Of a DNA stretch of 64,000 nucleotides, positions 1 to 64,000 are shown piece by piece; position 1 is the stretch's first letter, and every line of letters begins with the position of its first letter. A model generated the notes under the pieces. The model searched no databases and was not told the origin of the DNA. It was given only the letters and a program-made list of their open reading frames with translations. The stretch covers positions 1-64,000 of the forward strand of contig SVER01000018.1 in NCBI GenBank assembly GCA_015057315.1, in the 5' to 3' direction. Both the position numbers and the translations under genes were made by a program. This DNA is from Pseudobutyrivibrio ruminis. Its GTDB lineage: Bacteria; Bacillota; Clostridia; Lachnospirales; Lachnospiraceae.

Positions 1-26
1 TTCAAATGAATATTTTGCCATAAAAA

Positions 27-75
27 TACCGACCTCCAATCGTTAGATTATTGGTCTAACTTTTGGGGGTCGGTA
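27..75 (-). terminator. Rho-independent terminator after rpsA
   Basis: A 13-bp stem (27-39 with 63-75, one G-U type pair) encloses a second inner stem (42-47 with 55-60). On the minus strand it is followed by a T-rich run (A-run at 21-26 on the plus strand). It lies 40 bases beyond the rpsA stop and probably ends the RpiR-flavoprotein-cmk-ispH-rpsA transcript. Confidence 0.8.
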
Positions 76-115
76 CATAGCCAATGACTCTATCTTTACA
101 TTATGTGATTAAAAA

Positions 116-1228
116 TTACTCCTCTGAAGCAACCTCTTCAATGTTAACATCTGCAACGTCAGCTTCATCTGCCTCTGGCTCAAGGAGTGCCTTAATAGAA
201 AGGCTAATCTTCTTCTCTTCATCGTTGAACTCAACAACCTTAGCCTCGATATCCTGACCAACTGTAAGAACATCAGAAGGCTTCTCAATACGATCCTTAG
301 AAATCTGTGAAACGTGAAGAAGTGCATCGATACCAGGAGCAAGCTCTACGAAAGCACCGAAGTCCTTCATACGAACTACTTTACCCTTTACTACAGTACC
401 AACAGCGTACTTCTCAGCAGCACCATTCCATGGGTTCTCATCATCGAACTTGCAAGAAAGTGCAATCTTGCCGTCCTTAATTTCCTTAACGAATACCTTG
501 ATTTTATCGCCAACATTAAGAGTCTTTGTAGGATTCTCAACACGACCCCAGCTCATTTCAGAAATGTGAAGAAGTCCATCAGCACCACCTAAATCGATGA
601 ATGCACCAAAATCCTTAACATTCTTAACTGTTCCTTCGAATTCCTGACCTACAGCAATCTTTGCCATAAGTTCTTCCTGAGCCTTAGCTCTATCTGCAAC
701 AAGAAGAGTCTTTCTGTTACCAATAATTCTACGACGCTTTGGATCAAATTCTGTGATAACGAAGCTGATTTCCTGTCCCTGATACTTTGTAAGATCCTTT
801 TCGTATACATCTGATACGAATGAAGCAGGAATAAATACTCTAGCTTCATCAACAACTACAGTAAGACCACCCTTAAGTACCTTATCAACTGTTGCTGTAA
901 GAACTTCACCGTTCTCGAAAGCTTCTGCAAGTCTTTCATTGCCCTTTTCCTGAGCAAGTCTCTTGTAAGAAAGAAGAACCTGTCCTTCACCATCATTTAC
1001 CTTGATTACGATAGCTGATAAAGGATCACCAACTTTAACAACAGTAGTAAGATCAACATTAGATTCGTTTGTGTACTCTGAACGTGTTATAATACCGTCT
1101 GACTTGTAACCGATATTTAAAACGATTTCATCAGGCTTAACGCTAATAACAGTACCGTCTACTACCTCTCCATTGTGTATAGTTTTAAATGATTCCTCCA
1201 GCATTTGTTCAAAACTCATTTCTGACAT
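116..1228 (-). CDS. rpsA: 30S ribosomal protein S1 (four S1 domains)
   Basis: RNA-binding S1-family protein that helps the 30S subunit hold mRNA. Four S1 domains can be read at about residues 16-84, 100-170, 188-258 and 275-343; the third and fourth carry the typical KDFGAF and LLHIS/LLHVS signatures. The length of 370 aa fits the short Gram-positive S1 type rather than the six-domain E. coli protein. The C-terminal 25 residues are acidic. The start ATG lies inside the last codons of ispH (13-base overlap, different frame), with a GAGGAGG ribosome binding site within ispH, so translation is probably coupled. In many clostridia IspH and S1 are one fused polypeptide; here they are separate. Confidence 0.95.
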   Translation of the reverse strand: MSEMSFEQMLEESFKTIHNGEVVDGTVISVKPDEIVLNIGYKSDGIITRSEYTNESNVDLTTVVKVGDPLSAIVIKVNDGEGQVLLSYKRLAQEKGNERLAEAFENGEVLTATVDKVLKGGLTVVVDEARVFIPASFVSDVYEKDLTKYQGQEISFVITEFDPKRRRIIGNRKTLLVADRAKAQEELMAKIAVGQEFEGTVKNVKDFGAFIDLGGADGLLHISEMSWGRVENPTKTLNVGDKIKVFVKEIKDGKIALSCKFDDENPWNGAAEKYAVGTVVKGKVVRMKDFGAFVELAPGIDALLHVSQISKDRIEKPSDVLTVGQDIEAKVVEFNDEEKKISLSIKALLEPEADEADVADVNIEEVASEE

Positions 1229-2061
1229 TTCTTTTGAACCTCCTCAATAATATTGTTTGGGGTGGACGCCCCTGCGGTAATACCTACACTTTCAATGGAA
1301 CTAAGGTCAGATGGCTGGAAATCATCAGCCGTCTGTATATAGTAAGTATTGTTGCATCGTGTTTTGCATATCTCATACAACTTCTGCGTATTAGAAGAAT
1401 TCTTACTTCCAATTACTAACATAGCATCAACAGAGCTTGCAATATCTGCTGCTTCAACCTGTCTCTTGTTAGTCGCATCGCATATTGTATTCAAAACAAT
1501 AATATGATAACCTTTTTGCTTTATAATTTCAACTAATTCTTGAAATTTATTATGATTAAAGGTGGTTTGAGAAACAATACATATATCTCTATCAGAATTA
1601 ACTGAAAAGTCTTTAGCACACTGCTCTCCTGAAATCACAGTGTAATCTTCACCATTAATCCATCCGATAATGCCTCTAACTTCGGGATGATCGGGATTTC
1701 CAATAATCACAATATATTCCCCATTTTTAGAATGTTCATCCACTGCTCTATGTATTTTTTTTACAAAAGGACAGGTAGCATCAATAACATTATGCCCTTT
1801 TGCCTTAAGCCCTTCTTCTACAGCTTTGGTAACACCATGGGAACGAATAATAACAGTGCCTGGTGTATAAGCCTTATCCACATCCTCTTCCATAACGGTA
1901 ACACCGTGGGCTTCAAAATCCTTCACAACCTCTTCGTTATGAATGATAGGACCATAGGTATATAGCGGGCCCTGACCTTCTGAAATTTGCTTTTTTACAA
2001 CATCAACTGCCCTTTGCACTCCAAAGCAAAACCCAGCTGACTCAGCTAAAATAACATTCAT
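1216..2061 (-). CDS. ispH: 4-hydroxy-3-methylbut-2-enyl diphosphate reductase
   Basis: Last enzyme of the MEP isoprenoid pathway: reduces HMBPP to IPP and DMAPP with an iron-sulfur cluster. The three cluster cysteines are visible at C12 (GFCFGV), C97 (DATCPFV) and C194 (NTICDAT). The substrate-binding histidines fall at about H41 and H75 (RSHG), and the SQTT motif is present. At 281 aa it is full length for the stand-alone enzyme. It lies 7 bases after cmk and overlaps rpsA by 13 bases, as in the conserved clostridial cmk-ispH-rpsA block. Confidence 0.96.
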   Translation of the reverse strand: MNVILAESAGFCFGVQRAVDVVKKQISEGQGPLYTYGPIIHNEEVVKDFEAHGVTVMEEDVDKAYTPGTVIIRSHGVTKAVEEGLKAKGHNVIDATCPFVKKIHRAVDEHSKNGEYIVIIGNPDHPEVRGIIGWINGEDYTVISGEQCAKDFSVNSDRDICIVSQTTFNHNKFQELVEIIKQKGYHIIVLNTICDATNKRQVEAADIASSVDAMLVIGSKNSSNTQKLYEICKTRCNNTYYIQTADDFQPSDLSSIESVGITAGASTPNNIIEEVQKKCQK

Positions 2062-2068
2062 ACCTTAC

Positions 2069-2728
2069 CTACTTATTACAAAGATTAATAATTGCATCAA
2101 CCACTTCGTCAATAGTCATATCTGAGCTATCTACTAAAATAGCATCATCAGCCTGCTTAAGTGGACTGATTTCTCTATGTGAATCTCTATAATCTCTTTC
2201 TTCGATATCCTTGGCAATCTTATCAAAATCAGGATTTTCTCCCTTAGCCTTAAGCTCATCAAATCTTCTCTTAGCGCGGCACTCAACAGATGCTGTAAGG
2301 AATACCTTAACATCTGCATTAGGAAGTACTACTGTACCAATATCTCTTCCATCCATAATAACATCTGTAGTCTTAGCAAGCTCCTGCTGTAAGGCAACAA
2401 GCTTTGTACGAACTGCGCCATATACAGATGTTGCACTAGCCATGTTACCAACCTCTTCTGTACGAATAAGACCTGTAACATCCTCATCGTTAAGGATTAC
2501 ATGCTGAGCACCATCCTCATACTTAATAGAAACCTTAATATCATCTACCGAAGCTGAAATCTTAGCCTCATCATCCTTACTAATATTAGCACGAAGGAAA
2601 TACAAAGCCATTGCTCGATACATTGCCCCTGTGTCAACATACACATATCCCTTCTTAGCTGCAACAGCCTTAGCTATTGTAGATTTGCCTGCACCTGCAG
2701 GTCCGTCAATTGCAACATTAAATGCCAT
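2069..2728 (-). CDS. cmk: Cytidylate kinase
   Basis: Phosphorylates CMP and dCMP to the diphosphates with ATP. The P-loop GPAGAGKST follows the first strand, and the YVDTGAMYRA and DGRDIGTVV motifs of the NMP-kinase family are intact. The longest open frame begins at a TTG five codons upstream, but that TTG-GAG-GAT stretch is itself the ribosome binding site (GGAGGAT). The ATG at 2728 is therefore chosen, giving 219 aa, normal for the family. Confidence 0.95.
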   Translation of the reverse strand: MAFNVAIDGPAGAGKSTIAKAVAAKKGYVYVDTGAMYRAMALYFLRANISKDDEAKISASVDDIKVSIKYEDGAQHVILNDEDVTGLIRTEEVGNMASATSVYGAVRTKLVALQQELAKTTDVIMDGRDIGTVVLPNADVKVFLTASVECRAKRRFDELKAKGENPDFDKIAKDIEERDYRDSHREISPLKQADDAILVDSSDMTIDEVVDAIINLCNK

Positions 2729-2749
2729 TAATCTATCCTCCAAATATAT

Positions 2750-3982
2750 TTAATCTATTGAAATACCTGCTAAATAACCTGTTGACCAGGCAATCTGCAG
2801 ATTGAAGCCACCAGTGAAGGCGTCAAGATCAAGGACCTCACCAGCAACAGATAATCCATTTATATTTTTACATTTCATTGTGGATGGGTCAATATCTTTT
2901 ACAGAAATTCCCCCCTGTGTAATGATAGCTTCCTTGTATTCCCTAAGACCTGTAATGGTAAAAGGAAAGGCCTTAAGCAAATGAACCAAATCATTTCTTT
3001 CTTCCTTTGTAATAGAATTGATTTGTCTCATATCATCAAAATCCAAAATATCAATAACTACAGGCACCATTGATGAAGGAAGGAGCCCACGCAGCACAGA
3101 GCTTAAATGCTTGTTCATATTATCATTAAAATCTCTAAGGATTCTTGCATCTAATTCATCAAATGATAAAGCTGGCTTTAAATCAATAGAAGCCTTGAGC
3201 CTTCCAGCCTGTGTAAGCTTTTTTCCTATTATGGAGCTTGCAGATAGTACCAACGGACCTGATACGCCAAAGTGGGTAAACAGCATCTCACCAAAGCCAT
3301 CGTAAATCTTCTTTTTACCATCAGATATAGTAAGAGTAACATTCTTAAGGGCAAGCCCTTGCATATCGGGAATATAGCCCTCAGCCACGTTTAAAGGAAC
3401 AAGGGCAGGACGTGTATCCGTAACCTTTAGGCCAATGTCCTTAGCCCATTTAAGCCCATCACCTGTAGAGCCAGTGGTCTGATATGACAGGCCACCAGTG
3501 CAAAGAATAATTGCATCAGCATTTATAGTTTCTTTATTCTTAAGCTTTACACCATAAGCCTTTTCATCTTTAATAAGAATCTGTGCAACCTCAGTGTTAA
3601 GCCTAATATCTACATTATATTCATTCAGCCCATTCTTAAGAGCCTTTGTAATATCTGATGCATGGTCAGATGTAGGAAAAGCTCGATTCCCACGCTCCAC
3701 CTTAGTTTCAGTTCCATGCATTTCGATAAAATCTATCATTGCATCCGAATTAAATGTGTAAATAGCGCTATATAAAAACTTAGGATTACTAACCACATTC
3801 TTAAGAAAATCTTCTTCACTGCAGGCGTTTGTAAAATTACATCTGCCCTTGCCTGTGATATAAATCTTCTTTCCAAGCTTTTCATTCTTTTCAAGAAGAA
3901 TAACTGAATGTCCACACATTCCAGCTGCGTATGCCGCCATCATACCTGCAGCACCACCGCCTATAACTATAACCTTGCTCAT
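2750..3982 (-). CDS. HI0933-family NAD(P)/FAD-dependent oxidoreductase
   Basis: Flavoprotein of the HI0933/YhiN (BaiN-like) family. The N-terminal dinucleotide-binding motif VIGGGAAGMMAA is followed by EKNEKLGKK and the family signature GKGRCNFTN at about residues 44-52. The C-terminal part carries GGFNLQIAWSTG, the second FAD contact region. Length 410 aa is usual. The physiological substrate is unknown for most members; some reduce bile-acid intermediates, but nothing here supports that role. The start codon overlaps the stop of the RpiR gene (TAATG), so the two are co-translated, and cmk follows in the same operon. Confidence 0.88.
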   Translation of the reverse strand: MSKVIVIGGGAAGMMAAYAAGMCGHSVILLEKNEKLGKKIYITGKGRCNFTNACSEEDFLKNVVSNPKFLYSAIYTFNSDAMIDFIEMHGTETKVERGNRAFPTSDHASDITKALKNGLNEYNVDIRLNTEVAQILIKDEKAYGVKLKNKETINADAIILCTGGLSYQTTGSTGDGLKWAKDIGLKVTDTRPALVPLNVAEGYIPDMQGLALKNVTLTISDGKKKIYDGFGEMLFTHFGVSGPLVLSASSIIGKKLTQAGRLKASIDLKPALSFDELDARILRDFNDNMNKHLSSVLRGLLPSSMVPVVIDILDFDDMRQINSITKEERNDLVHLLKAFPFTITGLREYKEAIITQGGISVKDIDPSTMKCKNINGLSVAGEVLDLDAFTGGFNLQIAWSTGYLAGISID

Positions 3983-4896
3983 TAGTTCTCTCCTGGATAA
4001 TACATCTTAAGGGAATCGTCCACCAAATCAATCTCATCATTCTCATAGAATTGATAATCGTTCCAGACTTCCTCAATCATTTCTAGATTCTTGGCCACCT
4101 GAGCCTGACGCCTATTGCAAAGCGCAACTATCATAGCATTTATAACAGAAAGTGGTGCCACCAAGGAATCAACTGCAGCATGCATATCACTTTCTGCAAT
4201 AAGATTGCATGAGCTGTAAAGGTTCATAGGAGAATGTATTGAATCTGTGATTGTGATTACATTAGCCCTTCTGTTATTGGCAAACTCAAGTGCCTTTAGG
4301 GTACGCATGGAATATCTAGGAAATGATATACCGATAATACAATCTTCCTCAGTAATATGTATCATCTGTTCAAATAATTCCGACGTTGAACTAGTCTGCA
4401 AGTTTACTACATTATCAAAAATCATATTAAGATAAAACGAAAGAAATGATGCAAGTGGCGCACAGGTACGGATACCTACAACATAAATACGTCTTGCATT
4501 AAGTATTGTCTCAACAGCATTGTCAAATGCCGCCTCATCAATAGATTCCATAGTATTTTTAATCTTTAGTGCATCAGAAGAAAGCACCGTACGAAGAACA
4601 CCGTTTTGCTCGATGCCACCGTTTGTTATCTCTATTCTATCGGATGTGTTAAGCTTGTTTCTAACCAAGCCCTCTAGAGCCTCCTGAAACTCAGGATATC
4701 CCTTATAGCCAATAAAGGATGCAAAGCGCACAACTGTAGATTCAGATACGCCTATAATCTCACCAAGCTTTGCAGCAGTAAGAAAAACTGCCTTGTCGTA
4801 ATTATCAATAATATAATTAGCAAGCAGCTTCTGCCCCTTTGACATCCTGCCATATTTCTCATTAATTTTTGAAATTAAATCTGTAGTAGTAGCCAT
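3982..4896 (-). CDS. MurR/RpiR family transcriptional regulator
   Basis: DNA-binding regulator with an N-terminal RpiR-type helix-turn-helix (about residues 5-75, including LGEIIGVSESTVVRFASFIGYKGYPEFQ) and a C-terminal SIS sugar-phosphate domain (about residues 120-250). Such proteins usually sense a phosphosugar. Here it heads an operon with a flavoprotein and cmk rather than sugar genes, so its ligand cannot be inferred. The frame is open for four more codons upstream, but the ATG at 4896 is preceded by an AGGTG ribosome binding site that overlaps those codons, so it is preferred. Confidence 0.85.
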   Translation of the reverse strand: MATTTDLISKINEKYGRMSKGQKLLANYIIDNYDKAVFLTAAKLGEIIGVSESTVVRFASFIGYKGYPEFQEALEGLVRNKLNTSDRIEITNGGIEQNGVLRTVLSSDALKIKNTMESIDEAAFDNAVETILNARRIYVVGIRTCAPLASFLSFYLNMIFDNVVNLQTSSTSELFEQMIHITEEDCIIGISFPRYSMRTLKALEFANNRRANVITITDSIHSPMNLYSSCNLIAESDMHAAVDSLVAPLSVINAMIVALCNRRQAQVAKNLEMIEEVWNDYQFYENDEIDLVDDSLKMYYPGEN

Positions 4897-4945
4897 AAAA
4901 CACCTCATAAATGTTTATTGAGATATTTATTATATTAAAAAAAAA

Positions 4946-4975
4946 TAGGCAATGCAAGAAATCTTGCATTGCCTA
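4946..4975 (-). terminator. Terminator of the decarboxylase operon
   Basis: Perfect 14-bp stem (4946-4959 with 4962-4975) with an almost loopless AA turn. On the minus strand it is followed by nine T residues (A-run 4937-4945). It lies 25 bases after the oadA-like stop and isolates that operon from the RpiR gene. Confidence 0.92.
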
Positions 4976-4999
4976 TTAAATTTAAAATTAATAATAATC

Positions 5000-6418
5000 C
5001 TATACAGGATAAGCCTTGTTTACTGTATCAGCCTTTTTAGGATCAACCTTTGTCTGCTGAGCCTCACGATACTCGAAGAATTCTGTAGCTACCTTTGGGA
5101 ACAAAGCGTAAGATAAAACATCTTCATCCTGCTGCTTCCATCTAGCGCACTCTTCCTCGAACTTAGGAAGACCTGGCTCAAGTAAATCTGCAGGACGGCA
5201 TGTAATAGCCTTATCCTTGTCAGCGCCAAGTGCCTTCTCAACAACCTCTGGGTTGAATGGCTTAACTGTCTGGCCATACTTACCAAGAAGGATATCCTTA
5301 GTCTGCTCTGTAACGACCTTGTATCTCTCACCCATAAGAACATTGAATACAGCCTGTGTACCAACGATCTGTGATGAAGGAGTAACAAGTGGTGGCTCAC
5401 CAAGGTCTTTACGTACACGTGGTACTTCCTCAAGAACCTCGCGAAGCTTATCTTCCTTACCCTGCTCCTTTAACTGGCTGATAAGGTTTGAAAGCATACC
5501 GCCAGGAACCTGGTAACGAAGTGTATTGATGTTAACACCAAGAACCTTTGTAGACATAAGTCCGCTCTCAATGCACTCTTCTCTGTATGGACGGAAGTAA
5601 TCAGCGATTTCAGAAAGAAGCTCCTGATCAAATCCAGTGTCGTATGGTGTGCCTTCAAATGCAGCAGCCATAACCTCTGTAGCTGGCTGAGATGTACCAA
5701 GTGCAAATGGTGACATTGCACAGTCAATAATATCTGCACCAGCCTCAACAGACTTAAGGTAAGTCATACTTGCAACGCCTGATGTGTAGTGTGTATGCAT
5801 TTCGATTGGAAGCGATGTAGATTCCTTTAATGCTGTAACAAGCTCATAAGCCTTTGCAGGTACAAGTAAGCCTGCCATATCCTTGATACAGATAGAATCT
5901 GCGCCCATATCCTCGATACGCTTTGCAATATTCTTCCAGTAATCAAGTGTATAAGCCTCGCCAAGTGTATAAGAAAGAGCAACCTGAGCGTGACCATTTT
6001 CCTTCTTTGTAGCATTTACTGCTGTCTGAAGGTTTCTGATATCGTTAAGGCAGTCAAAAATACGAATGATATCAATACCATTAGCAATTGACTTCTGAAC
6101 GAAATATTCTACAACATCATCTGGATACTGGCTGTATCCTAAGATGTTCTGACCTCTGAAAAGCATCTGAAGCTTTGTGTTCTTAAATCCATCACGAAGC
6201 TTACGAAGTCTATCCCATGGATCTTCCTTTAAGAATCTAAGGCAAGCATCGAATGTAGCACCGCCCCAGCATTCTACTGCGTTGTAGCCAACCTTATCCA
6301 TCTTATCAATGATAGGAAGCATCATAGAGGTAGGCATACGAGTTGCTATAAGAGACTGATGTGCATCACGGAGCACTGTCTCTGTAATTTTAACTGGCTT
6401 TGGACTAATATCTGCCAT
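5000..6418 (-). CDS. oadA: Oxaloacetate decarboxylase alpha / 5S-type carboxyltransferase
   Basis: Carboxyltransferase of the pyruvate carboxylase/OadA family, which moves CO2 between oxaloacetate/pyruvate and biotin. The metal site is visible as D18 (LRDAHQS) and H208/H210 (MHTHYTSG); the active-site lysine is K179 (CIKDMAG). The protein ends at 472 aa and has no C-terminal biotinyl domain; the biotin carrier is the separate gene at 7620. This arrangement resembles the 5S subunit of Propionibacterium transcarboxylase as well as clostridial OadA. It is the last gene of the five-gene operon and has a strong AGGAGG site. Confidence 0.9.
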   Translation of the reverse strand: MADISPKPVKITETVLRDAHQSLIATRMPTSMMLPIIDKMDKVGYNAVECWGGATFDACLRFLKEDPWDRLRKLRDGFKNTKLQMLFRGQNILGYSQYPDDVVEYFVQKSIANGIDIIRIFDCLNDIRNLQTAVNATKKENGHAQVALSYTLGEAYTLDYWKNIAKRIEDMGADSICIKDMAGLLVPAKAYELVTALKESTSLPIEMHTHYTSGVASMTYLKSVEAGADIIDCAMSPFALGTSQPATEVMAAAFEGTPYDTGFDQELLSEIADYFRPYREECIESGLMSTKVLGVNINTLRYQVPGGMLSNLISQLKEQGKEDKLREVLEEVPRVRKDLGEPPLVTPSSQIVGTQAVFNVLMGERYKVVTEQTKDILLGKYGQTVKPFNPEVVEKALGADKDKAITCRPADLLEPGLPKFEEECARWKQQDEDVLSYALFPKVATEFFEYREAQQTKVDPKKADTVNKAYPV

Positions 6419-6456
6419 TATATTTTCCTCCTAATATTTAATAATCAAAGCGTATT

Positions 6457-7605
6457 CTATACACCGAAAATTGCCATAAATACGCCGGCTGCAACTGCTG
6501 TACCGATAACACCGGCAACGTTAGGTCCCATAGCATGCATAAGAAGGAAGTTTGTAGGATCCTCCTCTGCACCAACCTTCTGAGAAACACGTGCAGCCAT
6601 AGGAACGGCAGATACACCAGCCGAACCAATAAGTGGATTAATCTTACCATGTGTAAGATGACATAAAATCTTACCAAATAATACACCAGCAGCTGTACCA
6701 AATACGAATGCTACAAGACCAAGAACAACGATCTTGATAGTAGCTGCATTAAGGAATGCCTCAGCTGATGTAGAAGCACCTACAGATGTACCAAGTAAGA
6801 TAACTACAATGTACATAAGAGCATTAGATGCTGTTTCTGTAAGCTGGTTAACAACGCCTGACTCCTTGAAAAGGTTACCAAGCATAAGCATACCAACAAG
6901 AGGTGCTGTTGTAGGTAGAATCAAACATACGATGATTGTAACTACAATAGGGAATAAAATTTTCTCTAGCTTAGATACAGGTCTAAGCTGAGCCATCTTA
7001 ATTGAACGCTCCTTCTTAGTTGTAAGAGCCTTCATAATAGGTGGCTGAATAATAGGAACAAGTGACATATATGAGTATGCTGCAACAGCAATAGGTCCCA
7101 TAAGTGCTGACTGTCCTAATTTACCAGCTAAGAAAATTGATGTAGGTCCATCTGCACCACCGATGATTGATACTGCAGCTGCTGCCTGATCTGAGAAGCC
7201 TAAAAGGATAGCAAGCAAATAAGCCGTGAAAATACCAATCTGTGCAGCAGCACCAAGCCAAAAGCTGATTGGGTTGGCAATAAGTGGACCGAAATCTGTC
7301 ATAGCTCCAACACCCATGAAAATAAGTGATGGAAGAATTGAATACTCATCAAGAGTATAGAAATAATAAAGCAAGCCGCCTACACCATTAGATGTTTCCT
7401 CTGGTGAAGCAATAATATCAGGATAGATATTTACAAGTAACATACCAAATGCGATTGGAAGTAAAAGTAAAGGCTCATATCCCTTCTTGATTGCTAGATA
7501 AAGGAAAACACAGGCAACCGCTATCATGACATAGTTACCCCAAGTCAGATTGAAAAATGCAGTCTGATGTGCGAGGTTTAACAATGTCTCTCCAACGTAA
7601 CTCAT
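6457..7605 (-). CDS. oadB: Na+-translocating decarboxylase beta subunit
   Basis: Integral membrane subunit that decarboxylates carboxybiotin and exports Na+ (OadB/GcdB/MmdB family). It is very hydrophobic, with about nine or more membrane segments, and carries the conserved IIGGADGPTSIF motif around residue 150, which holds the key aspartate of the ion path. The C-terminal NFLLMHAMGPNVAGVIG segment is also typical. Length 382 aa is normal. It sits between the biotin carrier and the alpha-type carboxyltransferase. Confidence 0.93.
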   Translation of the reverse strand: MSYVGETLLNLAHQTAFFNLTWGNYVMIAVACVFLYLAIKKGYEPLLLLPIAFGMLLVNIYPDIIASPEETSNGVGGLLYYFYTLDEYSILPSLIFMGVGAMTDFGPLIANPISFWLGAAAQIGIFTAYLLAILLGFSDQAAAAVSIIGGADGPTSIFLAGKLGQSALMGPIAVAAYSYMSLVPIIQPPIMKALTTKKERSIKMAQLRPVSKLEKILFPIVVTIIVCLILPTTAPLVGMLMLGNLFKESGVVNQLTETASNALMYIVVILLGTSVGASTSAEAFLNAATIKIVVLGLVAFVFGTAAGVLFGKILCHLTHGKINPLIGSAGVSAVPMAARVSQKVGAEEDPTNFLLMHAMGPNVAGVIGTAVAAGVFMAIFGV

Positions 7606-7619
7606 GTGTAATCCTCCTA

Positions 7620-7979
7620 TTAGTTCATAGTTGCAAGTAATGCGCCAGCATCAACCTGCTGACCTTCGTTGCAGTTGATAGATGCAACAGTACCATCCTG
7701 TGGTGCAACAACAGGTGTTTCCATCTTCATAACCTCAAGAACAACAACTGGGTCACCCTTCTTTACAGCTGTACCAGCTGCGGCTGCAATCTTAACTACC
7801 TTACCAGCAGCACCAGCTTCAATCTTAACAGCGCCAGCTGAACCTGTGCTTGCAGGTGCTGCAGGAGCAGCTGCCTTAGGTGCAGCGGCAGGTGTTACAG
7901 GAGAAACTCCTGAGCCTCCCTTATCTTCTACAGTTACATCATAAACTGTTCCATTAACAGTAATTGTATAATTTTTCAT
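7620..7979 (-). CDS. Biotin carboxyl carrier protein of decarboxylase
   Basis: Small carrier whose biotinyl-lysine shuttles CO2 between carboxyltransferase and the membrane pump. The N-terminal 20 residues form a beta strand pair. An Ala/Pro-rich flexible linker spans about residues 25-48, then a biotinyl domain carries the attachment motif EVMKME. At 119 aa it matches the gamma/GcdC-MmdC carriers and the 1.3S transcarboxylase subunit. It is the only biotin domain in the operon, so both carboxyltransferases probably share it. Confidence 0.93.
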   Translation of the reverse strand: MKNYTITVNGTVYDVTVEDKGGSGVSPVTPAAAPKAAAPAAPASTGSAGAVKIEAGAAGKVVKIAAAAGTAVKKGDPVVVLEVMKMETPVVAPQDGTVASINCNEGQQVDAGALLATMN

Positions 7980-7996
7980 GGTATTCCTCCTAAACT

Positions 7997-8779
7997 CTAA
8001 CGTCTTTTCTTAATTGAACGAACTACAAACGAATCTGTAGAAGCGCCTGTGCTTGCAGCAATTGCGGCAGCGATAACTGCTACTAACTGCAAATCATCTG
8101 TTTCATTTTTAACTGGTGCAGATACAGCTGCTACAGGTGCCTGGGCTACTGACTCTTCCTTAGCCTTTGTGCTGTTCTGTACCTTAGAAATAAGCTCGAA
8201 GCTCTTAATAATACCAGACATTACAACAAGCATTGCAAATACAATAAGGATACCCATTACTGTATTAAGTCCTGCCTTAGCCATTGTTTCACCAAGAGAA
8301 TATACAGGCTCGATATTGATAGCAGTAGCACCGCTCTTCATATCATTTGCATTAAATACAACTGTGAGCTTTAAATCTCTCTTAGAATAATGTCCGATAA
8401 GTGTTGCTGTAATTGTTTTACCTGACTTTGCTACATCAAATGCCTTGATTCCGCCAATGTTGAAGCTTCCAATATTGACGCCACCAACTACTGCATTGTT
8501 ATCATAGTAATCTACGAAATCGCCCTTTAAGCTATAGCATTCTTTCCAATCAGCGAACAAGCCAGCTGAAACCTGATCATCTGAGCTTTCAGCCTGTGTA
8601 ATATAGCTATCTGCTGTAAGGTCATCAACCTGCTCTAACTGAGACATTGTATTCTTAAGCATTGTTTCGTAGTTTGAAACTGGAAGACCACCGATTGTTT
8701 CATCAGCTTTGCTTCCACAAGCAGTAAGGCCAAGCATTAAAGCCAAGGTGCATAAAACCATTAATAAATTTTTTCTCAT
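7997..8779 (-). CDS. OadG-family pump subunit with lipoprotein N-terminus
   Basis: The C-terminal half resembles OadG/MmdD: a membrane helix (about residues 172-193, MGILIVFAMLVVMSGIIKSF), a short charged linker, and a tail LVAVIAAAIAAS...FVVRSIKKR typical of these gamma/delta subunits. Unusually, about 165 residues precede this, beginning with a signal peptide and lipobox (LTACGSKA) and followed by a soluble domain that I do not recognise (DUF3887-like at most). The mature protein would thus be lipid-anchored outside and also span the membrane. It overlaps nothing and has a GGAAGGTG site. Confidence 0.8.
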   Translation of the reverse strand: MRKNLLMVLCTLALMLGLTACGSKADETIGGLPVSNYETMLKNTMSQLEQVDDLTADSYITQAESSDDQVSAGLFADWKECYSLKGDFVDYYDNNAVVGGVNIGSFNIGGIKAFDVAKSGKTITATLIGHYSKRDLKLTVVFNANDMKSGATAINIEPVYSLGETMAKAGLNTVMGILIVFAMLVVMSGIIKSFELISKVQNSTKAKEESVAQAPVAAVSAPVKNETDDLQLVAVIAAAIAASTGASTDSFVVRSIKKRR

Positions 8780-8798
8780 AATGTTTCACCTTCCTGCT

Positions 8799-10124
8799 CT
8801 AAAAGAACATTTCAAATCCTGCAATAATGTATTTTCTAGCATCTGCCATAGAAACAATTCTATCAATATGTCCATGAGCTGCTGCTGTAAGTGCGCTATC
8901 CTGTAATGAAGCGTAATCCTTCTCGATAGCAGCTGCATCAGTACCATTATCTGCAAGAATCTTAGCTGCCTTAGAAGCTTCCATAGCTCCAACTGATGTT
9001 GAATCGAAAGCATATACTAAATCAGCACCAAGTGCCTTAGAGTTCATAAGAACATAAGGAGTACCATAAGCCTGCTTTGTAATAAGGTTAAGCTTTGGTA
9101 CGCTAGCATCTACAAATCTCTGTGTCATCTGTGAAAGAGCTCTAGGAAGACGTCTTTCCTGGCACTTGCAAGACTTAAATGCTGCAACATTTGTAATAGA
9201 AAGAACTGGGATTTCGTACATATCACAAAGATCAACGAAATCAGCTGCCTTCTCACAGCCTGCTGCTGAAAGGTAAGCCTCACCGTCTACCTCACGGTTA
9301 CCAACCACACCGATTGTTACACCGTCAAGCTTCATAAGACCTGTAACCATTTCCTTAGCAAAACCAGCCTTAAGCTCGATAAACTGTCTGTTATCTGCAA
9401 GCTCTGTTGCAACTAAAGCTGCATCTGTAAGCTTGCTATCAAGTCCCTCTGCTGCTCTGTTAAGATCATCAGATGCCTCTACGATATCGTTAGGAATCAT
9501 AGAAATAACCTGTCTCATTGAAGCAACAACCTCTGAAAGGGAACCTACGCAATCTACTGTACCAGCTTCTTCAAACTGGAACTTAGCAGATGAAGTATCA
9601 CAATCATTGCCAGTAATAGTATCTGGTGAATTGATGTAAAGTGAAGCGTCATCAACCATAAATGTGAAATCTGCAAGTGAAGGAAGAACTGAAAGTCCAC
9701 CACCGCAGTTGCCAGCTACACACATAAGCTGAGGAATAACCCCCTTAACATCAGCTGCTCTCTCGATTACTGAACCAAGTGCCTCAAGAGCATCAAAAGA
9801 CTCCTGTAAACGAACACCGCCGCAATCAATAAAGCCAATTACTGGAGCTCCTACCTTAAGAGCCATGTCATAAAGAGAAAGAATCTTCTTAGCATGCATC
9901 TCACCAATTGTACCGCCTAAAACATCGGCATTCTGGCTGAATACGAAAACTAAGGTTCCGTCTACAAGACCATGTCCAATAATTACACCATCTGATGGTT
10001 CTTTTTTTGCATTCAGGTTAAAATCTGTGTTTCTGCTTGTGACTAATGACTGCAACTCAACGAAGCTGTTTTCGTCCAATAAAGCATTGATTCTAGCCTG
10101 AGCCTGATTTGAATCACTACCCAT
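8799..10124 (-). CDS. Carboxyltransferase, PccB/MmdA (12S) type
   Basis: Crotonase-fold carboxyltransferase of the acyl-CoA carboxylase beta / methylmalonyl-CoA decarboxylase alpha family. Recognisable blocks are GGTIGEMHAKKI, GAPVIGFIDCGGVRLQE, the oxyanion-hole glycines at GNCGGGLSVLPSLADFTFMV, and a C-terminal AYGTPYVLMNSKALGAD. At 441 aa it is shorter than typical 500-520 aa members and diverged at several glycines (IDCGG instead of NDSGG), so the acyl-CoA substrate is uncertain. It is the first gene of the operon, with a GGAGG site. Confidence 0.8.
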   Translation of the reverse strand: MGSDSNQAQARINALLDENSFVELQSLVTSRNTDFNLNAKKEPSDGVIIGHGLVDGTLVFVFSQNADVLGGTIGEMHAKKILSLYDMALKVGAPVIGFIDCGGVRLQESFDALEALGSVIERAADVKGVIPQLMCVAGNCGGGLSVLPSLADFTFMVDDASLYINSPDTITGNDCDTSSAKFQFEEAGTVDCVGSLSEVVASMRQVISMIPNDIVEASDDLNRAAEGLDSKLTDAALVATELADNRQFIELKAGFAKEMVTGLMKLDGVTIGVVGNREVDGEAYLSAAGCEKAADFVDLCDMYEIPVLSITNVAAFKSCKCQERRLPRALSQMTQRFVDASVPKLNLITKQAYGTPYVLMNSKALGADLVYAFDSTSVGAMEASKAAKILADNGTDAAAIEKDYASLQDSALTAAAHGHIDRIVSMADARKYIIAGFEMFF

Positions 10125-10236
10125 CTTATACCTCCATTTATATAAATTATTTCAAAATTTCTCGCAAGTATAATGATATCGTTTTTGCCCCATATTTTCA
10201 ATGCAGTTGTGTTAAAATTATGTTAAAAATATGTCA

Positions 10237-10268
10237 AAAAAACCACCCTAAAATTTGGGTGGTTTTTT
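10237..10268 (-). terminator. Terminator after scpB
   Basis: Symmetric hairpin: AACCACCC (10241-10248) pairs with GGGTGGTT (10257-10264) around an 8-nt loop, with A-run and T-run flanks that let it work in both directions. It lies 10 bases beyond the scpB stop and upstream of the decarboxylase operon. Confidence 0.9.
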
Positions 10269-10277
10269 GATTGACAA

Positions 10278-10850
10278 TTAGATTGTAACCTCTACATTAT
10301 TAGCTTCGTTTTCAGCCTCCTGCTTAAACTCTTCTATCTGTGTCTGAGAAAGCTCTGGAAGCTCCTCGATAGAGCTTACGCCAAATGAACGCAGAAACTC
10401 CTCTGTAGTACCAAAAAGCATAGGACGACCTGGGGCATCAAGACGACCAAGCTCTGTACAAAGCCCAAACTCCACAAGCTTAGATACAGCAAAATCACAG
10501 GAAACGCCCCTGATTTTTTCTATCTCAGATTTAGTAATAGGCTGCTTATAGGCAATAATAGAAAGAGTCTCAAGAAGAACATCTGTAAGAACGTACTTCT
10601 TAGGCTGCTTAGCTATTCTAATAAGATATTCATAAATATCAGGACTTGTACACATCTGGTAAGCCCCATCTATTTCTGTAATAGCAATACCTCTATTATC
10701 CTTTTCGTAATCTTCCTTTAAGGCAAATATAGCCTCAACAACCTGCTTTTCCTCAATCTCGAGAGCCTTAGCTATCTTAGATGGCTCAACAGTACCACCC
10801 ATAGCAAACAAAATGCCCTCCACTATATTTTTAATCTCTGCTAGTTCCAT
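10278..10850 (-). CDS. scpB: Segregation and condensation protein B
   Basis: Winged-helix partner of ScpA in the SMC condensin complex that organises and separates the chromosome. The conserved block YVLTDVLLETLSIIAYKQPITKSEIEKIRGV is intact at about residues 86-116, followed by the second winged helix and GRPMLFGTTEEFLRSFGV. Length 190 aa is normal. It directly follows scpA. Confidence 0.95.
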   Translation of the reverse strand: MELAEIKNIVEGILFAMGGTVEPSKIAKALEIEEKQVVEAIFALKEDYEKDNRGIAITEIDGAYQMCTSPDIYEYLIRIAKQPKKYVLTDVLLETLSIIAYKQPITKSEIEKIRGVSCDFAVSKLVEFGLCTELGRLDAPGRPMLFGTTEEFLRSFGVSSIEELPELSQTQIEEFKQEAENEANNVEVTI

Positions 10851-10870
10851 ATTCTCTCCATATCAAAGTA

Positions 10871-11650
10871 TTATGCAGCAATCTTAGATTCAATCAAAAT
10901 ATCTGCAAATGTATCTTCCTGCGCAATATTAATCTGGCCAGCCTTCATCATCTCCAAAATACAAAGGAATGTAACAATAACCTCTGTCTTAGAATGTGCT
11001 GCCTCAAGAAGATTTCTAAAGCTAAATGTATTATGTGCCTTGGCAAAAGCGATAGTCCACTCCATCTTCTGCTCAAGGGAAACCTCTTCCTTCTTAATCT
11101 TACCAAATGTAGAACGGATTGGATCCCTTCGATTATCCTGTCTCTTAAGAACCTGATTAAAAATATCATTCAGCTTATTAAGTGTTAAATCACCCATAAG
11201 CTCTTCCAAATCAACTGGCTGCTCATACTTAAGAACCTCCTCAGGAATAGTAGGTTCCTTATAAAACACAAGGCTTGCATCCATCTGTCTATCCCTAAGC
11301 TCATAAGAAATAGTCTTATACATCTTATATTCAAGGAGCTGCTGAACAAGCTCTGCACGTGGATCATCTTCTTCCACATCCTCTTCTTCCTTCTCTTCAC
11401 GTGGAAGAAGCATGCGGCTCTTAATATCAAGAAGCGTGGTAGCCATAAGCAAGAACTCGCTCATAACATCCAAATCACTATTATCCATAGCCCTAACGTA
11501 TTCCATATATTGATCTGTAATCTCAACAATAGGAATATCGTAAATATCAACTTTATTCTTATCTATCAGGTGTAAAAGCAAATCCAACGGACCCTCAAAC
11601 ACCTGAAGCTTTACATTCATCTCCAAAATAAATTCTCCCATAAAATTCAT
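10871..11650 (-). CDS. scpA: Segregation and condensation protein A
   Basis: Kleisin subunit that bridges the SMC heads. The N-terminal motif KLQVFEGPLDLLLHLIDKNKVDIYDIPI is typical; the C-terminal winged-helix region (VTFLCILEMMKAG) is present. The first ATG has only a weak AGAAG site; two in-frame ATGs follow at codons 4 and 11, so the true N-terminus may be up to ten residues shorter. A consensus promoter lies 52 bases upstream. Confidence 0.93.
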   Translation of the reverse strand: MNFMGEFILEMNVKLQVFEGPLDLLLHLIDKNKVDIYDIPIVEITDQYMEYVRAMDNSDLDVMSEFLLMATTLLDIKSRMLLPREEKEEEDVEEDDPRAELVQQLLEYKMYKTISYELRDRQMDASLVFYKEPTIPEEVLKYEQPVDLEELMGDLTLNKLNDIFNQVLKRQDNRRDPIRSTFGKIKKEEVSLEQKMEWTIAFAKAHNTFSFRNLLEAAHSKTEVIVTFLCILEMMKAGQINIAQEDTFADILIESKIAA

Positions 11651-11674
11651 TAGAATCTTCTACGAACAAAAATA

Positions 11675-11702
11675 TAGTCTCATGCGACTATGCATGAGAC
11701 TA
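11675..11702 (-). terminator. Perfect 28-base palindromic hairpin between icd and scpA
   Basis: An 11-bp perfect stem (11675-11685 with 11692-11702) with a 6-nt loop, followed on the minus strand by TATTTTT. It may end icd read-through transcripts. It also begins at the last base of the scpA promoter's -10 box, so it straddles the predicted transcription start and could equally be an operator. Confidence 0.6.
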
Positions 11703-11730
11703 TTATAAAAGACTATATTGTGCATGTCAA
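11702..11730 (-). promoter_or_regulatory. Consensus sigma-A promoter for scpAB
   Basis: Reading the minus strand: TTGACA (11725-11730), a 17-base spacer, TATAAT (11702-11707). Both hexamers match the consensus exactly. The scpA start codon is 52 bases downstream. Confidence 0.88.
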
Positions 11731-11765
11731 TATAAGCGACCACTAGATTTAGTAGTCTGACAATT

Positions 11766-12971
11766 CTAGAGGGACTCTAGGGTCTTGCGGATTTCGATGA
11801 TGAAATCACGGGAATTGAGAACTGTAGGGTTCTCGATTGAGGTGATAAGTGCTAAGTCCTTAGTCATCTTGCCATCCTCGATTGTCTTGATACAAGCCTT
11901 CTCAAGCTTATCAGCAAATGCTGAAAGCTCAGGGATGTTATCAAGCTCTCCGCGCTTTCTAAGAGCTCCTGTCCAGGCAAAGATTGTAGCTACAGAGTTT
12001 GTAGATGTCTCCTCGCCCTTAAGATGCTTATAATAGTGACGCTGTACTGTACCGTGAGCAGCCTCGTATTCATAGTAGCCAGCAGGGCTAACAAGTACTG
12101 ATGTCATCATAGCAAGTGAACCAAATGCTGATGAAATCATATCGCTCATTACATCACCATCGTAGTTCTTACATGCCCAGATAAATCCGCCCTCAGACTT
12201 CATGACACGGGCAACTGCATCATCAATAAGTGTATAGAAATATTCGATTCCTGCCTTATCAAAAGCATCCTTATATTCCTTATCAAATATCTCCTGGAAA
12301 ATATCCTTGAATCTATGGTCATACTTCTTTGAGATAGTATCCTTTGTAGCAAACCACAAATCCTGCTTTGTATCAAGAGCAAACTTAAAGCAACTATGAG
12401 CAAAGCTCTCAATAGAATCATCAATATTATGCTGTCCCTGAACTACACCAGGACCATTAAATGTATGAACAAGTGCACGCTCTTCAACACCATCTGCATT
12501 AGTATATACAAGCTCAACCTTACCAGCGCCTGGGATTCGCATTTCTGTATTCTTATAAACATCGCCATACGCATGACGGGCAATTGTAATAGGCTTCTTC
12601 CAGGTCTTAACATTTGGGTCAATGCCCTTTACAACGATTGGAGCTCTAAACACAGTACCATCAAGGATTGCACGAATTGTACCGTTTGGGCTCTTCCACA
12701 TCTCCTTAAGGTTATACTCTGTCATACGAGCAGCATTAGGAGTGATTGTAGCGCACTTTACGGCAACGCCATACTTCTTAGTAGCTTCAGCGGATTCCAC
12801 TGTAACCTTATCATCTGTCTCATTTCTGTGCTCTAATCCAAGATCGTAATACTCTGTCTTCAAATCAATAAATGGAAGCAAAAGCTCATCCTTAATCATC
12901 TGCCAGAGGATACGAGTCATCTCGTCGCCATCCATCTCTACCAGGGGTGTTGTCATCTGAATCTTGCTCAT
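11766..12971 (-). CDS. icd: NADP-dependent isocitrate dehydrogenase (homodimeric, type II)
   Basis: Oxidatively decarboxylates isocitrate to 2-oxoglutarate, supplying glutamate and NADPH. The sequence follows the eukaryote-like short family (IDH1/2 type): [10 protein letters not shown] near the N-terminus, [17 protein letters not shown] (substrate loop), and a C-terminal [10 protein letters not shown] with [13 protein letters not shown]. Length 401 aa fits this type. The start has an AAGGAGA site. It follows leuS after 35 bases, with no terminator between them, so the two may share a transcript. Confidence 0.95.
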
Positions 12972-13006
12972 ACTTATTCTCCTTAATTATAGTCCGCTAT
13001 TAAATA

Positions 13007-15412
13007 TTACTTTACAACAAGGTTTACGATCTTATTAGGTACGTAGATTTCTTTTACGAGGTTCTTGCCGTCGAGGGCTTTGGCTACGGAAGGGTCAGCC
13101 TTGGCTGTGGCAAGGGCTGTGTCTTTGTCGCATCCGTTAGGGATTGTGATTGTAGCCTTAAGCTTACCGTTTACCTGAACTGCGATTTCGATTGTTGATT
13201 CTACAATCTTTGTAGGGTCATATTCTGGCCATGCAGCAAGTGAGCAGTAGCCTTCGCCACCAAGCTCTGCGTACATCTCTTCTGCAAGATGTGGAGCAAA
13301 TGGGCAAAGAAGCTTAACAAGGATAATGAGATTATCCTTTGTAATATGTCCTTCGGCAACGATATCATTGAGAAGTCCCATCATAGCTGCGATAGCTGTG
13401 TTGTACTTCATAGCTTCGATATCTTCTGAAACCTTCTTGATTGTCTTGTGAACACCTGTCTCAATCTTTTCGCTGTTAGCTTCATCTGAAACTATGTCTG
13501 TAAGGCCTGCAAAACGCTCTAAGAATCTCTTACATCCACGAACTGATGCATCTGACCATGGAGCGGCTGCGCCGTAATCACCCATGAAAAGTACGTAAGT
13601 ACGAAGTGTATCAGCACCGTATGCATCAACAATATCAAGTGGGTCGATTACGTTACCACGAGACTTAGACATCTTCTGTCCATCCTCACCAAGGATCATA
13701 CCCTGGGCACTACGCTTTAAATATGGCTCTGGAGTATTAACTACACCAAGGTCATAAAGGAAGTGATGCCAGAAACGTGAGTAAATTAAGTGACGGGTAA
13801 CATGCTCCATACCACCGTTGTACCAATCTACAGGCATCCAGTATTTAAGCTTGTCCATAGCAGCAAATTCGTTGTCATTATGTGGATCAATGTAACGTAA
13901 GAAGTACCAAGACGAACCAGCCCACTGTGGCATAGTATCTGTCTCACGCTTTGCAGCACCACCACACTTAGGACACTTGCAATTTACAAAGCTTTCTACT
14001 CTTGCAAGTGGTGATTCACCGTCTGTACCAGGCTCGAACTTCTCCATTACAGGAAGCTTAAGTGGGAGCTCCTCAAATGGAACTGCAACATCACCACATG
14101 TAGGACAGTGAACAATTGGAATAGGCTCGCCCCAGTAACGCTGTCTGTTAAATGCCCAATCCTTCATCTTGAACTGAACACCAGCCTTACCACAGCCAAG
14201 CTTCTCTAATTCCTTAATCATTCTATCGATAGAGTCCTTCTTGTTGTTAAGACCATTTAAGAACTCTGAGTTAATCATGTTACCTTCGCCTGTGTATGCT
14301 TCCTTAGTAACATCGCCACCCTCGATAACAGGAATGATATCGATACCAAACTTGGTAGCAAAATCCCAGTCACGCTGGTCGTGAGCAGGAACAGCCATGA
14401 TAGCACCTGTACCGTAGCCCATCATTACGTAATCAGAAATATATACAGGAATCTTCTTACCAGTGATTGGGTTGATTGCATCAAAGCCCTCTACCCTAAC
14501 ACCTGTCTTGTCCTTAGAAACAAGCTGTGTACGCTCGAACTCAGACTTCTTCTGACACTCAGCTCTGTAAGCAAGGATTGCGTCCATGTTAGAAATCTTG
14601 TCAGCGTACTTATCAATGTATGGGTGCTCTGGTGCGATAACCATAAATGTAACACCGCAAAGTGTATCAGGACGAGTTGTATAAATCTCAAGCTTGTCCT
14701 CAATACCATCTAATGTGAAATTAACAAAGGCACCCTTTGATTTACCAATCCAGTTAACCTGCTGCTGCTTGATGTTCTCAGGGAAATCAAGTCCGTTAAG
14801 ACCCTCGAGAAGCTTATCAGCGTACTCTGTAATACGAAGATACCAAACATCCTTTTCCTTCTGGATAACATCAGTATCGCAGATATCACACTTACCGCCC
14901 TGTGAATCCTCGTTTGAAAGAACTACCTTACAATGTGGACAGTAATTAACTAAAGTCTTATCTCTGAATACAAGACCCTTTTCGAACATCTTAAGGAAAA
15001 TCCACTGAGTCCACTTGTAGTAATCCTCCTGAGTGGTGTCGATAGTACGACTGTAATCAAAAGAAAAACCTACGCTCTTAAGCTGTTTAGTGAACTTCTT
15101 AATATTGTCATCAGTAATCTTTCTAGGATGAGTGTTTGTCTTTACTGCGTAATTCTCTGTAGGAAGACCAAACGCATCGAATCCGATAGGGAATAATACA
15201 TTGTAGCCCTGCATTCTACGCTTTCTAGAAACTACCTCAACAGAAGAATAAGCCTTGATATGACCAACGTGCATACCAGCGCCTGATGGATATGGGAACT
15301 CAACCAATCCATAGAACTTAGGCTTATCAGAACCATCAACAGCCTTGAAAATATCGTCTTTTTCCCAGGCTGCCTGCCATTTTTTCTCAATTGCTTTAAA
15401 ATTGTGCTTCAT
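13007..15412 (-). CDS. leuS: Leucyl-tRNA synthetase
   Basis: Charges tRNA-Leu. The class I signatures are visible: HVGH (residues about 48-51, in PYPSGAGMHVGHIKAYS) and KMSKS (in GQKMSKSRGNVIDP). The CP1 editing domain lies between them, and zinc-type cysteine pairs appear at NYCPHCKVVLSNE/CDICD and CPTCG/CPKCGG. Length 801 aa is normal for bacteria. The upstream region is too short for a T-box leader; a promoter overlapping the preceding terminator was found instead. Confidence 0.97.
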   Translation of the reverse strand: MKHNFKAIEKKWQAAWEKDDIFKAVDGSDKPKFYGLVEFPYPSGAGMHVGHIKAYSSVEVVSRKRRMQGYNVLFPIGFDAFGLPTENYAVKTNTHPRKITDDNIKKFTKQLKSVGFSFDYSRTIDTTQEDYYKWTQWIFLKMFEKGLVFRDKTLVNYCPHCKVVLSNEDSQGGKCDICDTDVIQKEKDVWYLRITEYADKLLEGLNGLDFPENIKQQQVNWIGKSKGAFVNFTLDGIEDKLEIYTTRPDTLCGVTFMVIAPEHPYIDKYADKISNMDAILAYRAECQKKSEFERTQLVSKDKTGVRVEGFDAINPITGKKIPVYISDYVMMGYGTGAIMAVPAHDQRDWDFATKFGIDIIPVIEGGDVTKEAYTGEGNMINSEFLNGLNNKKDSIDRMIKELEKLGCGKAGVQFKMKDWAFNRQRYWGEPIPIVHCPTCGDVAVPFEELPLKLPVMEKFEPGTDGESPLARVESFVNCKCPKCGGAAKRETDTMPQWAGSSWYFLRYIDPHNDNEFAAMDKLKYWMPVDWYNGGMEHVTRHLIYSRFWHHFLYDLGVVNTPEPYLKRSAQGMILGEDGQKMSKSRGNVIDPLDIVDAYGADTLRTYVLFMGDYGAAAPWSDASVRGCKRFLERFAGLTDIVSDEANSEKIETGVHKTIKKVSEDIEAMKYNTAIAAMMGLLNDIVAEGHITKDNLIILVKLLCPFAPHLAEEMYAELGGEGYCSLAAWPEYDPTKIVESTIEIAVQVNGKLKATITIPNGCDKDTALATAKADPSVAKALDGKNLVKEIYVPNKIVNLVVK

Positions 15413-15446
15413 CTATTTCACCTCGTAATAATCTAACTAAACAAGA

Positions 15447-15475
15447 ATTATAATAAAAGCTGTGTAGATTTGCAA
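15447..15475 (-). promoter_or_regulatory. Likely leuS promoter
   Basis: Minus strand: TTGCAA (15470-15475), 17-base spacer, TATAAT (15447-15452). The -35 box lies in the loop of the terminator hairpin of the upstream gene. The leuS ATG is 35 bases downstream. Confidence 0.6.
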
Positions 15476-15491
15476 TAAATCTACACAGCTT
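15457..15491 (-). terminator. Terminator after the lipoprotein gene
   Basis: Perfect 15-bp stem (15457-15471 with 15477-15491), loop of 5 bases, followed on the minus strand by a T-rich TTATTATAATT. It lies 60 bases after the 15551 stop codon. Confidence 0.8.
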
Positions 15492-15550
15492 AAAATAATT
15501 TTTTATATATAAGCAATTATTAAGTCCTATAACTATTGTTTATCTTATAG

Positions 15551-16309
15551 TCATTCATATCCATAGCTAACCAGTACCCACTGTCCACCATCTTCTCTTG
15601 CAAGACACCATGTGTAATCCTTATAAATGCAATTAGCACTTACAACTTCGTTGCCTTCAAGAGGTGTTCTATAATCACTAAGAAATTCAATACATTCTGT
15701 AAAATTATGTTCACCATCTAATTCGTTTAACCAACTAAGATTTGCATCAGAGTTGAAATCATCACTAGCATATCTAATACTATGTAATTCGTAGCCTTCC
15801 CATGTATTGAATTCATCCATTATTACATCTATGGCACTATCCATATCTTCCTTTGAATAAATATCAGAAGTTCCATAGTCGTATACCACATTACCATCAA
15901 AATATTCGAAGACAGCTTTAAAATCTGCACTGTCTTCTATATCATGTATAACTGTAGGCTCAGCGGCATAGTCTTCACCATCTTTAGTCCATTTAACAAA
16001 CGACCAGCCTTCTTCATTGGTTCTGGCAGAAAATGTATATGTAGCTGGCTCGTCAACTCCTATTTCACATGTTTGGAAATAATCATCATCAGTAAACTGT
16101 GCATCCATTCCTTCCTTATAGGCCACTTCACCTATTCCATCTGGATTTAATGTAATATTATAGACTGATGTTACTTCCTCATATTGTGAATCACTGTCAT
16201 TTATATTGCTTGTTTCAACTTCTACAGTCTCTTGTGTCGCTTTGTTACCGCAAGCCACCAGTGCAAAAGCCATACTTATAGAAATTACTACCCCAAATAA
16301 TCTCTTCAT
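15551..16309 (-). CDS. Putative lipoprotein with InlB B-repeat-like domain
   Basis: The N-terminus is a lipoprotein signal (hydrophobic stretch ending in LVACG, cysteine at residue 20), followed by a Glu/Ser/Asp-rich spacer. Residues about 50-137 resemble a divergent InlB B-repeat / bacterial repeat fold: a beta-rich stretch ending GWSFVKWTKDGEDY...DFKAVFEY. The C-terminal 100 residues form a second, acidic domain I do not recognise. Probably anchored on the outer face of the membrane. It follows the anchored pyrophosphatase gene after 20 bases, so the two are probably co-transcribed. Confidence 0.7.
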   Translation of the reverse strand: MKRLFGVVISISMAFALVACGNKATQETVEVETSNINDSDSQYEEVTSVYNITLNPDGIGEVAYKEGMDAQFTDDDYFQTCEIGVDEPATYTFSARTNEEGWSFVKWTKDGEDYAAEPTVIHDIEDSADFKAVFEYFDGNVVYDYGTSDIYSKEDMDSAIDVIMDEFNTWEGYELHSIRYASDDFNSDANLSWLNELDGEHNFTECIEFLSDYRTPLEGNEVVSANCIYKDYTWCLAREDGGQWVLVSYGYE

Positions 16310-16329
16310 ATATACCTCCTTTAGGTTGT

Positions 16330-17463
16330 TTATTCATGTGGAAACTGATTCAATACTTCTGTAATTACGGGCACAATCCCAGATTTTCTTGATACGCTAG
16401 GACTAGTTAGATATCCTTTTCCATCAAATTCCCATGTATCACCAAAACCTTCTTTTAACACTTCTGCTGCCACATCATCAGAAGGCAATATGTATGTGTA
16501 AGTATCCTCTCCAACATCATATCTGATTTGTGCAAATACCATATCCATTCCATGTGAGCTTTTTACAGATGTTAAGGCTTTTTCCATTCTACCTGCAATA
16601 TCCATAGCAGTTTCTTTATCCGATGCCTTAATAACACCTATTCCATAATGTACTCCTGCACATTCATATTCTTTATAGTCATTTTCTAATATCTCTTCAT
16701 CAGTCATACCTTCATAAGAAAGAGCCGCCTCATGCATTTCTTCCCAAAATGTATCAAGATTAGATGCACCTGCAATCTCAGACAAAGCCTTAACAGCTTC
16801 TTCATCAGCAAAAGTAACTGTGTCATTACTTAATGCTTCTGTATCAGAATAAATAGAGCCAATCATTGCAAGGGCTGTATCCTTATCTATATCTATACCG
16901 TAATTACGATAACGCATCCAAACAATAGTAGCTGTTGAGCCAAGAGGTCTGGCGTCATAAATAAGACGATTTCCAGTTTTTACAGAGCCATCACTGTGAT
17001 GATCTATTATAGAAATAATATTAGCATCTGAAAGACCATCTGCTGACTGCTCAAATTCGCTGTGATCCACCAAAACCATATTGCAACCGCTGGCATCCTC
17101 AAGAAGCTCAGGCGCTTCGATACCTGCCTTTTCAAGTACATACTTGGATTCATTGTTTATTCTTCCAAGCACAACAGGCTTTGCATCATACCCAAGCTTT
17201 TGAAGAAGCCTTGCATAAGCAATGCAGCTTCCCACTGTATCAGTATCAGGGCTCTTATGTCCTGTTACATAGATGGGACCTTCTATATCCCCAAGAGCCT
17301 CTAGTTCAGTTCTGTTTAGAGCAATACTTAATTCCTGCTCCTTTATATATTTTGATTTTTCTTGATTCTTTCCTAATAGAAAACAACCAATCCCTACAAT
17401 CAGAGCGAGTATAATAGTGATAATCAGCCACAAACTCTTATTAATTGTTTTGTTTTCGTTCAT
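16330..17463 (-). CDS. Membrane-anchored family II (DHH) inorganic pyrophosphatase
   Basis: Mn-dependent family II pyrophosphatases split PPi to phosphate. The metal-binding motifs are present: GHKSPDTDTVGS (H69, D73, D75), VDHSE (D133-H134) and IDHH (D154-H156). The C-terminal substrate motif SRKSGIVPVI is also there. Unlike usual cytosolic members (about 310 aa), this one has about 60 extra N-terminal residues with one strong membrane helix (about residues 11-31), giving an N-in signal anchor and placing the catalytic domain outside. The start is firm: GAGGAGG lies five bases before the ATG and there is no ATG nearer the domain. Confidence 0.85.
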   Translation of the reverse strand: MNENKTINKSLWLIITIILALIVGIGCFLLGKNQEKSKYIKEQELSIALNRTELEALGDIEGPIYVTGHKSPDTDTVGSCIAYARLLQKLGYDAKPVVLGRINNESKYVLEKAGIEAPELLEDASGCNMVLVDHSEFEQSADGLSDANIISIIDHHSDGSVKTGNRLIYDARPLGSTATIVWMRYRNYGIDIDKDTALAMIGSIYSDTEALSNDTVTFADEEAVKALSEIAGASNLDTFWEEMHEAALSYEGMTDEEILENDYKEYECAGVHYGIGVIKASDKETAMDIAGRMEKALTSVKSSHGMDMVFAQIRYDVGEDTYTYILPSDDVAAEVLKEGFGDTWEFDGKGYLTSPSVSRKSGIVPVITEVLNQFPHE

Positions 17464-17585
17464 TTAGACCTCCTCGGGATATGCCTTTGTTTTTAGCAAT
17501 TCATCCAATGTAAATTGTTATTCATCACAGGAATTATGATATCAGATAATTTTTTCGAAATTGTGTACATTGTTAGACAAATAAA

Positions 17586-17632
17586 AATCCCCCTTTCTGT
17601 GGAACATATCATATTCCACAAAAAGGGGGATT
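17586..17632 (-). terminator. Terminator after the large secreted protein gene
   Basis: 19-bp stem with one mismatch (17586-17604 with 17614-17632), 9-base loop, followed on the minus strand by TTTTTATTTG. It lies 28 bases after the stop codon at 17660. Confidence 0.85.
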
Positions 17633-17659
17633 ACGTCTTAACAAATCTTCAAAATAATT

Positions 17660-20029
17660 TTATTTTATTATCTTCCAATCTCCTTTTTCGATTTGAGATA
17701 CAGCAGCTGGCACATTAACCAGATCCTCATTAAAAAGTACAATTGCAGGAGATTTTCCTCTTGATTCAGGATAAACAATGCTCCACATATAAATTCTTTC
17801 GCTAGTTGCACCTACTTCATTAATATTTATACAATCATAATATGGTTCCAATTTACTATTATATTGAACAGTCTGTGGCCCTACAAGAAGATAACAGTTC
17901 TTTTCAAAATTGAGATTAGGAAAACCACAATCAATAAATTGAAAACCAACTACATTTTGGAAATACTGTCGTATGGTAATTTTCTTATCTGAACAATATT
18001 TTGCAATGTTCTCAACCTGTTCCTTACTCATTGCATATTGTGTTAGCGCTTTAATTTGAAAAGCTCCTCTATCAGGACTTCTAAAATTCATCCTAGCATT
18101 AAAATATTCTTTGTCAAGTTCCATCGAAATGCGTGCAAAGTCTGGTTGTGGAAGTAGATTAGGCTTAAATGTAACATATTTTCCCGGATCAATTGCCTTG
18201 TTTACGTATGTATATCTGTTTGTATTTTTATAAAAATTCTCATATAGTCCAAATATGCCAGGGTTAGTTGGATCAAATTGACCGTTAATAACACCACCAG
18301 TATTTACAAACATTTCTTCTCTAGAAGCGAGAACTGAAGTTGGTCCATGAACATTTTCATAAGCATCCAAAACTACGTTCTCAACAGCATAGCCCTGTAG
18401 ATACACTAACATTTGACGTGATAAATATGGTGTTATAGCATCTACTGCCTCCCCTGAAAACATCACCTTAGAGCATTGTAAGTCATATGCATCCTGCATA
18501 ATTGAAGTTTCTTTTAAACCTTGACTAGTTTTTCCTTTTAGAGCATTAGTTGCACCTTCTAATGCGACTACTAAATCACTATACTTAGAACTCTTTTCAT
18601 ATAGAGCAGCTATCTGTTTGTCACATGTATCTTTATCAATTCCACCAGCTTCATAGTTTCTCAATATATCATTTATTTCTTTTGTAACTGCACCACTGGC
18701 ATTTGTAACTTTTTGGAACTCTTCTGCTTTATAAGCAAACTGTGACAATACTTCTGAATGAAGTTTTATCTCTGCTTCTGCCTTATTTATGTTTTCATTT
18801 ACGTCATCTATCTTCTTTGCTATATCATTAAGAGAAACTTCCTTACTATCCAATCCAAATAAAACATCTACTAGTGAATCTAATGGTCCTTTTAGCCAAC
18901 TTAAATATGGATTCAAATCCTTAAGATCAAGAATTATCTTTTTCATTGTAGCTTTAGTAGCATCTTTTGCAATTTTAGTTGCAGCAGATAAAGCCTTTTG
19001 AGAGTCTTTATTAGTTGTAACAACTGTGTTACCAGTTTTTGTTTCAAATGATACATTTGTATCTATAGATAATTTAGGTGTCTCTGATTCTATATAAGTA
19101 ATAAAAACATTTCCATCTCGTTGGTCTACAAAATTTCCATCTTCATTAGGAACAAAAACATTACCCATATCATCTGTCCAGGTATAATCATCAAGCTTTA
19201 AATTAACTTGGGATAAATCTGATGTAAGTACTCCGTCATAGTCAGTTCTTGTTCCATATACATAGAATTCGATATAATCTTCAATACCATTAGCATATCC
19301 AAATACATCAAGCTTTGGTGTTGATTCTAAGTAAACAGCTGTAACTGTTTCGTTCTTCTGTACATTATTTGAATTTCCTACCCATGTTAAGAATGTATAA
19401 TTCTCATGTACAGGTGGGGTTGGGATTTGAGTAACACTTGCGTCCTTTGGTACAACAATAGTATCAATCACACTATTATCAAATGAATCTACGTAAGTAA
19501 CAGTATAGAATCCTCTTGCGTTCCATTCTTCTACGTTATTAAGTAATCCGCACCAGTCTATTTCATTACCAGCTTCATCATATACTTTTATATATCTGAA
19601 TTCAGAACCATATAAGTTATATAATTTGCCTTCCAAATCTATAGGATTAATTGTATTTCCATTGTCATCATAAATTGGAATATTAATGCCTGTCTTTTCT
19701 GATGCCAAGACATCAACTGGATTTACCTCATTGCCTAGTTCATCATAGATTGGAGTATATTCACTTGATGAACTGCTGTCATTAGTTTTATTTTTTTCAG
19801 CAGCTTCGGCTACTACATCATCTATGTTTACTTCATTTCCTGCTGAATCATATATAGTAACATAGTTTCCTGCGTCCCTGGATGATAAAACATCCTCTAC
19901 ATTTACAGTATTGCCATACTTATCATATATAGGCATATAATTATATTCTTCTGCAAATGCAGTAAGCACATTGGTTTGCTCAAATGCAAATATTGCCATT
20001 AGCATAAGAGCTATTAATCGCTTTCTCAT
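17660..20029 (-). CDS. Large secreted repeat protein, function unknown
   Basis: A signal peptide (hydrophobic stretch ending TAFA, cleavage near residue 26) is followed by five short repeats at about residues 31-55, 56-80, 91-115, 116-140 and 145-165. The consensus is Y-x-P-I-Y-D-x-x-G-N-x-V-N-x-x-D-V-L. An InlB B-repeat-like module covers about 172-235. Residues about 330-560 are strongly helical with coiled-coil character; the last 200 residues are mixed and end without an LPxTG motif or membrane anchor. I do not recognise the helical and C-terminal parts. The architecture suggests an exported surface or secreted protein, possibly pore-forming or adhesive, but that is speculation. It is monocistronic, with its own terminator. 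Confidence 0.7.
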   Translation of the reverse strand: MRKRLIALMLMAIFAFEQTNVLTAFAEEYNYMPIYDKYGNTVNVEDVLSSRDAGNYVTIYDSAGNEVNIDDVVAEAAEKNKTNDSSSSSEYTPIYDELGNEVNPVDVLASEKTGINIPIYDDNGNTINPIDLEGKLYNLYGSEFRYIKVYDEAGNEIDWCGLLNNVEEWNARGFYTVTYVDSFDNSVIDTIVVPKDASVTQIPTPPVHENYTFLTWVGNSNNVQKNETVTAVYLESTPKLDVFGYANGIEDYIEFYVYGTRTDYDGVLTSDLSQVNLKLDDYTWTDDMGNVFVPNEDGNFVDQRDGNVFITYIESETPKLSIDTNVSFETKTGNTVVTTNKDSQKALSAATKIAKDATKATMKKIILDLKDLNPYLSWLKGPLDSLVDVLFGLDSKEVSLNDIAKKIDDVNENINKAEAEIKLHSEVLSQFAYKAEEFQKVTNASGAVTKEINDILRNYEAGGIDKDTCDKQIAALYEKSSKYSDLVVALEGATNALKGKTSQGLKETSIMQDAYDLQCSKVMFSGEAVDAITPYLSRQMLVYLQGYAVENVVLDAYENVHGPTSVLASREEMFVNTGGVINGQFDPTNPGIFGLYENFYKNTNRYTYVNKAIDPGKYVTFKPNLLPQPDFARISMELDKEYFNARMNFRSPDRGAFQIKALTQYAMSKEQVENIAKYCSDKKITIRQYFQNVVGFQFIDCGFPNLNFEKNCYLLVGPQTVQYNSKLEPYYDCININEVGATSERIYMWSIVYPESRGKSPAIVLFNEDLVNVPAAVSQIEKGDWKIIK

Positions 20030-20242
20030 ATTGCTACCTCCTTAACTTAAAATGCAATACATGAACCTTCTCGCTCAATTGATGTGCCATTTGTTATTTG
20101 TTATTAGCATTATATAAAACCAATTATCACACAAGTGTCACACTATATATAACGCTTTGATAATTATTTCTTGCAATATTTATAGCAAATAATTAAATCT
20201 ATATTATGAATAATTTAAAAAATATTTGTGAACAGCATAATA

Positions 20243-20281
20243 AAGGGCTTTACTAAGGATTGATCCGTTAGTAAAGCCCTT
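20243..20281 (-). terminator. Terminator after DUF3592-like gene
   Basis: 13-bp stem (20243-20255 with 20269-20281) with a small inner pair in the loop. It lies 17 bases beyond the stop codon. The T-tract on the minus strand is only moderately T-rich. Confidence 0.75.
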
Positions 20282-20297
20282 CTAATAAATATTCGAT

Positions 20298-21011
20298 TTA
20301 CATAAATCCATCTTCTGTTTTATCACGTACTTCCACATAATACTTGTCTTTATTATATTGGTCTACGTATACATCTATTTTGTCACCAGGTCTATAGAAT
20401 TCGCTTGGATTGAAGGTAACAGGATGACTCTTAAAGAAATATTTTTCTTTAGTTGATATATCCTCATAACTACAATTAACAACATATGGATGTCTATCCA
20501 TATATGTTCTTTGCATATCAAGCTCTATGCTATCTACCGTTGCATATATATGCTTGCCATTTTCTAGCAGTTTTTTATGCTTTAACTTTCTTAGGAATGT
20601 ACTAATAAGAATCCCCATACCTACTACAAGTGCAAAACCACCAATACCAAATAAAACCTTTCTTTCAAGTAAGATGTTTTCTTCTGTGTTAACGTTAACA
20701 GGATTATCAGGGTCTATGAGTAATATCATTTCCCTTCCTACGTAAAGATTTGTCTGCCCAACCGAAAGTTTTACATGTTTATATTCCTTACCATTATATT
20801 CATAAGAAGCGTAATAATCATAGGTGTCAGAGTCCGTTCCTGATGAAGTATGGGAAATATCGACAATCTCGCCTTCCACAGGAACAGCTTTTTCCATAAA
20901 TTCATTATTGATTTGAATTCTATAAAAGTTTAGTGCGATTACTGCAATACCAAACAAAGTAAAAAAAACTCCTAGTAGTATAACTACATACTTTCGCATT
21001 TTTCTTTTCAT
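20298..21011 (-). CDS. DUF3592-like membrane protein
   Basis: Two membrane helices (about residues 7-29 and 119-140) flank an extracytoplasmic beta domain. That domain fits the DUF3592 pattern: EGEIVDISH..., YYASYEYNGKEY, then VGREMILLIDPDNPVNV. The C-terminal 95 residues form a second beta-rich cytoplasmic portion with a similar pattern (ATVDSIEL..., VNCSYEDISTKEKYFF, PGDKIDVYVD), so the protein looks like two related modules. Function is unknown. The gene stands alone between two terminators. Confidence 0.65.
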   Translation of the reverse strand: MKRKMRKYVVILLGVFFTLFGIAVIALNFYRIQINNEFMEKAVPVEGEIVDISHTSSGTDSDTYDYYASYEYNGKEYKHVKLSVGQTNLYVGREMILLIDPDNPVNVNTEENILLERKVLFGIGGFALVVGMGILISTFLRKLKHKKLLENGKHIYATVDSIELDMQRTYMDRHPYVVNCSYEDISTKEKYFFKSHPVTFNPSEFYRPGDKIDVYVDQYNKDKYYVEVRDKTEDGFM

Positions 21012-21037
21012 AAAACACCCCGTTTTCTAATTAACAA

Positions 21038-21059
21038 CAGGCTGCCCTAAGGCAGCCTG
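21038..21059 (-). terminator. Hairpin after the EF-G-like gene
   Basis: Perfect 9-bp GC-rich stem (21038-21046 with 21051-21059), 4-base loop. It lies just after the stop codon at 21068. The following minus-strand TTGTTAATT is a weak T-tract. Confidence 0.7.
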
Positions 21060-21067
21060 CAAAAATC

Positions 21068-23164
21068 TTACTCTTCGTCCACATCTTTAATCTTATTAGC
21101 CCTGCGCTCTACTTCCTTAGCCTGTACATCAGATGGAACCTGTTCGTATCTTGCCAATTCATAAGAGAATGTTCCATAGCCTCCTGTCATAGAACGAAGT
21201 GTGGTATCGTAGCCATAAAGCTCTGCCATTGGTACCTCTGCAAGCACTTCGGTCTTGCCGCCTGTATCTGTAGGATTCATGCCGAGCACTCTACCTCGTC
21301 TCTTGTTAAGGTCACCCATTACATCGCCTGTGTATGCATCTGGCACTACTACCTTAAGTGTCTCGATTGGCTCAAGCAGGATTGGATTTGCCTTCATGAT
21401 ACCTTCCTTGAAAGCGCCCTTAGCAGCTACCTTAAATGCCATTTCAGATGAATCTACAGGATGGTAGCTTCCATCATACAAATTAGCATGGATTCCAACA
21501 ACTGGATATGCTGCAAGTGGACCTGCAAGCACTGCCTCCTGCAATCCCTTTTCAACAGCTGGGAAATAGTTCTTTGGAACAGCACCACCTACTACTGATT
21601 CTGTAAAGTTGTAATGCTCTTCCATATTACCAGATGGTTCAAAGGTCATCTTTACATGTCCATACTGGCCATGGCCACCAGTCTGCTTCTTATATTTGTA
21701 TTCAACATCTGCCTTACCACGGATTGTTTCCTTGAATGCAATCTTTGGTTGACTAAGCTCAATATCTACCTTGTACTTTTCATTAAGCTTCTGAACCAGC
21801 ATATCAATGTGTCTGTCGCCAATTCCATAAATAAGAGACTGGCTGTTTTCTCCGTCATTTACAACCTTTATAGTAAGGTCCTCTGCACACAGCTTTGCAA
21901 GTGCCTGGGCAATCTTGTCCTCATCCCCCTTGTTCTTAGCCTTATATCTCTTGTAGGTATAAGGTGTAGATAAAGGTGTTCTGATATAAAGAATTGGATT
22001 AGCCTTTGTTGAAAGGGAATCTGTGGTGGCAACCTTCTGTAGCTTAGAAAGTGCACCAATGTCTCCTGCGTGAAGCTCTGGGACCTCCTCTGCCTTACTT
22101 CCTGTCAGGATATAAAGCTTTCCGATTTTTTCTTCTGTTTCCTTATGCTTGTTATAAAGCAAATCATCGGTCTTAAGTACACCGGAATTTACTTTAATAA
22201 GTGAATATTTACCTACGAAAGGATCTACGATTGTCTTGAATACGTAAGCACTCTTAGGCTTAGAGAAATCATAATTAGCCTCGTAAACCTCATTTGTGTT
22301 TGCGTTAATTCCAGAAACCTTTCTGTCCTCAGGGCTTGGAAGATATTTAACAATATCTACAAGCATAGTGTACTGGCCTCTGTTTAGCGTATTGCTTCCC
22401 ATCATAACAGGAACAATATCTCCTGTGCCTACATTGGCACGGAGAGCCTGACGAATTTCATCCTCAGAGAATTCCTCTCCGCCAAAATATCTATCCATGA
22501 ATTCCTCTGATGTTTCTGCAACAGATTCCATCAGTGCCTCACGGTATTTCTCTAAGTATTCCTTATTGTAATCTGGAACCTCACAATGCTCTGGTGCACC
22601 GCTTCCCTTCCATTTCTTTCCAACCTGCTGAATTACGTTTACATAGCCAACAAACTCTCCATTTTCTCTGATTGGAAGATGGAAAGGAGCTATCTTTTTG
22701 CCGTACAGACTCTGAAGCTCTTCCACGATTTCTCGATAGCTGGCATCATCTATATCCATGTCAGTTACAAAAACCATTCTTGGTAGATTAAACTTATCGC
22801 ACATCTCCCAAGCTTTCTTTGTACCAACCTCAATTCCGCTTTTACCTGAAATAACAATAATAGCTGCGTCAGCTGCACTTACAGCTTCCTCAACCTCTCC
22901 GACGAAATCAAAATAGCCTGGTGTATCTAGGAAATTAATCTTAGTGTCGCCCCAAATGATTGGTGCTAAAGATGTGTAGATAGAAAACTTGTTTTTCTGT
23001 TCCAACTTGTCATAGTCGCTGATAGTATTACCAGCCTCGATGGTACCTGGCTTTGTGATTTGACCTGCCAGATATGCCATTGATTCTATGAGACTGGTTT
23101 TGCCCGCCCCGCTGTGACCAAGTAACACAACATTTCTAATCTTGTCCGTAGTAAAAACCTTCAT
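21068..23164 (-). CDS. EF-G-like translation factor paralogue
   Basis: Ribosomal GTPase of the EF-G-like (FusA paralogue) family, 698 aa. G1 is GHSGAGKTSL, different from AHIDAGKT of true EF-G, and G3 is DTPG. The position of the NKxD base-specificity motif reads TDMD. Domain II follows from about residue 300, and domain IV carries GHGQYGHVKMTFEP. The C-terminal domain V ends with MTGGYGTFSYELARYEQVP. Canonical fusA is not in this window. It stands alone, divergent from tyrA, with a GGGAGG site. The role is unknown; related paralogues have been suggested to act in recycling or stress. Confidence 0.85.
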   Translation of the reverse strand: MKVFTTDKIRNVVLLGHSGAGKTSLIESMAYLAGQITKPGTIEAGNTISDYDKLEQKNKFSIYTSLAPIIWGDTKINFLDTPGYFDFVGEVEEAVSAADAAIIVISGKSGIEVGTKKAWEMCDKFNLPRMVFVTDMDIDDASYREIVEELQSLYGKKIAPFHLPIRENGEFVGYVNVIQQVGKKWKGSGAPEHCEVPDYNKEYLEKYREALMESVAETSEEFMDRYFGGEEFSEDEIRQALRANVGTGDIVPVMMGSNTLNRGQYTMLVDIVKYLPSPEDRKVSGINANTNEVYEANYDFSKPKSAYVFKTIVDPFVGKYSLIKVNSGVLKTDDLLYNKHKETEEKIGKLYILTGSKAEEVPELHAGDIGALSKLQKVATTDSLSTKANPILYIRTPLSTPYTYKRYKAKNKGDEDKIAQALAKLCAEDLTIKVVNDGENSQSLIYGIGDRHIDMLVQKLNEKYKVDIELSQPKIAFKETIRGKADVEYKYKKQTGGHGQYGHVKMTFEPSGNMEEHYNFTESVVGGAVPKNYFPAVEKGLQEAVLAGPLAAYPVVGIHANLYDGSYHPVDSSEMAFKVAAKGAFKEGIMKANPILLEPIETLKVVVPDAYTGDVMGDLNKRRGRVLGMNPTDTGGKTEVLAEVPMAELYGYDTTLRSMTGGYGTFSYELARYEQVPSDVQAKEVERRANKIKDVDEE

Positions 23165-23221
23165 GTGCCGTACCTCCCAACTATTTTTTGACGCCTAAAA
23201 CCCCGCCGCGCCTTGATGTAA

Positions 23222-23241
23222 ACTAGAATCCCCATTCTAGT
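23222..23241. promoter_or_regulatory. Perfect inverted repeat in a divergent intergenic region
   Basis: An 8-4-8 palindrome (ACTAGAAT, CCCC, ATTCTAGT) lies between the divergent EF-G-like and tyrA genes. It is a candidate operator; no regulator is identified. Confidence 0.4.
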
Positions 23242-23309
23242 CAGATTTTCAACCAGCTTATACTTAGCTGACTGATATTATAAATACATTTTATCCAATA
23301 TTCAGACTA

Positions 23310-23338
23310 TTTACAATGCATAAATGTGATATTATTAA
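23310..23338 (+). promoter_or_regulatory. Likely tyrA-aroA promoter
   Basis: TTTACA (23310-23315), 17-base spacer, TATTAA (23333-23338); the tyrA ATG is about 52 bases downstream. Both boxes are reasonable but not perfect. Confidence 0.5.
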
Positions 23339-23390
23339 ATAAAATAAATGCTTTAAAGTGTTAAAGCGTAATGTACAAAAGGGGCATGCT

Positions 23391-24491
23391 ATGAAAACAA
23401 AAACAATCGGCTTTGTTGGCTTAGGACTTATAGGTGGAAGTATTGCAAAAGCAATCCTTAAAATCTATCCTAACACAAGAATCCTTGCCACAGCATCTAG
23501 AGAAGCTACTATCGAGACTGCATTTGAGGAACGACTAATTGACAACAACGGACTACTTAAGATTCACCAGTTTGGCCAGTGTGACATAATATTCTTATGC
23601 TCTCCTGTTAAAATCAACTGCGAATATCTTGAGAAGCTAAAGGATGTTGTTAAGCCTGATTGCATCATCACTGATGTAGGAAGCGTAAAGGGAGATATTA
23701 CAGCTGTAGCAAGAAAGCTAAAAATGACTAATCAGTTTATCGGTGGTCATCCAATGACAGGCTCAGAACTAACAGGATTAGAACATTCTTCTGCTTCCCT
23801 GCTTGAGAATGCATACTATATATTAACTGCTGACCCTGAAATGAATACTGATACATATAGCCAGTTTGCTGATTACATAAAAAGCCTTGGGGCTATTCCT
23901 ATTCAGCTTACACCAGAGGAGCATGACGAGGCTACTGCCACTGTGTCTCACTTACCACATGTAGTTGCAGCTTCACTTGTCAATCTAGTAAATGACAATG
24001 ATGATGAGAGAAACATTTGTAAAACTATTGCAGCAGGTGGATTTAAGGACATAACAAGAATCGCATCTGGATCTCCTACTATGTGGCAGCATATTTTCCT
24101 TAGCAACAAGGACGCTGTATTAAAGCTGATAGGTGATTTTAAGGAGCAGCTTAGCTATTTTGAAAATTCTATCGCATCTGGAAATGCTGATGAAATACTT
24201 AAGCTTTGGACTAAGGCTAAAGATTACAGAGATTCAATCACAATACCTGATGGTGGAAGCTTTAAATTCTTTGAGCTATACTGTGACATTGACGACAAGC
24301 CTGGTACATTAGTAGGGGTACTTCAGCTACTTGCCAATGCGGATATAAGCGTTAAAAATATCGATATCATACACAACCGTGAGTTTGAGCCAGGTGTTCT
24401 TCGTATAGAATTCTATTCTCAGGATTCTTTGGACAAGGCAAAGACTGTACTTACACATAACAATTATTACGTACGACAGAGGACAAATTAA
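23391..24491 (+). CDS. tyrA: Prephenate dehydrogenase with ACT domain
   Basis: Converts prephenate to 4-hydroxyphenylpyruvate for tyrosine synthesis. The Rossmann motif [13 protein letters not shown] is at the N-terminus; the catalytic region GGHPMTGSE and [11 protein letters not shown] follow. A C-terminal ACT domain begins near residue 293 ([16 protein letters not shown]) and probably mediates tyrosine feedback. The open frame extends 11 codons upstream to a GTG, but that stretch contains the AAAGGGG ribosome binding site of the ATG at 23391, which is therefore the start (366 aa). It overlaps aroA by one base (TAATG). Confidence 0.93.
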
Positions 24492-25768
24492 TGACAATTA
24501 CTAAAGCTAAAAGTTTAAAGGGTGAAATTACAGTTCCAGGGGACAAATCCATAAGCCATAGAGGTGTTATGTTTGGTGCTATCTCCGAAGGCATAACAGA
24601 GCTTACTGGATTTTTGGATGGAGCTGACTGCCGCTCCACTATAGGCTGTTTTAAAGCTATGGGAATTGATATATCCCAGGATAAGGACCATGTAGTGATT
24701 CATGGAAAAGGCCTTCATGGACTAAGTGCCCCTTCTAATATGTTAGATGTTGGAAACAGTGGAACTACTACCAGACTTATTTCTGGTATCTTAGCTGGCC
24801 AGCCATTTATCAGTTCTTTAAATGGGGATGAGTCCATCCAAAAGCGTCCAATGGGACGAATCATTACTCCTTTAACACAGATGGGGGCTCATATAAAATC
24901 AATCAAAGATAACGGCTGTGCCCCACTGGAAATTGGTGGCAAGCAGCTACATTCTATCCACTATGATTCGCCTGTTGCCAGTGCCCAGGTCAAATCATGT
25001 GTGCTTCTTGCAGGATTATATGCTGATGGCATTACATCTGTAACTGAGCCTGTTGTATCCCGTAACCACACTGAGCTTATGCTTTCAGGATTTGGTGCTG
25101 ATATTAAATCAGAAGGGCTTACTGCATATACCTCTGGTAATCCTAAGCTTGTAGGTCAAAAGATTGCTGTTCCTGGTGATATATCTTCTGCTGCTTATTT
25201 TATTGCAGCAGGCCTTATCTGTGACAATGCTGATTTGCTGATTAAAAACGTAAATACGAATCCTACTAGAGCAGGCATTATTAAAGTAGCTAAGGATATG
25301 GGGGGCAAATTAGAGCTTTTAAATGAACGTATTGTATCAGGGGAGCCTGTTGCAGATATTCATGTTTGTACTAGCAGCTTGCATGGATGCGAAATATCCG
25401 GTGATATTATTCCTACACTTATAGATGAGCTTCCTGTTATAGCTGTGATGGCGGCAGCTGCTACCGGCACTACTATTATTAAGGACGCCGCTGAGCTTAA
25501 AGTAAAAGAAAGTGACAGAATTGCTACGGTTACTGAGAATCTTAAGGCTATGGGAGCTGATGTTACGGCTACTGATGATGGAATGATTATTGTAGGTGGC
25601 AAAGAATTGCAGGGAACTACAATAAAGACATATAAAGACCACCGCATTGCAATGGCATTTGCGGTGGCTGGGTTGATTGCGAATGGTAAGACTGATTTTG
25701 ATGATGAGAAGTGCCCAGTTATCTCATATCCAAATTTCTTTGAAACATTAAATAGGCTTCTCTCATAA
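24491..25768 (+). CDS. aroA: EPSP synthase (intact copy)
   Basis: 5-enolpyruvylshikimate-3-phosphate synthase, sixth step of the shikimate pathway. Signatures: PGDKSISHR near the N-terminus, GNSGTTTRL (PEP/shikimate-phosphate loop), [13 protein letters not shown], and [17 protein letters not shown] with the catalytic region, ending with DHRIAMAFA. The 425-aa length is normal. It is translationally coupled to tyrA. A second, truncated and diverged aroA lies 1.35 kb downstream. Confidence 0.96.
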
Positions 25769-25771
25769 AGA

Positions 25772-25878
25772 ACCCTCATCCGTCTGCTACGCAGCCACCT
25801 TCTTCTCCGCTGCCGCTCCGGTCGGCTCAGAGCAGAGGTCCACTGGACCTCTTGAGCCCCTTACATAGGGGGAAGGCT
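25772..25878 (-). repeat. Dispersed structured repeat, copy A
   Basis: 107-bp element, one of three (others at 38128 and 47427). It has three hairpin parts: a variable stem CTGC/GCAG with loop TAC (25784-25794); a central perfect palindrome AGAGGTCCA-C-TGGACCTCT (25834-25852) clasped by GGCTCA/TGAGCC; and a CCCC/GGGG stem at 25857-25872. On the minus strand it begins 6 bases after the ZIP stop codon. It lies between convergent aroA and ZIP. Confidence 0.9.
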
Positions 25879-25884
25879 ATTTTT

Positions 25885-26670
25885 TTAGCCTAAGGCTACA
25901 TCGAGTACCATCATTAGTACAAATCCTAGAGAAAAAGCAATTGTTCCAAGGTTAGAATGCTTTCCCTCTGACATTTCTGGGATCAATTCTTCTACAACTA
26001 CATACATCATGGCCCCAGCTGCGAAAGAAAGAAAATATGGCATTAAAGGAACTATAAAACCTGCCGCCAGTATAGTAATAAACGCAGCGATTGGTTCCAC
26101 TATTCCTGATAATACTCCCCACCAAAAAGTCTTTGCCTTTGGCATGCCTTCTGATAAAAGAGGCATGGATACAATTGCTCCCTCAGGGAAGTTTTGGATG
26201 GCAATACCAATAGCTAACGCCAAAGCTCCAGCAGCAGAAACACCCGAATGTCCTGAGGCGACTCCTGCAAATACAACACCAACAGCCATGCCCTCTGGAA
26301 TATTATGAAGTGTAACTGCAAGTATTAGTTTGGTGGTTCTTTTTAGTTTACTTTCTGGTCCCTCTGATTGTTTATCCATATGCATATGAGGAGTTACCAT
26401 ATCCAAGAATAGTAAAAAAACAGTTCCGATTAAAAATCCCATAGCAGCAGGAAAAAATGATAACTTGCCTAGATATTCACTGCTTTCTAAAGCTGGTGAA
26501 AGTAAGCTCCAAAAGGATGCTGCCACCATAACTCCTGCGGCAAAGCCTGTTAATATTTTTTGTAGTTTTTCAGATATATTGTCCTTTAAAATAAAAACCA
26601 TCGCAGCACCAAGACTGGTACCAATAAATGGAATTAAAATACCTAATATAATATTAATATTTAAATGCAT
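25885..26670 (-). CDS. ZIP family divalent metal transporter
   Basis: Imports Zn2+ or other divalent metals into the cytosol. About eight membrane helices are visible. The two metal-binding motifs of ZIP helices IV and V are present, HNIPEGMAVG and NFPEGAIVS, and the variable loop has a DMVTPHMHMDK histidine cluster. Length 261 aa fits the GufA/ZupT branch. The ATG has a strong GGGAGGG site that lies in a predicted leader hairpin, suggesting translational control. Confidence 0.92.
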   Translation of the reverse strand: MHLNINIILGILIPFIGTSLGAAMVFILKDNISEKLQKILTGFAAGVMVAASFWSLLSPALESSEYLGKLSFFPAAMGFLIGTVFLLFLDMVTPHMHMDKQSEGPESKLKRTTKLILAVTLHNIPEGMAVGVVFAGVASGHSGVSAAGALALAIGIAIQNFPEGAIVSMPLLSEGMPKAKTFWWGVLSGIVEPIAAFITILAAGFIVPLMPYFLSFAAGAMMYVVVEELIPEMSEGKHSNLGTIAFSLGFVLMMVLDVALG

Positions 26671-26676
26671 AAATGA

Positions 26677-26720
26677 AGCCCTCCCTTGCCTACATTAATA
26701 ATGTAACACAATTGAGGGCT
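26677..26720 (-). promoter_or_regulatory. Leader hairpin covering the ZIP ribosome binding site
   Basis: On the minus strand AGCCCTC (26714-26720) can pair with GAGGGCT (26677-26683), which contains the ribosome binding site of the ZIP gene. Between them sits a perfect 7-1-7 palindrome TACATTA-A-TAATGTA (26691-26705). A TATAAA -10-like box lies just upstream, so the leader would begin at the first arm. Confidence 0.5.
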
Positions 26721-26754
26721 ATTTTATATTAAGAAAATGTTAATGATAAATTTT

Positions 26755-27120
26755 CTATTGGAAGAATTCCATTTCCTTTTCAAGTGTATGAGCAACATCA
26801 TTTAACTTGTTAGCTCGATTTGTTAATGCTTCCATAGTATCGGCTAATTCTGTCATTGATGCTTTTGTCTCCTCTGAGCTGGCTGCATTTTCTTCAGATA
26901 TAGATGAAAGTGATGAAATTGTATCTGAAATCAAATTGCTAGCTGCCTCTGTTCTATCAACGTTAGCAACTATATCCTTTGTAAGAGTAATAGATTTATT
27001 AATATCTTCAATTAAACTATCTACCTGTTCAATAGTTCTATGAATGATATGTCTTTTCTTAGTTATAGTTTCCTGTACCTGACCCGCTTCCTCCATAGTC
27101 TTATTAGAATCAGATGAAAG
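26755..27120 (-). pseudogene. Methyl-accepting chemotaxis protein, C-terminal fragment
   Basis: Only about the last 120 residues of an MCP signalling domain remain. They form a coiled coil (ISDTISSLSSISEENAASSEETKASMTELA) followed by the usual tail to the stop codon. Reading upstream, the MCP-like frame (LSSDSNKTMEEAG) runs up to about 27120. Then it abruptly enters aroA-like sequence and meets a stop codon. There is no ribosome binding site or proper start. Receptor, HAMP and membrane parts are missing, so the gene is non-functional as it stands. Confidence 0.8.
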
Positions 27121-28077
27121 CCTTTAAATGGCGACGAATCTATTCAGAAACGTCCTATGGGACGAATCATAACGCCATTAACTCAGATGAATGCCAATAT
27201 TCGCTCTATCAAGGACAACAGCTGTGCACCTCTTGAAATTGGTGGTTCACCTTTAAAGGCTATTCACTATGATTCACCTGTAGCATCAGCCCAGGTTAAA
27301 TCTTGTGTACTTCTTGCCGGTCTTTATGCTGATGGTGTCACCTCAGTTACTGAGCCTGTAATATCTCGAAATCACACAGAGCTTATGCTTTCGGACTTTG
27401 GGGCTGATATCAAATCAGAGGGCTTAACAGCTTCAATTGTAGGTGGACCTAAACTTGTTGGTCAGCGCATTGAGGTTCCAGGAGACATCTCTTCTGCCGC
27501 CTACTTCATTGTGGCTGGATTAATCTGTCCAAATTCTGATTTACTTATTAAAAACGTAAATACGAATCCAACCAGAGCTGGTATCATCAAGGTTGCTCAG
27601 GACATGGGTGGTAATATTGAATTATTAAATGAACGAATTGTTTCAGGGGAACCTGTTGCTGATATTCATGTCACCACAAGTGAATTGAAGGGCTGCCAGG
27701 TCTCTGGAGATATTATTCCAGCCCTTATCGATGAGATTCCTGTTATTGCTGTTATGGCAGCCTGCGCTTCAGGAACAACAGTCATTAAAGATGCAGCAGA
27801 ATTAAAAGTAAAAGAAAGTGACCGCATCGCTACGGTCACTGAAAATCTTAAAGCTATGGGTTGTGATATCACTCCAACTGATGATGGAATGATTATTAAT
27901 GGTGGTAAGCCTCTTCATGGTGCTATCGTAAATACGTATTTAGATCATCGCATTGCCATGTCCTTTGCAATCGCAGGACTTGTGGCTGAGGGTGAAACCA
28001 CCTTTGATAATGAGGATTGCTGCTGTATTTCATATCCAGATTTTTTTCAAACAATACTACAAATAATTAATAAGTAA
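27121..28077 (+). pseudogene. aroA: Second aroA, 5'-truncated
   Basis: Homologous to the C-terminal three quarters of EPSP synthase. The frame is open from the residue pair matching '[13 protein letters not shown]' of the intact aroA, so about 113 N-terminal residues including PGDKSISHR and GNSGTTTRL are absent. Residues after that are mostly identical to the intact copy, but third codon positions differ widely. It is therefore not a fresh duplication. There is no ribosome binding site upstream. The break coincides with that of the MCP fragment. Confidence 0.85.
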
Positions 28078-28084
28078 AAATATT

Positions 28085-28999
28085 TTACTCTTTTTCATTG
28101 TTTAGTTTATCCAGAAGTTCCTCAGGAGTCGATGCTTCTATTTCTACCCTACCAGCTCGCTGCGCACCTGCATATGAGGCATGATATGACACAGATCCAT
28201 CCTTATGAAATTTTGCTCCAAATTGCACAGCTGCATAGTCACCCTCGTACGACTCTTCGACTTCTTTCATTTTCGTTATAACATCATCAATTTTTTCAAT
28301 TAAATCATGGGATAATTTACCCTCTGGATCAGCTAATTGTTTTACCATGTCAGCAGAAAGAAGCACATTAAATTTTGAACTAAATCTCCACATGCTCTCA
28401 CGGTAAGAACCATCGTCATTATGTCCATAAAAGTTTAGAGATGTATCGTGAGATGAGTCAGAATAGATTCTCTCAACCACCTCCATTGCAGCAATCTGTC
28501 CAGTAATAGGGTTTTTAAATGTCCCTTCAGACATGCAGCGCCTTTCAAACCAATCATTTTTTAACCGACTCTCTTCAATCGTAGCTTGTTTTGCTTCATC
28601 TGTCATACCATACCATGTAAAACGACCCGTATACGATGGATTTGTACCTTTTGCTTGTATACGCCATAGTTCTTTTATGCGATCATATGTTTCTGGTTCA
28701 TCCAACCTCAAAGTCTCCTCTAAATCAATATTTCCCAAAAAATCGTATCGTCTAGTCCTTTTTTCTTCTACAGTTTGTTCTTCCCACAGCTCACGTCTAG
28801 ACGTCACACCTGATTTCTTATACTCATCAGCCTTAATTCTTCGCTTGTTTCCGTCATCCGAGATTGAAACGATATAATCATCAGAATCATTAAGATTAGT
28901 ATTTTTTTTAAGATTTGTAATTACCTTAGAATTATCAATGGCTTGATTCTTGTCCTTATAATTCTGATTTATATTAAGATTCAGGGATACTTTATCCAT
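28085..28999 (-). CDS. Hypothetical protein, charged and soluble
   Basis: A 304-aa protein with no signal peptide or membrane helix and no family that I recognise. The N-terminal 60 residues are Asn/Lys-rich and probably disordered. The middle has aromatic motifs (RFTWYGMTDEAKQATIEESRLKNDWFERRCM); the C-terminal 100 residues contain a helical stretch (LIEKIDDVITKMKEVEESY) and a beta segment (AAVQFGAKFHKDGSVSYHASYAG). It is probably co-transcribed with the secreted protein gene at 29045, 45 bases upstream. The GAGAGAGAGG tract before the ATG supplies the ribosome binding site. Confidence 0.6.
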   Translation of the reverse strand: MDKVSLNLNINQNYKDKNQAIDNSKVITNLKKNTNLNDSDDYIVSISDDGNKRRIKADEYKKSGVTSRRELWEEQTVEEKRTRRYDFLGNIDLEETLRLDEPETYDRIKELWRIQAKGTNPSYTGRFTWYGMTDEAKQATIEESRLKNDWFERRCMSEGTFKNPITGQIAAMEVVERIYSDSSHDTSLNFYGHNDDGSYRESMWRFSSKFNVLLSADMVKQLADPEGKLSHDLIEKIDDVITKMKEVEESYEGDYAAVQFGAKFHKDGSVSYHASYAGAQRAGRVEIEASTPEELLDKLNNEKE

Positions 29000-29044
29000 A
29001 CTTTACCTCTCTCTCTAAATATCCATCAACTATAACAGAATATC

Positions 29045-30493
29045 TCACGTACAATATATAAGATAATAAAATGACCTAGTATCATGTATAATATCATTAT
29101 GGTCAAATAAGTTTCTGACATTTAGTTCAACAACATCATAATGATGTAAAGATAATGGTGCAGAATAAGATCTATAACCAATACCCGGCTTCAAATCAAT
29201 ACGTAAGGTAAAATATCCACTAGAATTGGTTCTGACTTGCCCAAAATCAGTGGCCAAAGCAGATTGTCCTATTAAATCATAAGATGTATTCAAAGCCCTA
29301 CCTTGTAGTCTAATATTGTACGCACCTGTTGTTAAATTTAAATCATCTGTGTATGTAGCACGTCCATATATTTCTATATAACTTGGATTATCATCTGCTT
29401 CTATTCTAAGCATTGTACCTTCATTGTACGTAACTGTATTAGCATGTGGTCCAGTGATAGAAATAATTTCAATATCTTCAATAGGTGACTCCGGGCCAAT
29501 TTCAATACTATATGATGTTACAGCATTATTTAAGTCAAAATTACTAATACTTTCAGAACTTCTTACTCTTAAAAAATATTCACCTGGCGACAGTGTTAAT
29601 TCTCCACCATTTCCGCTTATAACATTAAGCAACGCATAATTATCTACACCTGTAGCTAAGTTCTGATATAAATCAAACTCACATTCATTAACAGTTGATT
29701 CAGGATAATTATAAATAATCAAAAGTCTTATTTTTGAATAATTTATATCATCAATTACAGTAAACTTAAACCAATCAGCATCTATTGGCGATACAATCTT
29801 TCTAGCTACATTAAAGTTGGCGTAATTAAGTTGCGTATCAAAGCTTTCATTTACATTATCATTAATTAATCCGCTATAATCGTCATTTATATCTGATATA
29901 GCTGTAGTTAGTGTAAATGGCAAAGAATTATTGTTTGAAGAATATAACCAGACAGCTATATATATAGTTTCATCAGATGGGGCAACATATCCGATGGACT
30001 CTTCAACGGGTGCACTGGTACCAGACGATACAGGGATCAAATTACTATATTTAATAATTGAGAAATTACTGTCATATAAAACTAAATCATAATCAACTGA
30101 TGTATCATTCGGAACTGTAAGTCTAGCTTGAAAATACTGTCCTTCATCTAAATCTGAATAATATAATTTATATCCATTTTGTTGTGAAATATAGTCAGTT
30201 TCATTCCAAACAGAAATTCCATATTCAGACCTATCATTGACAGTATTCTTTAGAGAACTAATAACGTCATTATCTGAGTTTGATTCGTCTATTAAATCCC
30301 GTTCATTTATAAGCGAATGTTTAAAAAGATCCTCCTCGATTTGATAGTTATTAGGTTCTTTAATAGTACTATCAAAAGAAATATCAGAATAAGCATCCGA
30401 AACAGAAAGATATTCATTTTCAGCGTTAACTACCAACGCTGGCGTGAAAATTAAACAAATACTTAATATCAATAGCTTTTCAATTATCTTCAT
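29045..30493 (-). CDS. Secreted protein with pre-peptidase C-terminal (PPC)-like domains
   Basis: A signal peptide (cleavage near VNA-EN, residue 25) starts the protein. Two beta-sandwich stretches resemble bacterial PPC domains: about residues 110-200 (ARLTVPNDTSVDYDLVLYDSN) and about 215-335 (DADWFKFTVIDD..., LSPGEYFLRVRS). The remaining C-terminal 140 residues look like another beta sandwich (IEIYGRATYTDDL..., GYFTLRIDLKPG). No protease domain and no cell-wall anchor are seen. Likely an extracellular binding protein. It has a GGAAGGAGG site. Confidence 0.7.
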   Translation of the reverse strand: MKIIEKLLILSICLIFTPALVVNAENEYLSVSDAYSDISFDSTIKEPNNYQIEEDLFKHSLINERDLIDESNSDNDVISSLKNTVNDRSEYGISVWNETDYISQQNGYKLYYSDLDEGQYFQARLTVPNDTSVDYDLVLYDSNFSIIKYSNLIPVSSGTSAPVEESIGYVAPSDETIYIAVWLYSSNNNSLPFTLTTAISDINDDYSGLINDNVNESFDTQLNYANFNVARKIVSPIDADWFKFTVIDDINYSKIRLLIIYNYPESTVNECEFDLYQNLATGVDNYALLNVISGNGGELTLSPGEYFLRVRSSESISNFDLNNAVTSYSIEIGPESPIEDIEIISITGPHANTVTYNEGTMLRIEADDNPSYIEIYGRATYTDDLNLTTGAYNIRLQGRALNTSYDLIGQSALATDFGQVRTNSSGYFTLRIDLKPGIGYRSYSAPLSLHHYDVVELNVRNLFDHNDIIHDTRSFYYLIYCT

Positions 30494-30561
30494 TCAAATC
30501 CTCCTTCCAAAATAATTACCAAAGTCAAAACTTTATGTTACAAGCTACTTTTATCAAATAT

Positions 30562-30595
30562 TTGTGAAATATGCATGAATATATTGTGAAACATG
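30562..30595. repeat. Tandem 12-bp direct repeats upstream of the PPC gene
   Basis: TTGTGAAATATG (30562-30573) and TTGTGAAACATG (30584-30595) differ at one base and start 22 bases apart, about two helical turns. They lie 70-100 bases upstream of the start codon at 30493, a plausible place for a regulator. Confidence 0.45.
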
Positions 30596-30640
30596 AAAAA
30601 GTCCATTTATAAAAGGCACAAATAGATAACTGATTCCTTT

Positions 30641-31942
30641 TTACCAATGAGTCTTATGCTCATCTATGATTTCATTTGTCTTAAGATTAATAAGATAAAA
30701 GCCTTTTAGGCTTGCCTCCGCCTGACCTAAAGAATTTCCATTTTCATCGAGAGGCTCTGCCTCAAGTACAAGCTCTAAGCAGTCATTTCCATTCTCATCC
30801 TGCTTTAAGCCATTATCGTAGAGATTGTATTCATAGCTTTCATCCCTATAAACTGTTCCTCTAACATTTCCTTTTGCAGTATAGCTTAAATTAAGACTGG
30901 AATAATAATCCTCAATTATTCCCTGCTCCTTGAGAAACCCAGCCAAAATAATCATGTCATTCATAATATCAATATCATTGTATGGCTCTGAGGATGCGTC
31001 AATTGAATAGTCATCTTCATTGCTATAATCATAATCAGAATAGTCATCTGAGCTATAGTCATCATAATCATAGGAATCAATCAGTTCCTCATCAGCATCA
31101 CTCCAGTCAGATTGGTATCTTTCAAAACAGCTTACCAATTCACTCTTATAAATAAGGCAGCCTAAAAAAGAGAATATACAAAACAATATAAAGAATGCTT
31201 TCTTATTTTGCTTGCCTTTTTTATGTATGGCAACAATAAGAGATACACCAAACGCATATACCAATGAAACTGATATGATAGAATCCAAAAGTGACAATCC
31301 AGTCAAAAACCTTTGAAAATATCTACCACAGGAAAGGTAATTTAAATCCATACCTATGAAAAATACACCATAGGATAATAGTAAAGCAAAAATAATGATG
31401 ACAAAGGGATTAGCTGCCTTTTGCTTGGCAAGTTTACTCTCATCAAAGTCTTGTTTCTCAGAATTAATCCATTCTTTTACAAGCTCTAAATCATCATTCT
31501 TAAAAGATGCCGGAATTAAATCTACAGCCTGTCTACATTTTTCTTTATCACCCATCTTTGCATCAGCTACAGCCATTGATTTTAAGAAGAGCTTTTTATA
31601 TCCTGGCGATTTGCAAAGTACATGCCTGTGATATAAATACAGGGTGTAATCATGCACTTCCTTGGGTACAAATGATAATAGCTTCTTTTTTGTAATATTT
31701 GCATAACCTGAAAGAAATCCCACATAAAGTGTCAAAATCGATGCAAAGAATGAAATATTAAAGCTTCCATCAATATATAATCTAAGGTAATCCTTTAGAT
31801 AATAATATCCAAGAAAAAGAAGTAAGCCAAAATACAATAAAGATATTTTATGAACCAAAATAACTCTTTTGGCAATCTTCACTCCAACACTTTCTTCATC
31901 AAGTAATGTGACATCAAACTCGCCTTGTTTATAGCAATTCAT
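30641..31942 (-). CDS. Polytopic membrane protein with Asp/Tyr/Ser-rich linker
   Basis: Hypothetical protein of 433 aa. Two membrane helices near residues 30-75 precede a cytoplasmic helical region of about 100 residues with an ADAKMGDKEKCRQAVDLIP helix-turn pattern. Three to four more helices follow at about 170-275. A low-complexity stretch of Asp, Tyr and Ser (about 287-325) leads to an outside beta-rich C-terminal domain (GNVRGTVYRDESYEYNLYDN). I do not recognise the family. It starts 14 bases after the GH43 gene and is probably in its transcript. Confidence 0.6.
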   Translation of the reverse strand: MNCYKQGEFDVTLLDEESVGVKIAKRVILVHKISLLYFGLLLFLGYYYLKDYLRLYIDGSFNISFFASILTLYVGFLSGYANITKKKLLSFVPKEVHDYTLYLYHRHVLCKSPGYKKLFLKSMAVADAKMGDKEKCRQAVDLIPASFKNDDLELVKEWINSEKQDFDESKLAKQKAANPFVIIIFALLLSYGVFFIGMDLNYLSCGRYFQRFLTGLSLLDSIISVSLVYAFGVSLIVAIHKKGKQNKKAFFILFCIFSFLGCLIYKSELVSCFERYQSDWSDADEELIDSYDYDDYSSDDYSDYDYSNEDDYSIDASSEPYNDIDIMNDMIILAGFLKEQGIIEDYYSSLNLSYTAKGNVRGTVYRDESYEYNLYDNGLKQDENGNDCLELVLEAEPLDENGNSLGQAEASLKGFYLINLKTNEIIDEHKTHW

Positions 31943-31956
31943 TTATTTAGAGTCCT

Positions 31957-33462
31957 CTATTCGCTAAAATTTAGATTTCGAAAATCAACGACACCACCAA
32001 GATTCTTGGTACCATACGAGAATACGCCTATACGATATCCCACGAAAACATCTAATGTAAACTCCATATCAAGTGGTTCTCCGAACTCAATAAAGTCAGT
32101 GCCATCTATAGAATAATAGAAAAATGCCTTGTCATTATTTTCAAAATCGAAAACTATTCTAAGCCAAAAATGATTACAATTAAAGCCTTGAATTTCTGAA
32201 ACATTTTGTCTAATCTCAGGCTCTTCTTTACGTGTCTGAGTGATATAGAATTCGCCGTTGGATTTTGTGAGACCTATAGTGCCATATTTTCCCATAAATG
32301 CAGCAAGACCAGCATAGTCTCCACCCTTCATACCAGAGAAATCACCTTCTATCGTAAATACGGATTTAGGTGTCACAGTTCTTTCGGTAAGAGTATTTCT
32401 AGCTGTAAGTAGATTATCTGCAAGCTGCGCATTTCTTAGACGAAGATAACCTTTTCTTTCAGTAAATGACCAAGCTTCATCAATCGGATTATGATTCCAC
32501 TGGAACTGTAGTGGCAGTATATCCTCATAATAATCAAAAGAATCACTGATGACAATTGAGGCTGTGGAAACCTCTGGTGAATCTATTTCAAAACTCGATG
32601 GAGCTTTTCCATTAATCCCAATTACAGGCCAGTCATTCTCCCATTTCATAGGAAGCAAATATGGAATACGGCCAACTGCAACGTGGTCCTGAAACAGCAC
32701 ACTGTACCAGTTATCATCAGGCCCCTCAATAATGAAGCCCTGAGCAATACCCCGATTACGATAATTCATATCATCATCAAAAATCACTTCTCTTTCAAAT
32801 GGTCCCTCAAGGCTGGTTCCTCTATAACAAACCTGTCTGCGACGACTATTCCCAATGCCTTCCTTTGGCCATTCAATAAAAAAAAGATAAATATAGCCAT
32901 TTCTCACATAGGCTCTACAGCCCTCGCAGCGAAGCATAATTCCATCATCACTTCCTGGTGTGGAAAATAAAAGCTTATTCATGCCACCATTTTTCAGGCC
33001 TGATAAGTCATCATTAAGCTCAACTATATGAATATCTCCATTACCATACACAAAGAAATTTCTTCCCTCAAAGAACAGGAAGCTCATATCATGATATATT
33101 CCATCCAGTTCATGACGATTCCAGTTAGAGCTTTCTATATTATCGGTATCAAATATATAGGTCTTTTTCATGTCGTTGCATACAAATGCAGCATAGAAAT
33201 GACCATTCTTTTCAACTAGGGATGTGGCCCACTGTCCTGCACCATAGGCGTTCTTAACATTCTTAAGCTGGTAGATATCATTGTCCTCTATCTTGTCAAA
33301 AATATAAGAGACAATCTCCCAGTTCTTTAAATCCTTGGAGCGAAGAATTGGTCCTCCTGGCATAAAAAACATGGTAGTGCTGACCATATAATAGTAATCA
33401 TTGAATTTTATAATGTCTGGGTCTGGCATATCCAGGTTAAGTAGTGGGTTTGTAATTTGCAT
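31957..33462 (-). CDS. Glycoside hydrolase family 43 beta-xylosidase/arabinofuranosidase
   Basis: Five-bladed propeller glycosidase acting on xylan- or arabinan-derived oligosaccharides. The catalytic base is the first Asp of PDPDII (about D14); GTSLEGPF and FIIEGPDDNWY carry the general-acid glutamate region. The C-terminal 190 residues form the usual GH43 beta-sandwich domain (FTIEGDFSGMKGGDYAGLAAFMGKYG). There is no signal peptide, so it works inside the cell on imported oligosaccharides. Length 501 aa is typical. The ATG has a GGGAGG site. Confidence 0.9.
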   Translation of the reverse strand: MQITNPLLNLDMPDPDIIKFNDYYYMVSTTMFFMPGGPILRSKDLKNWEIVSYIFDKIEDNDIYQLKNVKNAYGAGQWATSLVEKNGHFYAAFVCNDMKKTYIFDTDNIESSNWNRHELDGIYHDMSFLFFEGRNFFVYGNGDIHIVELNDDLSGLKNGGMNKLLFSTPGSDDGIMLRCEGCRAYVRNGYIYLFFIEWPKEGIGNSRRRQVCYRGTSLEGPFEREVIFDDDMNYRNRGIAQGFIIEGPDDNWYSVLFQDHVAVGRIPYLLPMKWENDWPVIGINGKAPSSFEIDSPEVSTASIVISDSFDYYEDILPLQFQWNHNPIDEAWSFTERKGYLRLRNAQLADNLLTARNTLTERTVTPKSVFTIEGDFSGMKGGDYAGLAAFMGKYGTIGLTKSNGEFYITQTRKEEPEIRQNVSEIQGFNCNHFWLRIVFDFENNDKAFFYYSIDGTDFIEFGEPLDMEFTLDVFVGYRIGVFSYGTKNLGGVVDFRNLNFSE

Positions 33463-33492
33463 GAAAGTGACCTCCCGTTTTTTTCATTATAA

Positions 33493-33524
33493 AAAAATCA
33501 CACCTGAAATAAGGTGTGATTTTT
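33493..33524 (-). terminator. Terminator between SEC-C and GH43 genes
   Basis: Perfect 13-bp stem AAAAATCACACCT (33493-33505) with its complement (33512-33524), 6-base loop, T-runs on both sides. It ends the SEC-C gene 14 bases after its stop codon. Confidence 0.9.
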
Positions 33525-33537
33525 GACTAATCTGTAT

Positions 33538-34044
33538 TTATTTCTTACCGCAGCAGAACTTATACTTCTTACCGCTTCCGCAAGGACATGGATCGTTACG
33601 TCCAACCTTCTTCTCTGTACGGATGATTGTGTGCATGTTCTTTGCTTCCTTTGTGAGAGCCTTAAGCTTATCCTCATCAAAGATATTAGCCCACTGTGGA
33701 AGACCGTAAAGCCAATCAGCCTTAGCATCAATCATGTTCTTGAAAAGCTTTTCCTTATCGAACTTAAGAGAAACAACTGTATCCTCTTCCATTGTCTCAA
33801 TTGGGTTAGGAGTAACAAGTGACTCGTTAATTCCATCAAGGAAGCCTACCATTGGCATAACCTCGATGTTATATTTCTCAGCAAGCTCTTTAACTGTACC
33901 CTTAACTTCTGTATCAGGGTCATTAAGAAGCTGCTCGTAAATTCCTTTCTCTAAAAGAAAATAATTCTGCCAGAATCTCTGTAAATCAGCCTGTGATTGA
34001 TTCTGGTTGTAGGCAACCTTTTGCCAGTTTTCTAACAAACTCAT
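33538..34044 (-). CDS. SEC-C metal-binding domain protein
   Basis: The C-terminal 22 residues are a SEC-C zinc motif ([19 protein letters not shown]-x-C-x8-C-C), like that ending SecA and YecA-type proteins. The first 145 residues are helical with an unassigned fold ([27 protein letters not shown]). Possibly a ribosome- or SecA-associated factor, as recently described for other SEC-C proteins, but this is inference. Single gene between two terminators; an extended -10 box (TGTTATAAT) lies upstream at about 34097. Confidence 0.75.
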
Positions 34045-34118
34045 AATAATTCCTCTCCAACTTTACTTAAAAAATATGTGGCACGCCACGAATGAAATTA
34101 TAACACAACCCATAATAA

Positions 34119-34140
34119 AAGGCTAGCTGAAGCTAGCCTT
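34119..34140 (-). terminator. Terminator after NlpC/P60 gene
   Basis: Perfect 10-bp stem AAGGCTAGCT (34119-34128) with 34131-34140 around a 2-base turn, followed on the minus strand by TTTTATT. It lies 10 bases after the stop codon at 34150. Confidence 0.85.
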
Positions 34141-34149
34141 AAATCAGTT

Positions 34150-35220
34150 TTAATCATACAAAACTCTAACGCATTTAATTGGACTTCTGTACATGTAGTT
34201 AGAAATCTTAATACCATCACGCTTGTTAGATGCATGAACAATCTGACCACCACCAATGTAGATAGCTACATGATTGATACGACCACCTTTACCGTAGAAA
34301 ATAAGGTCACCAGGCTTAAGCTCTGATGTAGAAACCTTAGTTCCTTCGTTAGCCTGAGCACGTGATGAATGTGAAAGATATACGCCGTACTTAGCCATAA
34401 TCTGCATTGTAAAGCCAGAGCAATCAACACCGTTAGTAAGGGATGTTCCACCCCAAACATATCTGTTACCTACAAACTGAAGAGCATAATCGCAAAGTGC
34501 TGAACGAACATCAGAAACACCTTCGCCGTATCTTGCCTCAGTAAGTGTCATAGCTGTCTTAAGAGAAAGGTCAACATCTACATATTCTGCAGAAACATAA
34601 CCCTCATCACCATCAACATCTACCTTAATCCAATCCTGATCCTGTGTGTTATCAAGGATGGCTATTTCTTCACCTTCTGCAAGCTGATATATAATCTCAC
34701 ATTCAGTGTTGCCCTCTGCTCTAACACGAAGACCGCCAGTCTTAGCTGTAGCAACATATTCTGCAAGCTCAACAGCCTTATCCCATGCTGCCTGACCTGT
34801 AAGAAGATATTCTGTAAGTACGTAGCCTTCTACTTCACCGGATTTAATATAGCTCCAATCTCCCTCTTCCCTAAGAATTTCGCAACCAGCGTTAGCAGGG
34901 AACTTACCAGCAAGCTTACCATCTGTAGATGCGCTCTCACGGATATTAAGATTACCCTCAGATACATTACAGATACCAAGATTATTATAGCCGTAAATAT
35001 CACCAAGTGATTTAGCAGTAGCAATAGCATCTGAATCAGTAACTGAAATAGAATCAAGCGATGCTATATCAACAGCACCAGCTGTGATTGCACCAGCTGT
35101 AAGTGTAGCTTTTGTATTAGATGCTGTATATGTATTTTTATTATTAGAATCTAAGCAAAAATCAAAAATAAGTGCAGATGCACAAACTAATGAGAAAGCC
35201 GATATAATGCGCTTTTTCAT
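34150..35220 (-). CDS. Secreted NlpC/P60 peptidoglycan hydrolase with SH3 domains
   Basis: Cell-wall endopeptidase. The signal/anchor helix (residues 7-23) is followed by two bacterial SH3 domains at about 78-145 (GNLNIRESAST... GYVLTEYL) and 155-220 (GGLRVRAEGNT... GYVSAEYV). The NlpC/P60 domain spans about 235-356 with the catalytic cysteine in VDCSGF, the histidine in INHVAIYIGG and the third residue in VHASN. It probably cleaves D-Glu-DAP bonds during wall turnover. Promoter and terminator are both visible, so it is a single-gene unit. Confidence 0.92.
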   Translation of the reverse strand: MKKRIISAFSLVCASALIFDFCLDSNNKNTYTASNTKATLTAGAITAGAVDIASLDSISVTDSDAIATAKSLGDIYGYNNLGICNVSEGNLNIRESASTDGKLAGKFPANAGCEILREEGDWSYIKSGEVEGYVLTEYLLTGQAAWDKAVELAEYVATAKTGGLRVRAEGNTECEIIYQLAEGEEIAILDNTQDQDWIKVDVDGDEGYVSAEYVDVDLSLKTAMTLTEARYGEGVSDVRSALCDYALQFVGNRYVWGGTSLTNGVDCSGFTMQIMAKYGVYLSHSSRAQANEGTKVSTSELKPGDLIFYGKGGRINHVAIYIGGGQIVHASNKRDGIKISNYMYRSPIKCVRVLYD

Positions 35221-35258
35221 AAAACCTCCAAAACTAATTCATTTAACGCAACAGCTGT

Positions 35259-35287
35259 ATTATAACAATAGTTCAACCTGTAGTCAA
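35259..35287 (-). promoter_or_regulatory. Strong promoter of NlpC/P60 gene
   Basis: Minus strand: TTGACT (35282-35287), 17-base spacer, TATAAT (35259-35264); GGAGG ribosome binding site and ATG follow within 40 bases. Confidence 0.8.
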
Positions 35288-35318
35288 GATTTTGTAACAA
35301 TTATGTAATAAATCATAA

Positions 35319-36239
35319 TCAACCCTTGTTAAAATAATCTTTTGCCACTATTTTATCCTTTGCCATCTGTGTCTTTAGCTCATCAACAGAATCAAACTTC
35401 ATTTCAGGACGAAGGAAAGCTTTAAAGGTTACCTTTACATACTTTCCGTATAAATCTCCATTATAATCTAAGATATGAGTTTCTATTCCAACTATGTTCT
35501 TGTCTGAAACAGATGGCTTAGTTCCTACATTAGTAACACCATGGTAAATCCTGCCATCAAAATCGATGTTGGTAACATATACTCCAAACTTTGGAACAAG
35601 CTTCAAGGCAGATGGCATAATATTAATAGTAGGAATTCCGATTTTCGTTCCAAGGTGTGCGCCATGAACAACCTCACCCCAAACAAAATAATCGTAACCT
35701 AGCATTTCATTTACTATATCAATATGGCCTTCCTTTAGCTCCTCGCGGATGTAAGTGCTGCTAATATCTCTATCGTTAATCTGGATTTTCTTAATCTCCT
35801 TGTATTCAAATCCAAGGTCTTTAGAAATATCCTTAAGCATAGAGGTATTACCAGCTCCATATTTACCAAAGGTAAAATCAGAGCCTGAAACCATATATTT
35901 CATGTTAAGATTGTCGCAAAGGAATTTGATGAAATCGAAAGCCTCTGTGTTCATCAGCCTTTCATCAAAAGGACATTCTATTAGATAGTTAAGACCCCCT
36001 TGCTCTAGCATGTACATTCTCTCCTTATTGGTGATTAAGCTAGGACTGTTGTCATCATTAATCACCTGTCTAGGTGAATTGGTAAATGTAATCATACATG
36101 AGGCAAGGCCTTCATTATTCTTACTGATAATATCAGAAGCAAGTAGATGGTGTCCTCTGTGAACCCCATCAAACTTACCTACTGTAATTGCTGTGTCGCA
36201 ATCTAGTTTTGTGTCAAAAAGTGAATGTAAATACTCCAT
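35319..36239 (-). CDS. ribF: Bifunctional riboflavin kinase/FAD synthetase
   Basis: Makes FMN from riboflavin and FAD from FMN. The N-terminal nucleotidyltransferase domain shows GKFDGVHRGHH and an SSTYIREEL motif (RDISSTYIRE). The C-terminal kinase domain has GTKIGIPTINI (usual form G.PTANI), GVTNVGTKPSV and the terminal VTFKAFLRPEMKF. Length 306 aa is normal. It is the last gene of the rimP-nusA-infB operon, 2 bases after truB. Confidence 0.95.
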   Translation of the reverse strand: MEYLHSLFDTKLDCDTAITVGKFDGVHRGHHLLASDIISKNNEGLASCMITFTNSPRQVINDDNSPSLITNKERMYMLEQGGLNYLIECPFDERLMNTEAFDFIKFLCDNLNMKYMVSGSDFTFGKYGAGNTSMLKDISKDLGFEYKEIKKIQINDRDISSTYIREELKEGHIDIVNEMLGYDYFVWGEVVHGAHLGTKIGIPTINIMPSALKLVPKFGVYVTNIDFDGRIYHGVTNVGTKPSVSDKNIVGIETHILDYNGDLYGKYVKVTFKAFLRPEMKFDSVDELKTQMAKDKIVAKDYFNKG

Positions 36240-36241
36240 AA

Positions 36242-37147
36242 TTATTCCAAAAACATTTTCTCCAAAGTAAATATATCATCATTGAAGGAATAAACTCCAA
36301 TAAATCTGTTGTCAGGTAAATAAATCCTGTATTTATGCCCATTGTTAAAGGCACTGATAGATTCTGCAAAAACCTGAGATGCAGGAATTGGACTGCCATT
36401 AACCGCATGCTTTATTGCTTCTTCCGTAGGAATAACAAAAACAGTCTCCATTCCTTCAAAGGCCTGGTCTATAGGAAGCATTATTCCATCAAGATTGCCA
36501 GCCTTAACAATGCGCTCTATCTCATCAAGAGTTCTTGCATCAGAGATATCAAACATGCTTACCCTTGTACGTACCAGAGATTTCATTGCACAGCCACAGC
36601 CAAGCTTCTGCCCAACATCATGGCAAAGGGACCTGATATATGTACCCTTGCTACAATGAATCCTAATGCTAACCTCTGGTAAGCTGATATTTAAAATATC
36701 GATGCTAAAAATGGTAACAGGTCTAGCCTTTCTTTCAACCTCTATTCCTTCTCTGGCAAGCTCGTATAACTTCTTGCCGTTGACCTTAAGGGCTGAATAC
36801 ATAGGTGGAACCTGCATGATATCCCCCACAAAGGAATTAATCGCCCCCACAATCTCTTCCTCTGTTGAATTAACTGATTTTCTATCAAGGATACGTCCGC
36901 TTAAATCATAGGTGTCTGTTTCGACTCCTAGCATCATTACACATTCGTATACCTTGTCCTTATCTGTGAGCATATCGCAAAGCTTAGTCGCCTTACCAAC
37001 ACATACAGGAAGTACCCCTGTTGCATCCGGGTCTAAGGTTCCGGTATGCCCAATCTTTTTTATTTTTAATATGCCACGAAGCCTGGCAACCACATCAAAT
37101 GAAGTATACCCGGCTTCTTTATAGACATTAATTATGCCACTATTCAT
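36242..37147 (-). CDS. truB: tRNA pseudouridine(55) synthase
   Basis: Converts U55 of tRNAs to pseudouridine. The catalytic aspartate lies in HTGTLDPDATGVLPVCVG (about D42), and YSALKVNGKKLYELAREG and CSKGTYIRSL follow. The open frame begins two codons earlier at a TTG, but the ATG at 37147 overlaps the nrnA stop (TAATG) in the style of this operon and gives the normal N-terminus NSGIINVYKEAGYTSFD. Confidence 0.95.
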   Translation of the reverse strand: MNSGIINVYKEAGYTSFDVVARLRGILKIKKIGHTGTLDPDATGVLPVCVGKATKLCDMLTDKDKVYECVMMLGVETDTYDLSGRILDRKSVNSTEEEIVGAINSFVGDIMQVPPMYSALKVNGKKLYELAREGIEVERKARPVTIFSIDILNISLPEVSIRIHCSKGTYIRSLCHDVGQKLGCGCAMKSLVRTRVSMFDISDARTLDEIERIVKAGNLDGIMLPIDQAFEGMETVFVIPTEEAIKHAVNGSPIPASQVFAESISAFNNGHKYRIYLPDNRFIGVYSFNDDIFTLEKMFLE

Positions 37148-38124
37148 TAGCAAATTCCTAACTCTATTAATTGTTTTTCTACCATAGAAACAATGTTATC
37201 AATAACATCCCATGGCTTATTAGTATTTACAGAAAAGCCTGCGGCTTTCTTATGACCGCCTCCACCGTAAACACCTGTAATCACTGTAAGGTCTACATCC
37301 CCTGTGGCTCTGGTGCTACCTTTGAAATCACCATCCTCAAGCTCATAAAGGAATACTGCTACCTCTACACCTGTAGTGTCACGAAGTTGCTGTACAATTC
37401 CTTCTAGGTGCTTACTCTGGGCACCAAACTCTGCCATATCCTCAGCTGTAATAACAGCTGCAATTACCTTACCATCAAGGTATGTTTTGCAGGAAAGCAA
37501 TGCCTTACCAAGCATACGATTTTGAATCATAGTCTTGGCAAAATATGTATCAGTACAAATCTTAGGATAATCAATACCCTTTGTCATTAAAAAGCCTGCA
37601 GCTGCCATTGTGGCCTCTGTAGTGCATGAATACTGAAATACTCCTGTATCATGAATAATTCCAAGATATAGGCACTCTGCAATATCCTTTGTGATTTTGT
37701 CCTTGCCAAACTGATTATAAATAAGCTCGCAGGTAGAACTATCATCAGGGATGATATAGCTAAACTCTGCAAAGCCTCCGTTTGTCATGTGATGGTCGAT
37801 GCATATAGTGTGCTTTGCCCTTTCAAAAAAGGCAAAGGCATCACCAAGTCTACCTCCATCGCTACAATCTAAGGCAATGTATAAGTCGAAAACTGTATCC
37901 TCAGAAACTGTATGTATATCCTCTATCTTATCTGCATTCTTTAAGAACTTAAAGATGTTAGGAATAGGATCAAGATAAACATGAACATCTGCTGAAGGAT
38001 AATATGTTTTTATGTAGTTGTATACAGCCATACATGAACCAACACAATCCCCATCAGGGCGAATATGACCACTGATGGCGATGGTGGTGGATGATTCTAT
38101 TAGTTCATTAAAGTTATTAATCAT
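37147..38124 (-). CDS. nrnA: DHH/DHHA1 oligoribonuclease/pAp phosphatase (NrnA-like)
   Basis: Degrades short RNA (nanoRNA) and 3'-phosphoadenosine 5'-phosphate. N-terminal DHH domain: SGHIRPDGDCVGSCMA and IDHHMTN; C-terminal DHHA1 domain with GGGGHKKAAGF. The reading frame continues six codons upstream to a GTG, but those codons lie in repeat copy B. The ATG at 38124 is chosen, and its GAGGG ribosome binding site is the end of that repeat. Confidence 0.92.
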   Translation of the reverse strand: MINNFNELIESSTTIAISGHIRPDGDCVGSCMAVYNYIKTYYPSADVHVYLDPIPNIFKFLKNADKIEDIHTVSEDTVFDLYIALDCSDGGRLGDAFAFFERAKHTICIDHHMTNGGFAEFSYIIPDDSSTCELIYNQFGKDKITKDIAECLYLGIIHDTGVFQYSCTTEATMAAAGFLMTKGIDYPKICTDTYFAKTMIQNRMLGKALLSCKTYLDGKVIAAVITAEDMAEFGAQSKHLEGIVQQLRDTTGVEVAVFLYELEDGDFKGSTRATGDVDLTVITGVYGGGGHKKAAGFSVNTNKPWDVIDNIVSMVEKQLIELGIC

Positions 38125-38127
38125 AAA

Positions 38128-38233
38128 ACCCTCATCAGTCACCTTCGGTGACAGCTTCTTCTCCGCTCTGCTCCGGTCGGCTCAAAGCAGAGGTCCACTG
38201 GACCTCTTTCGCCCCTTGAGAAGGGGGAAGCCT
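38128..38233 (-). repeat. Dispersed structured repeat, copy B
   Basis: 106-bp element inserted between rbfA and nrnA. The variable stem is GTCACC/GGTGAC with loop TTC (38138-38152). The central AGAGGTCCA palindrome and the CCCCTT/AAGGGG stem are conserved. On the minus strand it begins directly after the rbfA stop codon and ends 4 bases before the nrnA ATG, supplying the GAGGG ribosome binding site. Confidence 0.9.
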
Positions 38234-38605
38234 TTAGTCTTCTCTTTCGTGTAGAGGTGCGTTGACCTCGTCGATTAATTTGCTCATTTTAGCAGCGTAA
38301 GCGATTGATTGGTCTGAAACAAATGTAATTTCAGGTGTGTTGCGAAGGTTTACCCTGTGGGCAAGCTCACGACGGATAAATCCTGCTGAGCTTTTAAGGC
38401 CTTCGATAGTCTTTGCAACAGCCTCATCATCACCTAAAACTGAAATATAAGCCTTACATGTCTTAAGGTCTGGAGCAACCTCTACAGATACAACAGATGT
38501 AACTGGAGAGATGCGTGGATCCTTAACCTCAAGACGTATAATGTTAGCAAGCTCACGCATAACTTCTTCGTTTATACGTGTGTTTTTTACTGAATTCTTT
38601 CTCAT
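38234..38605 (-). CDS. rbfA: Ribosome-binding factor A
   Basis: 30S maturation factor with a KH-like fold. Conserved blocks: INEEVMRELANIIRLEVKDPRI near the N-terminus, VSVEVAPDLKTCKAYISV, and SSAGFIRRELAHRVNLRNTPEI(x)F. 123 aa, normal length. Its ATG overlaps the infB stop (TAATG). Confidence 0.95.
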   Translation of the reverse strand: MRKNSVKNTRINEEVMRELANIIRLEVKDPRISPVTSVVSVEVAPDLKTCKAYISVLGDDEAVAKTIEGLKSSAGFIRRELAHRVNLRNTPEITFVSDQSIAYAAKMSKLIDEVNAPLHERED

Positions 38606-41217
38606 TATCTTGGTACCTCAACCATCTTGTAAGCCTCAATAATATCCATTTCCTGAACATCATTAAAGTCTTCAATAACAAGACCACATTCAAAGTTAGA
38701 CTTAACTTCCTTAACGTCATCCTTGAATCTCTTAAGAGAAGCAAGCTTGCCTTCGAAGATTTGCTCGCCACCACGATTTACGCGGACCATACAATCTCTT
38801 TCGAAGTAACCGTCTGTAACGTAAGAACCAGCGATGTTACCAACACCAGAAGCCTTAAATATCTGACGAACCTCTGCGTGACCAATAACCTTTTCCTCAT
38901 ATACAGGATCAAGCATACCCTTCATAGCAGCCTCTACATCGTTGATTGCATCGTAGATAACCTTGTAGAGACGAAGGTCTACACCTTCTCTATCTGCAGT
39001 AGCCTTAGCCTGAGGATCGATACGTACGTTAAATCCAATGATAATAGCGTTAGATGCAGATGCAAGAACTACATCGGATTCATTGATTGTACCAACACCG
39101 CCGTGGATTGTCTTAACAACAACCTCTTCGTTAGAAAGCTTCTCAAGTGACTGCTTAACAGCCTCAACAGAACCCTGAACGTCGGCCTTAACAATAATAT
39201 CAAGTTCCTTAAGATTTCCTGACTCAATCTCGCTAAAGAGTGCGTCAAGAGACATCTTAGATTTAGTCTGTTCAACGAGACGATTCTTGTGCTCTGCAAC
39301 GAATGTGTCTGCAAATGCATGTGCTTCCTTCTCAGAATCAAATGCCATAAATACTTCACCAGCATTTGGAACCTCTGAAAGACCAAGAATCTCAACTGGT
39401 ACAGATGGACCAGCAGTCTTAACACGTGCTCCAGTATCATCGATCATAGCACGAACCCTACCGTGGCAGCTTCCGCAAGCAACAGGATCACCAACGTGAA
39501 GTGTACCCTTCTGAACAAGTACTGTAGCAACAGCACCACGTCCCTTATCAAGCTGAGCCTCAATAACAAGACCACGAGCCTTACGCTTAGGGTCAGCCTT
39601 AAGCTCAAGTACCTCAGCTGTAAGAAGAATCATTTCAAGAAGGTTATCGATACCTTCCTTAGTGTGGGCTGAAACTGGACAAAATACTGTGCTTCCACCC
39701 CAATCCTCTGGGATAAGCTGATATTCTGAAAGCTCCTGCTTAACTCTGTCGATGTTAGCGTTTGGCTTATCAATCTTGTTGATTGCAACAATGATTTCGA
39801 TGCCAGCAGCCTTAGCATGGTTAATAGCCTCAACTGTCTGTGGCATAACACCGTCATCAGCAGCAACTACAAGAATAGCGATATCTGTTGAGTTAGCACC
39901 ACGCATACGCATAGCAGTAAATGCCTCGTGACCTGGTGTATCAAGGAATGTAATATCCTGTCCGTTAATTGAAACTGTATAAGCACCGATGTGCTGTGTG
40001 ATACCACCAGCCTCACGGTCTGTAACCTTTGTATCACGGATTGCATCAAGAAGTGATGTTTTACCGTGGTCAACGTGACCCATTACGCAGACAACAGGTG
40101 GACGTGATGGGAAGTTAGATGTATCCTCTTCCTCTTCCTTAAGAAGCTCTGCAATAACATCTACCTTTTCCTCTTCCTCACAGATACAGTTAAACTCAAG
40201 AGCGATTTCTGCTGCTTCATCAAAATCAACCTCCTGGTTAACAGTAACCATCTTACCCTTGAGGAATAATGTCTTAACAACAGCTGAAGCCTGAACCTTC
40301 ATCTTATCTGCAAGATCCTTGATTGTAATTCTGTCACCGATTGTGATTGTAAGTACTTCATTCATATCACGCTCAGGTGCCTTAGGTGTATTGTTCTTTT
40401 TCTTCTTGCCACCGTTCTTCTCAAGATTGATGAAGTTCTCCTGCTTCTTGCCACCTAAATTGTTGTTGTCACGGTTGTTCTTCTTTTTCTTGTCATCGCG
40501 ACGTCCGCCCTTACCACTATTAGCTGGTGCAACATCAGCTGCAGGTGCAGCCTGTGAAGGTCGATTGTTTCTTGAAGAATTTCTGTCGCCCTTACCCTGA
40601 CCTCTGTCATTTCTATCGTTTCTATTGTTGTCACGATTGTCTCTCTTGTTATTGTCGTTCTTCTCTGAACGATTGCCCTGCTGGCCTCTTTCGTTTCTAG
40701 GACGGTCGTTCTTCTCCTGACGTTCATTTCTTTCAGGACGGTCGTTCTTCTTCTCAGGCTTGTTGTTAGCCTCTGCCTCTACAGGCTTCTTCTTTGAAAC
40801 AAACTCTGTATCAGTAGACTGTGCAGAAGCTCTCTGTGAAGGACGAAGTCCATCTGAGAATGTACGTGGTCTAATTGGTCCACGTGGTGCAGCTGCCTGC
40901 TGATTCTTCTTATCACGGTTTTCCTTAGAATTAGACTTATCGTTTCTAGCTCCTTCATTGCTTGAGCTGCTACGTCTCTTTCTATCGTCACTACCACGAG
41001 TAACAACGAAAACGTTCTTTTTCTTTTTAATAGGATTACCATCCTTATCTACTGGACGCTGCTTCTTTGTAAAATGCTTACGCACCTTTTCAGCCACATC
41101 ATCCTCAATACCGCTTTGTGCCTTTGCCTCTATACCGTTAGATTCAAGATAAGCAATTACATCCTTGCTCTCTTTACCTAACTCTTTAGCTAATTCATGT
41201 ACTTTAATTTTTGCCAT
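38605..41217 (-). CDS. infB: Translation initiation factor IF-2
   Basis: GTPase that brings initiator tRNA to the ribosome. N-terminal IF2_N module (residues 1-52), then about 230 residues of Asn/Asp/Arg/Lys/Gly-rich low complexity, a second IF2_N-like module (about 288-350), the G domain with [14 protein letters not shown] near residue 378, DTPGHEAF and NKIDKP, and domains II-IV. 870 aa. The upstream TTG that extends the frame by one codon is rejected in favour of the ATG at 41217, preceded by GGAGGAT. Confidence 0.96.
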
Positions 41218-41233
41218 CAAATATCCTCCTCAT

Positions 41234-41539
41234 CTACGCGTTTTGTATCTTATCTAGAATGCTTAAGGATAGATTTTCATCGCACACTACAATTGATGCC
41301 CGATATTCTTTTCCAATTGCATGACCTAAAGATTCTTTAGTTCCGTATTCTATGTAATTAATCTCATAGAAATTACAAGAATTAGAAAATGATTTCTTAG
41401 TATTATCGGATGCATCAGAAGCAACAATACAAAGGAAGCCGCTTCCATCCTTAATGGCCTGCTCACATGCAAACTCACCGGATACCAAAGCTCCTGCCTT
41501 CATCGCTATGCTTATCATGTTAAGTGCTTTATCTGTCAT
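41234..41539 (-). CDS. ylxQ: L7Ae-family ribosomal protein YlxQ
   Basis: Small RNA-binding protein of the L7Ae/L30e/kink-turn family, found between ylxR and infB in most Firmicutes. Motifs: NMISIAMKAGALVSGEFACEQAI and LCIVASDASDNTKK. The ATG at 41539 (101 aa) is chosen over an upstream in-frame start because GGAG lies just before it, within the overlapping 3' end of ylxR. Confidence 0.9.
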   Translation of the reverse strand: MTDKALNMISIAMKAGALVSGEFACEQAIKDGSGFLCIVASDASDNTKKSFSNSCNFYEINYIEYGTKESLGHAIGKEYRASIVVCDENLSLSILDKIQNA

Positions 41540-41795
41540 TCTCCAACTCCATATATAAATTATCAAAAACCTCTGTAGGAACTGCCTGTCTAAGACTGCG
41601 ATTGAAGCCCTTCTTCTTAAGGGCTAAATCTATGCAGGATTTGTTCTTGCATACATAAGCGCCTCTGCCTTGCATCTTATAGGTTAAATCAAGATGGATG
41701 CCATCTGATAATCTAACAAGCCTAAAGAGCTTATACTTTTCAAACATGCCATTACAGGCAACACATTTTCTAAGAGGTAATTGTTTTGTATCCAT
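41529..41795 (-). CDS. ylxR: YlxR/RnpM RNA-binding protein
   Basis: DUF448 protein; the B. subtilis homologue has been described as a modulator of RNase P. The signature RKCVACNGMFEKYKLFRLVR is followed by GRGAYVCKNKSCIDLALKKKGFNRSL. 88 aa. Its start overlaps the nusA stop (TAATG) and its end overlaps ylxQ by 11 bases. Confidence 0.92.
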   Translation of the reverse strand: MDTKQLPLRKCVACNGMFEKYKLFRLVRLSDGIHLDLTYKMQGRGAYVCKNKSCIDLALKKKGFNRSLRQAVPTEVFDNLYMELENDR

Positions 41796-42988
41796 TACTC
41801 TTCCTCAGATGACTCTTCAGAATCCTCATATTCTTCATCAGAATACTCCTCATCTGTATACTCGCCATCCTCATCGTAATATTCATCATCATCGTAGTAC
41901 TCGTCATCCTCGTACTCTTCCTCATAATCAAGGAAGTCACCAGCCTCACGAGCCTGAGTCTCTGACTTGATATCAATCTTGAAGCCTGTAAGACGAGCTG
42001 CAAGACGAGCATTCTGTCCTTCCTTACCAATTGCAAGTGAAAGCTGATAATCAGGAACTACTACGCGAGCGCTCTTCTCATCTGCATCTGCAACAACTGC
42101 AACAACCTTTGCAGGTGAAAGTGCATTTTCAATAAGGTAAGCAGGGTTCTCATCCCACTCAACGATATCAATCTTCTCACCACGAAGCTCGTTAACAATT
42201 GCGTTAACACGTGAACCGTTCTGACCTACGCATGCTCCAACTGGATCAACGTCCTCATCGTTAGACCAAACTGCAATCTTAGTACGGCTACCAGCCTCAC
42301 GAGAGATTGACTTAATCTCAACGATACCATCACGTACCTCTGAAACCTCTTCCTCGAAAAGCTTCTTAACAAGCTCTGGATGTGTACGAGAAACAAGAAT
42401 ACGTGGTCCCTTGTTAGATGTTTTAACCTCTACGATGTATACTTTAATACGGTCCTGTGGCTTGTAGAACTCGCCTCTAACCTGCTCGCTCTCAGAAAGG
42501 AAGCCCTCAAGCTTACCAAGGTTAACATGGATATTGTTTCCTGAGAAACGTGTAACAACACCAGTAACTACCTTGTGCTGAAGCTCATAGTACTCCTCGT
42601 AAAGAACCTTACGTTCTTCCTCGCGAATCTTCTGTGTGATTGTGTTCTTAGCTGCTGTAGCTGCGATACGGCCAAAGTCTCTAGACTTAACCTCTACGCG
42701 AACAACATCACCAATCTGATGCTTACCATTGATGTTCTGTGCCTCTGTAAGAGAAATCTCCTCAACTGGGTCCATAACCTCATCAACTACTGTCTTAGAA
42801 AGGTATACATGGTACTCACCAGTCGCCTTGTCAATTTCAACAGAAGCATTATCTGCTTTACCATAATTGTTCTTACATGCAATAAGAAGTGAATTCTCGA
42901 TTGTCTCGATTAACACGTCCATGCTGATATTTTTCTCTTTTGCAAGATCTGTAAGAGCATCCCAAAAATCATTTGTATTAGCTGCCAT
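41795..42988 (-). CDS. nusA: Transcription termination/antitermination factor NusA
   Basis: RNA polymerase-associated factor for pausing, termination and antitermination. N-terminal polymerase-binding domain (1-130), S1 domain (about 135-200) and two KH domains with DPVGACVGQNGSRVNAIVNEL and SLAIGKEGQNARLAARLTG. After residue 347 there is a striking tail of about 50 residues made almost only of Asp, Glu, Tyr and Ser. No AR repeats, as in other Gram-positives. Confidence 0.95.
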   Translation of the reverse strand: MAANTNDFWDALTDLAKEKNISMDVLIETIENSLLIACKNNYGKADNASVEIDKATGEYHVYLSKTVVDEVMDPVEEISLTEAQNINGKHQIGDVVRVEVKSRDFGRIAATAAKNTITQKIREEERKVLYEEYYELQHKVVTGVVTRFSGNNIHVNLGKLEGFLSESEQVRGEFYKPQDRIKVYIVEVKTSNKGPRILVSRTHPELVKKLFEEEVSEVRDGIVEIKSISREAGSRTKIAVWSNDEDVDPVGACVGQNGSRVNAIVNELRGEKIDIVEWDENPAYLIENALSPAKVVAVVADADEKSARVVVPDYQLSLAIGKEGQNARLAARLTGFKIDIKSETQAREAGDFLDYEEEYEDDEYYDDDEYYDEDGEYTDEEYSDEEYEDSEESSEEE

Positions 42989-43003
42989 ATTTCCTCCTAA
43001 ATA

Positions 43004-43474
43004 TTAAAAGTCTATTGATAATCTAACCTGAGCAACATCTGCTCTTGAAAAAACTTCTGTGCCATCTTCGAATTCGATGGTAATTGTATCCTTATCGAAA
43101 GCCTTAAGTGTTCCTGTGAATTCCTTAGCTCCATTAACTGGCTTGTAAGTTTTGATATCCACATCTTCGCCTATAGCCTTTTCAAAATGTTTATCTTTCT
43201 TTAATACTCTGCCAAGACCTGGTGAGCTAACTTCAAAAATGTATCCGTCGTCTCCGCCAATCTGTGGCTCTGCGTCAAGCAAATCGTTCATGCGACGACT
43301 TACGTCTACGCAATCATCAATTGTGATACCACCTTCCTTGTCGATGTAGGCTCTTAAGTAGTAATCTGCGCCTTCTTTAACGTATTCTACGTCGTAAAGC
43401 TCAAAGCCCATCTCATCAAGAATAGGAGTTATCAATTCTTCCGTACGTTTTTCGTAATCGGTGTGTTTTGACAT
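43004..43474 (-). CDS. rimP: Ribosome maturation factor RimP
   Basis: 30S assembly factor, first gene of the operon. Conserved ELITPILDEMGFELYDVEYVKEG and YIDKEGGITIDDCVDVSRRMNDLLD..., EVSSPGLGRVLKKDKHFEKAIGE. 156 aa, normal. An AAGGAGGAC site precedes the ATG. A hairpin and a promoter lie in the 130 bases upstream. Confidence 0.95.
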   Translation of the reverse strand: MSKHTDYEKRTEELITPILDEMGFELYDVEYVKEGADYYLRAYIDKEGGITIDDCVDVSRRMNDLLDAEPQIGGDDGYIFEVSSPGLGRVLKKDKHFEKAIGEDVDIKTYKPVNGAKEFTGTLKAFDKDTITIEFEDGTEVFSRADVAQVRLSIDF

Positions 43475-43518
43475 AAATGTCCTCCTTATTCAGTTGTAAA
43501 TGTTAAAAAGCATAAACA

Positions 43519-43545
43519 AAGAGAGAGCAAATATTGCTCTCTCTT
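43519..43545 (-). terminator. Hairpin in the rimP leader / purine gene terminator
   Basis: Perfect 12-bp stem (43519-43530 with 43534-43545), 3-base loop, followed on the minus strand by an interrupted T-tract TTTGTTTAT. It lies after the AICAR transformylase gene but also downstream of a promoter at 43573, so it would sit in the 5' leader of rimP-nusA. Confidence 0.75.
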
Positions 43546-43572
43546 AAGTCGCTCTCTTCAATAACAATAGAT

Positions 43573-43600
43573 ATTATATCAGAAATATTAGATTTTTCAA
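43573..43600 (-). promoter_or_regulatory. Promoter of the rimP-nusA-infB operon
   Basis: Minus strand: TTGAAA (43595-43600), 16-base spacer, TATAAT (43573-43578) with an extended -10 TG. It lies 99 bases upstream of the rimP ATG. Confidence 0.7.
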
Positions 43601-43614
43601 GGCTTTTTGCTATT

Positions 43615-44793
43615 TTAGTGATGGAATAGGCGGAGTCCAGTAAATGACATCACCATTCCGTACTTGTTGCATGTCTCGATAACGTTATCATCACGTACTG
43701 AGCCGCCTGGCTGTGCTACGTATTTAACACCAGACTTGTGGGCACGTTCGATATTATCACCGAATGGGAAGAATGCATCACTTCCAAGAGACACATCTGT
43801 CATTCTATCAAGCCATGCACGCTTTTCAGCCTTTGTGAACTCTGAAGGACGTGTTTTAAATGTCTTCTGCCATACATCATCACCGATTACATCCTCGAAC
43901 TCCTCGCCAATGTAAAGGTCGATTGCATTGTCTCTGTCTGCTCTCTTAATTCCATCGACAAAATCAAGACCTAAAACCTTTGGAGACTGTCTAAGCCACC
44001 AATTATCTGCCTTCTGTCCTGCAAGACGTGTACAGTGAATACGTGACTGCTGACCAGCACCGATACCGATTGCCTGACCGTCCTTAACATAGCAAACAGA
44101 ATTTGACTGTGTATACTTAAGAGTAATCATGGCGATTGCAAGGTCAATCTTAGCCTGCTCAGTAAGCTCTTTATTCTCTGTAACGATGTTTGCAAAGAAA
44201 TCATCATCAATAACAAGCTCATTTCTACCCTGCTCAAATGTGATACCAAATACTTCCTTACGCTCTGTCTGCTTTGGAACATAATTTGGATCAATCTTGA
44301 TTACAGCATAGTTACCGTTCTTCTTAGCCTTGAGAATCTCAAGTGCCTCTGGCTCATATCCTGGTGCAATAACACCGTCTGAAACCTCGCGCTTAATAAG
44401 CTTTGCAGTAGCTACATCACAAACATCTGAAAGTGAAATAAAATCACCAAATGAAGACATTCTATCAGCGCCTCTAGCTCTTGCATAAGCATTAGCAAGT
44501 GGAGTAAACTCCATATTCAAATCATCACACCAGTAAATCTTACGCTCTATTTCTGAAAGAGGAAGTCCCACAGCAGCACCTGCTGGGCTTACATGCTTAA
44601 ATGAAGTTGCAGCTGCAAGGCCTGTAGCTTTCTTAAGCTCTGAAACAAGCTGCCATCCATTAAATGCATCAAGAAAATTAATATAACCTGGCTTACCAGA
44701 TAATACTTCGATAGGAAGCTCGCCTTCTTCCATATAAATCCTTGAAGGCTTCTGATTAGGGTTACATCCATACTTTAATTCCAATTCTTTCAT
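43615..44793 (-). CDS. AICAR transformylase (formyltransferase half of PurH)
   Basis: Transfers a formyl group from 10-formyl-THF to AICAR, the ninth step of purine synthesis. It shows the AICARFT core: FKHVSPAGAAVG (catalytic Lys-His), SNSVCYVKDGQAIGIGAGQQSRIHCTRLAG, SDAFFPFGDNIERA and the terminal KYVAQPGGSVRDDNVIE...GLRLFHH. The N-terminal IMP cyclohydrolase (MGS-like) domain of ordinary 510-aa PurH is absent; that activity is probably the neighbouring gene at 44925. 392 aa. Confidence 0.88.
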   Translation of the reverse strand: MKELELKYGCNPNQKPSRIYMEEGELPIEVLSGKPGYINFLDAFNGWQLVSELKKATGLAAATSFKHVSPAGAAVGLPLSEIERKIYWCDDLNMEFTPLANAYARARGADRMSSFGDFISLSDVCDVATAKLIKREVSDGVIAPGYEPEALEILKAKKNGNYAVIKIDPNYVPKQTERKEVFGITFEQGRNELVIDDDFFANIVTENKELTEQAKIDLAIAMITLKYTQSNSVCYVKDGQAIGIGAGQQSRIHCTRLAGQKADNWWLRQSPKVLGLDFVDGIKRADRDNAIDLYIGEEFEDVIGDDVWQKTFKTRPSEFTKAEKRAWLDRMTDVSLGSDAFFPFGDNIERAHKSGVKYVAQPGGSVRDDNVIETCNKYGMVMSFTGLRLFHH

Positions 44794-44813
44794 CTTTTCT
44801 CTCCTTTAAATCC

Positions 44814-44896
44814 GACTGTTACGGCCACAAGCCTTAGTAATTCTCCGGTCGACTGATGTCTCCCTTGAGAATTCTAAGAGCTTGTTGCCTACAGTC
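44814..44896 (-). ncRNA. Long-stem RNA structure between the two purine genes
   Basis: An 83-base stretch folds on itself almost end to end: GACTGT/ACAGTC at the base (44814-44819 with 44891-44896), then GGC/GCC, ACAAGC/GCTTGT, CTTAG/CTAAG and AATTCTC/GAGAATT, separated by single-base bulges, with a 20-nt apical loop. It lies between the IMP cyclohydrolase stop and the transformylase ribosome binding site. It has no T-tract, so it is not an ordinary terminator. Identity unknown. Confidence 0.6.
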
Positions 44897-44924
44897 TCAT
44901 CAAATAATTTACTTTAACTATTCC

Positions 44925-45644
44925 TTACACCCTTACGTTTTTGTTGATGATGCGGGTTTCTACGGCACCGGTGGCGATGTCGATGTAGCGAACGAAAAGT
45001 GAAACCTTATTATCGTTATTAAGGTTTGTCCATATCATATCTGTGAACTCATCAATATCTCCCTTAATTTCAATAGGAGTTGGCTCACCTTCATAGGATG
45101 GAAGTGGATTACCATCGTTCATGTATGTATGAATAAATCGGCCGTATCCAGCCTTTGGATTGGAATAATCAAATGTATATCTGTTACAAGAATCGCTGTC
45201 GCCCATGTTGGACTTAAGAATTGACATCAAATAAGAAAACTCACCGTTTTCGATGTGAAGTAGACCTGAAATACGAGGTGTGAAATTAGGGCCATCTGGC
45301 TCAAATTCACGGCGGCGAAGTGCCTGCTCAAATGTCTCGCCCTTTTCCATGTACTCATAAATAGTGTCAGTCTGGTCACCATTTGTAACAATGGTATCAT
45401 TGCCAAGTACTCTAACTGGTGCATAGATAATAAGGCTTGGGTCTGTCAACTTGGAAGGGTCAAAAGCCTCTGTACGAATGCCCTTTCCTTCTTCTACAAA
45501 AACTCTGTTTCTGGAATTCTCAGAACGCCCCATAATAAAATAAGCAGAGACAGCCTTGGTTCCGTCTTCTGAACGGCCAATGACAATGCCTCTGCCTGGA
45601 TACGTGGTTTCTGATAATTCTCTAGCTAAAGATTTTACTACCAT
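44925..45644 (-). CDS. IMP cyclohydrolase, PurO-like
   Basis: Closes FAICAR to IMP, the last purine step. The start region MVVKSLARELSETTYPGRGIVIGRSEDG and the middle motifs (FIMGRSENSRNRVF, FEPDGPNFTPRISGLLHI) resemble archaeal PurO-type IMP cyclohydrolases, not the bacterial PurH N-domain. The position next to AICAR transformylase supports this. The frame extends 22 codons further, but GAGGAGGAACC before the ATG at 45644 sets the start (239 aa). A good promoter lies just upstream. Confidence 0.82.
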   Translation of the reverse strand: MVVKSLARELSETTYPGRGIVIGRSEDGTKAVSAYFIMGRSENSRNRVFVEEGKGIRTEAFDPSKLTDPSLIIYAPVRVLGNDTIVTNGDQTDTIYEYMEKGETFEQALRRREFEPDGPNFTPRISGLLHIENGEFSYLMSILKSNMGDSDSCNRYTFDYSNPKAGYGRFIHTYMNDGNPLPSYEGEPTPIEIKGDIDEFTDMIWTNLNNDNKVSLFVRYIDIATGAVETRIINKNVRV

Positions 45645-45677
45645 GGGTTCCTCCTCATTGTATGTTTTCCGCAACAA

Positions 45678-45706
45678 ATTATAACCGAACCCACGGCTTA
45701 TGTCTA
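45678..45706 (-). promoter_or_regulatory. Promoter of the IMP cyclohydrolase gene
   Basis: Minus strand: TAGACA (45701-45706), 17-base spacer, TATAAT (45678-45683), 34 bases before the ATG. Confidence 0.75.
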
Positions 45707-45754
45707 GCACAAAATATCTAGTTTCTTGGCTTGCTGGTTACCTACCAGCTATCT

Positions 45755-46531
45755 TTACGTTGTGGTGTTGAACTTGCTAATCATGTCGTCGGCGGATAGG
45801 GAGTAGTCGCCGGTGTTGGTGTAGGATTTACGGCCTGTGATGCTTGCCAATTCATTTCCTGCATAGGAATTAGCCATTGAGGATTTTGTGGCTACCTGGT
45901 AAGCATAGCTTCCGGTTCCGTTGAATAAATCCTTTACGTAGGTCATATTTGCCTTATTCTTAAGGAAATCTTCATCTACCTGTAAATGGTTATCCTTATC
46001 AATAGTAATTCCAGCCTTGCCAAGTGTTTGAGCAGATTTAGCAGAGGTTGTAACCATTGCTGCAACCTGTGTTAAAACGCCTGTATTATCGGACTTTTGA
46101 CCGCTATCAACTAATGAATTATACTTATCCGCAAAATCCTTTACAGCCTTGTAAATTGCTTCCTTGTCGTAATCCTTGTTGGTCTTGCCCTCTTCATCAG
46201 TGGTTTCCACTTCTTCCCAAATAGAATTTTTGCCCTTTGCTAACAGCTTATCCGTAGCCTTACTCAAAGCGCTGGTGTCATTTCGGATTTCGCTAAGATT
46301 TGTATCTACTTTTTTAGACTTCTTACCTGTATCTGATTTCAGATTGCCCTCATCATCATATTTTGAATAATATGCTTTCACAAGCTTTCCGTATGAACCT
46401 GATTTAATTTGGGTTAAGCTTGTAAGAGAACCTTCAAGTCCTCCAAACATGGAATTCACGCCTGATGAATTATTTCCACCAAACAATGAATAGATAGAAT
46501 TATTGCCAAAAGAATTAATAGTTAAAGACAT
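45755..46531 (-). CDS. FliD C-terminal-like protein
   Basis: A 258-aa protein with the logic of the flagellar cap protein's C-terminal half: DFADKYNSLVDSG, LGKAGITIDKDNHLQVDEDFLKNKA, then YVKDLFNGTGSYAYQVATKSSMANSY. The N-terminal D0/D1 half of FliD is missing, the first 60 residues being Gly/Ser/Asn-rich. There is no signal peptide. It may be a flagellar-secreted accessory protein or a diverged remnant; no other flagellar structural gene is in the window. The start at 46531 is set by AAGGAG. Confidence 0.6.
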   Translation of the reverse strand: MSLTINSFGNNSIYSLFGGNNSSGVNSMFGGLEGSLTSLTQIKSGSYGKLVKAYYSKYDDEGNLKSDTGKKSKKVDTNLSEIRNDTSALSKATDKLLAKGKNSIWEEVETTDEEGKTNKDYDKEAIYKAVKDFADKYNSLVDSGQKSDNTGVLTQVAAMVTTSAKSAQTLGKAGITIDKDNHLQVDEDFLKNKANMTYVKDLFNGTGSYAYQVATKSSMANSYAGNELASITGRKSYTNTGDYSLSADDMISKFNTTT

Positions 46532-46644
46532 AAACATCACTCCTTTGATTATAAAACCTGAACATCCTTGTTCATTATGTCATTACATACTTATACTTAT
46601 GATTATATTACAAAATTCCTTTGTTAATTCTGTGAACAGTTTTT

Positions 46645-47403
46645 CTACAATCTTACAGGTATGCCCTCTTTTTGCAAATACTTTTTTAAATCTAAGATTT
46701 CTAATTCCTTGTAATGAAATAGTGAAGCGGCAAGGGCTGCATCGGCGCCACCTTCTGTTAGGGCATCTTTGAAATGCTCCATGGTACCAGCACCACCTGA
46801 TGCAATAACAGGAATGGATACTGCACTTGAAACTGCTTTTGTAAGAGCTATATCAAAGCCTGCCTTTGTTCCATCACAGTCCATAGATGTAAGAAGAATT
46901 TCTCCGGCTCCAAGCTTTTCTGCCTGAAGGGCCCACTCCACAGCATCAATTCCACAATCTAATCTACCGCCATGTTTGTAGATATTGAAGCCTCCATCAG
47001 AGCGTTTTTTTGCGTCAATAGCTACTACTACACACTGACTTCCAAATTTATCTGCTGCGTCTGCTATTAATCTTGGATTGTCGATTGCGGCTGAGTTAAC
47101 AGATATTTTATCTGCACCTTCTCTGAGCAAGGCCTTAAAATCATCTACAGTACGGATTCCGCCTCCTACAGTGAATGGGATAAATACCTGCTCTGCCACA
47201 CGGCGAACCATATCTACTACAGTATTTCGTCCATCAGATGATGCAGTGATATCTAAAAATACTACCTCATCTGCGCCAGCCTTGTCGTAGGCCGCTGCTA
47301 TTTCTACAGGGTCACCTGCGTCTTTTAAATCTACGAAATTAACACCTTTTACTACTCTGCCATCTTTTACGTCCAGGCAGGGAATTATTCGTTTTGTTAA
47401 CAT
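46645..47403 (-). CDS. hisF: Imidazole glycerol phosphate synthase, cyclase subunit
   Basis: TIM-barrel cyclase that forms imidazole glycerol phosphate and AICAR. Catalytic aspartates D11 ([13 protein letters not shown]) and about D130 (VVAIDAKK) are present, with GGGIRT and ASGGAG phosphate loops. 252 aa. It follows hisH, separated by repeat copy C. AICAR released here feeds the transformylase gene 2 kb downstream. Confidence 0.96.
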
Positions 47404-47426
47404 GATTTTCTCCTATAGTATTGAGT

Positions 47427-47527
47427 ACCCTCATCCGGCTCTTCGAGCCACCTTCTTCTCCGCTGCCGCTCCGGTCGGCTCAGAGCAGAGGTCCACTGGA
47501 CCTCTTGAGCCCCAGAGGGGGAAGGCT
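47427..47527 (-). repeat. Dispersed structured repeat, copy C
   Basis: 101-bp element between hisH and hisF. The variable stem is GGCTC/GAGCC with loop TTC (47437-47449). The central AGAGGTCCA palindrome is identical to copy A, and the terminal CCCC/GGGG stem has a 3-base loop. On the minus strand its first bases form part of the hisH TAG stop codon. Confidence 0.9.
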
Positions 47528-48131
47528 ATTGGGTAGCAAAGTTTTTAAGAATTTTTAATCCTACAGTAGAGGATTTTTCTGGGTGGAATTGGCAGGCAAA
47601 AATGTTATCCTTTTCTACAGAGGCATGGATGTGACAGCCATATTCTGTGGTGGCGGTAACAATGGATGGCTCTTTTGCCTGTAGATAATATGAATGTACA
47701 AAATAAACAAAAGCACCCTCATCAATTCCTTTAAATAAGCGGCCTTCATTAGGGAAATCTAAAGAGTTCCAACCAATATGAGGAACCTTGATTCCTTCAC
47801 TGTCAGGAATCCTCTTTACAACTCCATCAAGCACATGTAAGCCCTCTACACCAGGTGATTCCTCTGATGATTCAAACAAAAGCTGTAAGCCTAAACATAT
47901 TCCAAGAAATGGCTTGCCTGTGGCAACAAATTCATGAATCGCCTTATCAAGCTCATATTTCTTAAGATTGTCCATAGCTGCAGCAAAAGAGCCGACACCT
48001 GGTAATACCAAGCGGTCGGCTTTTTTTATTACACTAAAATCCCTGGTGAGGATAGTTTCCTCACCAAGGATTTTGAATGCTTTTTCTACACTTTTAATAT
48101 TTCCTGCATCATAATCTAGTATCGCTATCAT
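47526..48131 (-). CDS. hisH: Imidazole glycerol phosphate synthase, glutaminase subunit
   Basis: Class I glutamine amidotransferase that supplies ammonia to HisF. Nucleophile cysteine in LGICLGLQLLFE, and the His-Glu pair in CQFHPEKSS. 201 aa, normal. Its ATG overlaps the stop of the upstream acidic membrane-protein gene (ATGA), so hisH is translationally coupled to a gene of unrelated type. Confidence 0.95.
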   Translation of the reverse strand: MIAILDYDAGNIKSVEKAFKILGEETILTRDFSVIKKADRLVLPGVGSFAAAMDNLKKYELDKAIHEFVATGKPFLGICLGLQLLFESSEESPGVEGLHVLDGVVKRIPDSEGIKVPHIGWNSLDFPNEGRLFKGIDEGAFVYFVHSYYLQAKEPSIVTATTEYGCHIHASVEKDNIFACQFHPEKSSTVGLKILKNFATQ

Positions 48132-50062
48132 TTGTCTGGTAACCCTAAGCCTCTCAGCACCTTTCTAAGTTCTATTGTATAGTAATGTCGGTTAGGTTGC
48201 TTATAAATAGCCAAGGCTTCTTCTTCTGACAAGCCAAACTGTTCATTAAGCTCAGTTTTTATCTGATTTCCATAGGCTTCGTACTGCTCTGAAATACCAT
48301 ATTCTACAGCATTATCCTTATATTTATCGTAACGTCCAATTCCTATAATAAGGGCATCTAACGCATAAGGATATTGCTCATATTCGATAAAGGCTTCATA
48401 TTGCTGTTGGCATGTCTGTAAATCAGCCAATGTTCGTGCTTGATTTCTAAGAAGCTCTACTTCCTCATCACTCTTAAAATCAAATCCATTTAGCTTTTCG
48501 TATGCAGCAATATAATCACCATTTTCAAACAGGGTATTTGCCTGCTCCATATGACGCTTCAAACCAGTGAAGGTCATACCCACCATTACTACACCAATTA
48601 TTGATATAGATAATACCAAAAAAGTAGCTATGATGGGAAGAGGAATTTTAGGAGAATTATCAGGTTCTTTTGGTTTTTTCTCCTTTTTAGGCTTTGGAGG
48701 CTTAGGTGGCTTTTCTTTTTTAGCTGCCGCTTTCTCCTTTTTAGCCGCTTCTTTTTCCTTTTTGGCTGCTTCTTTTGCCGCCTTCTTTTCTTCCTTTTCT
48801 CTCTTTTTCTTTGCCTTAGGGTCCTCTTCCTCCTCGGGAACGATTGGATTACCATCCTCATCGTAGGTTATCTCAACTGTTTTACCAGCTTTCTTTTTGG
48901 CAGCTTCCTCAGCCTCTGCAATATCGTCCTCATCTGGAGGTCCAAAAATAATAAGTAAAAGCTTTTCTATTATTGGATTAGGTTTCTTTTCACCTTTTTC
49001 CTTTTTCTTCTTTTCCTTTTTTTCTTTCTTTCCCTTCTTTTTGCCTTTGCCATTATCAGCTTCAGCTTCATCAGAGGTACTTTCTGCTTCCTCGGCGCTA
49101 TCATCTATCTCAGCTCCATCTGCAGCACCTTCCTCATCACCATTCAAAAGAGATTGGATATCAAGAAGATCCTCATCTCCACCTTCAAGCAGATTATCTA
49201 AATCCAAGTCTCCATCACCAGATAAATCAGGTTCTTCACCATCACCAAATTCAGCCTCATCTAAGGCATCCATATCATCTGGCATAAATTCCTTCATGGA
49301 TTCATCTAAAGGCTCTTCTTCTGTTTCCTCCACAAGGTCATCTAAAGAAAATCCTAAGTCATCCTCACCATCATCAGATGCTTCCCTTGACTCCTCTGGC
49401 TCTTCTGTTTCTTCCTCTATAAAAGCTGATAAATCGATATCCTCATCATCCGGAAGTGACAATGGTGCATCATCATCCTCTATAGGCTCGTTTGTATCTT
49501 CTGCCTCCTCTAAAGCAGGCTCATCACTTTGATTTTCCTCATTACCATCATCTTCATCATTCATAACAGAATCTAAGTCAGGGAAGTCTACATCCTCCTC
49601 AACCTCTTCATGTATGTCATTATCAAGCACCGGCTCTTCTTCAAGCTCTTTGGTTTCTTTTTTTACTGCCGATTTAATATTATTTAAAAGATTGTCTACA
49701 ACACCCTCAGAATCAGGAAGCTCTCCTGTTTCTTCAAAATGACGCTCTTCATCATCAATTTCCTGCTCAAAATTGCTTATGAATAAATCAACATCGTCTG
49801 TATCAAGCTCTTCTTCAAATTGGCGCAAAAAATCCTCCTCAGAAAGAACCTTCCTGAGGTAAGGATGTGAGCTTTTAGTCTGAACTTCGTCTACATTGAT
49901 TCCAGTTGCTTCGAAAAAATCTTCGTTATAGGCAACTGCCTTGCGGCTTTCTACAGCCTGCCTTCTTGATTCTTCCGCCTTTTCTTGAACCTGTATAGCA
50001 TCAGTCTTAGCCTTGTTTATTGAATTAAGTAGTCCATCTAAGTAGTCTTCCGACTGAGACAT
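48128..50062 (-). CDS. Acidic/lysine-rich single-pass membrane protein
   Basis: A 644-aa protein of unknown function. Residues 1-120 are soluble and helical. About 120-335 is extremely acidic (Asp/Glu/Ser). About 340-455 alternates Lys/Ala/Glu tracts with proline-lysine clusters, probably disordered. A single membrane helix (about residues 472-496, IPLPIIATFLVLSISIIGVV) is followed by an outside helical-repeat (TPR-like) domain of about 150 residues. The shape resembles a cytoplasmic tether with an external sensor, but no family is recognised. GGGAGG site; overlaps hisH by 4 bases. Confidence 0.6.
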   Translation of the reverse strand: MSQSEDYLDGLLNSINKAKTDAIQVQEKAEESRRQAVESRKAVAYNEDFFEATGINVDEVQTKSSHPYLRKVLSEEDFLRQFEEELDTDDVDLFISNFEQEIDDEERHFEETGELPDSEGVVDNLLNNIKSAVKKETKELEEEPVLDNDIHEEVEEDVDFPDLDSVMNDEDDGNEENQSDEPALEEAEDTNEPIEDDDAPLSLPDDEDIDLSAFIEEETEEPEESREASDDGEDDLGFSLDDLVEETEEEPLDESMKEFMPDDMDALDEAEFGDGEEPDLSGDGDLDLDNLLEGGDEDLLDIQSLLNGDEEGAADGAEIDDSAEEAESTSDEAEADNGKGKKKGKKEKKEKKKKEKGEKKPNPIIEKLLLIIFGPPDEDDIAEAEEAAKKKAGKTVEITYDEDGNPIVPEEEEDPKAKKKREKEEKKAAKEAAKKEKEAAKKEKAAAKKEKPPKPPKPKKEKKPKEPDNSPKIPLPIIATFLVLSISIIGVVMVGMTFTGLKRHMEQANTLFENGDYIAAYEKLNGFDFKSDEEVELLRNQARTLADLQTCQQQYEAFIEYEQYPYALDALIIGIGRYDKYKDNAVEYGISEQYEAYGNQIKTELNEQFGLSEEEALAIYKQPNRHYYTIELRKVLRGLGLPDK

Positions 50063-50087
50063 TCATTTTTCCTCCCTATATTAAAAA

Positions 50088-50110
50088 AGGGGCATGCCTT
50101 GCATACCCCT
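50088..50110 (-). terminator. Terminator after cheV
   Basis: 10-bp stem with one mismatch (50088-50097 with 50101-50110), 3-base loop, followed on the minus strand by six T residues. It lies 10 bases beyond the cheV stop. Confidence 0.85.
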
Positions 50111-50119
50111 AATATTTAA

Positions 50120-51046
50120 TTATGAATTAGCCTTTCGAGCATCCTCATATTTAGCCACCAACTCATCAACAACGGCTATAAGTTTTCCAATCTCTGGTTT
50201 TGTAAGCTGTGCATCAGCTCCTAAGCTTTCGCCCTTACGTCTAATTTCATCATTAATCAGAGATGAGAAAATGATAAGCGGAATGTTCTTCATTGTTTCA
50301 TTCTCTTTAACAAGCTTACATAATCTGTGGCCATCCATAAGAGGCATCTCAATATCAGTAATGATAAGATGAACGTCATTAAGTACTGTTCCCTTTTTAT
50401 GTAATTCAACCAGCTTGTCCCAGCCCTCTTGACCGTTCATGTTGACAATAAGATTTGTATAACCTGCCTTCTTTAAACACTCAACAATAAGCTTTGAAAG
50501 AAGTGGTGAATCCTCGCAAAGCATAATAGGTGATTTGCTTCTATCTCTAGTCTCATAATCATCCATTTCAGATACCTTAAGACCAGTCTCAGGATTGATA
50601 TCTGTAACAATTTTCTCGAAGTCGAGAATAACAACAAGTCTATCCTCTAGCTTAATAACACCTGTTGAAACGCCAGATTCATCAGAACTAATAGTTGCAT
50701 CCGGCTTGATAATATCTTCCCAGGATACACGATGTATTCCAAGGACTTCATCTACATGGAAGGCGGTATTCAAACTGTTAAAGTTTGTGATGATGAACAG
50801 ACCATCTGTTGTAGGTTCATCCTGAATATTCAAACATTTGCGAAGAGAAATAACAGATATCATAATATCTCTTGGCATAAATATTCCTTCTATGGAAGGA
50901 TGCGCATTAGGTAGCGGTGTAACTGGTTGATATAACAAAATCTCCCTAATCTTGGCAACGTTGATTCCATAGAAATTCTTGCCAACCTTGAATTCAAGTA
51001 CCTCAAGTTCGTTTGTGCCCGATTCCAATAAAATATTAGTATCCAT
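50120..51046 (-). CDS. cheV: Chemotaxis protein CheV
   Basis: Coupling/adaptation protein: N-terminal CheW-like domain (about residues 14-165; FKVGKNFYGINVAKIREIL) that docks receptors and CheA, joined to a C-terminal receiver domain (about 175-305). The phosphoacceptor Asp lies in IITDIEMPLMDG and the conserved lysine in LTKPE. 308 aa. It is probably co-transcribed with the upstream lipoprotein gene (32-base gap). With the MCP remnant and FliD-like gene it indicates a motile organism. Confidence 0.93.
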   Translation of the reverse strand: MDTNILLESGTNELEVLEFKVGKNFYGINVAKIREILLYQPVTPLPNAHPSIEGIFMPRDIMISVISLRKCLNIQDEPTTDGLFIITNFNSLNTAFHVDEVLGIHRVSWEDIIKPDATISSDESGVSTGVIKLEDRLVVILDFEKIVTDINPETGLKVSEMDDYETRDRSKSPIMLCEDSPLLSKLIVECLKKAGYTNLIVNMNGQEGWDKLVELHKKGTVLNDVHLIITDIEMPLMDGHRLCKLVKENETMKNIPLIIFSSLINDEIRRKGESLGADAQLTKPEIGKLIAVVDELVAKYEDARKANS

Positions 51047-51078
51047 GCAAATCTCCTCTCATTTAAATCAATACTGAT

Positions 51079-51843
51079 TTATATGGTTGTGCCTCGTGTG
51101 GTGCCTTCACTTGTAACAAAAAGCTCCATAGAAGTTATATTTTCTACTGACGAGTCGCTGAATTGAAAAACTAAAATAAAAGATTTTGTATCACCAGCTG
51201 CCAGTATACCATCATAATTAACTAAATCATTTCCAAGGGGTGTAAAGCTAGCACTTGCTTTCTCTCCACCGTTTAAGGATAAGCTATAGCTGTTACCCTT
51301 GTACTGGGAAAAATCAACTGATTTATCTGAAGTATTTTTTGCTTCTATTGATAAAACCACATATTTCTTTCCTGATACTTTTTCCATTAAGAATTTTTTT
51401 GTTTTAAATTCTTCTGATACATCAAATTCAGAACAACTAAACTCTACACCTTCAATTCCTATGGCTTCTGTAAAGGAATATCCTAAATCGGAAGAACTAT
51501 CTTCTGCTGTCTCTTCCCCGGATTCTTCTGTCTCCTCTGAAGAAGCATCTACATTAATAGGTTCTCCAGTCTCTGGATCAATTTCAGGTTGCTCTATAGC
51601 CTCATCATCAGTTTCTTCAGGTTCATCAGGGCTGTATTCTTCGTCTAATTCACCTTCTCTTACTCTGGCATTTGCTATTCCAATAGTCTGATTCTTGTTA
51701 AATTTAGAAACAGCTTTGGAAGCGTAAGCCGTAATAATTGCCTCTTCTTCGGCAGTCATTTCCATTAATGGCTCACCGCAGCCTGTGAATAGAAAAGCAA
51801 TACTCAATATCGAAATTAAAAGGCCTAAACTTTTAATTTTCAT
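51079..51843 (-). CDS. Lipoprotein with DUF4352/DUF5067-like beta domain
   Basis: Lipoprotein signal with lipobox FTGCG (cysteine at residue 22). A short helix is followed by an acidic Glu/Asp/Ser/Pro stretch (about 65-125) that spaces the domain away from the membrane. The C-terminal 130 residues read as an immunoglobulin-like sandwich (KKYVVLSIEAKNTSDKSVDF, ...SFILVFQFSDSS) of the DUF4352/DUF5067 kind. Function unknown. Confidence 0.65.
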   Translation of the reverse strand: MKIKSLGLLISILSIAFLFTGCGEPLMEMTAEEEAIITAYASKAVSKFNKNQTIGIANARVREGELDEEYSPDEPEETDDEAIEQPEIDPETGEPINVDASSEETEESGEETAEDSSSDLGYSFTEAIGIEGVEFSCSEFDVSEEFKTKKFLMEKVSGKKYVVLSIEAKNTSDKSVDFSQYKGNSYSLSLNGGEKASASFTPLGNDLVNYDGILAAGDTKSFILVFQFSDSSVENITSMELFVTSEGTTRGTTI

Positions 51844-51879
51844 ACCATCTCCTAGAAGAATAAACTAATCATTAATGGT

Positions 51880-51908
51880 ATATTAGCATTAATATGTGTA
51901 CACTTCAA
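51880..51908 (-). promoter_or_regulatory. Possible promoter of lipoprotein-cheV
   Basis: Minus strand: TTGAAG (51903-51908), 17-base spacer, TAATAT (51880-51885), 37 bases before the ATG. Moderate match. Confidence 0.45.
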
Positions 51909-51927
51909 CGTAAAAAATCAGAAAATT

Positions 51928-53439
51928 CTATGAATTTTTATTGATTTTTTTGTCTTTTGCCAAAGTTAGTTCGCACCAAAATTCAACACCATCGGAAACA
52001 TTTTCTACGCCAAACTTCTCATGTAGAAGATCCATAGTTGCCTTAACTACTGAAAGACCTATACCACTTCCACCATATTCACGGCTTCTGGCTTTGTCAG
52101 CTTTGTAGAATTTCTCCCAAATACGCTTAATATCCTTCTTGGCAATATTATTACCCGAATTGAATACACTTATTCGAACTTTTCCTTTTTTTGCAAAATC
52201 ATATCTAACATTTATTATGTTCTCGTTCAAAACATAATGAATAGCATTGCTAATAAAGTTGGTAATAACCTGCTCTACTAAAAATTCATCAGCATGAACA
52301 TAACACTCAGCCTTATTAATAAATGAATATTTGATATTCTGAGCCTCAAAATTAATCTTATTGCTGTCAACAATGCTGTCAATCATCTCAGTAACATCAA
52401 AATCCACAAGATCCAAATTCATCTGACCAGCCTCCAGCTGATTAAGAATAAGCATCTCTCTAACCAGGCGATTCATTTTGTTAGCTTCATCAATGATGAT
52501 GTCTAAGTAAATCTGTCTGCTGACTTCATCATCCATAATGCCTTCCTGCAAGCCCTCAGCGTAGCCTTGAATAAGAGCTATAGGAGTCTTAAGCTCATGA
52601 GAAACATTAGAAACAAATTCCTTTCTCATGTTCTCAGTTTCTTCTTTTACCTCCAAATCATGCTTTAAGCTTTCATTGGCCGCCCTAAGTTGGGTGATTG
52701 CACGCTTAAGTGTAGTGGACATTTCATTTATATGTTCACCTAAATCATCTATTTCATTATATATACGCTGAGGCCTATATTTGGCATCAAAATCAAAATT
52801 TGAAATCCTCTTTGTAATATCAATCAGATTTAAAAGAGGACGTGTAAATCTTGATATCACAACAGAGCCAATAAATGCAGTAAAAACAACAGCCCACATT
52901 ACCATGTGAATAAAGAACTTATTCATTACCCCGGTAACATGCCTCATTGAAGATTCTGTCACCCTAAGAAATATAATATTTCCATCCGGCAACAAGCCAA
53001 CTAAAACAAGATATTCAACCTTTGAGCCAGGAAATACCTGTGTGAATATCTCATAAGAATCAGTTTTGTTTAAAGCATTCGCTGATTTATCACTTGAAAA
53101 CATTGCGTAGTTGAGCTGATTTAGCAGAAGCTCAGAATCCGTGTTGGATGAGACTAGTGGCTCCCCGTCAGCGCCTGTAATTATACAGGCTACTGTATAC
53201 ATATCAAATAATGCTGCCGTCTCTTGGGTGTACTGCTCCCCGTATAAAATGCCATTTTCACAGCGTTTTGAAAGCGTGCCATATATTGCTTTCAAATCTT
53301 TTCTTTTTTCATAAATATAATAATCGCCTAAAAAGCAGGATGATATTAAACTGACTAATACCAATGCTGATAATATAGTCACAACTATCAATCCTACAAT
53401 TTGGCGATTAATTTTATTAGACTTTTGCGTCGACTTCAA
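51928..53439 (-). CDS. Sensor histidine kinase
   Basis: Two membrane helices (about 15-35 and 180-202) bracket an extracytoplasmic sensor domain. A HAMP segment (about 203-255), HisKA with the phosphorylated histidine in FVSNVSHELKTPIALIQGYAEG, and an ATP-binding HATPase domain (N-box NFISNAIHYV; G2 GGSGIGLSVVKATMD) follow. 503 aa. The start appears to be a TTG inside the end of the response-regulator gene (23-base overlap), preceded by a GGGG; no ATG exists before the first helix. It pairs with the regulator at 53417. The signal is unknown. Confidence 0.92.
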   Translation of the reverse strand: MKSTQKSNKINRQIVGLIVVTILSALVLVSLISSCFLGDYYIYEKRKDLKAIYGTLSKRCENGILYGEQYTQETAALFDMYTVACIITGADGEPLVSSNTDSELLLNQLNYAMFSSDKSANALNKTDSYEIFTQVFPGSKVEYLVLVGLLPDGNIIFLRVTESSMRHVTGVMNKFFIHMVMWAVVFTAFIGSVVISRFTRPLLNLIDITKRISNFDFDAKYRPQRIYNEIDDLGEHINEMSTTLKRAITQLRAANESLKHDLEVKEETENMRKEFVSNVSHELKTPIALIQGYAEGLQEGIMDDEVSRQIYLDIIIDEANKMNRLVREMLILNQLEAGQMNLDLVDFDVTEMIDSIVDSNKINFEAQNIKYSFINKAECYVHADEFLVEQVITNFISNAIHYVLNENIINVRYDFAKKGKVRISVFNSGNNIAKKDIKRIWEKFYKADKARSREYGGSGIGLSVVKATMDLLHEKFGVENVSDGVEFWCELTLAKDKKINKNS

Positions 53440-54106
53440 ATTTATACCCCATGCCCCAAATAGTTTTGATGTAATTTCCCTTATCGTCTAACTTACTACG
53501 AAGCTTTTTAACGTGAGTATCAATTGTTCTCGCGTCTCCGAAATAATCATAGTCCCATACATGATTAAGAATCTTTTCTCTAGATAGTGCTATGCCTTCA
53601 TTGTTAATGAAGTAATAAAGAAGTTCGAATTCCTTAACAGAAAGTTCTACAGGATTTCCGTCGTTTGTCGCCACGTGTGCATCAACATCTAATTGGATGC
53701 CACCGGCTTCAACAACCTTCTTGCCTATAGAATCATCTGTGCTTCTACGGAGTACTGCATTAACTCTGGCCATAAGAATCTTTGGTGAGAATGGTTTGTT
53801 AATATACTCATCTGCACCAAGCTCGAAACCATTAAGCACATCGTTCTCTTCGCCCTTAGCTGTAAGCATAAGGACTGGAATAGAAGAAGTTTCGCGGATT
53901 TCCTTAAGAACAGCAAAGCCGTCAACCTTTGGCATCATAACGTCTAATATGATAAGAGCGATTTCGCTATCCATATAGAACATATCAAGTGCCTGTTCCC
54001 CGTTCTCTGCTTCGATTACTTCGTAATCTTCTCTTACTAAATAATCTTTGATTAACTTCCTCATTCGGCTTTCATCATCAGCCACAAGAATTTTGTTTTT
54101 TGCCAT
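53417..54106 (-). CDS. OmpR/PhoB-type response regulator
   Basis: Receiver domain (residues 1-118) with the phosphoacceptor in LIILDVMMPKVDGF (about D55) and lysine in LTAKGEEND. The C-terminal winged-helix DNA-binding domain spans 130-229 (VELSVKEFELLYYFINNEG, RTIDTHVKKLRSKL, WGMGYKFE). 229 aa. It overlaps the kinase gene by 23 bases and follows the hypothetical membrane protein gene by 23 bases. Confidence 0.95.
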   Translation of the reverse strand: MAKNKILVADDESRMRKLIKDYLVREDYEVIEAENGEQALDMFYMDSEIALIILDVMMPKVDGFAVLKEIRETSSIPVLMLTAKGEENDVLNGFELGADEYINKPFSPKILMARVNAVLRRSTDDSIGKKVVEAGGIQLDVDAHVATNDGNPVELSVKEFELLYYFINNEGIALSREKILNHVWDYDYFGDARTIDTHVKKLRSKLDDKGNYIKTIWGMGYKFEVDAKV

Positions 54107-54129
54107 AACACCAACCCCATCCTTGAAAA

Positions 54130-54747
54130 TTATTGTTGTAGTTCCTTCTCCTTAACAGCCGCCTCCCTTTCGGTAAGCTCTTGCTCCCATGAAGAATACT
54201 TATCTATAAGTTTCTCCTCATAGTTGAGGATTGTAGGACTGTTTATAGTGGAGTTCACATAAAACATTCCCAGTACACATAACAATAATGTTATGCAAAG
54301 GATTAATAAAATCCTGTTGATTAGCTTGAGCCTTTTAAGCTCTTTTAAGTGGTCATCGCCACTCACAAAAGATTTATCGGCTTTTTTCTTTTTGACTTTA
54401 GGCTTTTCTTCTAATTTTTCCTCATTTTCCTTAGATTGTACTGTTGTTGAAGGACTTTCTTTAGATGTTTTGTCTGATTCGTCCAAGCTGTATACTAAAG
54501 GAATATCCTCCTCTGTAAAAGCCCCTGAGGAAACAAGATTTTGCCTAAGTTGAGATAGAAAACCCATCCCTATCTCAGTGGAAAAAGGCCTTTGATTTAA
54601 GAGCTTCTTATAAACTGAAAGTACTCCTTTTTCATCAGCATCCTTTATCTGACCTAAGATATACTCTACAGCCTTAAGCTCTTTGGCGGCCTTCTTTGCC
54701 TTATTCTCATCGTCGAAAATGTACCCACCAATATTGTACTTAGCCAT
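54130..54747 (-). CDS. Hypothetical single-pass membrane protein
   Basis: A 205-aa protein. The first 90 residues are soluble (YNIGGYIFDDENKAKKAAKELKAVEYILGQIKDADEKGVL...), followed by a Ser/Lys/Glu linker (about 90-130), one membrane helix (about 145-165) and a short coiled-coil tail (SSWEQELTEREAAVKEKELQ). Family not recognised. It is the likely first gene of the transcript with the two-component system, so it might modulate that system. Confidence 0.6.
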   Translation of the reverse strand: MAKYNIGGYIFDDENKAKKAAKELKAVEYILGQIKDADEKGVLSVYKKLLNQRPFSTEIGMGFLSQLRQNLVSSGAFTEEDIPLVYSLDESDKTSKESPSTTVQSKENEEKLEEKPKVKKKKADKSFVSGDDHLKELKRLKLINRILLILCITLLLCVLGMFYVNSTINSPTILNYEEKLIDKYSSWEQELTEREAAVKEKELQQ

Positions 54748-54767
54748 ATTAATCCTTTTTTACAATT

Positions 54768-54795
54768 CTTATATAGTTATTTTAGCAATTTACAA
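54768..54795 (-). promoter_or_regulatory. Possible promoter of the two-component operon
   Basis: Minus strand: TTGTAA (54790-54795), 16-base spacer, TATAAG (54768-54773), close to the start codon at 54747. Confidence 0.35.
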
Positions 54796-54818
54796 TACAA
54801 AAATCTATATTATATTAA

Positions 54819-56057
54819 TTATTTTTGTTTTATTTTTACAAGGCCATAAATTGATACTACAACTCCGCAAAGTGTAACTACTGTGCCAAACCAAAGAGAA
54901 GCTGTAACACCTATTATTCTAATAAGAATTCCACCTAACAGACTAGAAAGCAGATTGCTAAGTGTCATAGCAACTGTAACAAATGACTGTCCCTTTACCG
55001 CATCCTTTTCAGACATTATTTCGTCCACAAAGTGAACTGAAGCAGGAATAAATACCGCAAAAGCCAAAGCCTGAAAAATCATACTAAAATACAGCATACC
55101 TACAGATGTTGCTATAGTAGTGGCAAATATCTTTACAAAATAAAATACAGCAGAAAAAGCAAGAAGAAGCTTTGAGCCGAATCTGTCTTTTAACCAGGTA
55201 AAGAATATCATTGCAGGTAGCTCCACAATAGCCTGCATAGCAAGAAGTCCGCCTGTATCCGCCTCATCTCCACCTACGTTTACAGTAATCTGATAAAGGA
55301 AATTATTAATTAGCACATGACCAAAATAAAATCCCATTAAACCTATCAGGAAAATGAAAAACATTTTGTATTTTTCAATGAATAACTTAATTGAGTCTGA
55401 ATCTAAAATATCAAAGGAACTATCATTAGCAGCTTGAAATGGATCATAATCCTTTGCCAGATCTTTACCTGTGCTTTTAAGCTCCTTAAAAATCCAAAAG
55501 ACATTTGCGATAAAAAGAATTGTGACAATAAGCCCTAATACAGGTGCTGCCTTTTCAGAAATGCTCTTCATAAGGTTGCCAGCAAGCAAGCTCATAATAA
55601 AGAAAAAGAATGAACCACTAGCTCTTGCCACACCATAATTCATCTTAATGTCATATTTTTCAATATGAAAATTAAGTGCATTAAGAAATGGCTGCATAAT
55701 AGTTGCTATCATGGCAGCTATAAGAAAAGTAAACCCTGTTCCAAATCCCTTTGCATCAGTATTAACTGCAAAAAGTAAATCAACTGCAAGAACAGCTCCA
55801 AGCACTGCCAACACATCTAATACATTAAACCTGCTGCTTTTATCAGTCTCAATTGAAATAAGCTGCTGTAAGATACTTGCAATAAGATATGCAATGGCAA
55901 ACAATGCACCTATTCCAACAGTAGAATAACCCCTGTTTGATAAATACGCGCTGCCTAGGCTGATGGTACAGCAAACAATCATCCAGTACAGCCCTTGAAT
56001 GGCTATGTAGGATAAGTTCAAACGTAATTCCAATGACTCTTTAATTTTGTAAATCAT
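54819..56057 (-). CDS. MFS transporter
   Basis: Twelve hydrophobic segments in 412 aa, with an MFS-type cytoplasmic loop WLKDRFGSK between helices of the second half. The N-terminus (SYIAIQGLYWMIVCCTISLGSAYLSNRGYS) resembles the MFS_1-like/nucleoside-H+ or LacY-like subgroup, so a sugar or nucleoside may be the substrate. This is uncertain. It is divergent from the EEP-family gene with about 100 bases between them. Confidence 0.8.
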   Translation of the reverse strand: MIYKIKESLELRLNLSYIAIQGLYWMIVCCTISLGSAYLSNRGYSTVGIGALFAIAYLIASILQQLISIETDKSSRFNVLDVLAVLGAVLAVDLLFAVNTDAKGFGTGFTFLIAAMIATIMQPFLNALNFHIEKYDIKMNYGVARASGSFFFFIMSLLAGNLMKSISEKAAPVLGLIVTILFIANVFWIFKELKSTGKDLAKDYDPFQAANDSSFDILDSDSIKLFIEKYKMFFIFLIGLMGFYFGHVLINNFLYQITVNVGGDEADTGGLLAMQAIVELPAMIFFTWLKDRFGSKLLLAFSAVFYFVKIFATTIATSVGMLYFSMIFQALAFAVFIPASVHFVDEIMSEKDAVKGQSFVTVAMTLSNLLSSLLGGILIRIIGVTASLWFGTVVTLCGVVVSIYGLVKIKQK

Positions 56058-56161
56058 ACTCTCTCCTTAAAAAATCTTTAATTTATTATGAAAAATAAGT
56101 TAATGCAAAATTTTTATGATATATTAATGGTGACTTCAATAATATAGGAAAGGAAATATTT

Positions 56162-57247
56162 ATGGTTAAAAAAATATTAAAATCAATCCTAATCATTATC
56201 CTTGTAATAGTAGTTTTATTTGGTGCTTATTTCGCATACGTTCTTCTAAGCTATCATCGTATTGAAGATAACTTGCAGCTTGACATTGAAGGCGAATCTG
56301 CAACAGATTCACTAAAAACCGATGAGCTGTATCGTATTTCATCAGCTAATCTAGGATTTGGAGCCTATTCTGATGACTATTCCTTCTTTATGGATGGCGG
56401 AACTGAGTCTTGGGCATTTTCTAAACATGCTGTAAATAAAAATATTAAAGGCTCTATAAATAGTATCCTTACCCTAAATCCTAACCTGATGCTATTTCAG
56501 GAGGTAGACCTTAATTCCACCAGAAGCTACCACGTTAATGAAAAGGATTTAATAATCGATATTCTAAAAAACAGTAGCTACGATAATGTTAATTATACAT
56601 TTGCAATGAACTATGACAGTCCATTTTTGCTTTATCCATTAACCCAGCCTCATGGTAAATCAAGAGCCGGCTTGCTTACTGTATCACCTGCTACTATTAC
56701 TGATTCCACCAGACGCTCTCTTCCTATTGAAGAAGGCTTGTCAAAGCTTATTGATTTAGACAGATGTTATAGCAAAAACTGTATCAACCTTGAAAATGGC
56801 AAGCAGTTAATCCTCTACAATGTACATCTTTCAGCCTACACCACCGACCCTTCTACAGCAGATAATCAGGTGGTAATGCTTAACGCTGATATGAAAGATG
56901 AATTTGAAAAAGGCAATTATATAATCGCAGGTGGCGATATGAACAAGGATGTACTTGGTGATTCATCTGCTTATTTTGGTACTACAAGCACTGAAAACTG
57001 GGCTCAGCCAATTCCTGATGGTCTTCTTGACGAAAGCTTTACAATAATTGGACCAGTTGATGAAGAAAATCCTGTTCCGTCTTGTAGAAACGCAGATAAG
57101 CCATATTCTAAAAATTCTTATGTACTTACAATAGATGGCTTTATTGTATCAAGTAACATCGAGGTATTATCAGCAAACGTACTTGATACCGGATTTAAGT
57201 ATTCAGATCATAACCCTGTTTATATGGATTTTATCCTTAAGGATTAA
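56162..57247 (+). CDS. Membrane-anchored endonuclease/exonuclease/phosphatase-family hydrolase
   Basis: EEP-fold enzyme. An N-terminal membrane helix (residues 7-29) places the catalytic domain outside. Active-site blocks: SSANLGFG (first strand), LMLFQEVD (metal-binding Glu), IAGGDMNKD (Asp-Asn) and the terminal SDHNPVYM (catalytic Asp-His). Substrate could be a nucleic acid, phospholipid or phosphosugar; the family does not decide it. 361 aa, AGGAAAGG site. It converges with the next gene: their stop codons overlap in TTAA. Confidence 0.82.
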   Translation: MVKKILKSILIIILVIVVLFGAYFAYVLLSYHRIEDNLQLDIEGESATDSLKTDELYRISSANLGFGAYSDDYSFFMDGGTESWAFSKHAVNKNIKGSINSILTLNPNLMLFQEVDLNSTRSYHVNEKDLIIDILKNSSYDNVNYTFAMNYDSPFLLYPLTQPHGKSRAGLLTVSPATITDSTRRSLPIEEGLSKLIDLDRCYSKNCINLENGKQLILYNVHLSAYTTDPSTADNQVVMLNADMKDEFEKGNYIIAGGDMNKDVLGDSSAYFGTTSTENWAQPIPDGLLDESFTIIGPVDEENPVPSCRNADKPYSKNSYVLTIDGFIVSSNIEVLSANVLDTGFKYSDHNPVYMDFILKD

Positions 57248-58449
57248 GCATCTAATTTGTTGCTTGAGCTGGTTCCACAAAGCTTATCAACAGATTTAAT
57301 AATTTCTGTGATTTCAGGTAGATAGTGCTCATGACTCATCATGAGCCTATCTATTTCATCACGTTCTTCCTGAACAATTCTGCGATGGTCATCTAATCTT
57401 TCTCTTATTTTTTTACGTCTGGTTACAAGCCTATGTCTGCAATCAGCCATCTCTTGTCTATCTATCAAAGCATTAATCTGATTAATCCAGATTTTTTCAT
57501 CTGCAAGCCCAATACTGCCTAGGATATTTTCAAGCTTATTACTGTAGAATTCCAAATCCTCGTTATTTTCCGTATAGCGAATCTGATCACGAACCTTATC
57601 CTGGTATTGTTCCCAAACATACTGAAGCTCAGCTGCATTGTTAACAGAATATTTATCCTTAGAATACTCAACGCTGTTAGTGACATTAACATATTTCATT
57701 CTTTCAACATTAAGCATACTAATAGCCTGATTCAAATGAATAATAGCAACCTTCTTTTCTTTAGCTATTTTGTTTTGTCTAAGAAATACCAAAAATCCGC
57801 TGACAGCACATATAAATAAAACTGCAAAAACCCATACTGAAATATCTACTTCTGTAGCAGAGCTCATTGTAAAAAGCAAAATAAGAAGGGTCATAAAAGA
57901 CACCATTATTGTAAGAGCCATTCTTTTAAACAGCTTAACCTGGTACCTAAGCTCTTCTCTTTCTATCTCCCATCTGCTTTTTTCTCCTTCCAGGTAAGAA
58001 AGATTTCTTTTAAGCTTGGCCTGATAAATCTCGTCTGATGTAAAACGATTGATGATTTCAGGCATATCCTCCTCATCATCGGAAATCACCTGGAACTGTT
58101 CATCTGTAATATTACGCTGAATAGCTCTGGCATTTACCAAATTTTCTTCTAGCTCAACAATCTTAGATGCTGTAGTTCTTAAATCCTTAGCCTTTTCCTT
58201 AGGTAGATTTTCGATTGCTTTAATATCATTCAGATATCTGGTAACAATTCGATACTCCATCTTTTGACGCTCCATAGCCTTGGTGCTTGCTATGATTTGC
58301 TCGCAGGAATCTAAGATGTAGCGCTCCAGCTTTTTAGGATCATCTGCAGAACCCATCCCCTCTATCTGAGAATACACCCTGTTAAAAGCATCATCTATCT
58401 TGGCTGCTCTTATTTCTTTTTTCTTTTTTTTGCTTGAAAAAAATCCCAT
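57244..58449 (-). CDS. Coiled-coil membrane protein of the Hsp70-like operon
   Basis: A 401-aa protein not recognised. Residues 1-175 are charged and helical (KKKKEIRAAKIDDAFNRVYSQIE...). Two adjacent membrane helices (about 180-225) form a hairpin, so both halves face the cytoplasm. The C-terminal 175 residues are a long coiled coil ending in RRKKIRERLDDHRRIVQEERDEIDRLM. It is the last gene of a tight operon (20-base gap) with TPR, Hsp70-like and giant scaffold genes, suggesting a membrane docking role. Confidence 0.65.
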   Translation of the reverse strand: MGFFSSKKKKKEIRAAKIDDAFNRVYSQIEGMGSADDPKKLERYILDSCEQIIASTKAMERQKMEYRIVTRYLNDIKAIENLPKEKAKDLRTTASKIVELEENLVNARAIQRNITDEQFQVISDDEEDMPEIINRFTSDEIYQAKLKRNLSYLEGEKSRWEIEREELRYQVKLFKRMALTIMVSFMTLLILLFTMSSATEVDISVWVFAVLFICAVSGFLVFLRQNKIAKEKKVAIIHLNQAISMLNVERMKYVNVTNSVEYSKDKYSVNNAAELQYVWEQYQDKVRDQIRYTENNEDLEFYSNKLENILGSIGLADEKIWINQINALIDRQEMADCRHRLVTRRKKIRERLDDHRRIVQEERDEIDRLMMSHEHYLPEITEIIKSVDKLCGTSSSNKLDA

Positions 58450-58469
58450 ATACTTCTCCCCATTTATGA

Positions 58470-59300
58470 TTATATTCTACAAAGTCTTATATATTCATTT
58501 TTCCAATTCTGAATTACATTATTTATAATTTCAGTAGCTTCCTGTCCGTTGCCACCGTAAAGCATGTCATTTATCGAGCTATCAAAGCCTACAATATCTT
58601 CCTTTACTGTAGCCCTGCTAACAATCTGCAATACCTCTTCCACATCAGCTCGTGGCACCTGATATTTGTTAACATATTCATCAAAGGCTGCCTTATCCTT
58701 AGCGCATCTGGCTGAATAAAGTAATTGATATAATGTCTGCTTCTTTTGATTGCGCTTGTATCCTTCGTCAAAGGAGCGACAGGCTTCTTCAAAAAAGAAT
58801 AGCTTGGCAAATGCACATCCAAGATTGTGATAAACATCACCTTCAACTGTCCTTGGCATTGTACTTGATACCTCTTCTGAAAGAAGAGTTTCATATTCGT
58901 AGATAGCATCTACAAGCTTGCCACCAGCCATAAGCCTGTCAGCCCTAAGCTTTCTTCTTTCAGCCTCTGATTTGTTCTCAAAGGTAGATATTATTGCAAG
59001 GGCGTCCTTAATTTCTTTGTTGGATGCAAAACCATTAGCACTAAGAATATGACCTACAAAAATATGCAAAGGCGAATTATTCTGCACCATTTGATGTAAT
59101 TCCTTAGACAGGTTAGGTAGCTTAAGCTCTCTGCCAATCCAATTGCATAGTTCTGTATTCATAAACTTGCTAGATAAAAGATATACATTATTAAGTATAA
59201 AATAGCTAAGCTCCTCCAATGAATACACATTAAGAGAGACTTCTTCAATATAATACGGAGTAGCCGCTATTGGAGTTTTACAATAGATTAAAGTACTCAT
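58470..59300 (-). CDS. TPR-containing protein of the Hsp70-like operon
   Basis: 276 aa, no signal peptide. N-terminal 95 residues: beta strand then helices (IYCKTPIAATPYYIEEV, LEELSYFILNNVYLLSSKF). Residues about 125-205 look like TPR helices (LMAGGKLVDAIYEYETLL; YHNLGCAFAKLFFFEEACRSFDEGYKRN). The frame is open 11 codons further, but the ATG at 59300 overlaps the upstream stop (TAATG) and has an AAGGGAGA site, so it is the start. Function unknown; probably a partner of the neighbouring ATPase. Confidence 0.7.
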   Translation of the reverse strand: MSTLIYCKTPIAATPYYIEEVSLNVYSLEELSYFILNNVYLLSSKFMNTELCNWIGRELKLPNLSKELHQMVQNNSPLHIFVGHILSANGFASNKEIKDALAIISTFENKSEAERRKLRADRLMAGGKLVDAIYEYETLLSEEVSSTMPRTVEGDVYHNLGCAFAKLFFFEEACRSFDEGYKRNQKKQTLYQLLYSARCAKDKAAFDEYVNKYQVPRADVEEVLQIVSRATVKEDIVGFDSSINDMLYGGNGQEATEIINNVIQNWKNEYIRLCRI

Positions 59301-60538
59301 TACTCTCCCTTCAAGGATATTGTATGTTCCCAATTCTTGCCTGAGGCAGGAGAAATTTCACCAAATCCTAAATCTGTAATAAGAATAGATACTGCAACAT
59401 CAGAAATAGGGCTAGCCTCTATTCTAAGTCTTGTTGTACGATTCTCTCGCTTTGGTAAATCTGTAAGCTCCAGCACATCTGTATGTGCTTCTCTTGATTC
59501 GGGACGTTGCACATAGAATTCTATTTCAGGCTCCCCATCAAGTATCACTTCACATTCACCCTTAGCATCGTACCAGCTTTGGCCTGCATCTATAAGAGGC
59601 AAAAACTTCATTACATTGTTATCCAAAATCTTAAGTGAAAGATTAAGCTTAAGGTCATTATCTCCAATGAATATAAATGGCCAGTCCCTCTTACCTTCCT
59701 TTACATAACCTGCATAGCAGGCTCCCTTAGAATATAGATTCTTTCCTAAGAAAACCTTTCTACCTTTGCAAAGACGTGACAGGCTAAGCTTCATCCAATC
59801 ACCATCAAAACCATCCCCTACCAGATAAACTGATGAAAACAACTTGCTACCAAAAGTGTTTGCAATAATTGAATCAAACATTTCATCTTTGTTTTCAGTG
59901 ATGTCACCATGATTAACCACATCAAGTGTGATTAGCTGTGGCCTTGTGGATTGATTTCTATTCATAACAACAGAAATCATATTGCTTCCGCTGTAATCAA
60001 ATAGAGCCACGCTATAAAGGAACAGCTCAGGCTTTCCAGAAAGTGCATAGAAATAAAAACATTCATTTCTATCTATAAGCATTACCTTCTTAGAATCAAT
60101 GCCAAGCTTACCTGTGACATAATTCATAAGCTCCATAACATCTAGCTTTACCTGTTCTACGCAGATAACCAGCTTTTCTATATCTCCCATGGCAACCATC
60201 ATGCCAGGAATAGAAAAAAGCTTATTAAAATAAATCACCAGTAAATCCCTTGCAAAGTAGCTTTCCCCATCAACATAAACCTGCTCATTTCTAAGGGAAA
60301 GATTGTACAAATCCTCAACAAGTATTGCTTCCTTTGTCCTGCCCTTAAGCAGAGCCTCTTCTCCAAAAAACCACTGACCCATACCATTTCTTTTAGCAAG
60401 CACAGTAGGAATTGAGTAATTCTCTTCTCCAAGAACCGTGCTTACAGTAGTAGGCTCATCCATATTCGATTTGTAAATACTAAGCACTGTACTTCTAGGA
60501 TTAATATCTATTCCTATAATTGCACCAGAATCACTCAT
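59300..60538 (-). CDS. Hsp70/actin-like ATPase-fold protein (DUF5716-like)
   Basis: 412 aa. Motifs of the actin/Hsp70 ATPase superfamily are visible in order: phosphate-1 (IIGIDINPRSTVLSIY, residues 7-22), WFFGEEAL, phosphate-2 (VALFDYSGSNMISVV, about 178-192) and an adenosine-type motif (VYLVGDGFDGDW...LGKNLYSKGACYAG, about 240-280). After about residue 285 comes a beta-rich C-terminal domain resembling a reduced Hsp70 substrate-binding part (RTTRLRIEASPISDVAVSI). It is shorter than DnaK (about 610 aa). The link to DUF5716 is from memory and unchecked. It is flanked by TPR and scaffold genes. Confidence 0.75.
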   Translation of the reverse strand: MSDSGAIIGIDINPRSTVLSIYKSNMDEPTTVSTVLGEENYSIPTVLAKRNGMGQWFFGEEALLKGRTKEAILVEDLYNLSLRNEQVYVDGESYFARDLLVIYFNKLFSIPGMMVAMGDIEKLVICVEQVKLDVMELMNYVTGKLGIDSKKVMLIDRNECFYFYALSGKPELFLYSVALFDYSGSNMISVVMNRNQSTRPQLITLDVVNHGDITENKDEMFDSIIANTFGSKLFSSVYLVGDGFDGDWMKLSLSRLCKGRKVFLGKNLYSKGACYAGYVKEGKRDWPFIFIGDNDLKLNLSLKILDNNVMKFLPLIDAGQSWYDAKGECEVILDGEPEIEFYVQRPESREAHTDVLELTDLPKRENRTTRLRIEASPISDVAVSILITDLGFGEISPASGKNWEHTISLKGE

Positions 60539-60553
60539 AACTTTTCCTAACCT

Positions 60554-63500
60554 TTATATAATAGTAAATAAATCTTTTGTAACAACATCTAAGCCCTGGT
60601 ATGTTTTTAGAGCTGTAGCAAGCTCTCCTGTTTCTCCATACATGTTGTACCTGCTAATATTATTCATAATAGCAAATCTGCCATTCTTCACATCCGGCTC
60701 TTCACTCATAACGATAGTCTCGCTTTTAAGAGGCTCGTCTGAAAGCTCATCACAGTAGATTTCGTAACGAAGCTCGTCCCCGTAAAATAGAATAAACTGC
60801 TTAACATACAAGCCATCATACATTTCAATCATGTCATCCTCCCTAGGTGTGGCGCCATTTATTGAATATGTAATAACCACAGACTTGCGCTTATCAGTAT
60901 TTATCTCGATAAAATGCTTATCATACAGATGATATTTAATCTTAAGCTTTTCATTACATCTCACATAGAACCCAAAGTATTGATTCTTAAGGATTGCGTC
61001 ACCCAAAAGCATATCTAGCATGTTAAGCTCATCCTCATCTAAATCCTTGCTTTCACATAGGTATTTAAGAAGAGCTATTCGCATACTTTCATTTACATTA
61101 AGTCCCTTTTTGAAACGATTGAAAATATGGGCAAAAATCTCTTCTGGAATTGTAACTCCCAAAGAAAGATAACTGTGAGCCTGATAGGTAAGGAAGGCTT
61201 CAACAATCATCTTATTGTTTTTTCTATTAATGTATGTTTCAAAAACATCCATTATGCCATCGCAAAGGAAATCTCTGTATAAGACCTGGGTAAGAATACG
61301 TTCTGCAAACTCAACAATATCCTCACCTCGCTCCAAGCCATTATCGTATATACGAAGCATAGTATCTGTAGGACCAACAAAATACTTAATAAGATAGTGA
61401 ATAACATCACCGTGTATAAGCCCCTTATTTACAAGCTTACTGCAAAGAAGAATTAAGAAATCCTCTGGTTCATCAGGCTTTTCGTTAATAAAATATCTGC
61501 AAAGCTTTGAAAGAACCTCTGGCTTTATCTTAGTTCCATTAGTGTGCTTGAGCATATAATATGCTTCATCATATTTGCTACGAGATACAAAAACTTCTAA
61601 TACATCTGCAATAACCTCTGCGCTAAGCCCCTTTAAATCAGCCTCATTCATAAAGAAGTTTTCGATATATGCTTCCTCTTCGTTAAATCTAAAAAGCTCA
61701 ATAATCTTAGGATAAAGATGCCCTGTATAATCATTAGATATCTGTTTGGATTCAAGTAATAGCTTCACTGCATCTACAGTAGATTTGTTAGGCTTACTAA
61801 AATCAAATCCCTTTTCAAAATCCATAAGCACATAAGCCATGTTAAGAGGTGTAAGAGACTTTAGATTATCAAGATATCCTGTAGCATCAATAATATCCTC
61901 TGTAAGATATGCTTCATCATCTACAAATAAATATCCGTTATTATCTTCTAAGAAAATAACACCCTTGCTTCCAACATAATTAATATATGCCTTATGGTCA
62001 GAAACATTGGAAATATTTGGCGCCTTAAACTCATCCTGATACAAAAATACTCTTCTTACGCTAGGATTAATAACTGCAATCTTTTTCTTAAATGCAAGCT
62101 CTGAAACAAGACGTGCAACCTCTGAATCAAATATTCCAAGCTCCATAAGACGCTGGTAGCATACAGCAAGATTCTCATCTAGTCTGCCAAGTCTCAGCTG
62201 CTCTAAGGCAAATTTTTCAATTGCCTCTTCATAATGTTCATAGGTTTTATTATCCTCTTGCCTGTGAAGAATGATATTGGCATAAAGAAGCGCCTTTTTC
62301 TCATAGGACAAATCATTATTGTATTTAAAAAACATGGTCAAAAGCTGTGGAAACTTATCTACTGAATAAGTAGGCATTGCATCCATGTATGCCTCGAAAA
62401 TACCTGATACATGTAAGTTAGCCTCAATAGCCAGCTTGAACCACTTTAAAAACTTAGGCTCAACATAGTTTGCCTTAAGGATATATGTAACAATTGCAAG
62501 CAAAAGCTGTAAATCAGGATATATCTCATAGCAGCTGTCAATAATAGGCAGTACCTTTGGATTAAAGCTTCGCTCATTTTCTAAAATATGAACCATTTGG
62601 ATTGCAATATCCTTAGAAAGAGCCCCTCTTTTTCTAGCCCAGTTAAGTATCTTAATGGTAAATTCATCCAGGCCTGAAATAAGATATGGATCCTGTACAA
62701 AAATATAGTATGCTTCGATATATAAAAGTGGAGAATCCACCCCTGAATTAACCCATGCAGCTATATCTCTAAGCTTTGCTGTAGAGTTTTTTATGTATTC
62801 CTTTCTAAGGAACAAAAGGAACCAGAATATCCTAACATCATCAGGATGTTCCCTAAAAATTGTCTCGATATTTTCTGTTAATCTATCTACATAATCCTCT
62901 TCACGTTCAATAAGAGTGCAGATATACAGTAAAAACGCCCACTCACAGCTGCTCTTATCCTCTATAGAGCGCTTTAAATCCTGAATAATCCATAAAGCTT
63001 CCTGCTTTTGATTATTTGTAACATACAAAAATGCCTTAGTAAGAAGTAGGAAATTATCCTCATTATTCTTTTCATCAGAAAGCTCTTCCACAATGGCAAG
63101 TGATTCCTGACACCACATAGGTGTGGTAATTCTTCTTAATCTGAATTCCTCATACAATCTGCAAGCTTCAAGGATCTTCATATCCTTATCGTGACTTTCA
63201 GATTCTAGGACTGCACCTTCCTTATGTGTAGATGCAAGGATAATAATCTCTTTATGAATATCTCTATAATCAAAGCATATCTTTGCCAGATTTATACCCT
63301 CATGCATCTTATCCTTATGGATGTAATAGCTCATATTAAAAATAGAGCCAAGGAAGAAATCAGAAGTTATATGTTCTTTTTCAATAGAAACAAAATCAGC
63401 ATCACAGCTAACTGCAACATCAATAAAACCCCAGGTAGAACGAACAATTTCTATCTCGCCACGGATATTCTCATCTACCTCATAGTACCTATCCTCTCGT

Positions 63501-64000
63501 TCCTTTAAATCAAAGGTCATCTTAGGCTTAAGGTTGCAAGCCACCAAGAACTCATCCACATTGCATGCAGCAATAGGGGCAGCCTTAAAGCCTCTGTACA
63601 AAAGCCTGGTTCTTTTATCTAATGTTTTTATAAACTCTGCAAATCTGTCTGAATAAAAAATTGAAACAGCTTCTGTAAAATGATTCTGGGCAAGCTCAAC
63701 ATAATCCTCAAGGCTTGTTATCTCCCCTTCCGAGGAAACAAGAGGCCTTTTAACATAGCTGATAGTAAAAGGAATGTGTTTTTCCATTCCAACTGCAACA
63801 ATAACAAATTCTCCAGTAAGTATTTCTCCTACTTTGAAATTATAATCCTCCACCTTATAGGTAATATGCACATTAGCCTTATCAAAAAGAGGCTCATCAA
63901 TCTGTACATAAGGATTATCGCAGTAAATCACACCACGTATCTTAACATCATTAGTGCTTTTAAAATAAATATCACCCTTAAAAACATCAGAAACAAAGCA
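60554..64000 (-). CDS. Giant scaffold protein (DUF5717-like), 5' end outside window
   Basis: The reading frame is open to the window edge: in-frame codons upstream of the GTG at 63931 continue without a stop, so the gene is partial and at least 1,148 codons are present. The N-terminal part has repeated beta-sandwich stretches (SEGEITSLEDYVELAQNHF; ENIRGEIEIVRSTWGFIDVAV). About residues 260-900 are helical repeats of TPR-like character, and the last 130 residues are beta-rich (KRKSVVITYSINGATPREDDMIEMYDGLYVK). No membrane helix. I associate it with the DUF5717 family from memory. It precedes the Hsp70-like gene by 15 bases. Confidence 0.7.
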   Translation of the reverse strand, partial: CFVSDVFKGDIYFKSTNDVKIRGVIYCDNPYVQIDEPLFDKANVHITYKVEDYNFKVGEILTGEFVIVAVGMEKHIPFTISYVKRPLVSSEGEITSLEDYVELAQNHFTEAVSIFYSDRFAEFIKTLDKRTRLLYRGFKAAPIAACNVDEFLVACNLKPKMTFDLKEREDRYYEVDENIRGEIEIVRSTWGFIDVAVSCDADFVSIEKEHITSDFFLGSIFNMSYYIHKDKMHEGINLAKICFDYRDIHKEIIILASTHKEGAVLESESHDKDMKILEACRLYEEFRLRRITTPMWCQESLAIVEELSDEKNNEDNFLLLTKAFLYVTNNQKQEALWIIQDLKRSIEDKSSCEWAFLLYICTLIEREEDYVDRLTENIETIFREHPDDVRIFWFLLFLRKEYIKNSTAKLRDIAAWVNSGVDSPLLYIEAYYIFVQDPYLISGLDEFTIKILNWARKRGALSKDIAIQMVHILENERSFNPKVLPIIDSCYEIYPDLQLLLAIVTYILKANYVEPKFLKWFKLAIEANLHVSGIFEAYMDAMPTYSVDKFPQLLTMFFKYNNDLSYEKKALLYANIILHRQEDNKTYEHYEEAIEKFALEQLRLGRLDENLAVCYQRLMELGIFDSEVARLVSELAFKKKIAVINPSVRRVFLYQDEFKAPNISNVSDHKAYINYVGSKGVIFLEDNNGYLFVDDEAYLTEDIIDATGYLDNLKSLTPLNMAYVLMDFEKGFDFSKPNKSTVDAVKLLLESKQISNDYTGHLYPKIIELFRFNEEEAYIENFFMNEADLKGLSAEVIADVLEVFVSRSKYDEAYYMLKHTNGTKIKPEVLSKLCRYFINEKPDEPEDFLILLCSKLVNKGLIHGDVIHYLIKYFVGPTDTMLRIYDNGLERGEDIVEFAERILTQVLYRDFLCDGIMDVFETYINRKNNKMIVEAFLTYQAHSYLSLGVTIPEEIFAHIFNRFKKGLNVNESMRIALLKYLCESKDLDEDELNMLDMLLGDAILKNQYFGFYVRCNEKLKIKYHLYDKHFIEINTDKRKSVVITYSINGATPREDDMIEMYDGLYVKQFILFYGDELRYEIYCDELSDEPLKSETIVMSEEPDVKNGRFAIMNNISRYNMYGETGELATALKTYQGLDVVTKDLFTII

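Follow-up and report, generated by a model that had tools for sequence, protein, structure and literature searches.

Two nested families of small palindromic repeats, probably non-autonomous mobile DNA, in Pseudobutyrivibrio ruminis and other Lachnospiraceae

Results

Three composite elements in the window

Two families of short structured repeats, an outer one (R1) and an inner one (R2), are dispersed in the genome of P. ruminis and in those of its relatives. Both covary, they are distributed separately, and R1 sits at stop codons. They probably are small non-autonomous mobile DNA, and an enzyme supplied in trans would propagate both by reading a folded single strand. In the window, the whole stretch of 64,000 nucleotides that was analysed (contig SVER01000018.1), three copies of R1 each carry an R2 insert:

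25773..25877, + strand: R1 copy 1 (C-type ends) with R2 type A insert; stop ends of aroA (24491-25768 +) 5 nt and of a ZupT/ZIP-like transporter gene (25885-26670 -) 7 nt away
25782..25796, + strand: variable hairpin 1 of copy 1, with CTGC-TAC-GCAG as its core and a mismatched T/C at the lower pair
25804..25858, + strand: copy 1 nested R2 type A, with lower stem, 4-nt bulge, upper stem and 3-nt loop
38129..38232, + strand: R1 copy 2 (A-type ends), holding an R2 type A whose lower stem is a TTCG variant; stop end of rbfA (38234-38605 -) 1 nt off the tail, annotated start of an NrnA-like gene (37147-38142 -) overlapping the element
38138..38152, + strand: copy 2 variable hairpin 1, GTCACC-TTC-GGTGAC
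38160..38213, + strand: copy 2 nested R2 type A
47428..47526, + strand: R1 copy 3 (C-type ends) with R2 type A; stop codon of hisH (47526-48131 -) overlapping the tail by 1 nt, hisF (46645-47403 -) on the other side
47437..47449, + strand: copy 3 variable hairpin 1, GGCTC-TTC-GAGCC
47457..47511, + strand: copy 3 nested R2 type A

The first-pass annotation of this DNA had reported three same-orientation copies; these are real, with coordinates good to 1 nt, and copy 1 used as a blastn query matched the two others with E values of 1.6e-25 and 1.5e-37. The hairpin said to differ in each copy while keeping its pairing does so (CTGC/GCAG, GTCACC/GGTGAC and GGCTC/GAGCC, all with 3-nt loops), and the palindrome AGAGGTCCA-C-TGGACCTCT and the CCCC/GGGG stem are present in all three. 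Folded as single-strand DNA, copies 1 to 3 gave z values of -2.6, -3.2 and -2.6 relative to dinucleotide shuffles.

The outer element, R1

Alignments define R1 as a 47-nt element with two hairpins: a conserved head, CCCTCATC(C/A), is followed by a short variable hairpin (hairpin 1; pairs G10-C24, T11-A23 and C12-G22, loop of 3 nt), then by a C/G-rich tail hairpin. A search with a model of R1, as had been suggested from the window, recovered further copies in this and in other genomes, with arms that mostly pair; neither of the outcomes named beforehand as refuting, further copies that do not pair or a lack of copies outside the window, was seen. In the own genome, at least 141 rows were obtained at E<=1 (window copy 3 at E 0.0024) and about 115 full-length rows at E<=1e-4, including some that represent long copies by their 5′ part; these numbers are lower bounds because scoring was limited to the best 150 of 1372 first-look candidates.

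Among 93 distinct rows from several genomes, 96.7% of the cells pair. Two-sided changes were found in 11 of the 15 pairs and in 158 cells, compared to a mean of 51 in shuffles and at most 9 in slid controls. Pairing is not complete: in hairpin 1, one lower pair (columns 11/109) is broken in 22 of 92 cells. Three pairs of the tail hairpin hold 29 U.G cells on the + strand, which we think are caused by long copies misaligned to the short model.

Of 200 sampled family genomes, only 4 had strong R1 matches. In such large samples the best 14-30 candidates per genome were scored, so that counts are lower bounds and absences hold at that sensitivity. The exact R1 pattern occurs 41 times in viral contigs, within 36 stretches whose GC content is 55-74%, and is also present on one Pleomorphomonas plasmid. 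R1 thus crosses phyla, and the idea of a Clostridia-only family was rejected.

Position and pairing of R1

Elements were placed relative to simply called ORFs, those less than 300 nt from a locus end or lacking a called neighbour being left out. The 62 own elements placed comprised 18 between convergent genes, 38 between co-directional genes and 6 within a called ORF; the 68 from other genomes comprised 12, 47 and 9, respectively. None of the 56 own and 59 other elements outside ORFs was divergently placed. Between co-directional genes, the tail faces the stop codon in 30 of 38 own cases (p 0.0005) and in 39 of 47 others (p 6e-6). The tail-to-stop distance is at most 8 nt for 38 of 48 own elements and 38 of 51 others. 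T runs follow many R1 tails.

Pairs of R1 are mostly head-to-head, with 10 such pairs and 3 tail-to-tail in the own genome, and 11 head-to-head, 4 tail-to-tail and 1 tandem at other loci. The two elements of a head-to-head pair are 15-19 nt apart in 8 of the 10 own pairs and 8 of the 11 elsewhere, and 18 of these 21 pairs combine the two end types.

The inner element, R2

The long palindromic insert had been noted as less familiar, rightly so: it is a separate family, spread far wider than R1 within the bacterial family. R2 spans about 54 bp: TCTNCG is followed by a mini hairpin, then by CGGTC and a second hairpin, which has a 4-nt bulge and a loop of 3 nt. A model built solely from copies outside R1 had at least 25 matches in the own genome, 21 of them inside R1, and R2 matches were found in at least 89 of the 200 sampled family genomes. 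The R2 pattern matched at least 111 stretches of genome contigs; matches in GC-rich actinobacteria and other non-Clostridia were taken as chance and excluded from the counts. Carriage of R2 by phages was rejected, the exact pattern being absent from viral contigs.

Covariation extends to the insert itself, which goes beyond the initial annotation. In a first set, 13 of 16 pairs and 206 cells had two-sided changes, compared to 46 for shuffles and at most 24 for slid controls, and one-sided changes amounted to just 5 cells. A second set gave 12 of 16 pairs and 197 cells. The bulge is AAGC, AAAC, GAGC or GAAC in 78 of 98 distinct copies. The CGGTC beside the hairpin is also kept, the first set of loci having been chosen by a pattern that fixes CGGTCG.

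R2 at its sites

R2 rows with a flank under 40 nt, a length under 48 nt or near-identical flanks were dropped, which left 92 of 192 copies; 13 of these lie in R1 and the other 79 outside it. The same site in relatives can be occupied by R2, free of it, or occupied by another R2 type, again an observation beyond the initial annotation. At orthologous R1 sites, 6 filled/empty pairs were found, with identical 24-nt heads; the frequencies of filled and empty sites are biased, since the loci of other species were fetched for carrying R2. Compared by eye, these pairs have no obvious target duplication, the ends being blurred by C runs. At the site of window copy 3, Pseudobutyrivibrio sp. OR37 (L173) has R2 type B within an otherwise near-identical element. 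Between the orthologous loci L028 and L205, it is the whole hairpin 1 block that differs, the rest being conserved. We infer that the presence or absence of R2 would always result from its own movement and not from conversion between copies. R2 could also pass from one dispersed R1 copy to another by gene conversion.

Outside R1, 19 of the 79 copies lie within 150 bp of a tRNA gene, compared to a mean of 4.75 and a maximum of 11 in 500 random trials. In 12 of 19 rows (one of the two L253 rows omitted, L301 added by hand), the tRNA's own 3′ end is repeated to the right of R2. Other palindromes and repeats also harbour R2. The flanks are modestly complementary, the best helix averaging 4.61 compared to 4.17 after permutation and reaching 6 in 14 of 79 copies, so that insertion into palindromes is a tendency and not a rule.

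R2 was also found in frame: alignment of the predicted protein of L268, a C_GCAxxG protein, with its insert-free homologue L342 leaves a gap of 17 aa, corresponding to 17 codons. This is the one verified in-frame insertion. Stop-free frames cross R2 in L259 and L250 as well, and Pfam spans are stretched by about 15 residues in these predicted proteins.

Search for a mobilising enzyme

The search yielded no mobilising enzyme. No PF01797 (Y1_Tnp) gene was found in the own genome (94.5% complete, 97 contigs). In the family sample, 115 of 200 genomes have Y1_Tnp, and R2 was not associated with it (51/38/64/47, odds 0.99, p = 1). R1 was absent from all 23 loci with Y1 genes or fragments, 22 of them from other genomes (ten genomes), and R2 was present at one of them (L318). 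A RAYT origin was therefore rejected. ORFs around R2 copies were also compared all against all, and none of the 25 recurrent clusters of neighbours listed was a transposase; the comparison gave host genes, chance loci of actinobacteria and reading frames that run through the repeats themselves.

Mispairs and RNA families

Mispairs in R2 are few and without strand bias (13 G.T and 9 A.C among 2179 cells). Acceptor stems of 33 of 35 tRNAs from the same loci, scored for each tRNA at the end offset maximising G.U, A.C or Watson-Crick pairs, had 12 G.T and 0 A.C among 231 cells. The lack of strand bias points to a structure kept as DNA, not RNA. In hairpin 1 of R1, mispairs lean slightly to the sense strand (6 A.C and 2 G.T on the + strand). 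Rfam had no match at gathering score in the window. In six loci searched at E<=1 (L125, L126, L131, L118, L001 and L028), it returned tRNAs, a CRISPR repeat and IS009, all away from the elements. A hammerhead-like reading of CTGATGAG on the other strand at the R1 head was rejected, as only A-type ends have CTGATGAG and Rfam is silent.

Discussion

A model for R1 and R2

In the model that we consider probable, R1 would be a REP-class repeat that often forms head-to-head pairs, as REPINs and BIMEs do, and whose tail lies at the stop codon of an adjacent gene. R2 would be an independent element that enters DNA precisely and without visible target duplication, often within other palindromes (the R1 tail hairpin, tRNA T-arm copies, other repeats) and sometimes within genes in frame. 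We infer that both would be read as folded single-stranded DNA by an enzyme acting in trans. The Watson-Crick complementarity of the arms would be kept and their sequence left free. A bolder version is put forward only tentatively: R2 may be a minimal mobile DNA of about 54 bp, capable of moving on its own (in trans) while folded as a single strand, precisely entering palindromes and genes (often in frame), and exchangeable as a cassette within resident repeats. In this version the arms of R2 could vary provided that they pair, and an enzyme would recognise R2 by shape instead of stem sequence.

The first-pass annotation had left the choice between an RNA element and a folded-DNA, REP-like repeat. 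The second branch is supported by the many dispersed copies, the head-to-head pairs, the stop-codon position and the unbiased mispairs of the insert; the RNA branch is not favoured, but a side effect in the 3′ UTR may occur. That the covariation stems from RNA folding, with R1 and R2 selected together as a 3′-UTR structure (an mRNA stabiliser or a translation-termination brake), is unlikely: despite a strict post-stop position in one orientation (30/38 own, 39/47 other, no divergent case placed), and the slight lean of hairpin 1 to the sense strand, R2 has nearly no wobble and no strand bias where the tRNA control has 12 G.T and no A.C, the element has no Rfam match in the window or in the six loci, and R2 also occurs beside tRNAs, within genes and in other repeats. 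The post-stop position does recall E. coli REPs, which affect translation when within 15 nt of the stop codon, according to PMC12306157. Still less likely is that R1 is an intrinsic terminator cassette, made of the C/G-rich tail hairpin and T-rich DNA, spread by conversion and carrying R2 as a passenger. The T runs after many tails and the 18 convergent cases among 56 own ones would fit such a cassette, but in most co-directional own cases (30 of 38), among them window copies 2 and 3, the hairpin-plus-T side opposes transcription.

Mutation and recombination might also produce paired arms in the absence of structural selection, through template switching at quasi-palindromes combined with gene conversion that swaps hairpins and inserts. 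We regard this as doubtful, if somewhat less so than an RNA structure. The arms are almost purely Watson-Crick, with one-sided changes so rare beside two-sided ones (5 cells to 206), and swaps of a block are just what L028 and L205 (entire hairpin 1) and the two R2 types at the site of copy 3 look like. Such processes do not, however, explain how R2 came to lie beside tRNAs, in coding sequence and in other repeats, unrelated contexts that have no common flank. They also leave aside the bulge consensus and the conserved CGGTC, the latter to be read with the pattern selection of the first loci in mind.

Comparison with known repeats

PMC3733652 describes REPs, REPINs and BIMEs as small dispersed high-copy palindromes, non-autonomous, that form head-to-head pairs with mixed partners and for the most part follow genes, the flanking ORFs being convergent or co-directional. 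R1 resembles them in its high copy number, palindromic nature, head-to-head dimers and position behind genes (56 of 62 own elements outside called ORFs), and is a new REP-class family. It differs from GTAG REPs by its two hairpins and its head, with no unpaired GTAG/GGAG tag at the hairpin foot, and from RAYT-mobilised REPs in that the own genome has no RAYT/TnpA-REP gene and the Y1 loci no R1. For CGTC-tagged REPs, the same paper reports no dedicated transposase, a predominance of head-to-head dimers and intragenic units, and includes Rickettsia elements; it mentions Firmicutes or Clostridia 0 times. These REPs have an unpaired CGTC tag, a stem of 8-9 bp starting with A-T pairs and a loop of 4-5 nt, unlike R1 and R2. 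The C-type ends of R1 have the CGTC letters with GTC within the stem, A-type ends read AGTC, and the loop is of 3 nt; R2 lacks a CGTC tag, and its hairpin is longer, with a 4-nt bulge and a 3-nt loop. The hosts of R2 in genome G052 (TGTCATTCTGAGCG) presumably resemble CGTC-tagged REPs.

The Rickettsia palindromic element (RPE) is found in frame within protein genes and outside them (PMC10969869 and PMC3733652). R2 behaves like it, by description, being inserted in frame as well as outside genes, and it corresponds to the full definition of no family. It differs from the RPE by its size (about 54 compared to about 150 bp), by its phylum, and in being mostly nested in repeats, near tRNAs or intergenic, with a single in-frame case verified against a homologue. 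Like MITEs, R1 and R2 are short, dispersed and non-autonomous, but single copies lack a terminal inverted repeat, no parent transposon was found, and no target duplication was seen in the filled/empty pairs compared by eye, where C runs blur the ends. IS1397 and ISPpu9 are insertion sequences that target REP palindromes. ISPpu9 is also mentioned in PMC8450116. R2 likewise inserts precisely inside another palindromic repeat; unlike them, it carries no gene. No description of R1 or R2 was found in the literature searched, which mostly lacked subscription papers.

REP-like repeats are well described in Proteobacteria. Rumen and gut Lachnospiraceae have a large two-layer repeat system, for which several species provide natural before/after pairs at shared sites. 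Covariation alone is no proof of RNA, and near-absent wobble together with an unbiased strand makes a simple test to separate DNA hairpins from RNA hairpins. The before/after pairs open two questions to testing: by what means REP-class repeats lacking their own transposase are moved, and whether functional proteins can gain peptides from tiny palindromes.

Three structured repeats in the window belong to a large family

The first-pass annotation had described three structured repeats in the same orientation. Inspection of the window sequence confirmed them:

25773-25877, + strand, R1 copy 1
38129-38232, + strand, R1 copy 2
47428-47526, + strand, R1 copy 3

The variable hairpins, their loops, the central palindrome and the CCCC/GGGG stem were all present as described. 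Single-strand folds of copies 1 to 3 scored better than dinucleotide shuffles (z of -2.6, -3.2 and -2.6), and the arms flanking the insert (CCTTC/GAAGG or GCTTC/GAAGC) paired across it.

When copy 1 was used as a query against its own genome, 48 places were found, some long, others represented only by their 5' and 3' parts, some 50 nt from each other. The latter are a short form of the outer repeat, R1, in which the centre is absent; its layout is CCCTCATC(C/A)GTC, a variable hairpin (hairpin 1), CA(C/G)CTTC, C/G arms (hairpin 2) and GAAG(G/C)C. In the own genome, where the best 150 of 1372 candidates were scored, a model trained on 13 short copies gave at least about 115 rows of full length. 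The ends come in two types, C (CATCC, ACCTTC, GAAGGC) and A (CATCA, AGCTTC, GAAGCC), and this linkage of parts was kept in 62 of 65 own elements, in 103 of 117 elsewhere and in all 41 exact matches to the pattern within 36 stretches of viral contig (55-74% GC). As these viral contigs (L353-L388) hold R1 of both end types, R1 crosses phyla. One own copy, L015:1367-1491 (-), has another, longer palindrome inserted in the loop of hairpin 1, so that a second R1 site may be open to invasion by another element.

Compensatory pairing, proposed for one stem of the three copies, was seen in R1 beyond the window: over 93 distinct rows, all fitted to the model, two-sided changes occurred in 11 of 15 pairs (158 cells; shuffles 51; slid partners at most 9). 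The 13 training rows alone gave 5 of 15 pairs and 15 cells. Three inner pairs of hairpin 2 hold 29 U.G cells, perhaps because the short model serves long copies badly. In hairpin 1, pair 11/109 was unpaired in 22 of 92 cells.

R1 mostly lies with its tail near a stop codon

By simple ORF calling, 62 own R1 copies comprised 18 between convergent genes, 38 between co-directional genes, none between divergent genes and 6 within a called ORF; for 68 copies in other genomes the figures were 12, 47, 0 and 9. Between co-directional genes, the tail was at the stop side in 30 of 38 own (p 0.0005) and 39 of 47 other cases (p 6e-6). Convergent cases included, the distance from tail to stop was at most 8 nt for 38 of 48 own and 38 of 51 other copies. 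The three window copies obey this rule, at 7 (ZupT-like gene), 1 (rbfA) and -1 nt (hisH). Of the head-to-head pairs, 8 of 10 in the own genome and 8 of 11 in others had a spacing of 15-19 nt; an A-type end was joined with a C-type end in 18 of the 21. Near the full aroA (24491-25768), a second aroA-like gene was noted at 27157-28077; its 306 aa protein matches the aroA model from position 109 onward.

The centre is a separate element, R2

In the own genome the R1 centre is of two types, A (the window's) and B, at the same spot inside hairpin 2. Named genomes were scanned with a pattern covering both; the matches listed include Pseudobutyrivibrio, Butyrivibrio, Agathobacter, other Lachnospiraceae and Acutalibacter, those in GC-rich genomes being taken for chance, and many of the listed copies sit outside R1. 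A model of this palindromic module, R2, trained on 23 copies all outside R1, found at least 25 own copies, 21 in R1 and 4 elsewhere. R2 was present in 89 of 200 family genomes (E<=1e-4) and in 5 of 398 genomes of a phylum sample, 4 of the 5 from the same family. R1 was strong in 4 of the 200 (17 at E<=0.01) and in 11 of the 398, 7 from one other family. This differing spread indicates two families of distinct ranges, overlapping in the window's genus.

Covariation in R2 was found in 8 of 16 pairs in the training set (37 cells; slid at most 2), in 13 of 16 over 74 distinct rows (206 cells; shuffles 46; slid at most 24) and in 12 of 16 over a second set of 65 (197 cells; shuffles 57; slid at most 11). 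Paired cells made up 97.9 and 97.2% of the two large sets. In a subset ending in TTCGCC the lower stem is broken, with two pairs that fail, each in 6-9 rows. Among 98 distinct copies, 78 have AAGC, AAAC, GAGC or GAAC as the bulge. Of 125 distinct cores, 78 were 54 nt long; these 125 had a mean of 4.34 open frames of 6, against 3.81 when shuffled (maximum of 50: 4.01). Tandem or close-set copies occur at L254, L257, L253/L298, L264, L271 and L301; at L254 and L257 two types stand head to tail, the second beginning where the first is without its last bases.

Outside R1, other kinds of repeat host R2 in single genomes, as in G191, where ten fetched copies have a common host sequence next to them, on one side or both. 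A composite repeat (GCGAG.TGCGC hairpin, R2, GCCGGAGGCT) common to two genera, at L278-L287 (G191) and L302-L305 (G081), is another such host family. Flank complementarity was modestly raised (4.61 against 4.17 permuted, 0 of 200 permutations as high; 14 of 79 copies reach 6). Among 79 flank-distinct copies outside R1, 19 had a tRNA gene no more than 150 bp away (4.75 at random, random maximum 11). In 12 of 19 tested rows the sequence to the right of R2 duplicates 11-18 nt from the 3' end of that same tRNA. R2 thus occupies the T-loop of a further, incomplete tRNA end, the tRNA gene itself being intact. Such ends (L126, L236, L255, L273, L277, L301, L317, L352 and others) are mostly 60-100 bp downstream of the intact gene, often with an inverted T-arm in the left flank too. 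At L268, R2 lies within a C_GCAxxG protein gene whose 69% identical homologue (L342) is without 17 residues at the exact spot. Stop-free frames also span R2 in a WYL regulator (L259), an aminotransferase (L250) and a Pfam-unmatched protein (L274).

Content changes at orthologous sites

For 27 own R1 sites the orthologous site was found among loci of other species. Six comparisons had identical 24-nt heads with and without R2 (own/other: L018/L143, L030/L128, L017/L157, L043/L117, L048/L177, L049/L161). Window copy 3 carries type A and its counterpart in Pseudobutyrivibrio sp. OR37 (L173) type B, in an otherwise near-identical element with flanks 90 and 94% identical; between L028 and L205 the entire hairpin 1 differs. 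A same-orientation R1 copy was absent in 11 of 40 comparisons (the own copy being empty in 9 and filled in 2); since the relatives' loci were fetched for carrying R2, these cases are examples, not rates.

DNA or RNA, and mode of movement

The first-pass annotation left open an RNA element or a folded-DNA mobile repeat. Mispairs in the two large R2 sets were 13 G.T and 9 A.C among 2179 cells, an A.C on one strand being a G.U on the opposite one, whereas tRNA acceptor stems from the same loci (33 of 35 tRNAs) gave 12 G.U and 0 A.C among 231 cells. The similar counts indicate that Watson-Crick pairing in R2 is kept equally on both strands, which DNA, or repair copying one arm from the other, fits better than RNA. 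The DNA part of the proposal is supported, and the RNA part is less favoured.

The repeats are dispersed, structured, and gained or lost at fixed sites. REP-class DNA moved in trans would be the most economical account, and conversion between dispersed R1 copies probably contributes to the exchange. Y1 transposases move GTAG REPs. None was found in the own genome, R2 presence was unrelated to theirs across 200 family genomes, and R1 was absent from 23 loci carrying Y1 genes or fragments. At one of these 23, L318:2362-3006 (G122), R2 has a Y1 gene fragment on one side and a TnpB-like frame on the other, and that frame holds a second R2 at the contig end; this link is no more than a lead.

R1 behaves like the REPs that Di Nocera and co-workers describe (PMC3733652), but carries neither the GTAG tag nor the unpaired CGTC tag. 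Rickettsia palindromic elements occur in frame within genes (PMC10969869), as R2 does, but R2 differs from them in size and host range. The first-pass observation is confirmed, and our verdict is that R1 is a new REP-class family in which a new palindromic element, R2, is nested. In E. coli, REPs that lie no more than 15 nt from a stop codon affect translation (PMC12306157), and this analogy suggests that R1 could have a translational side effect.
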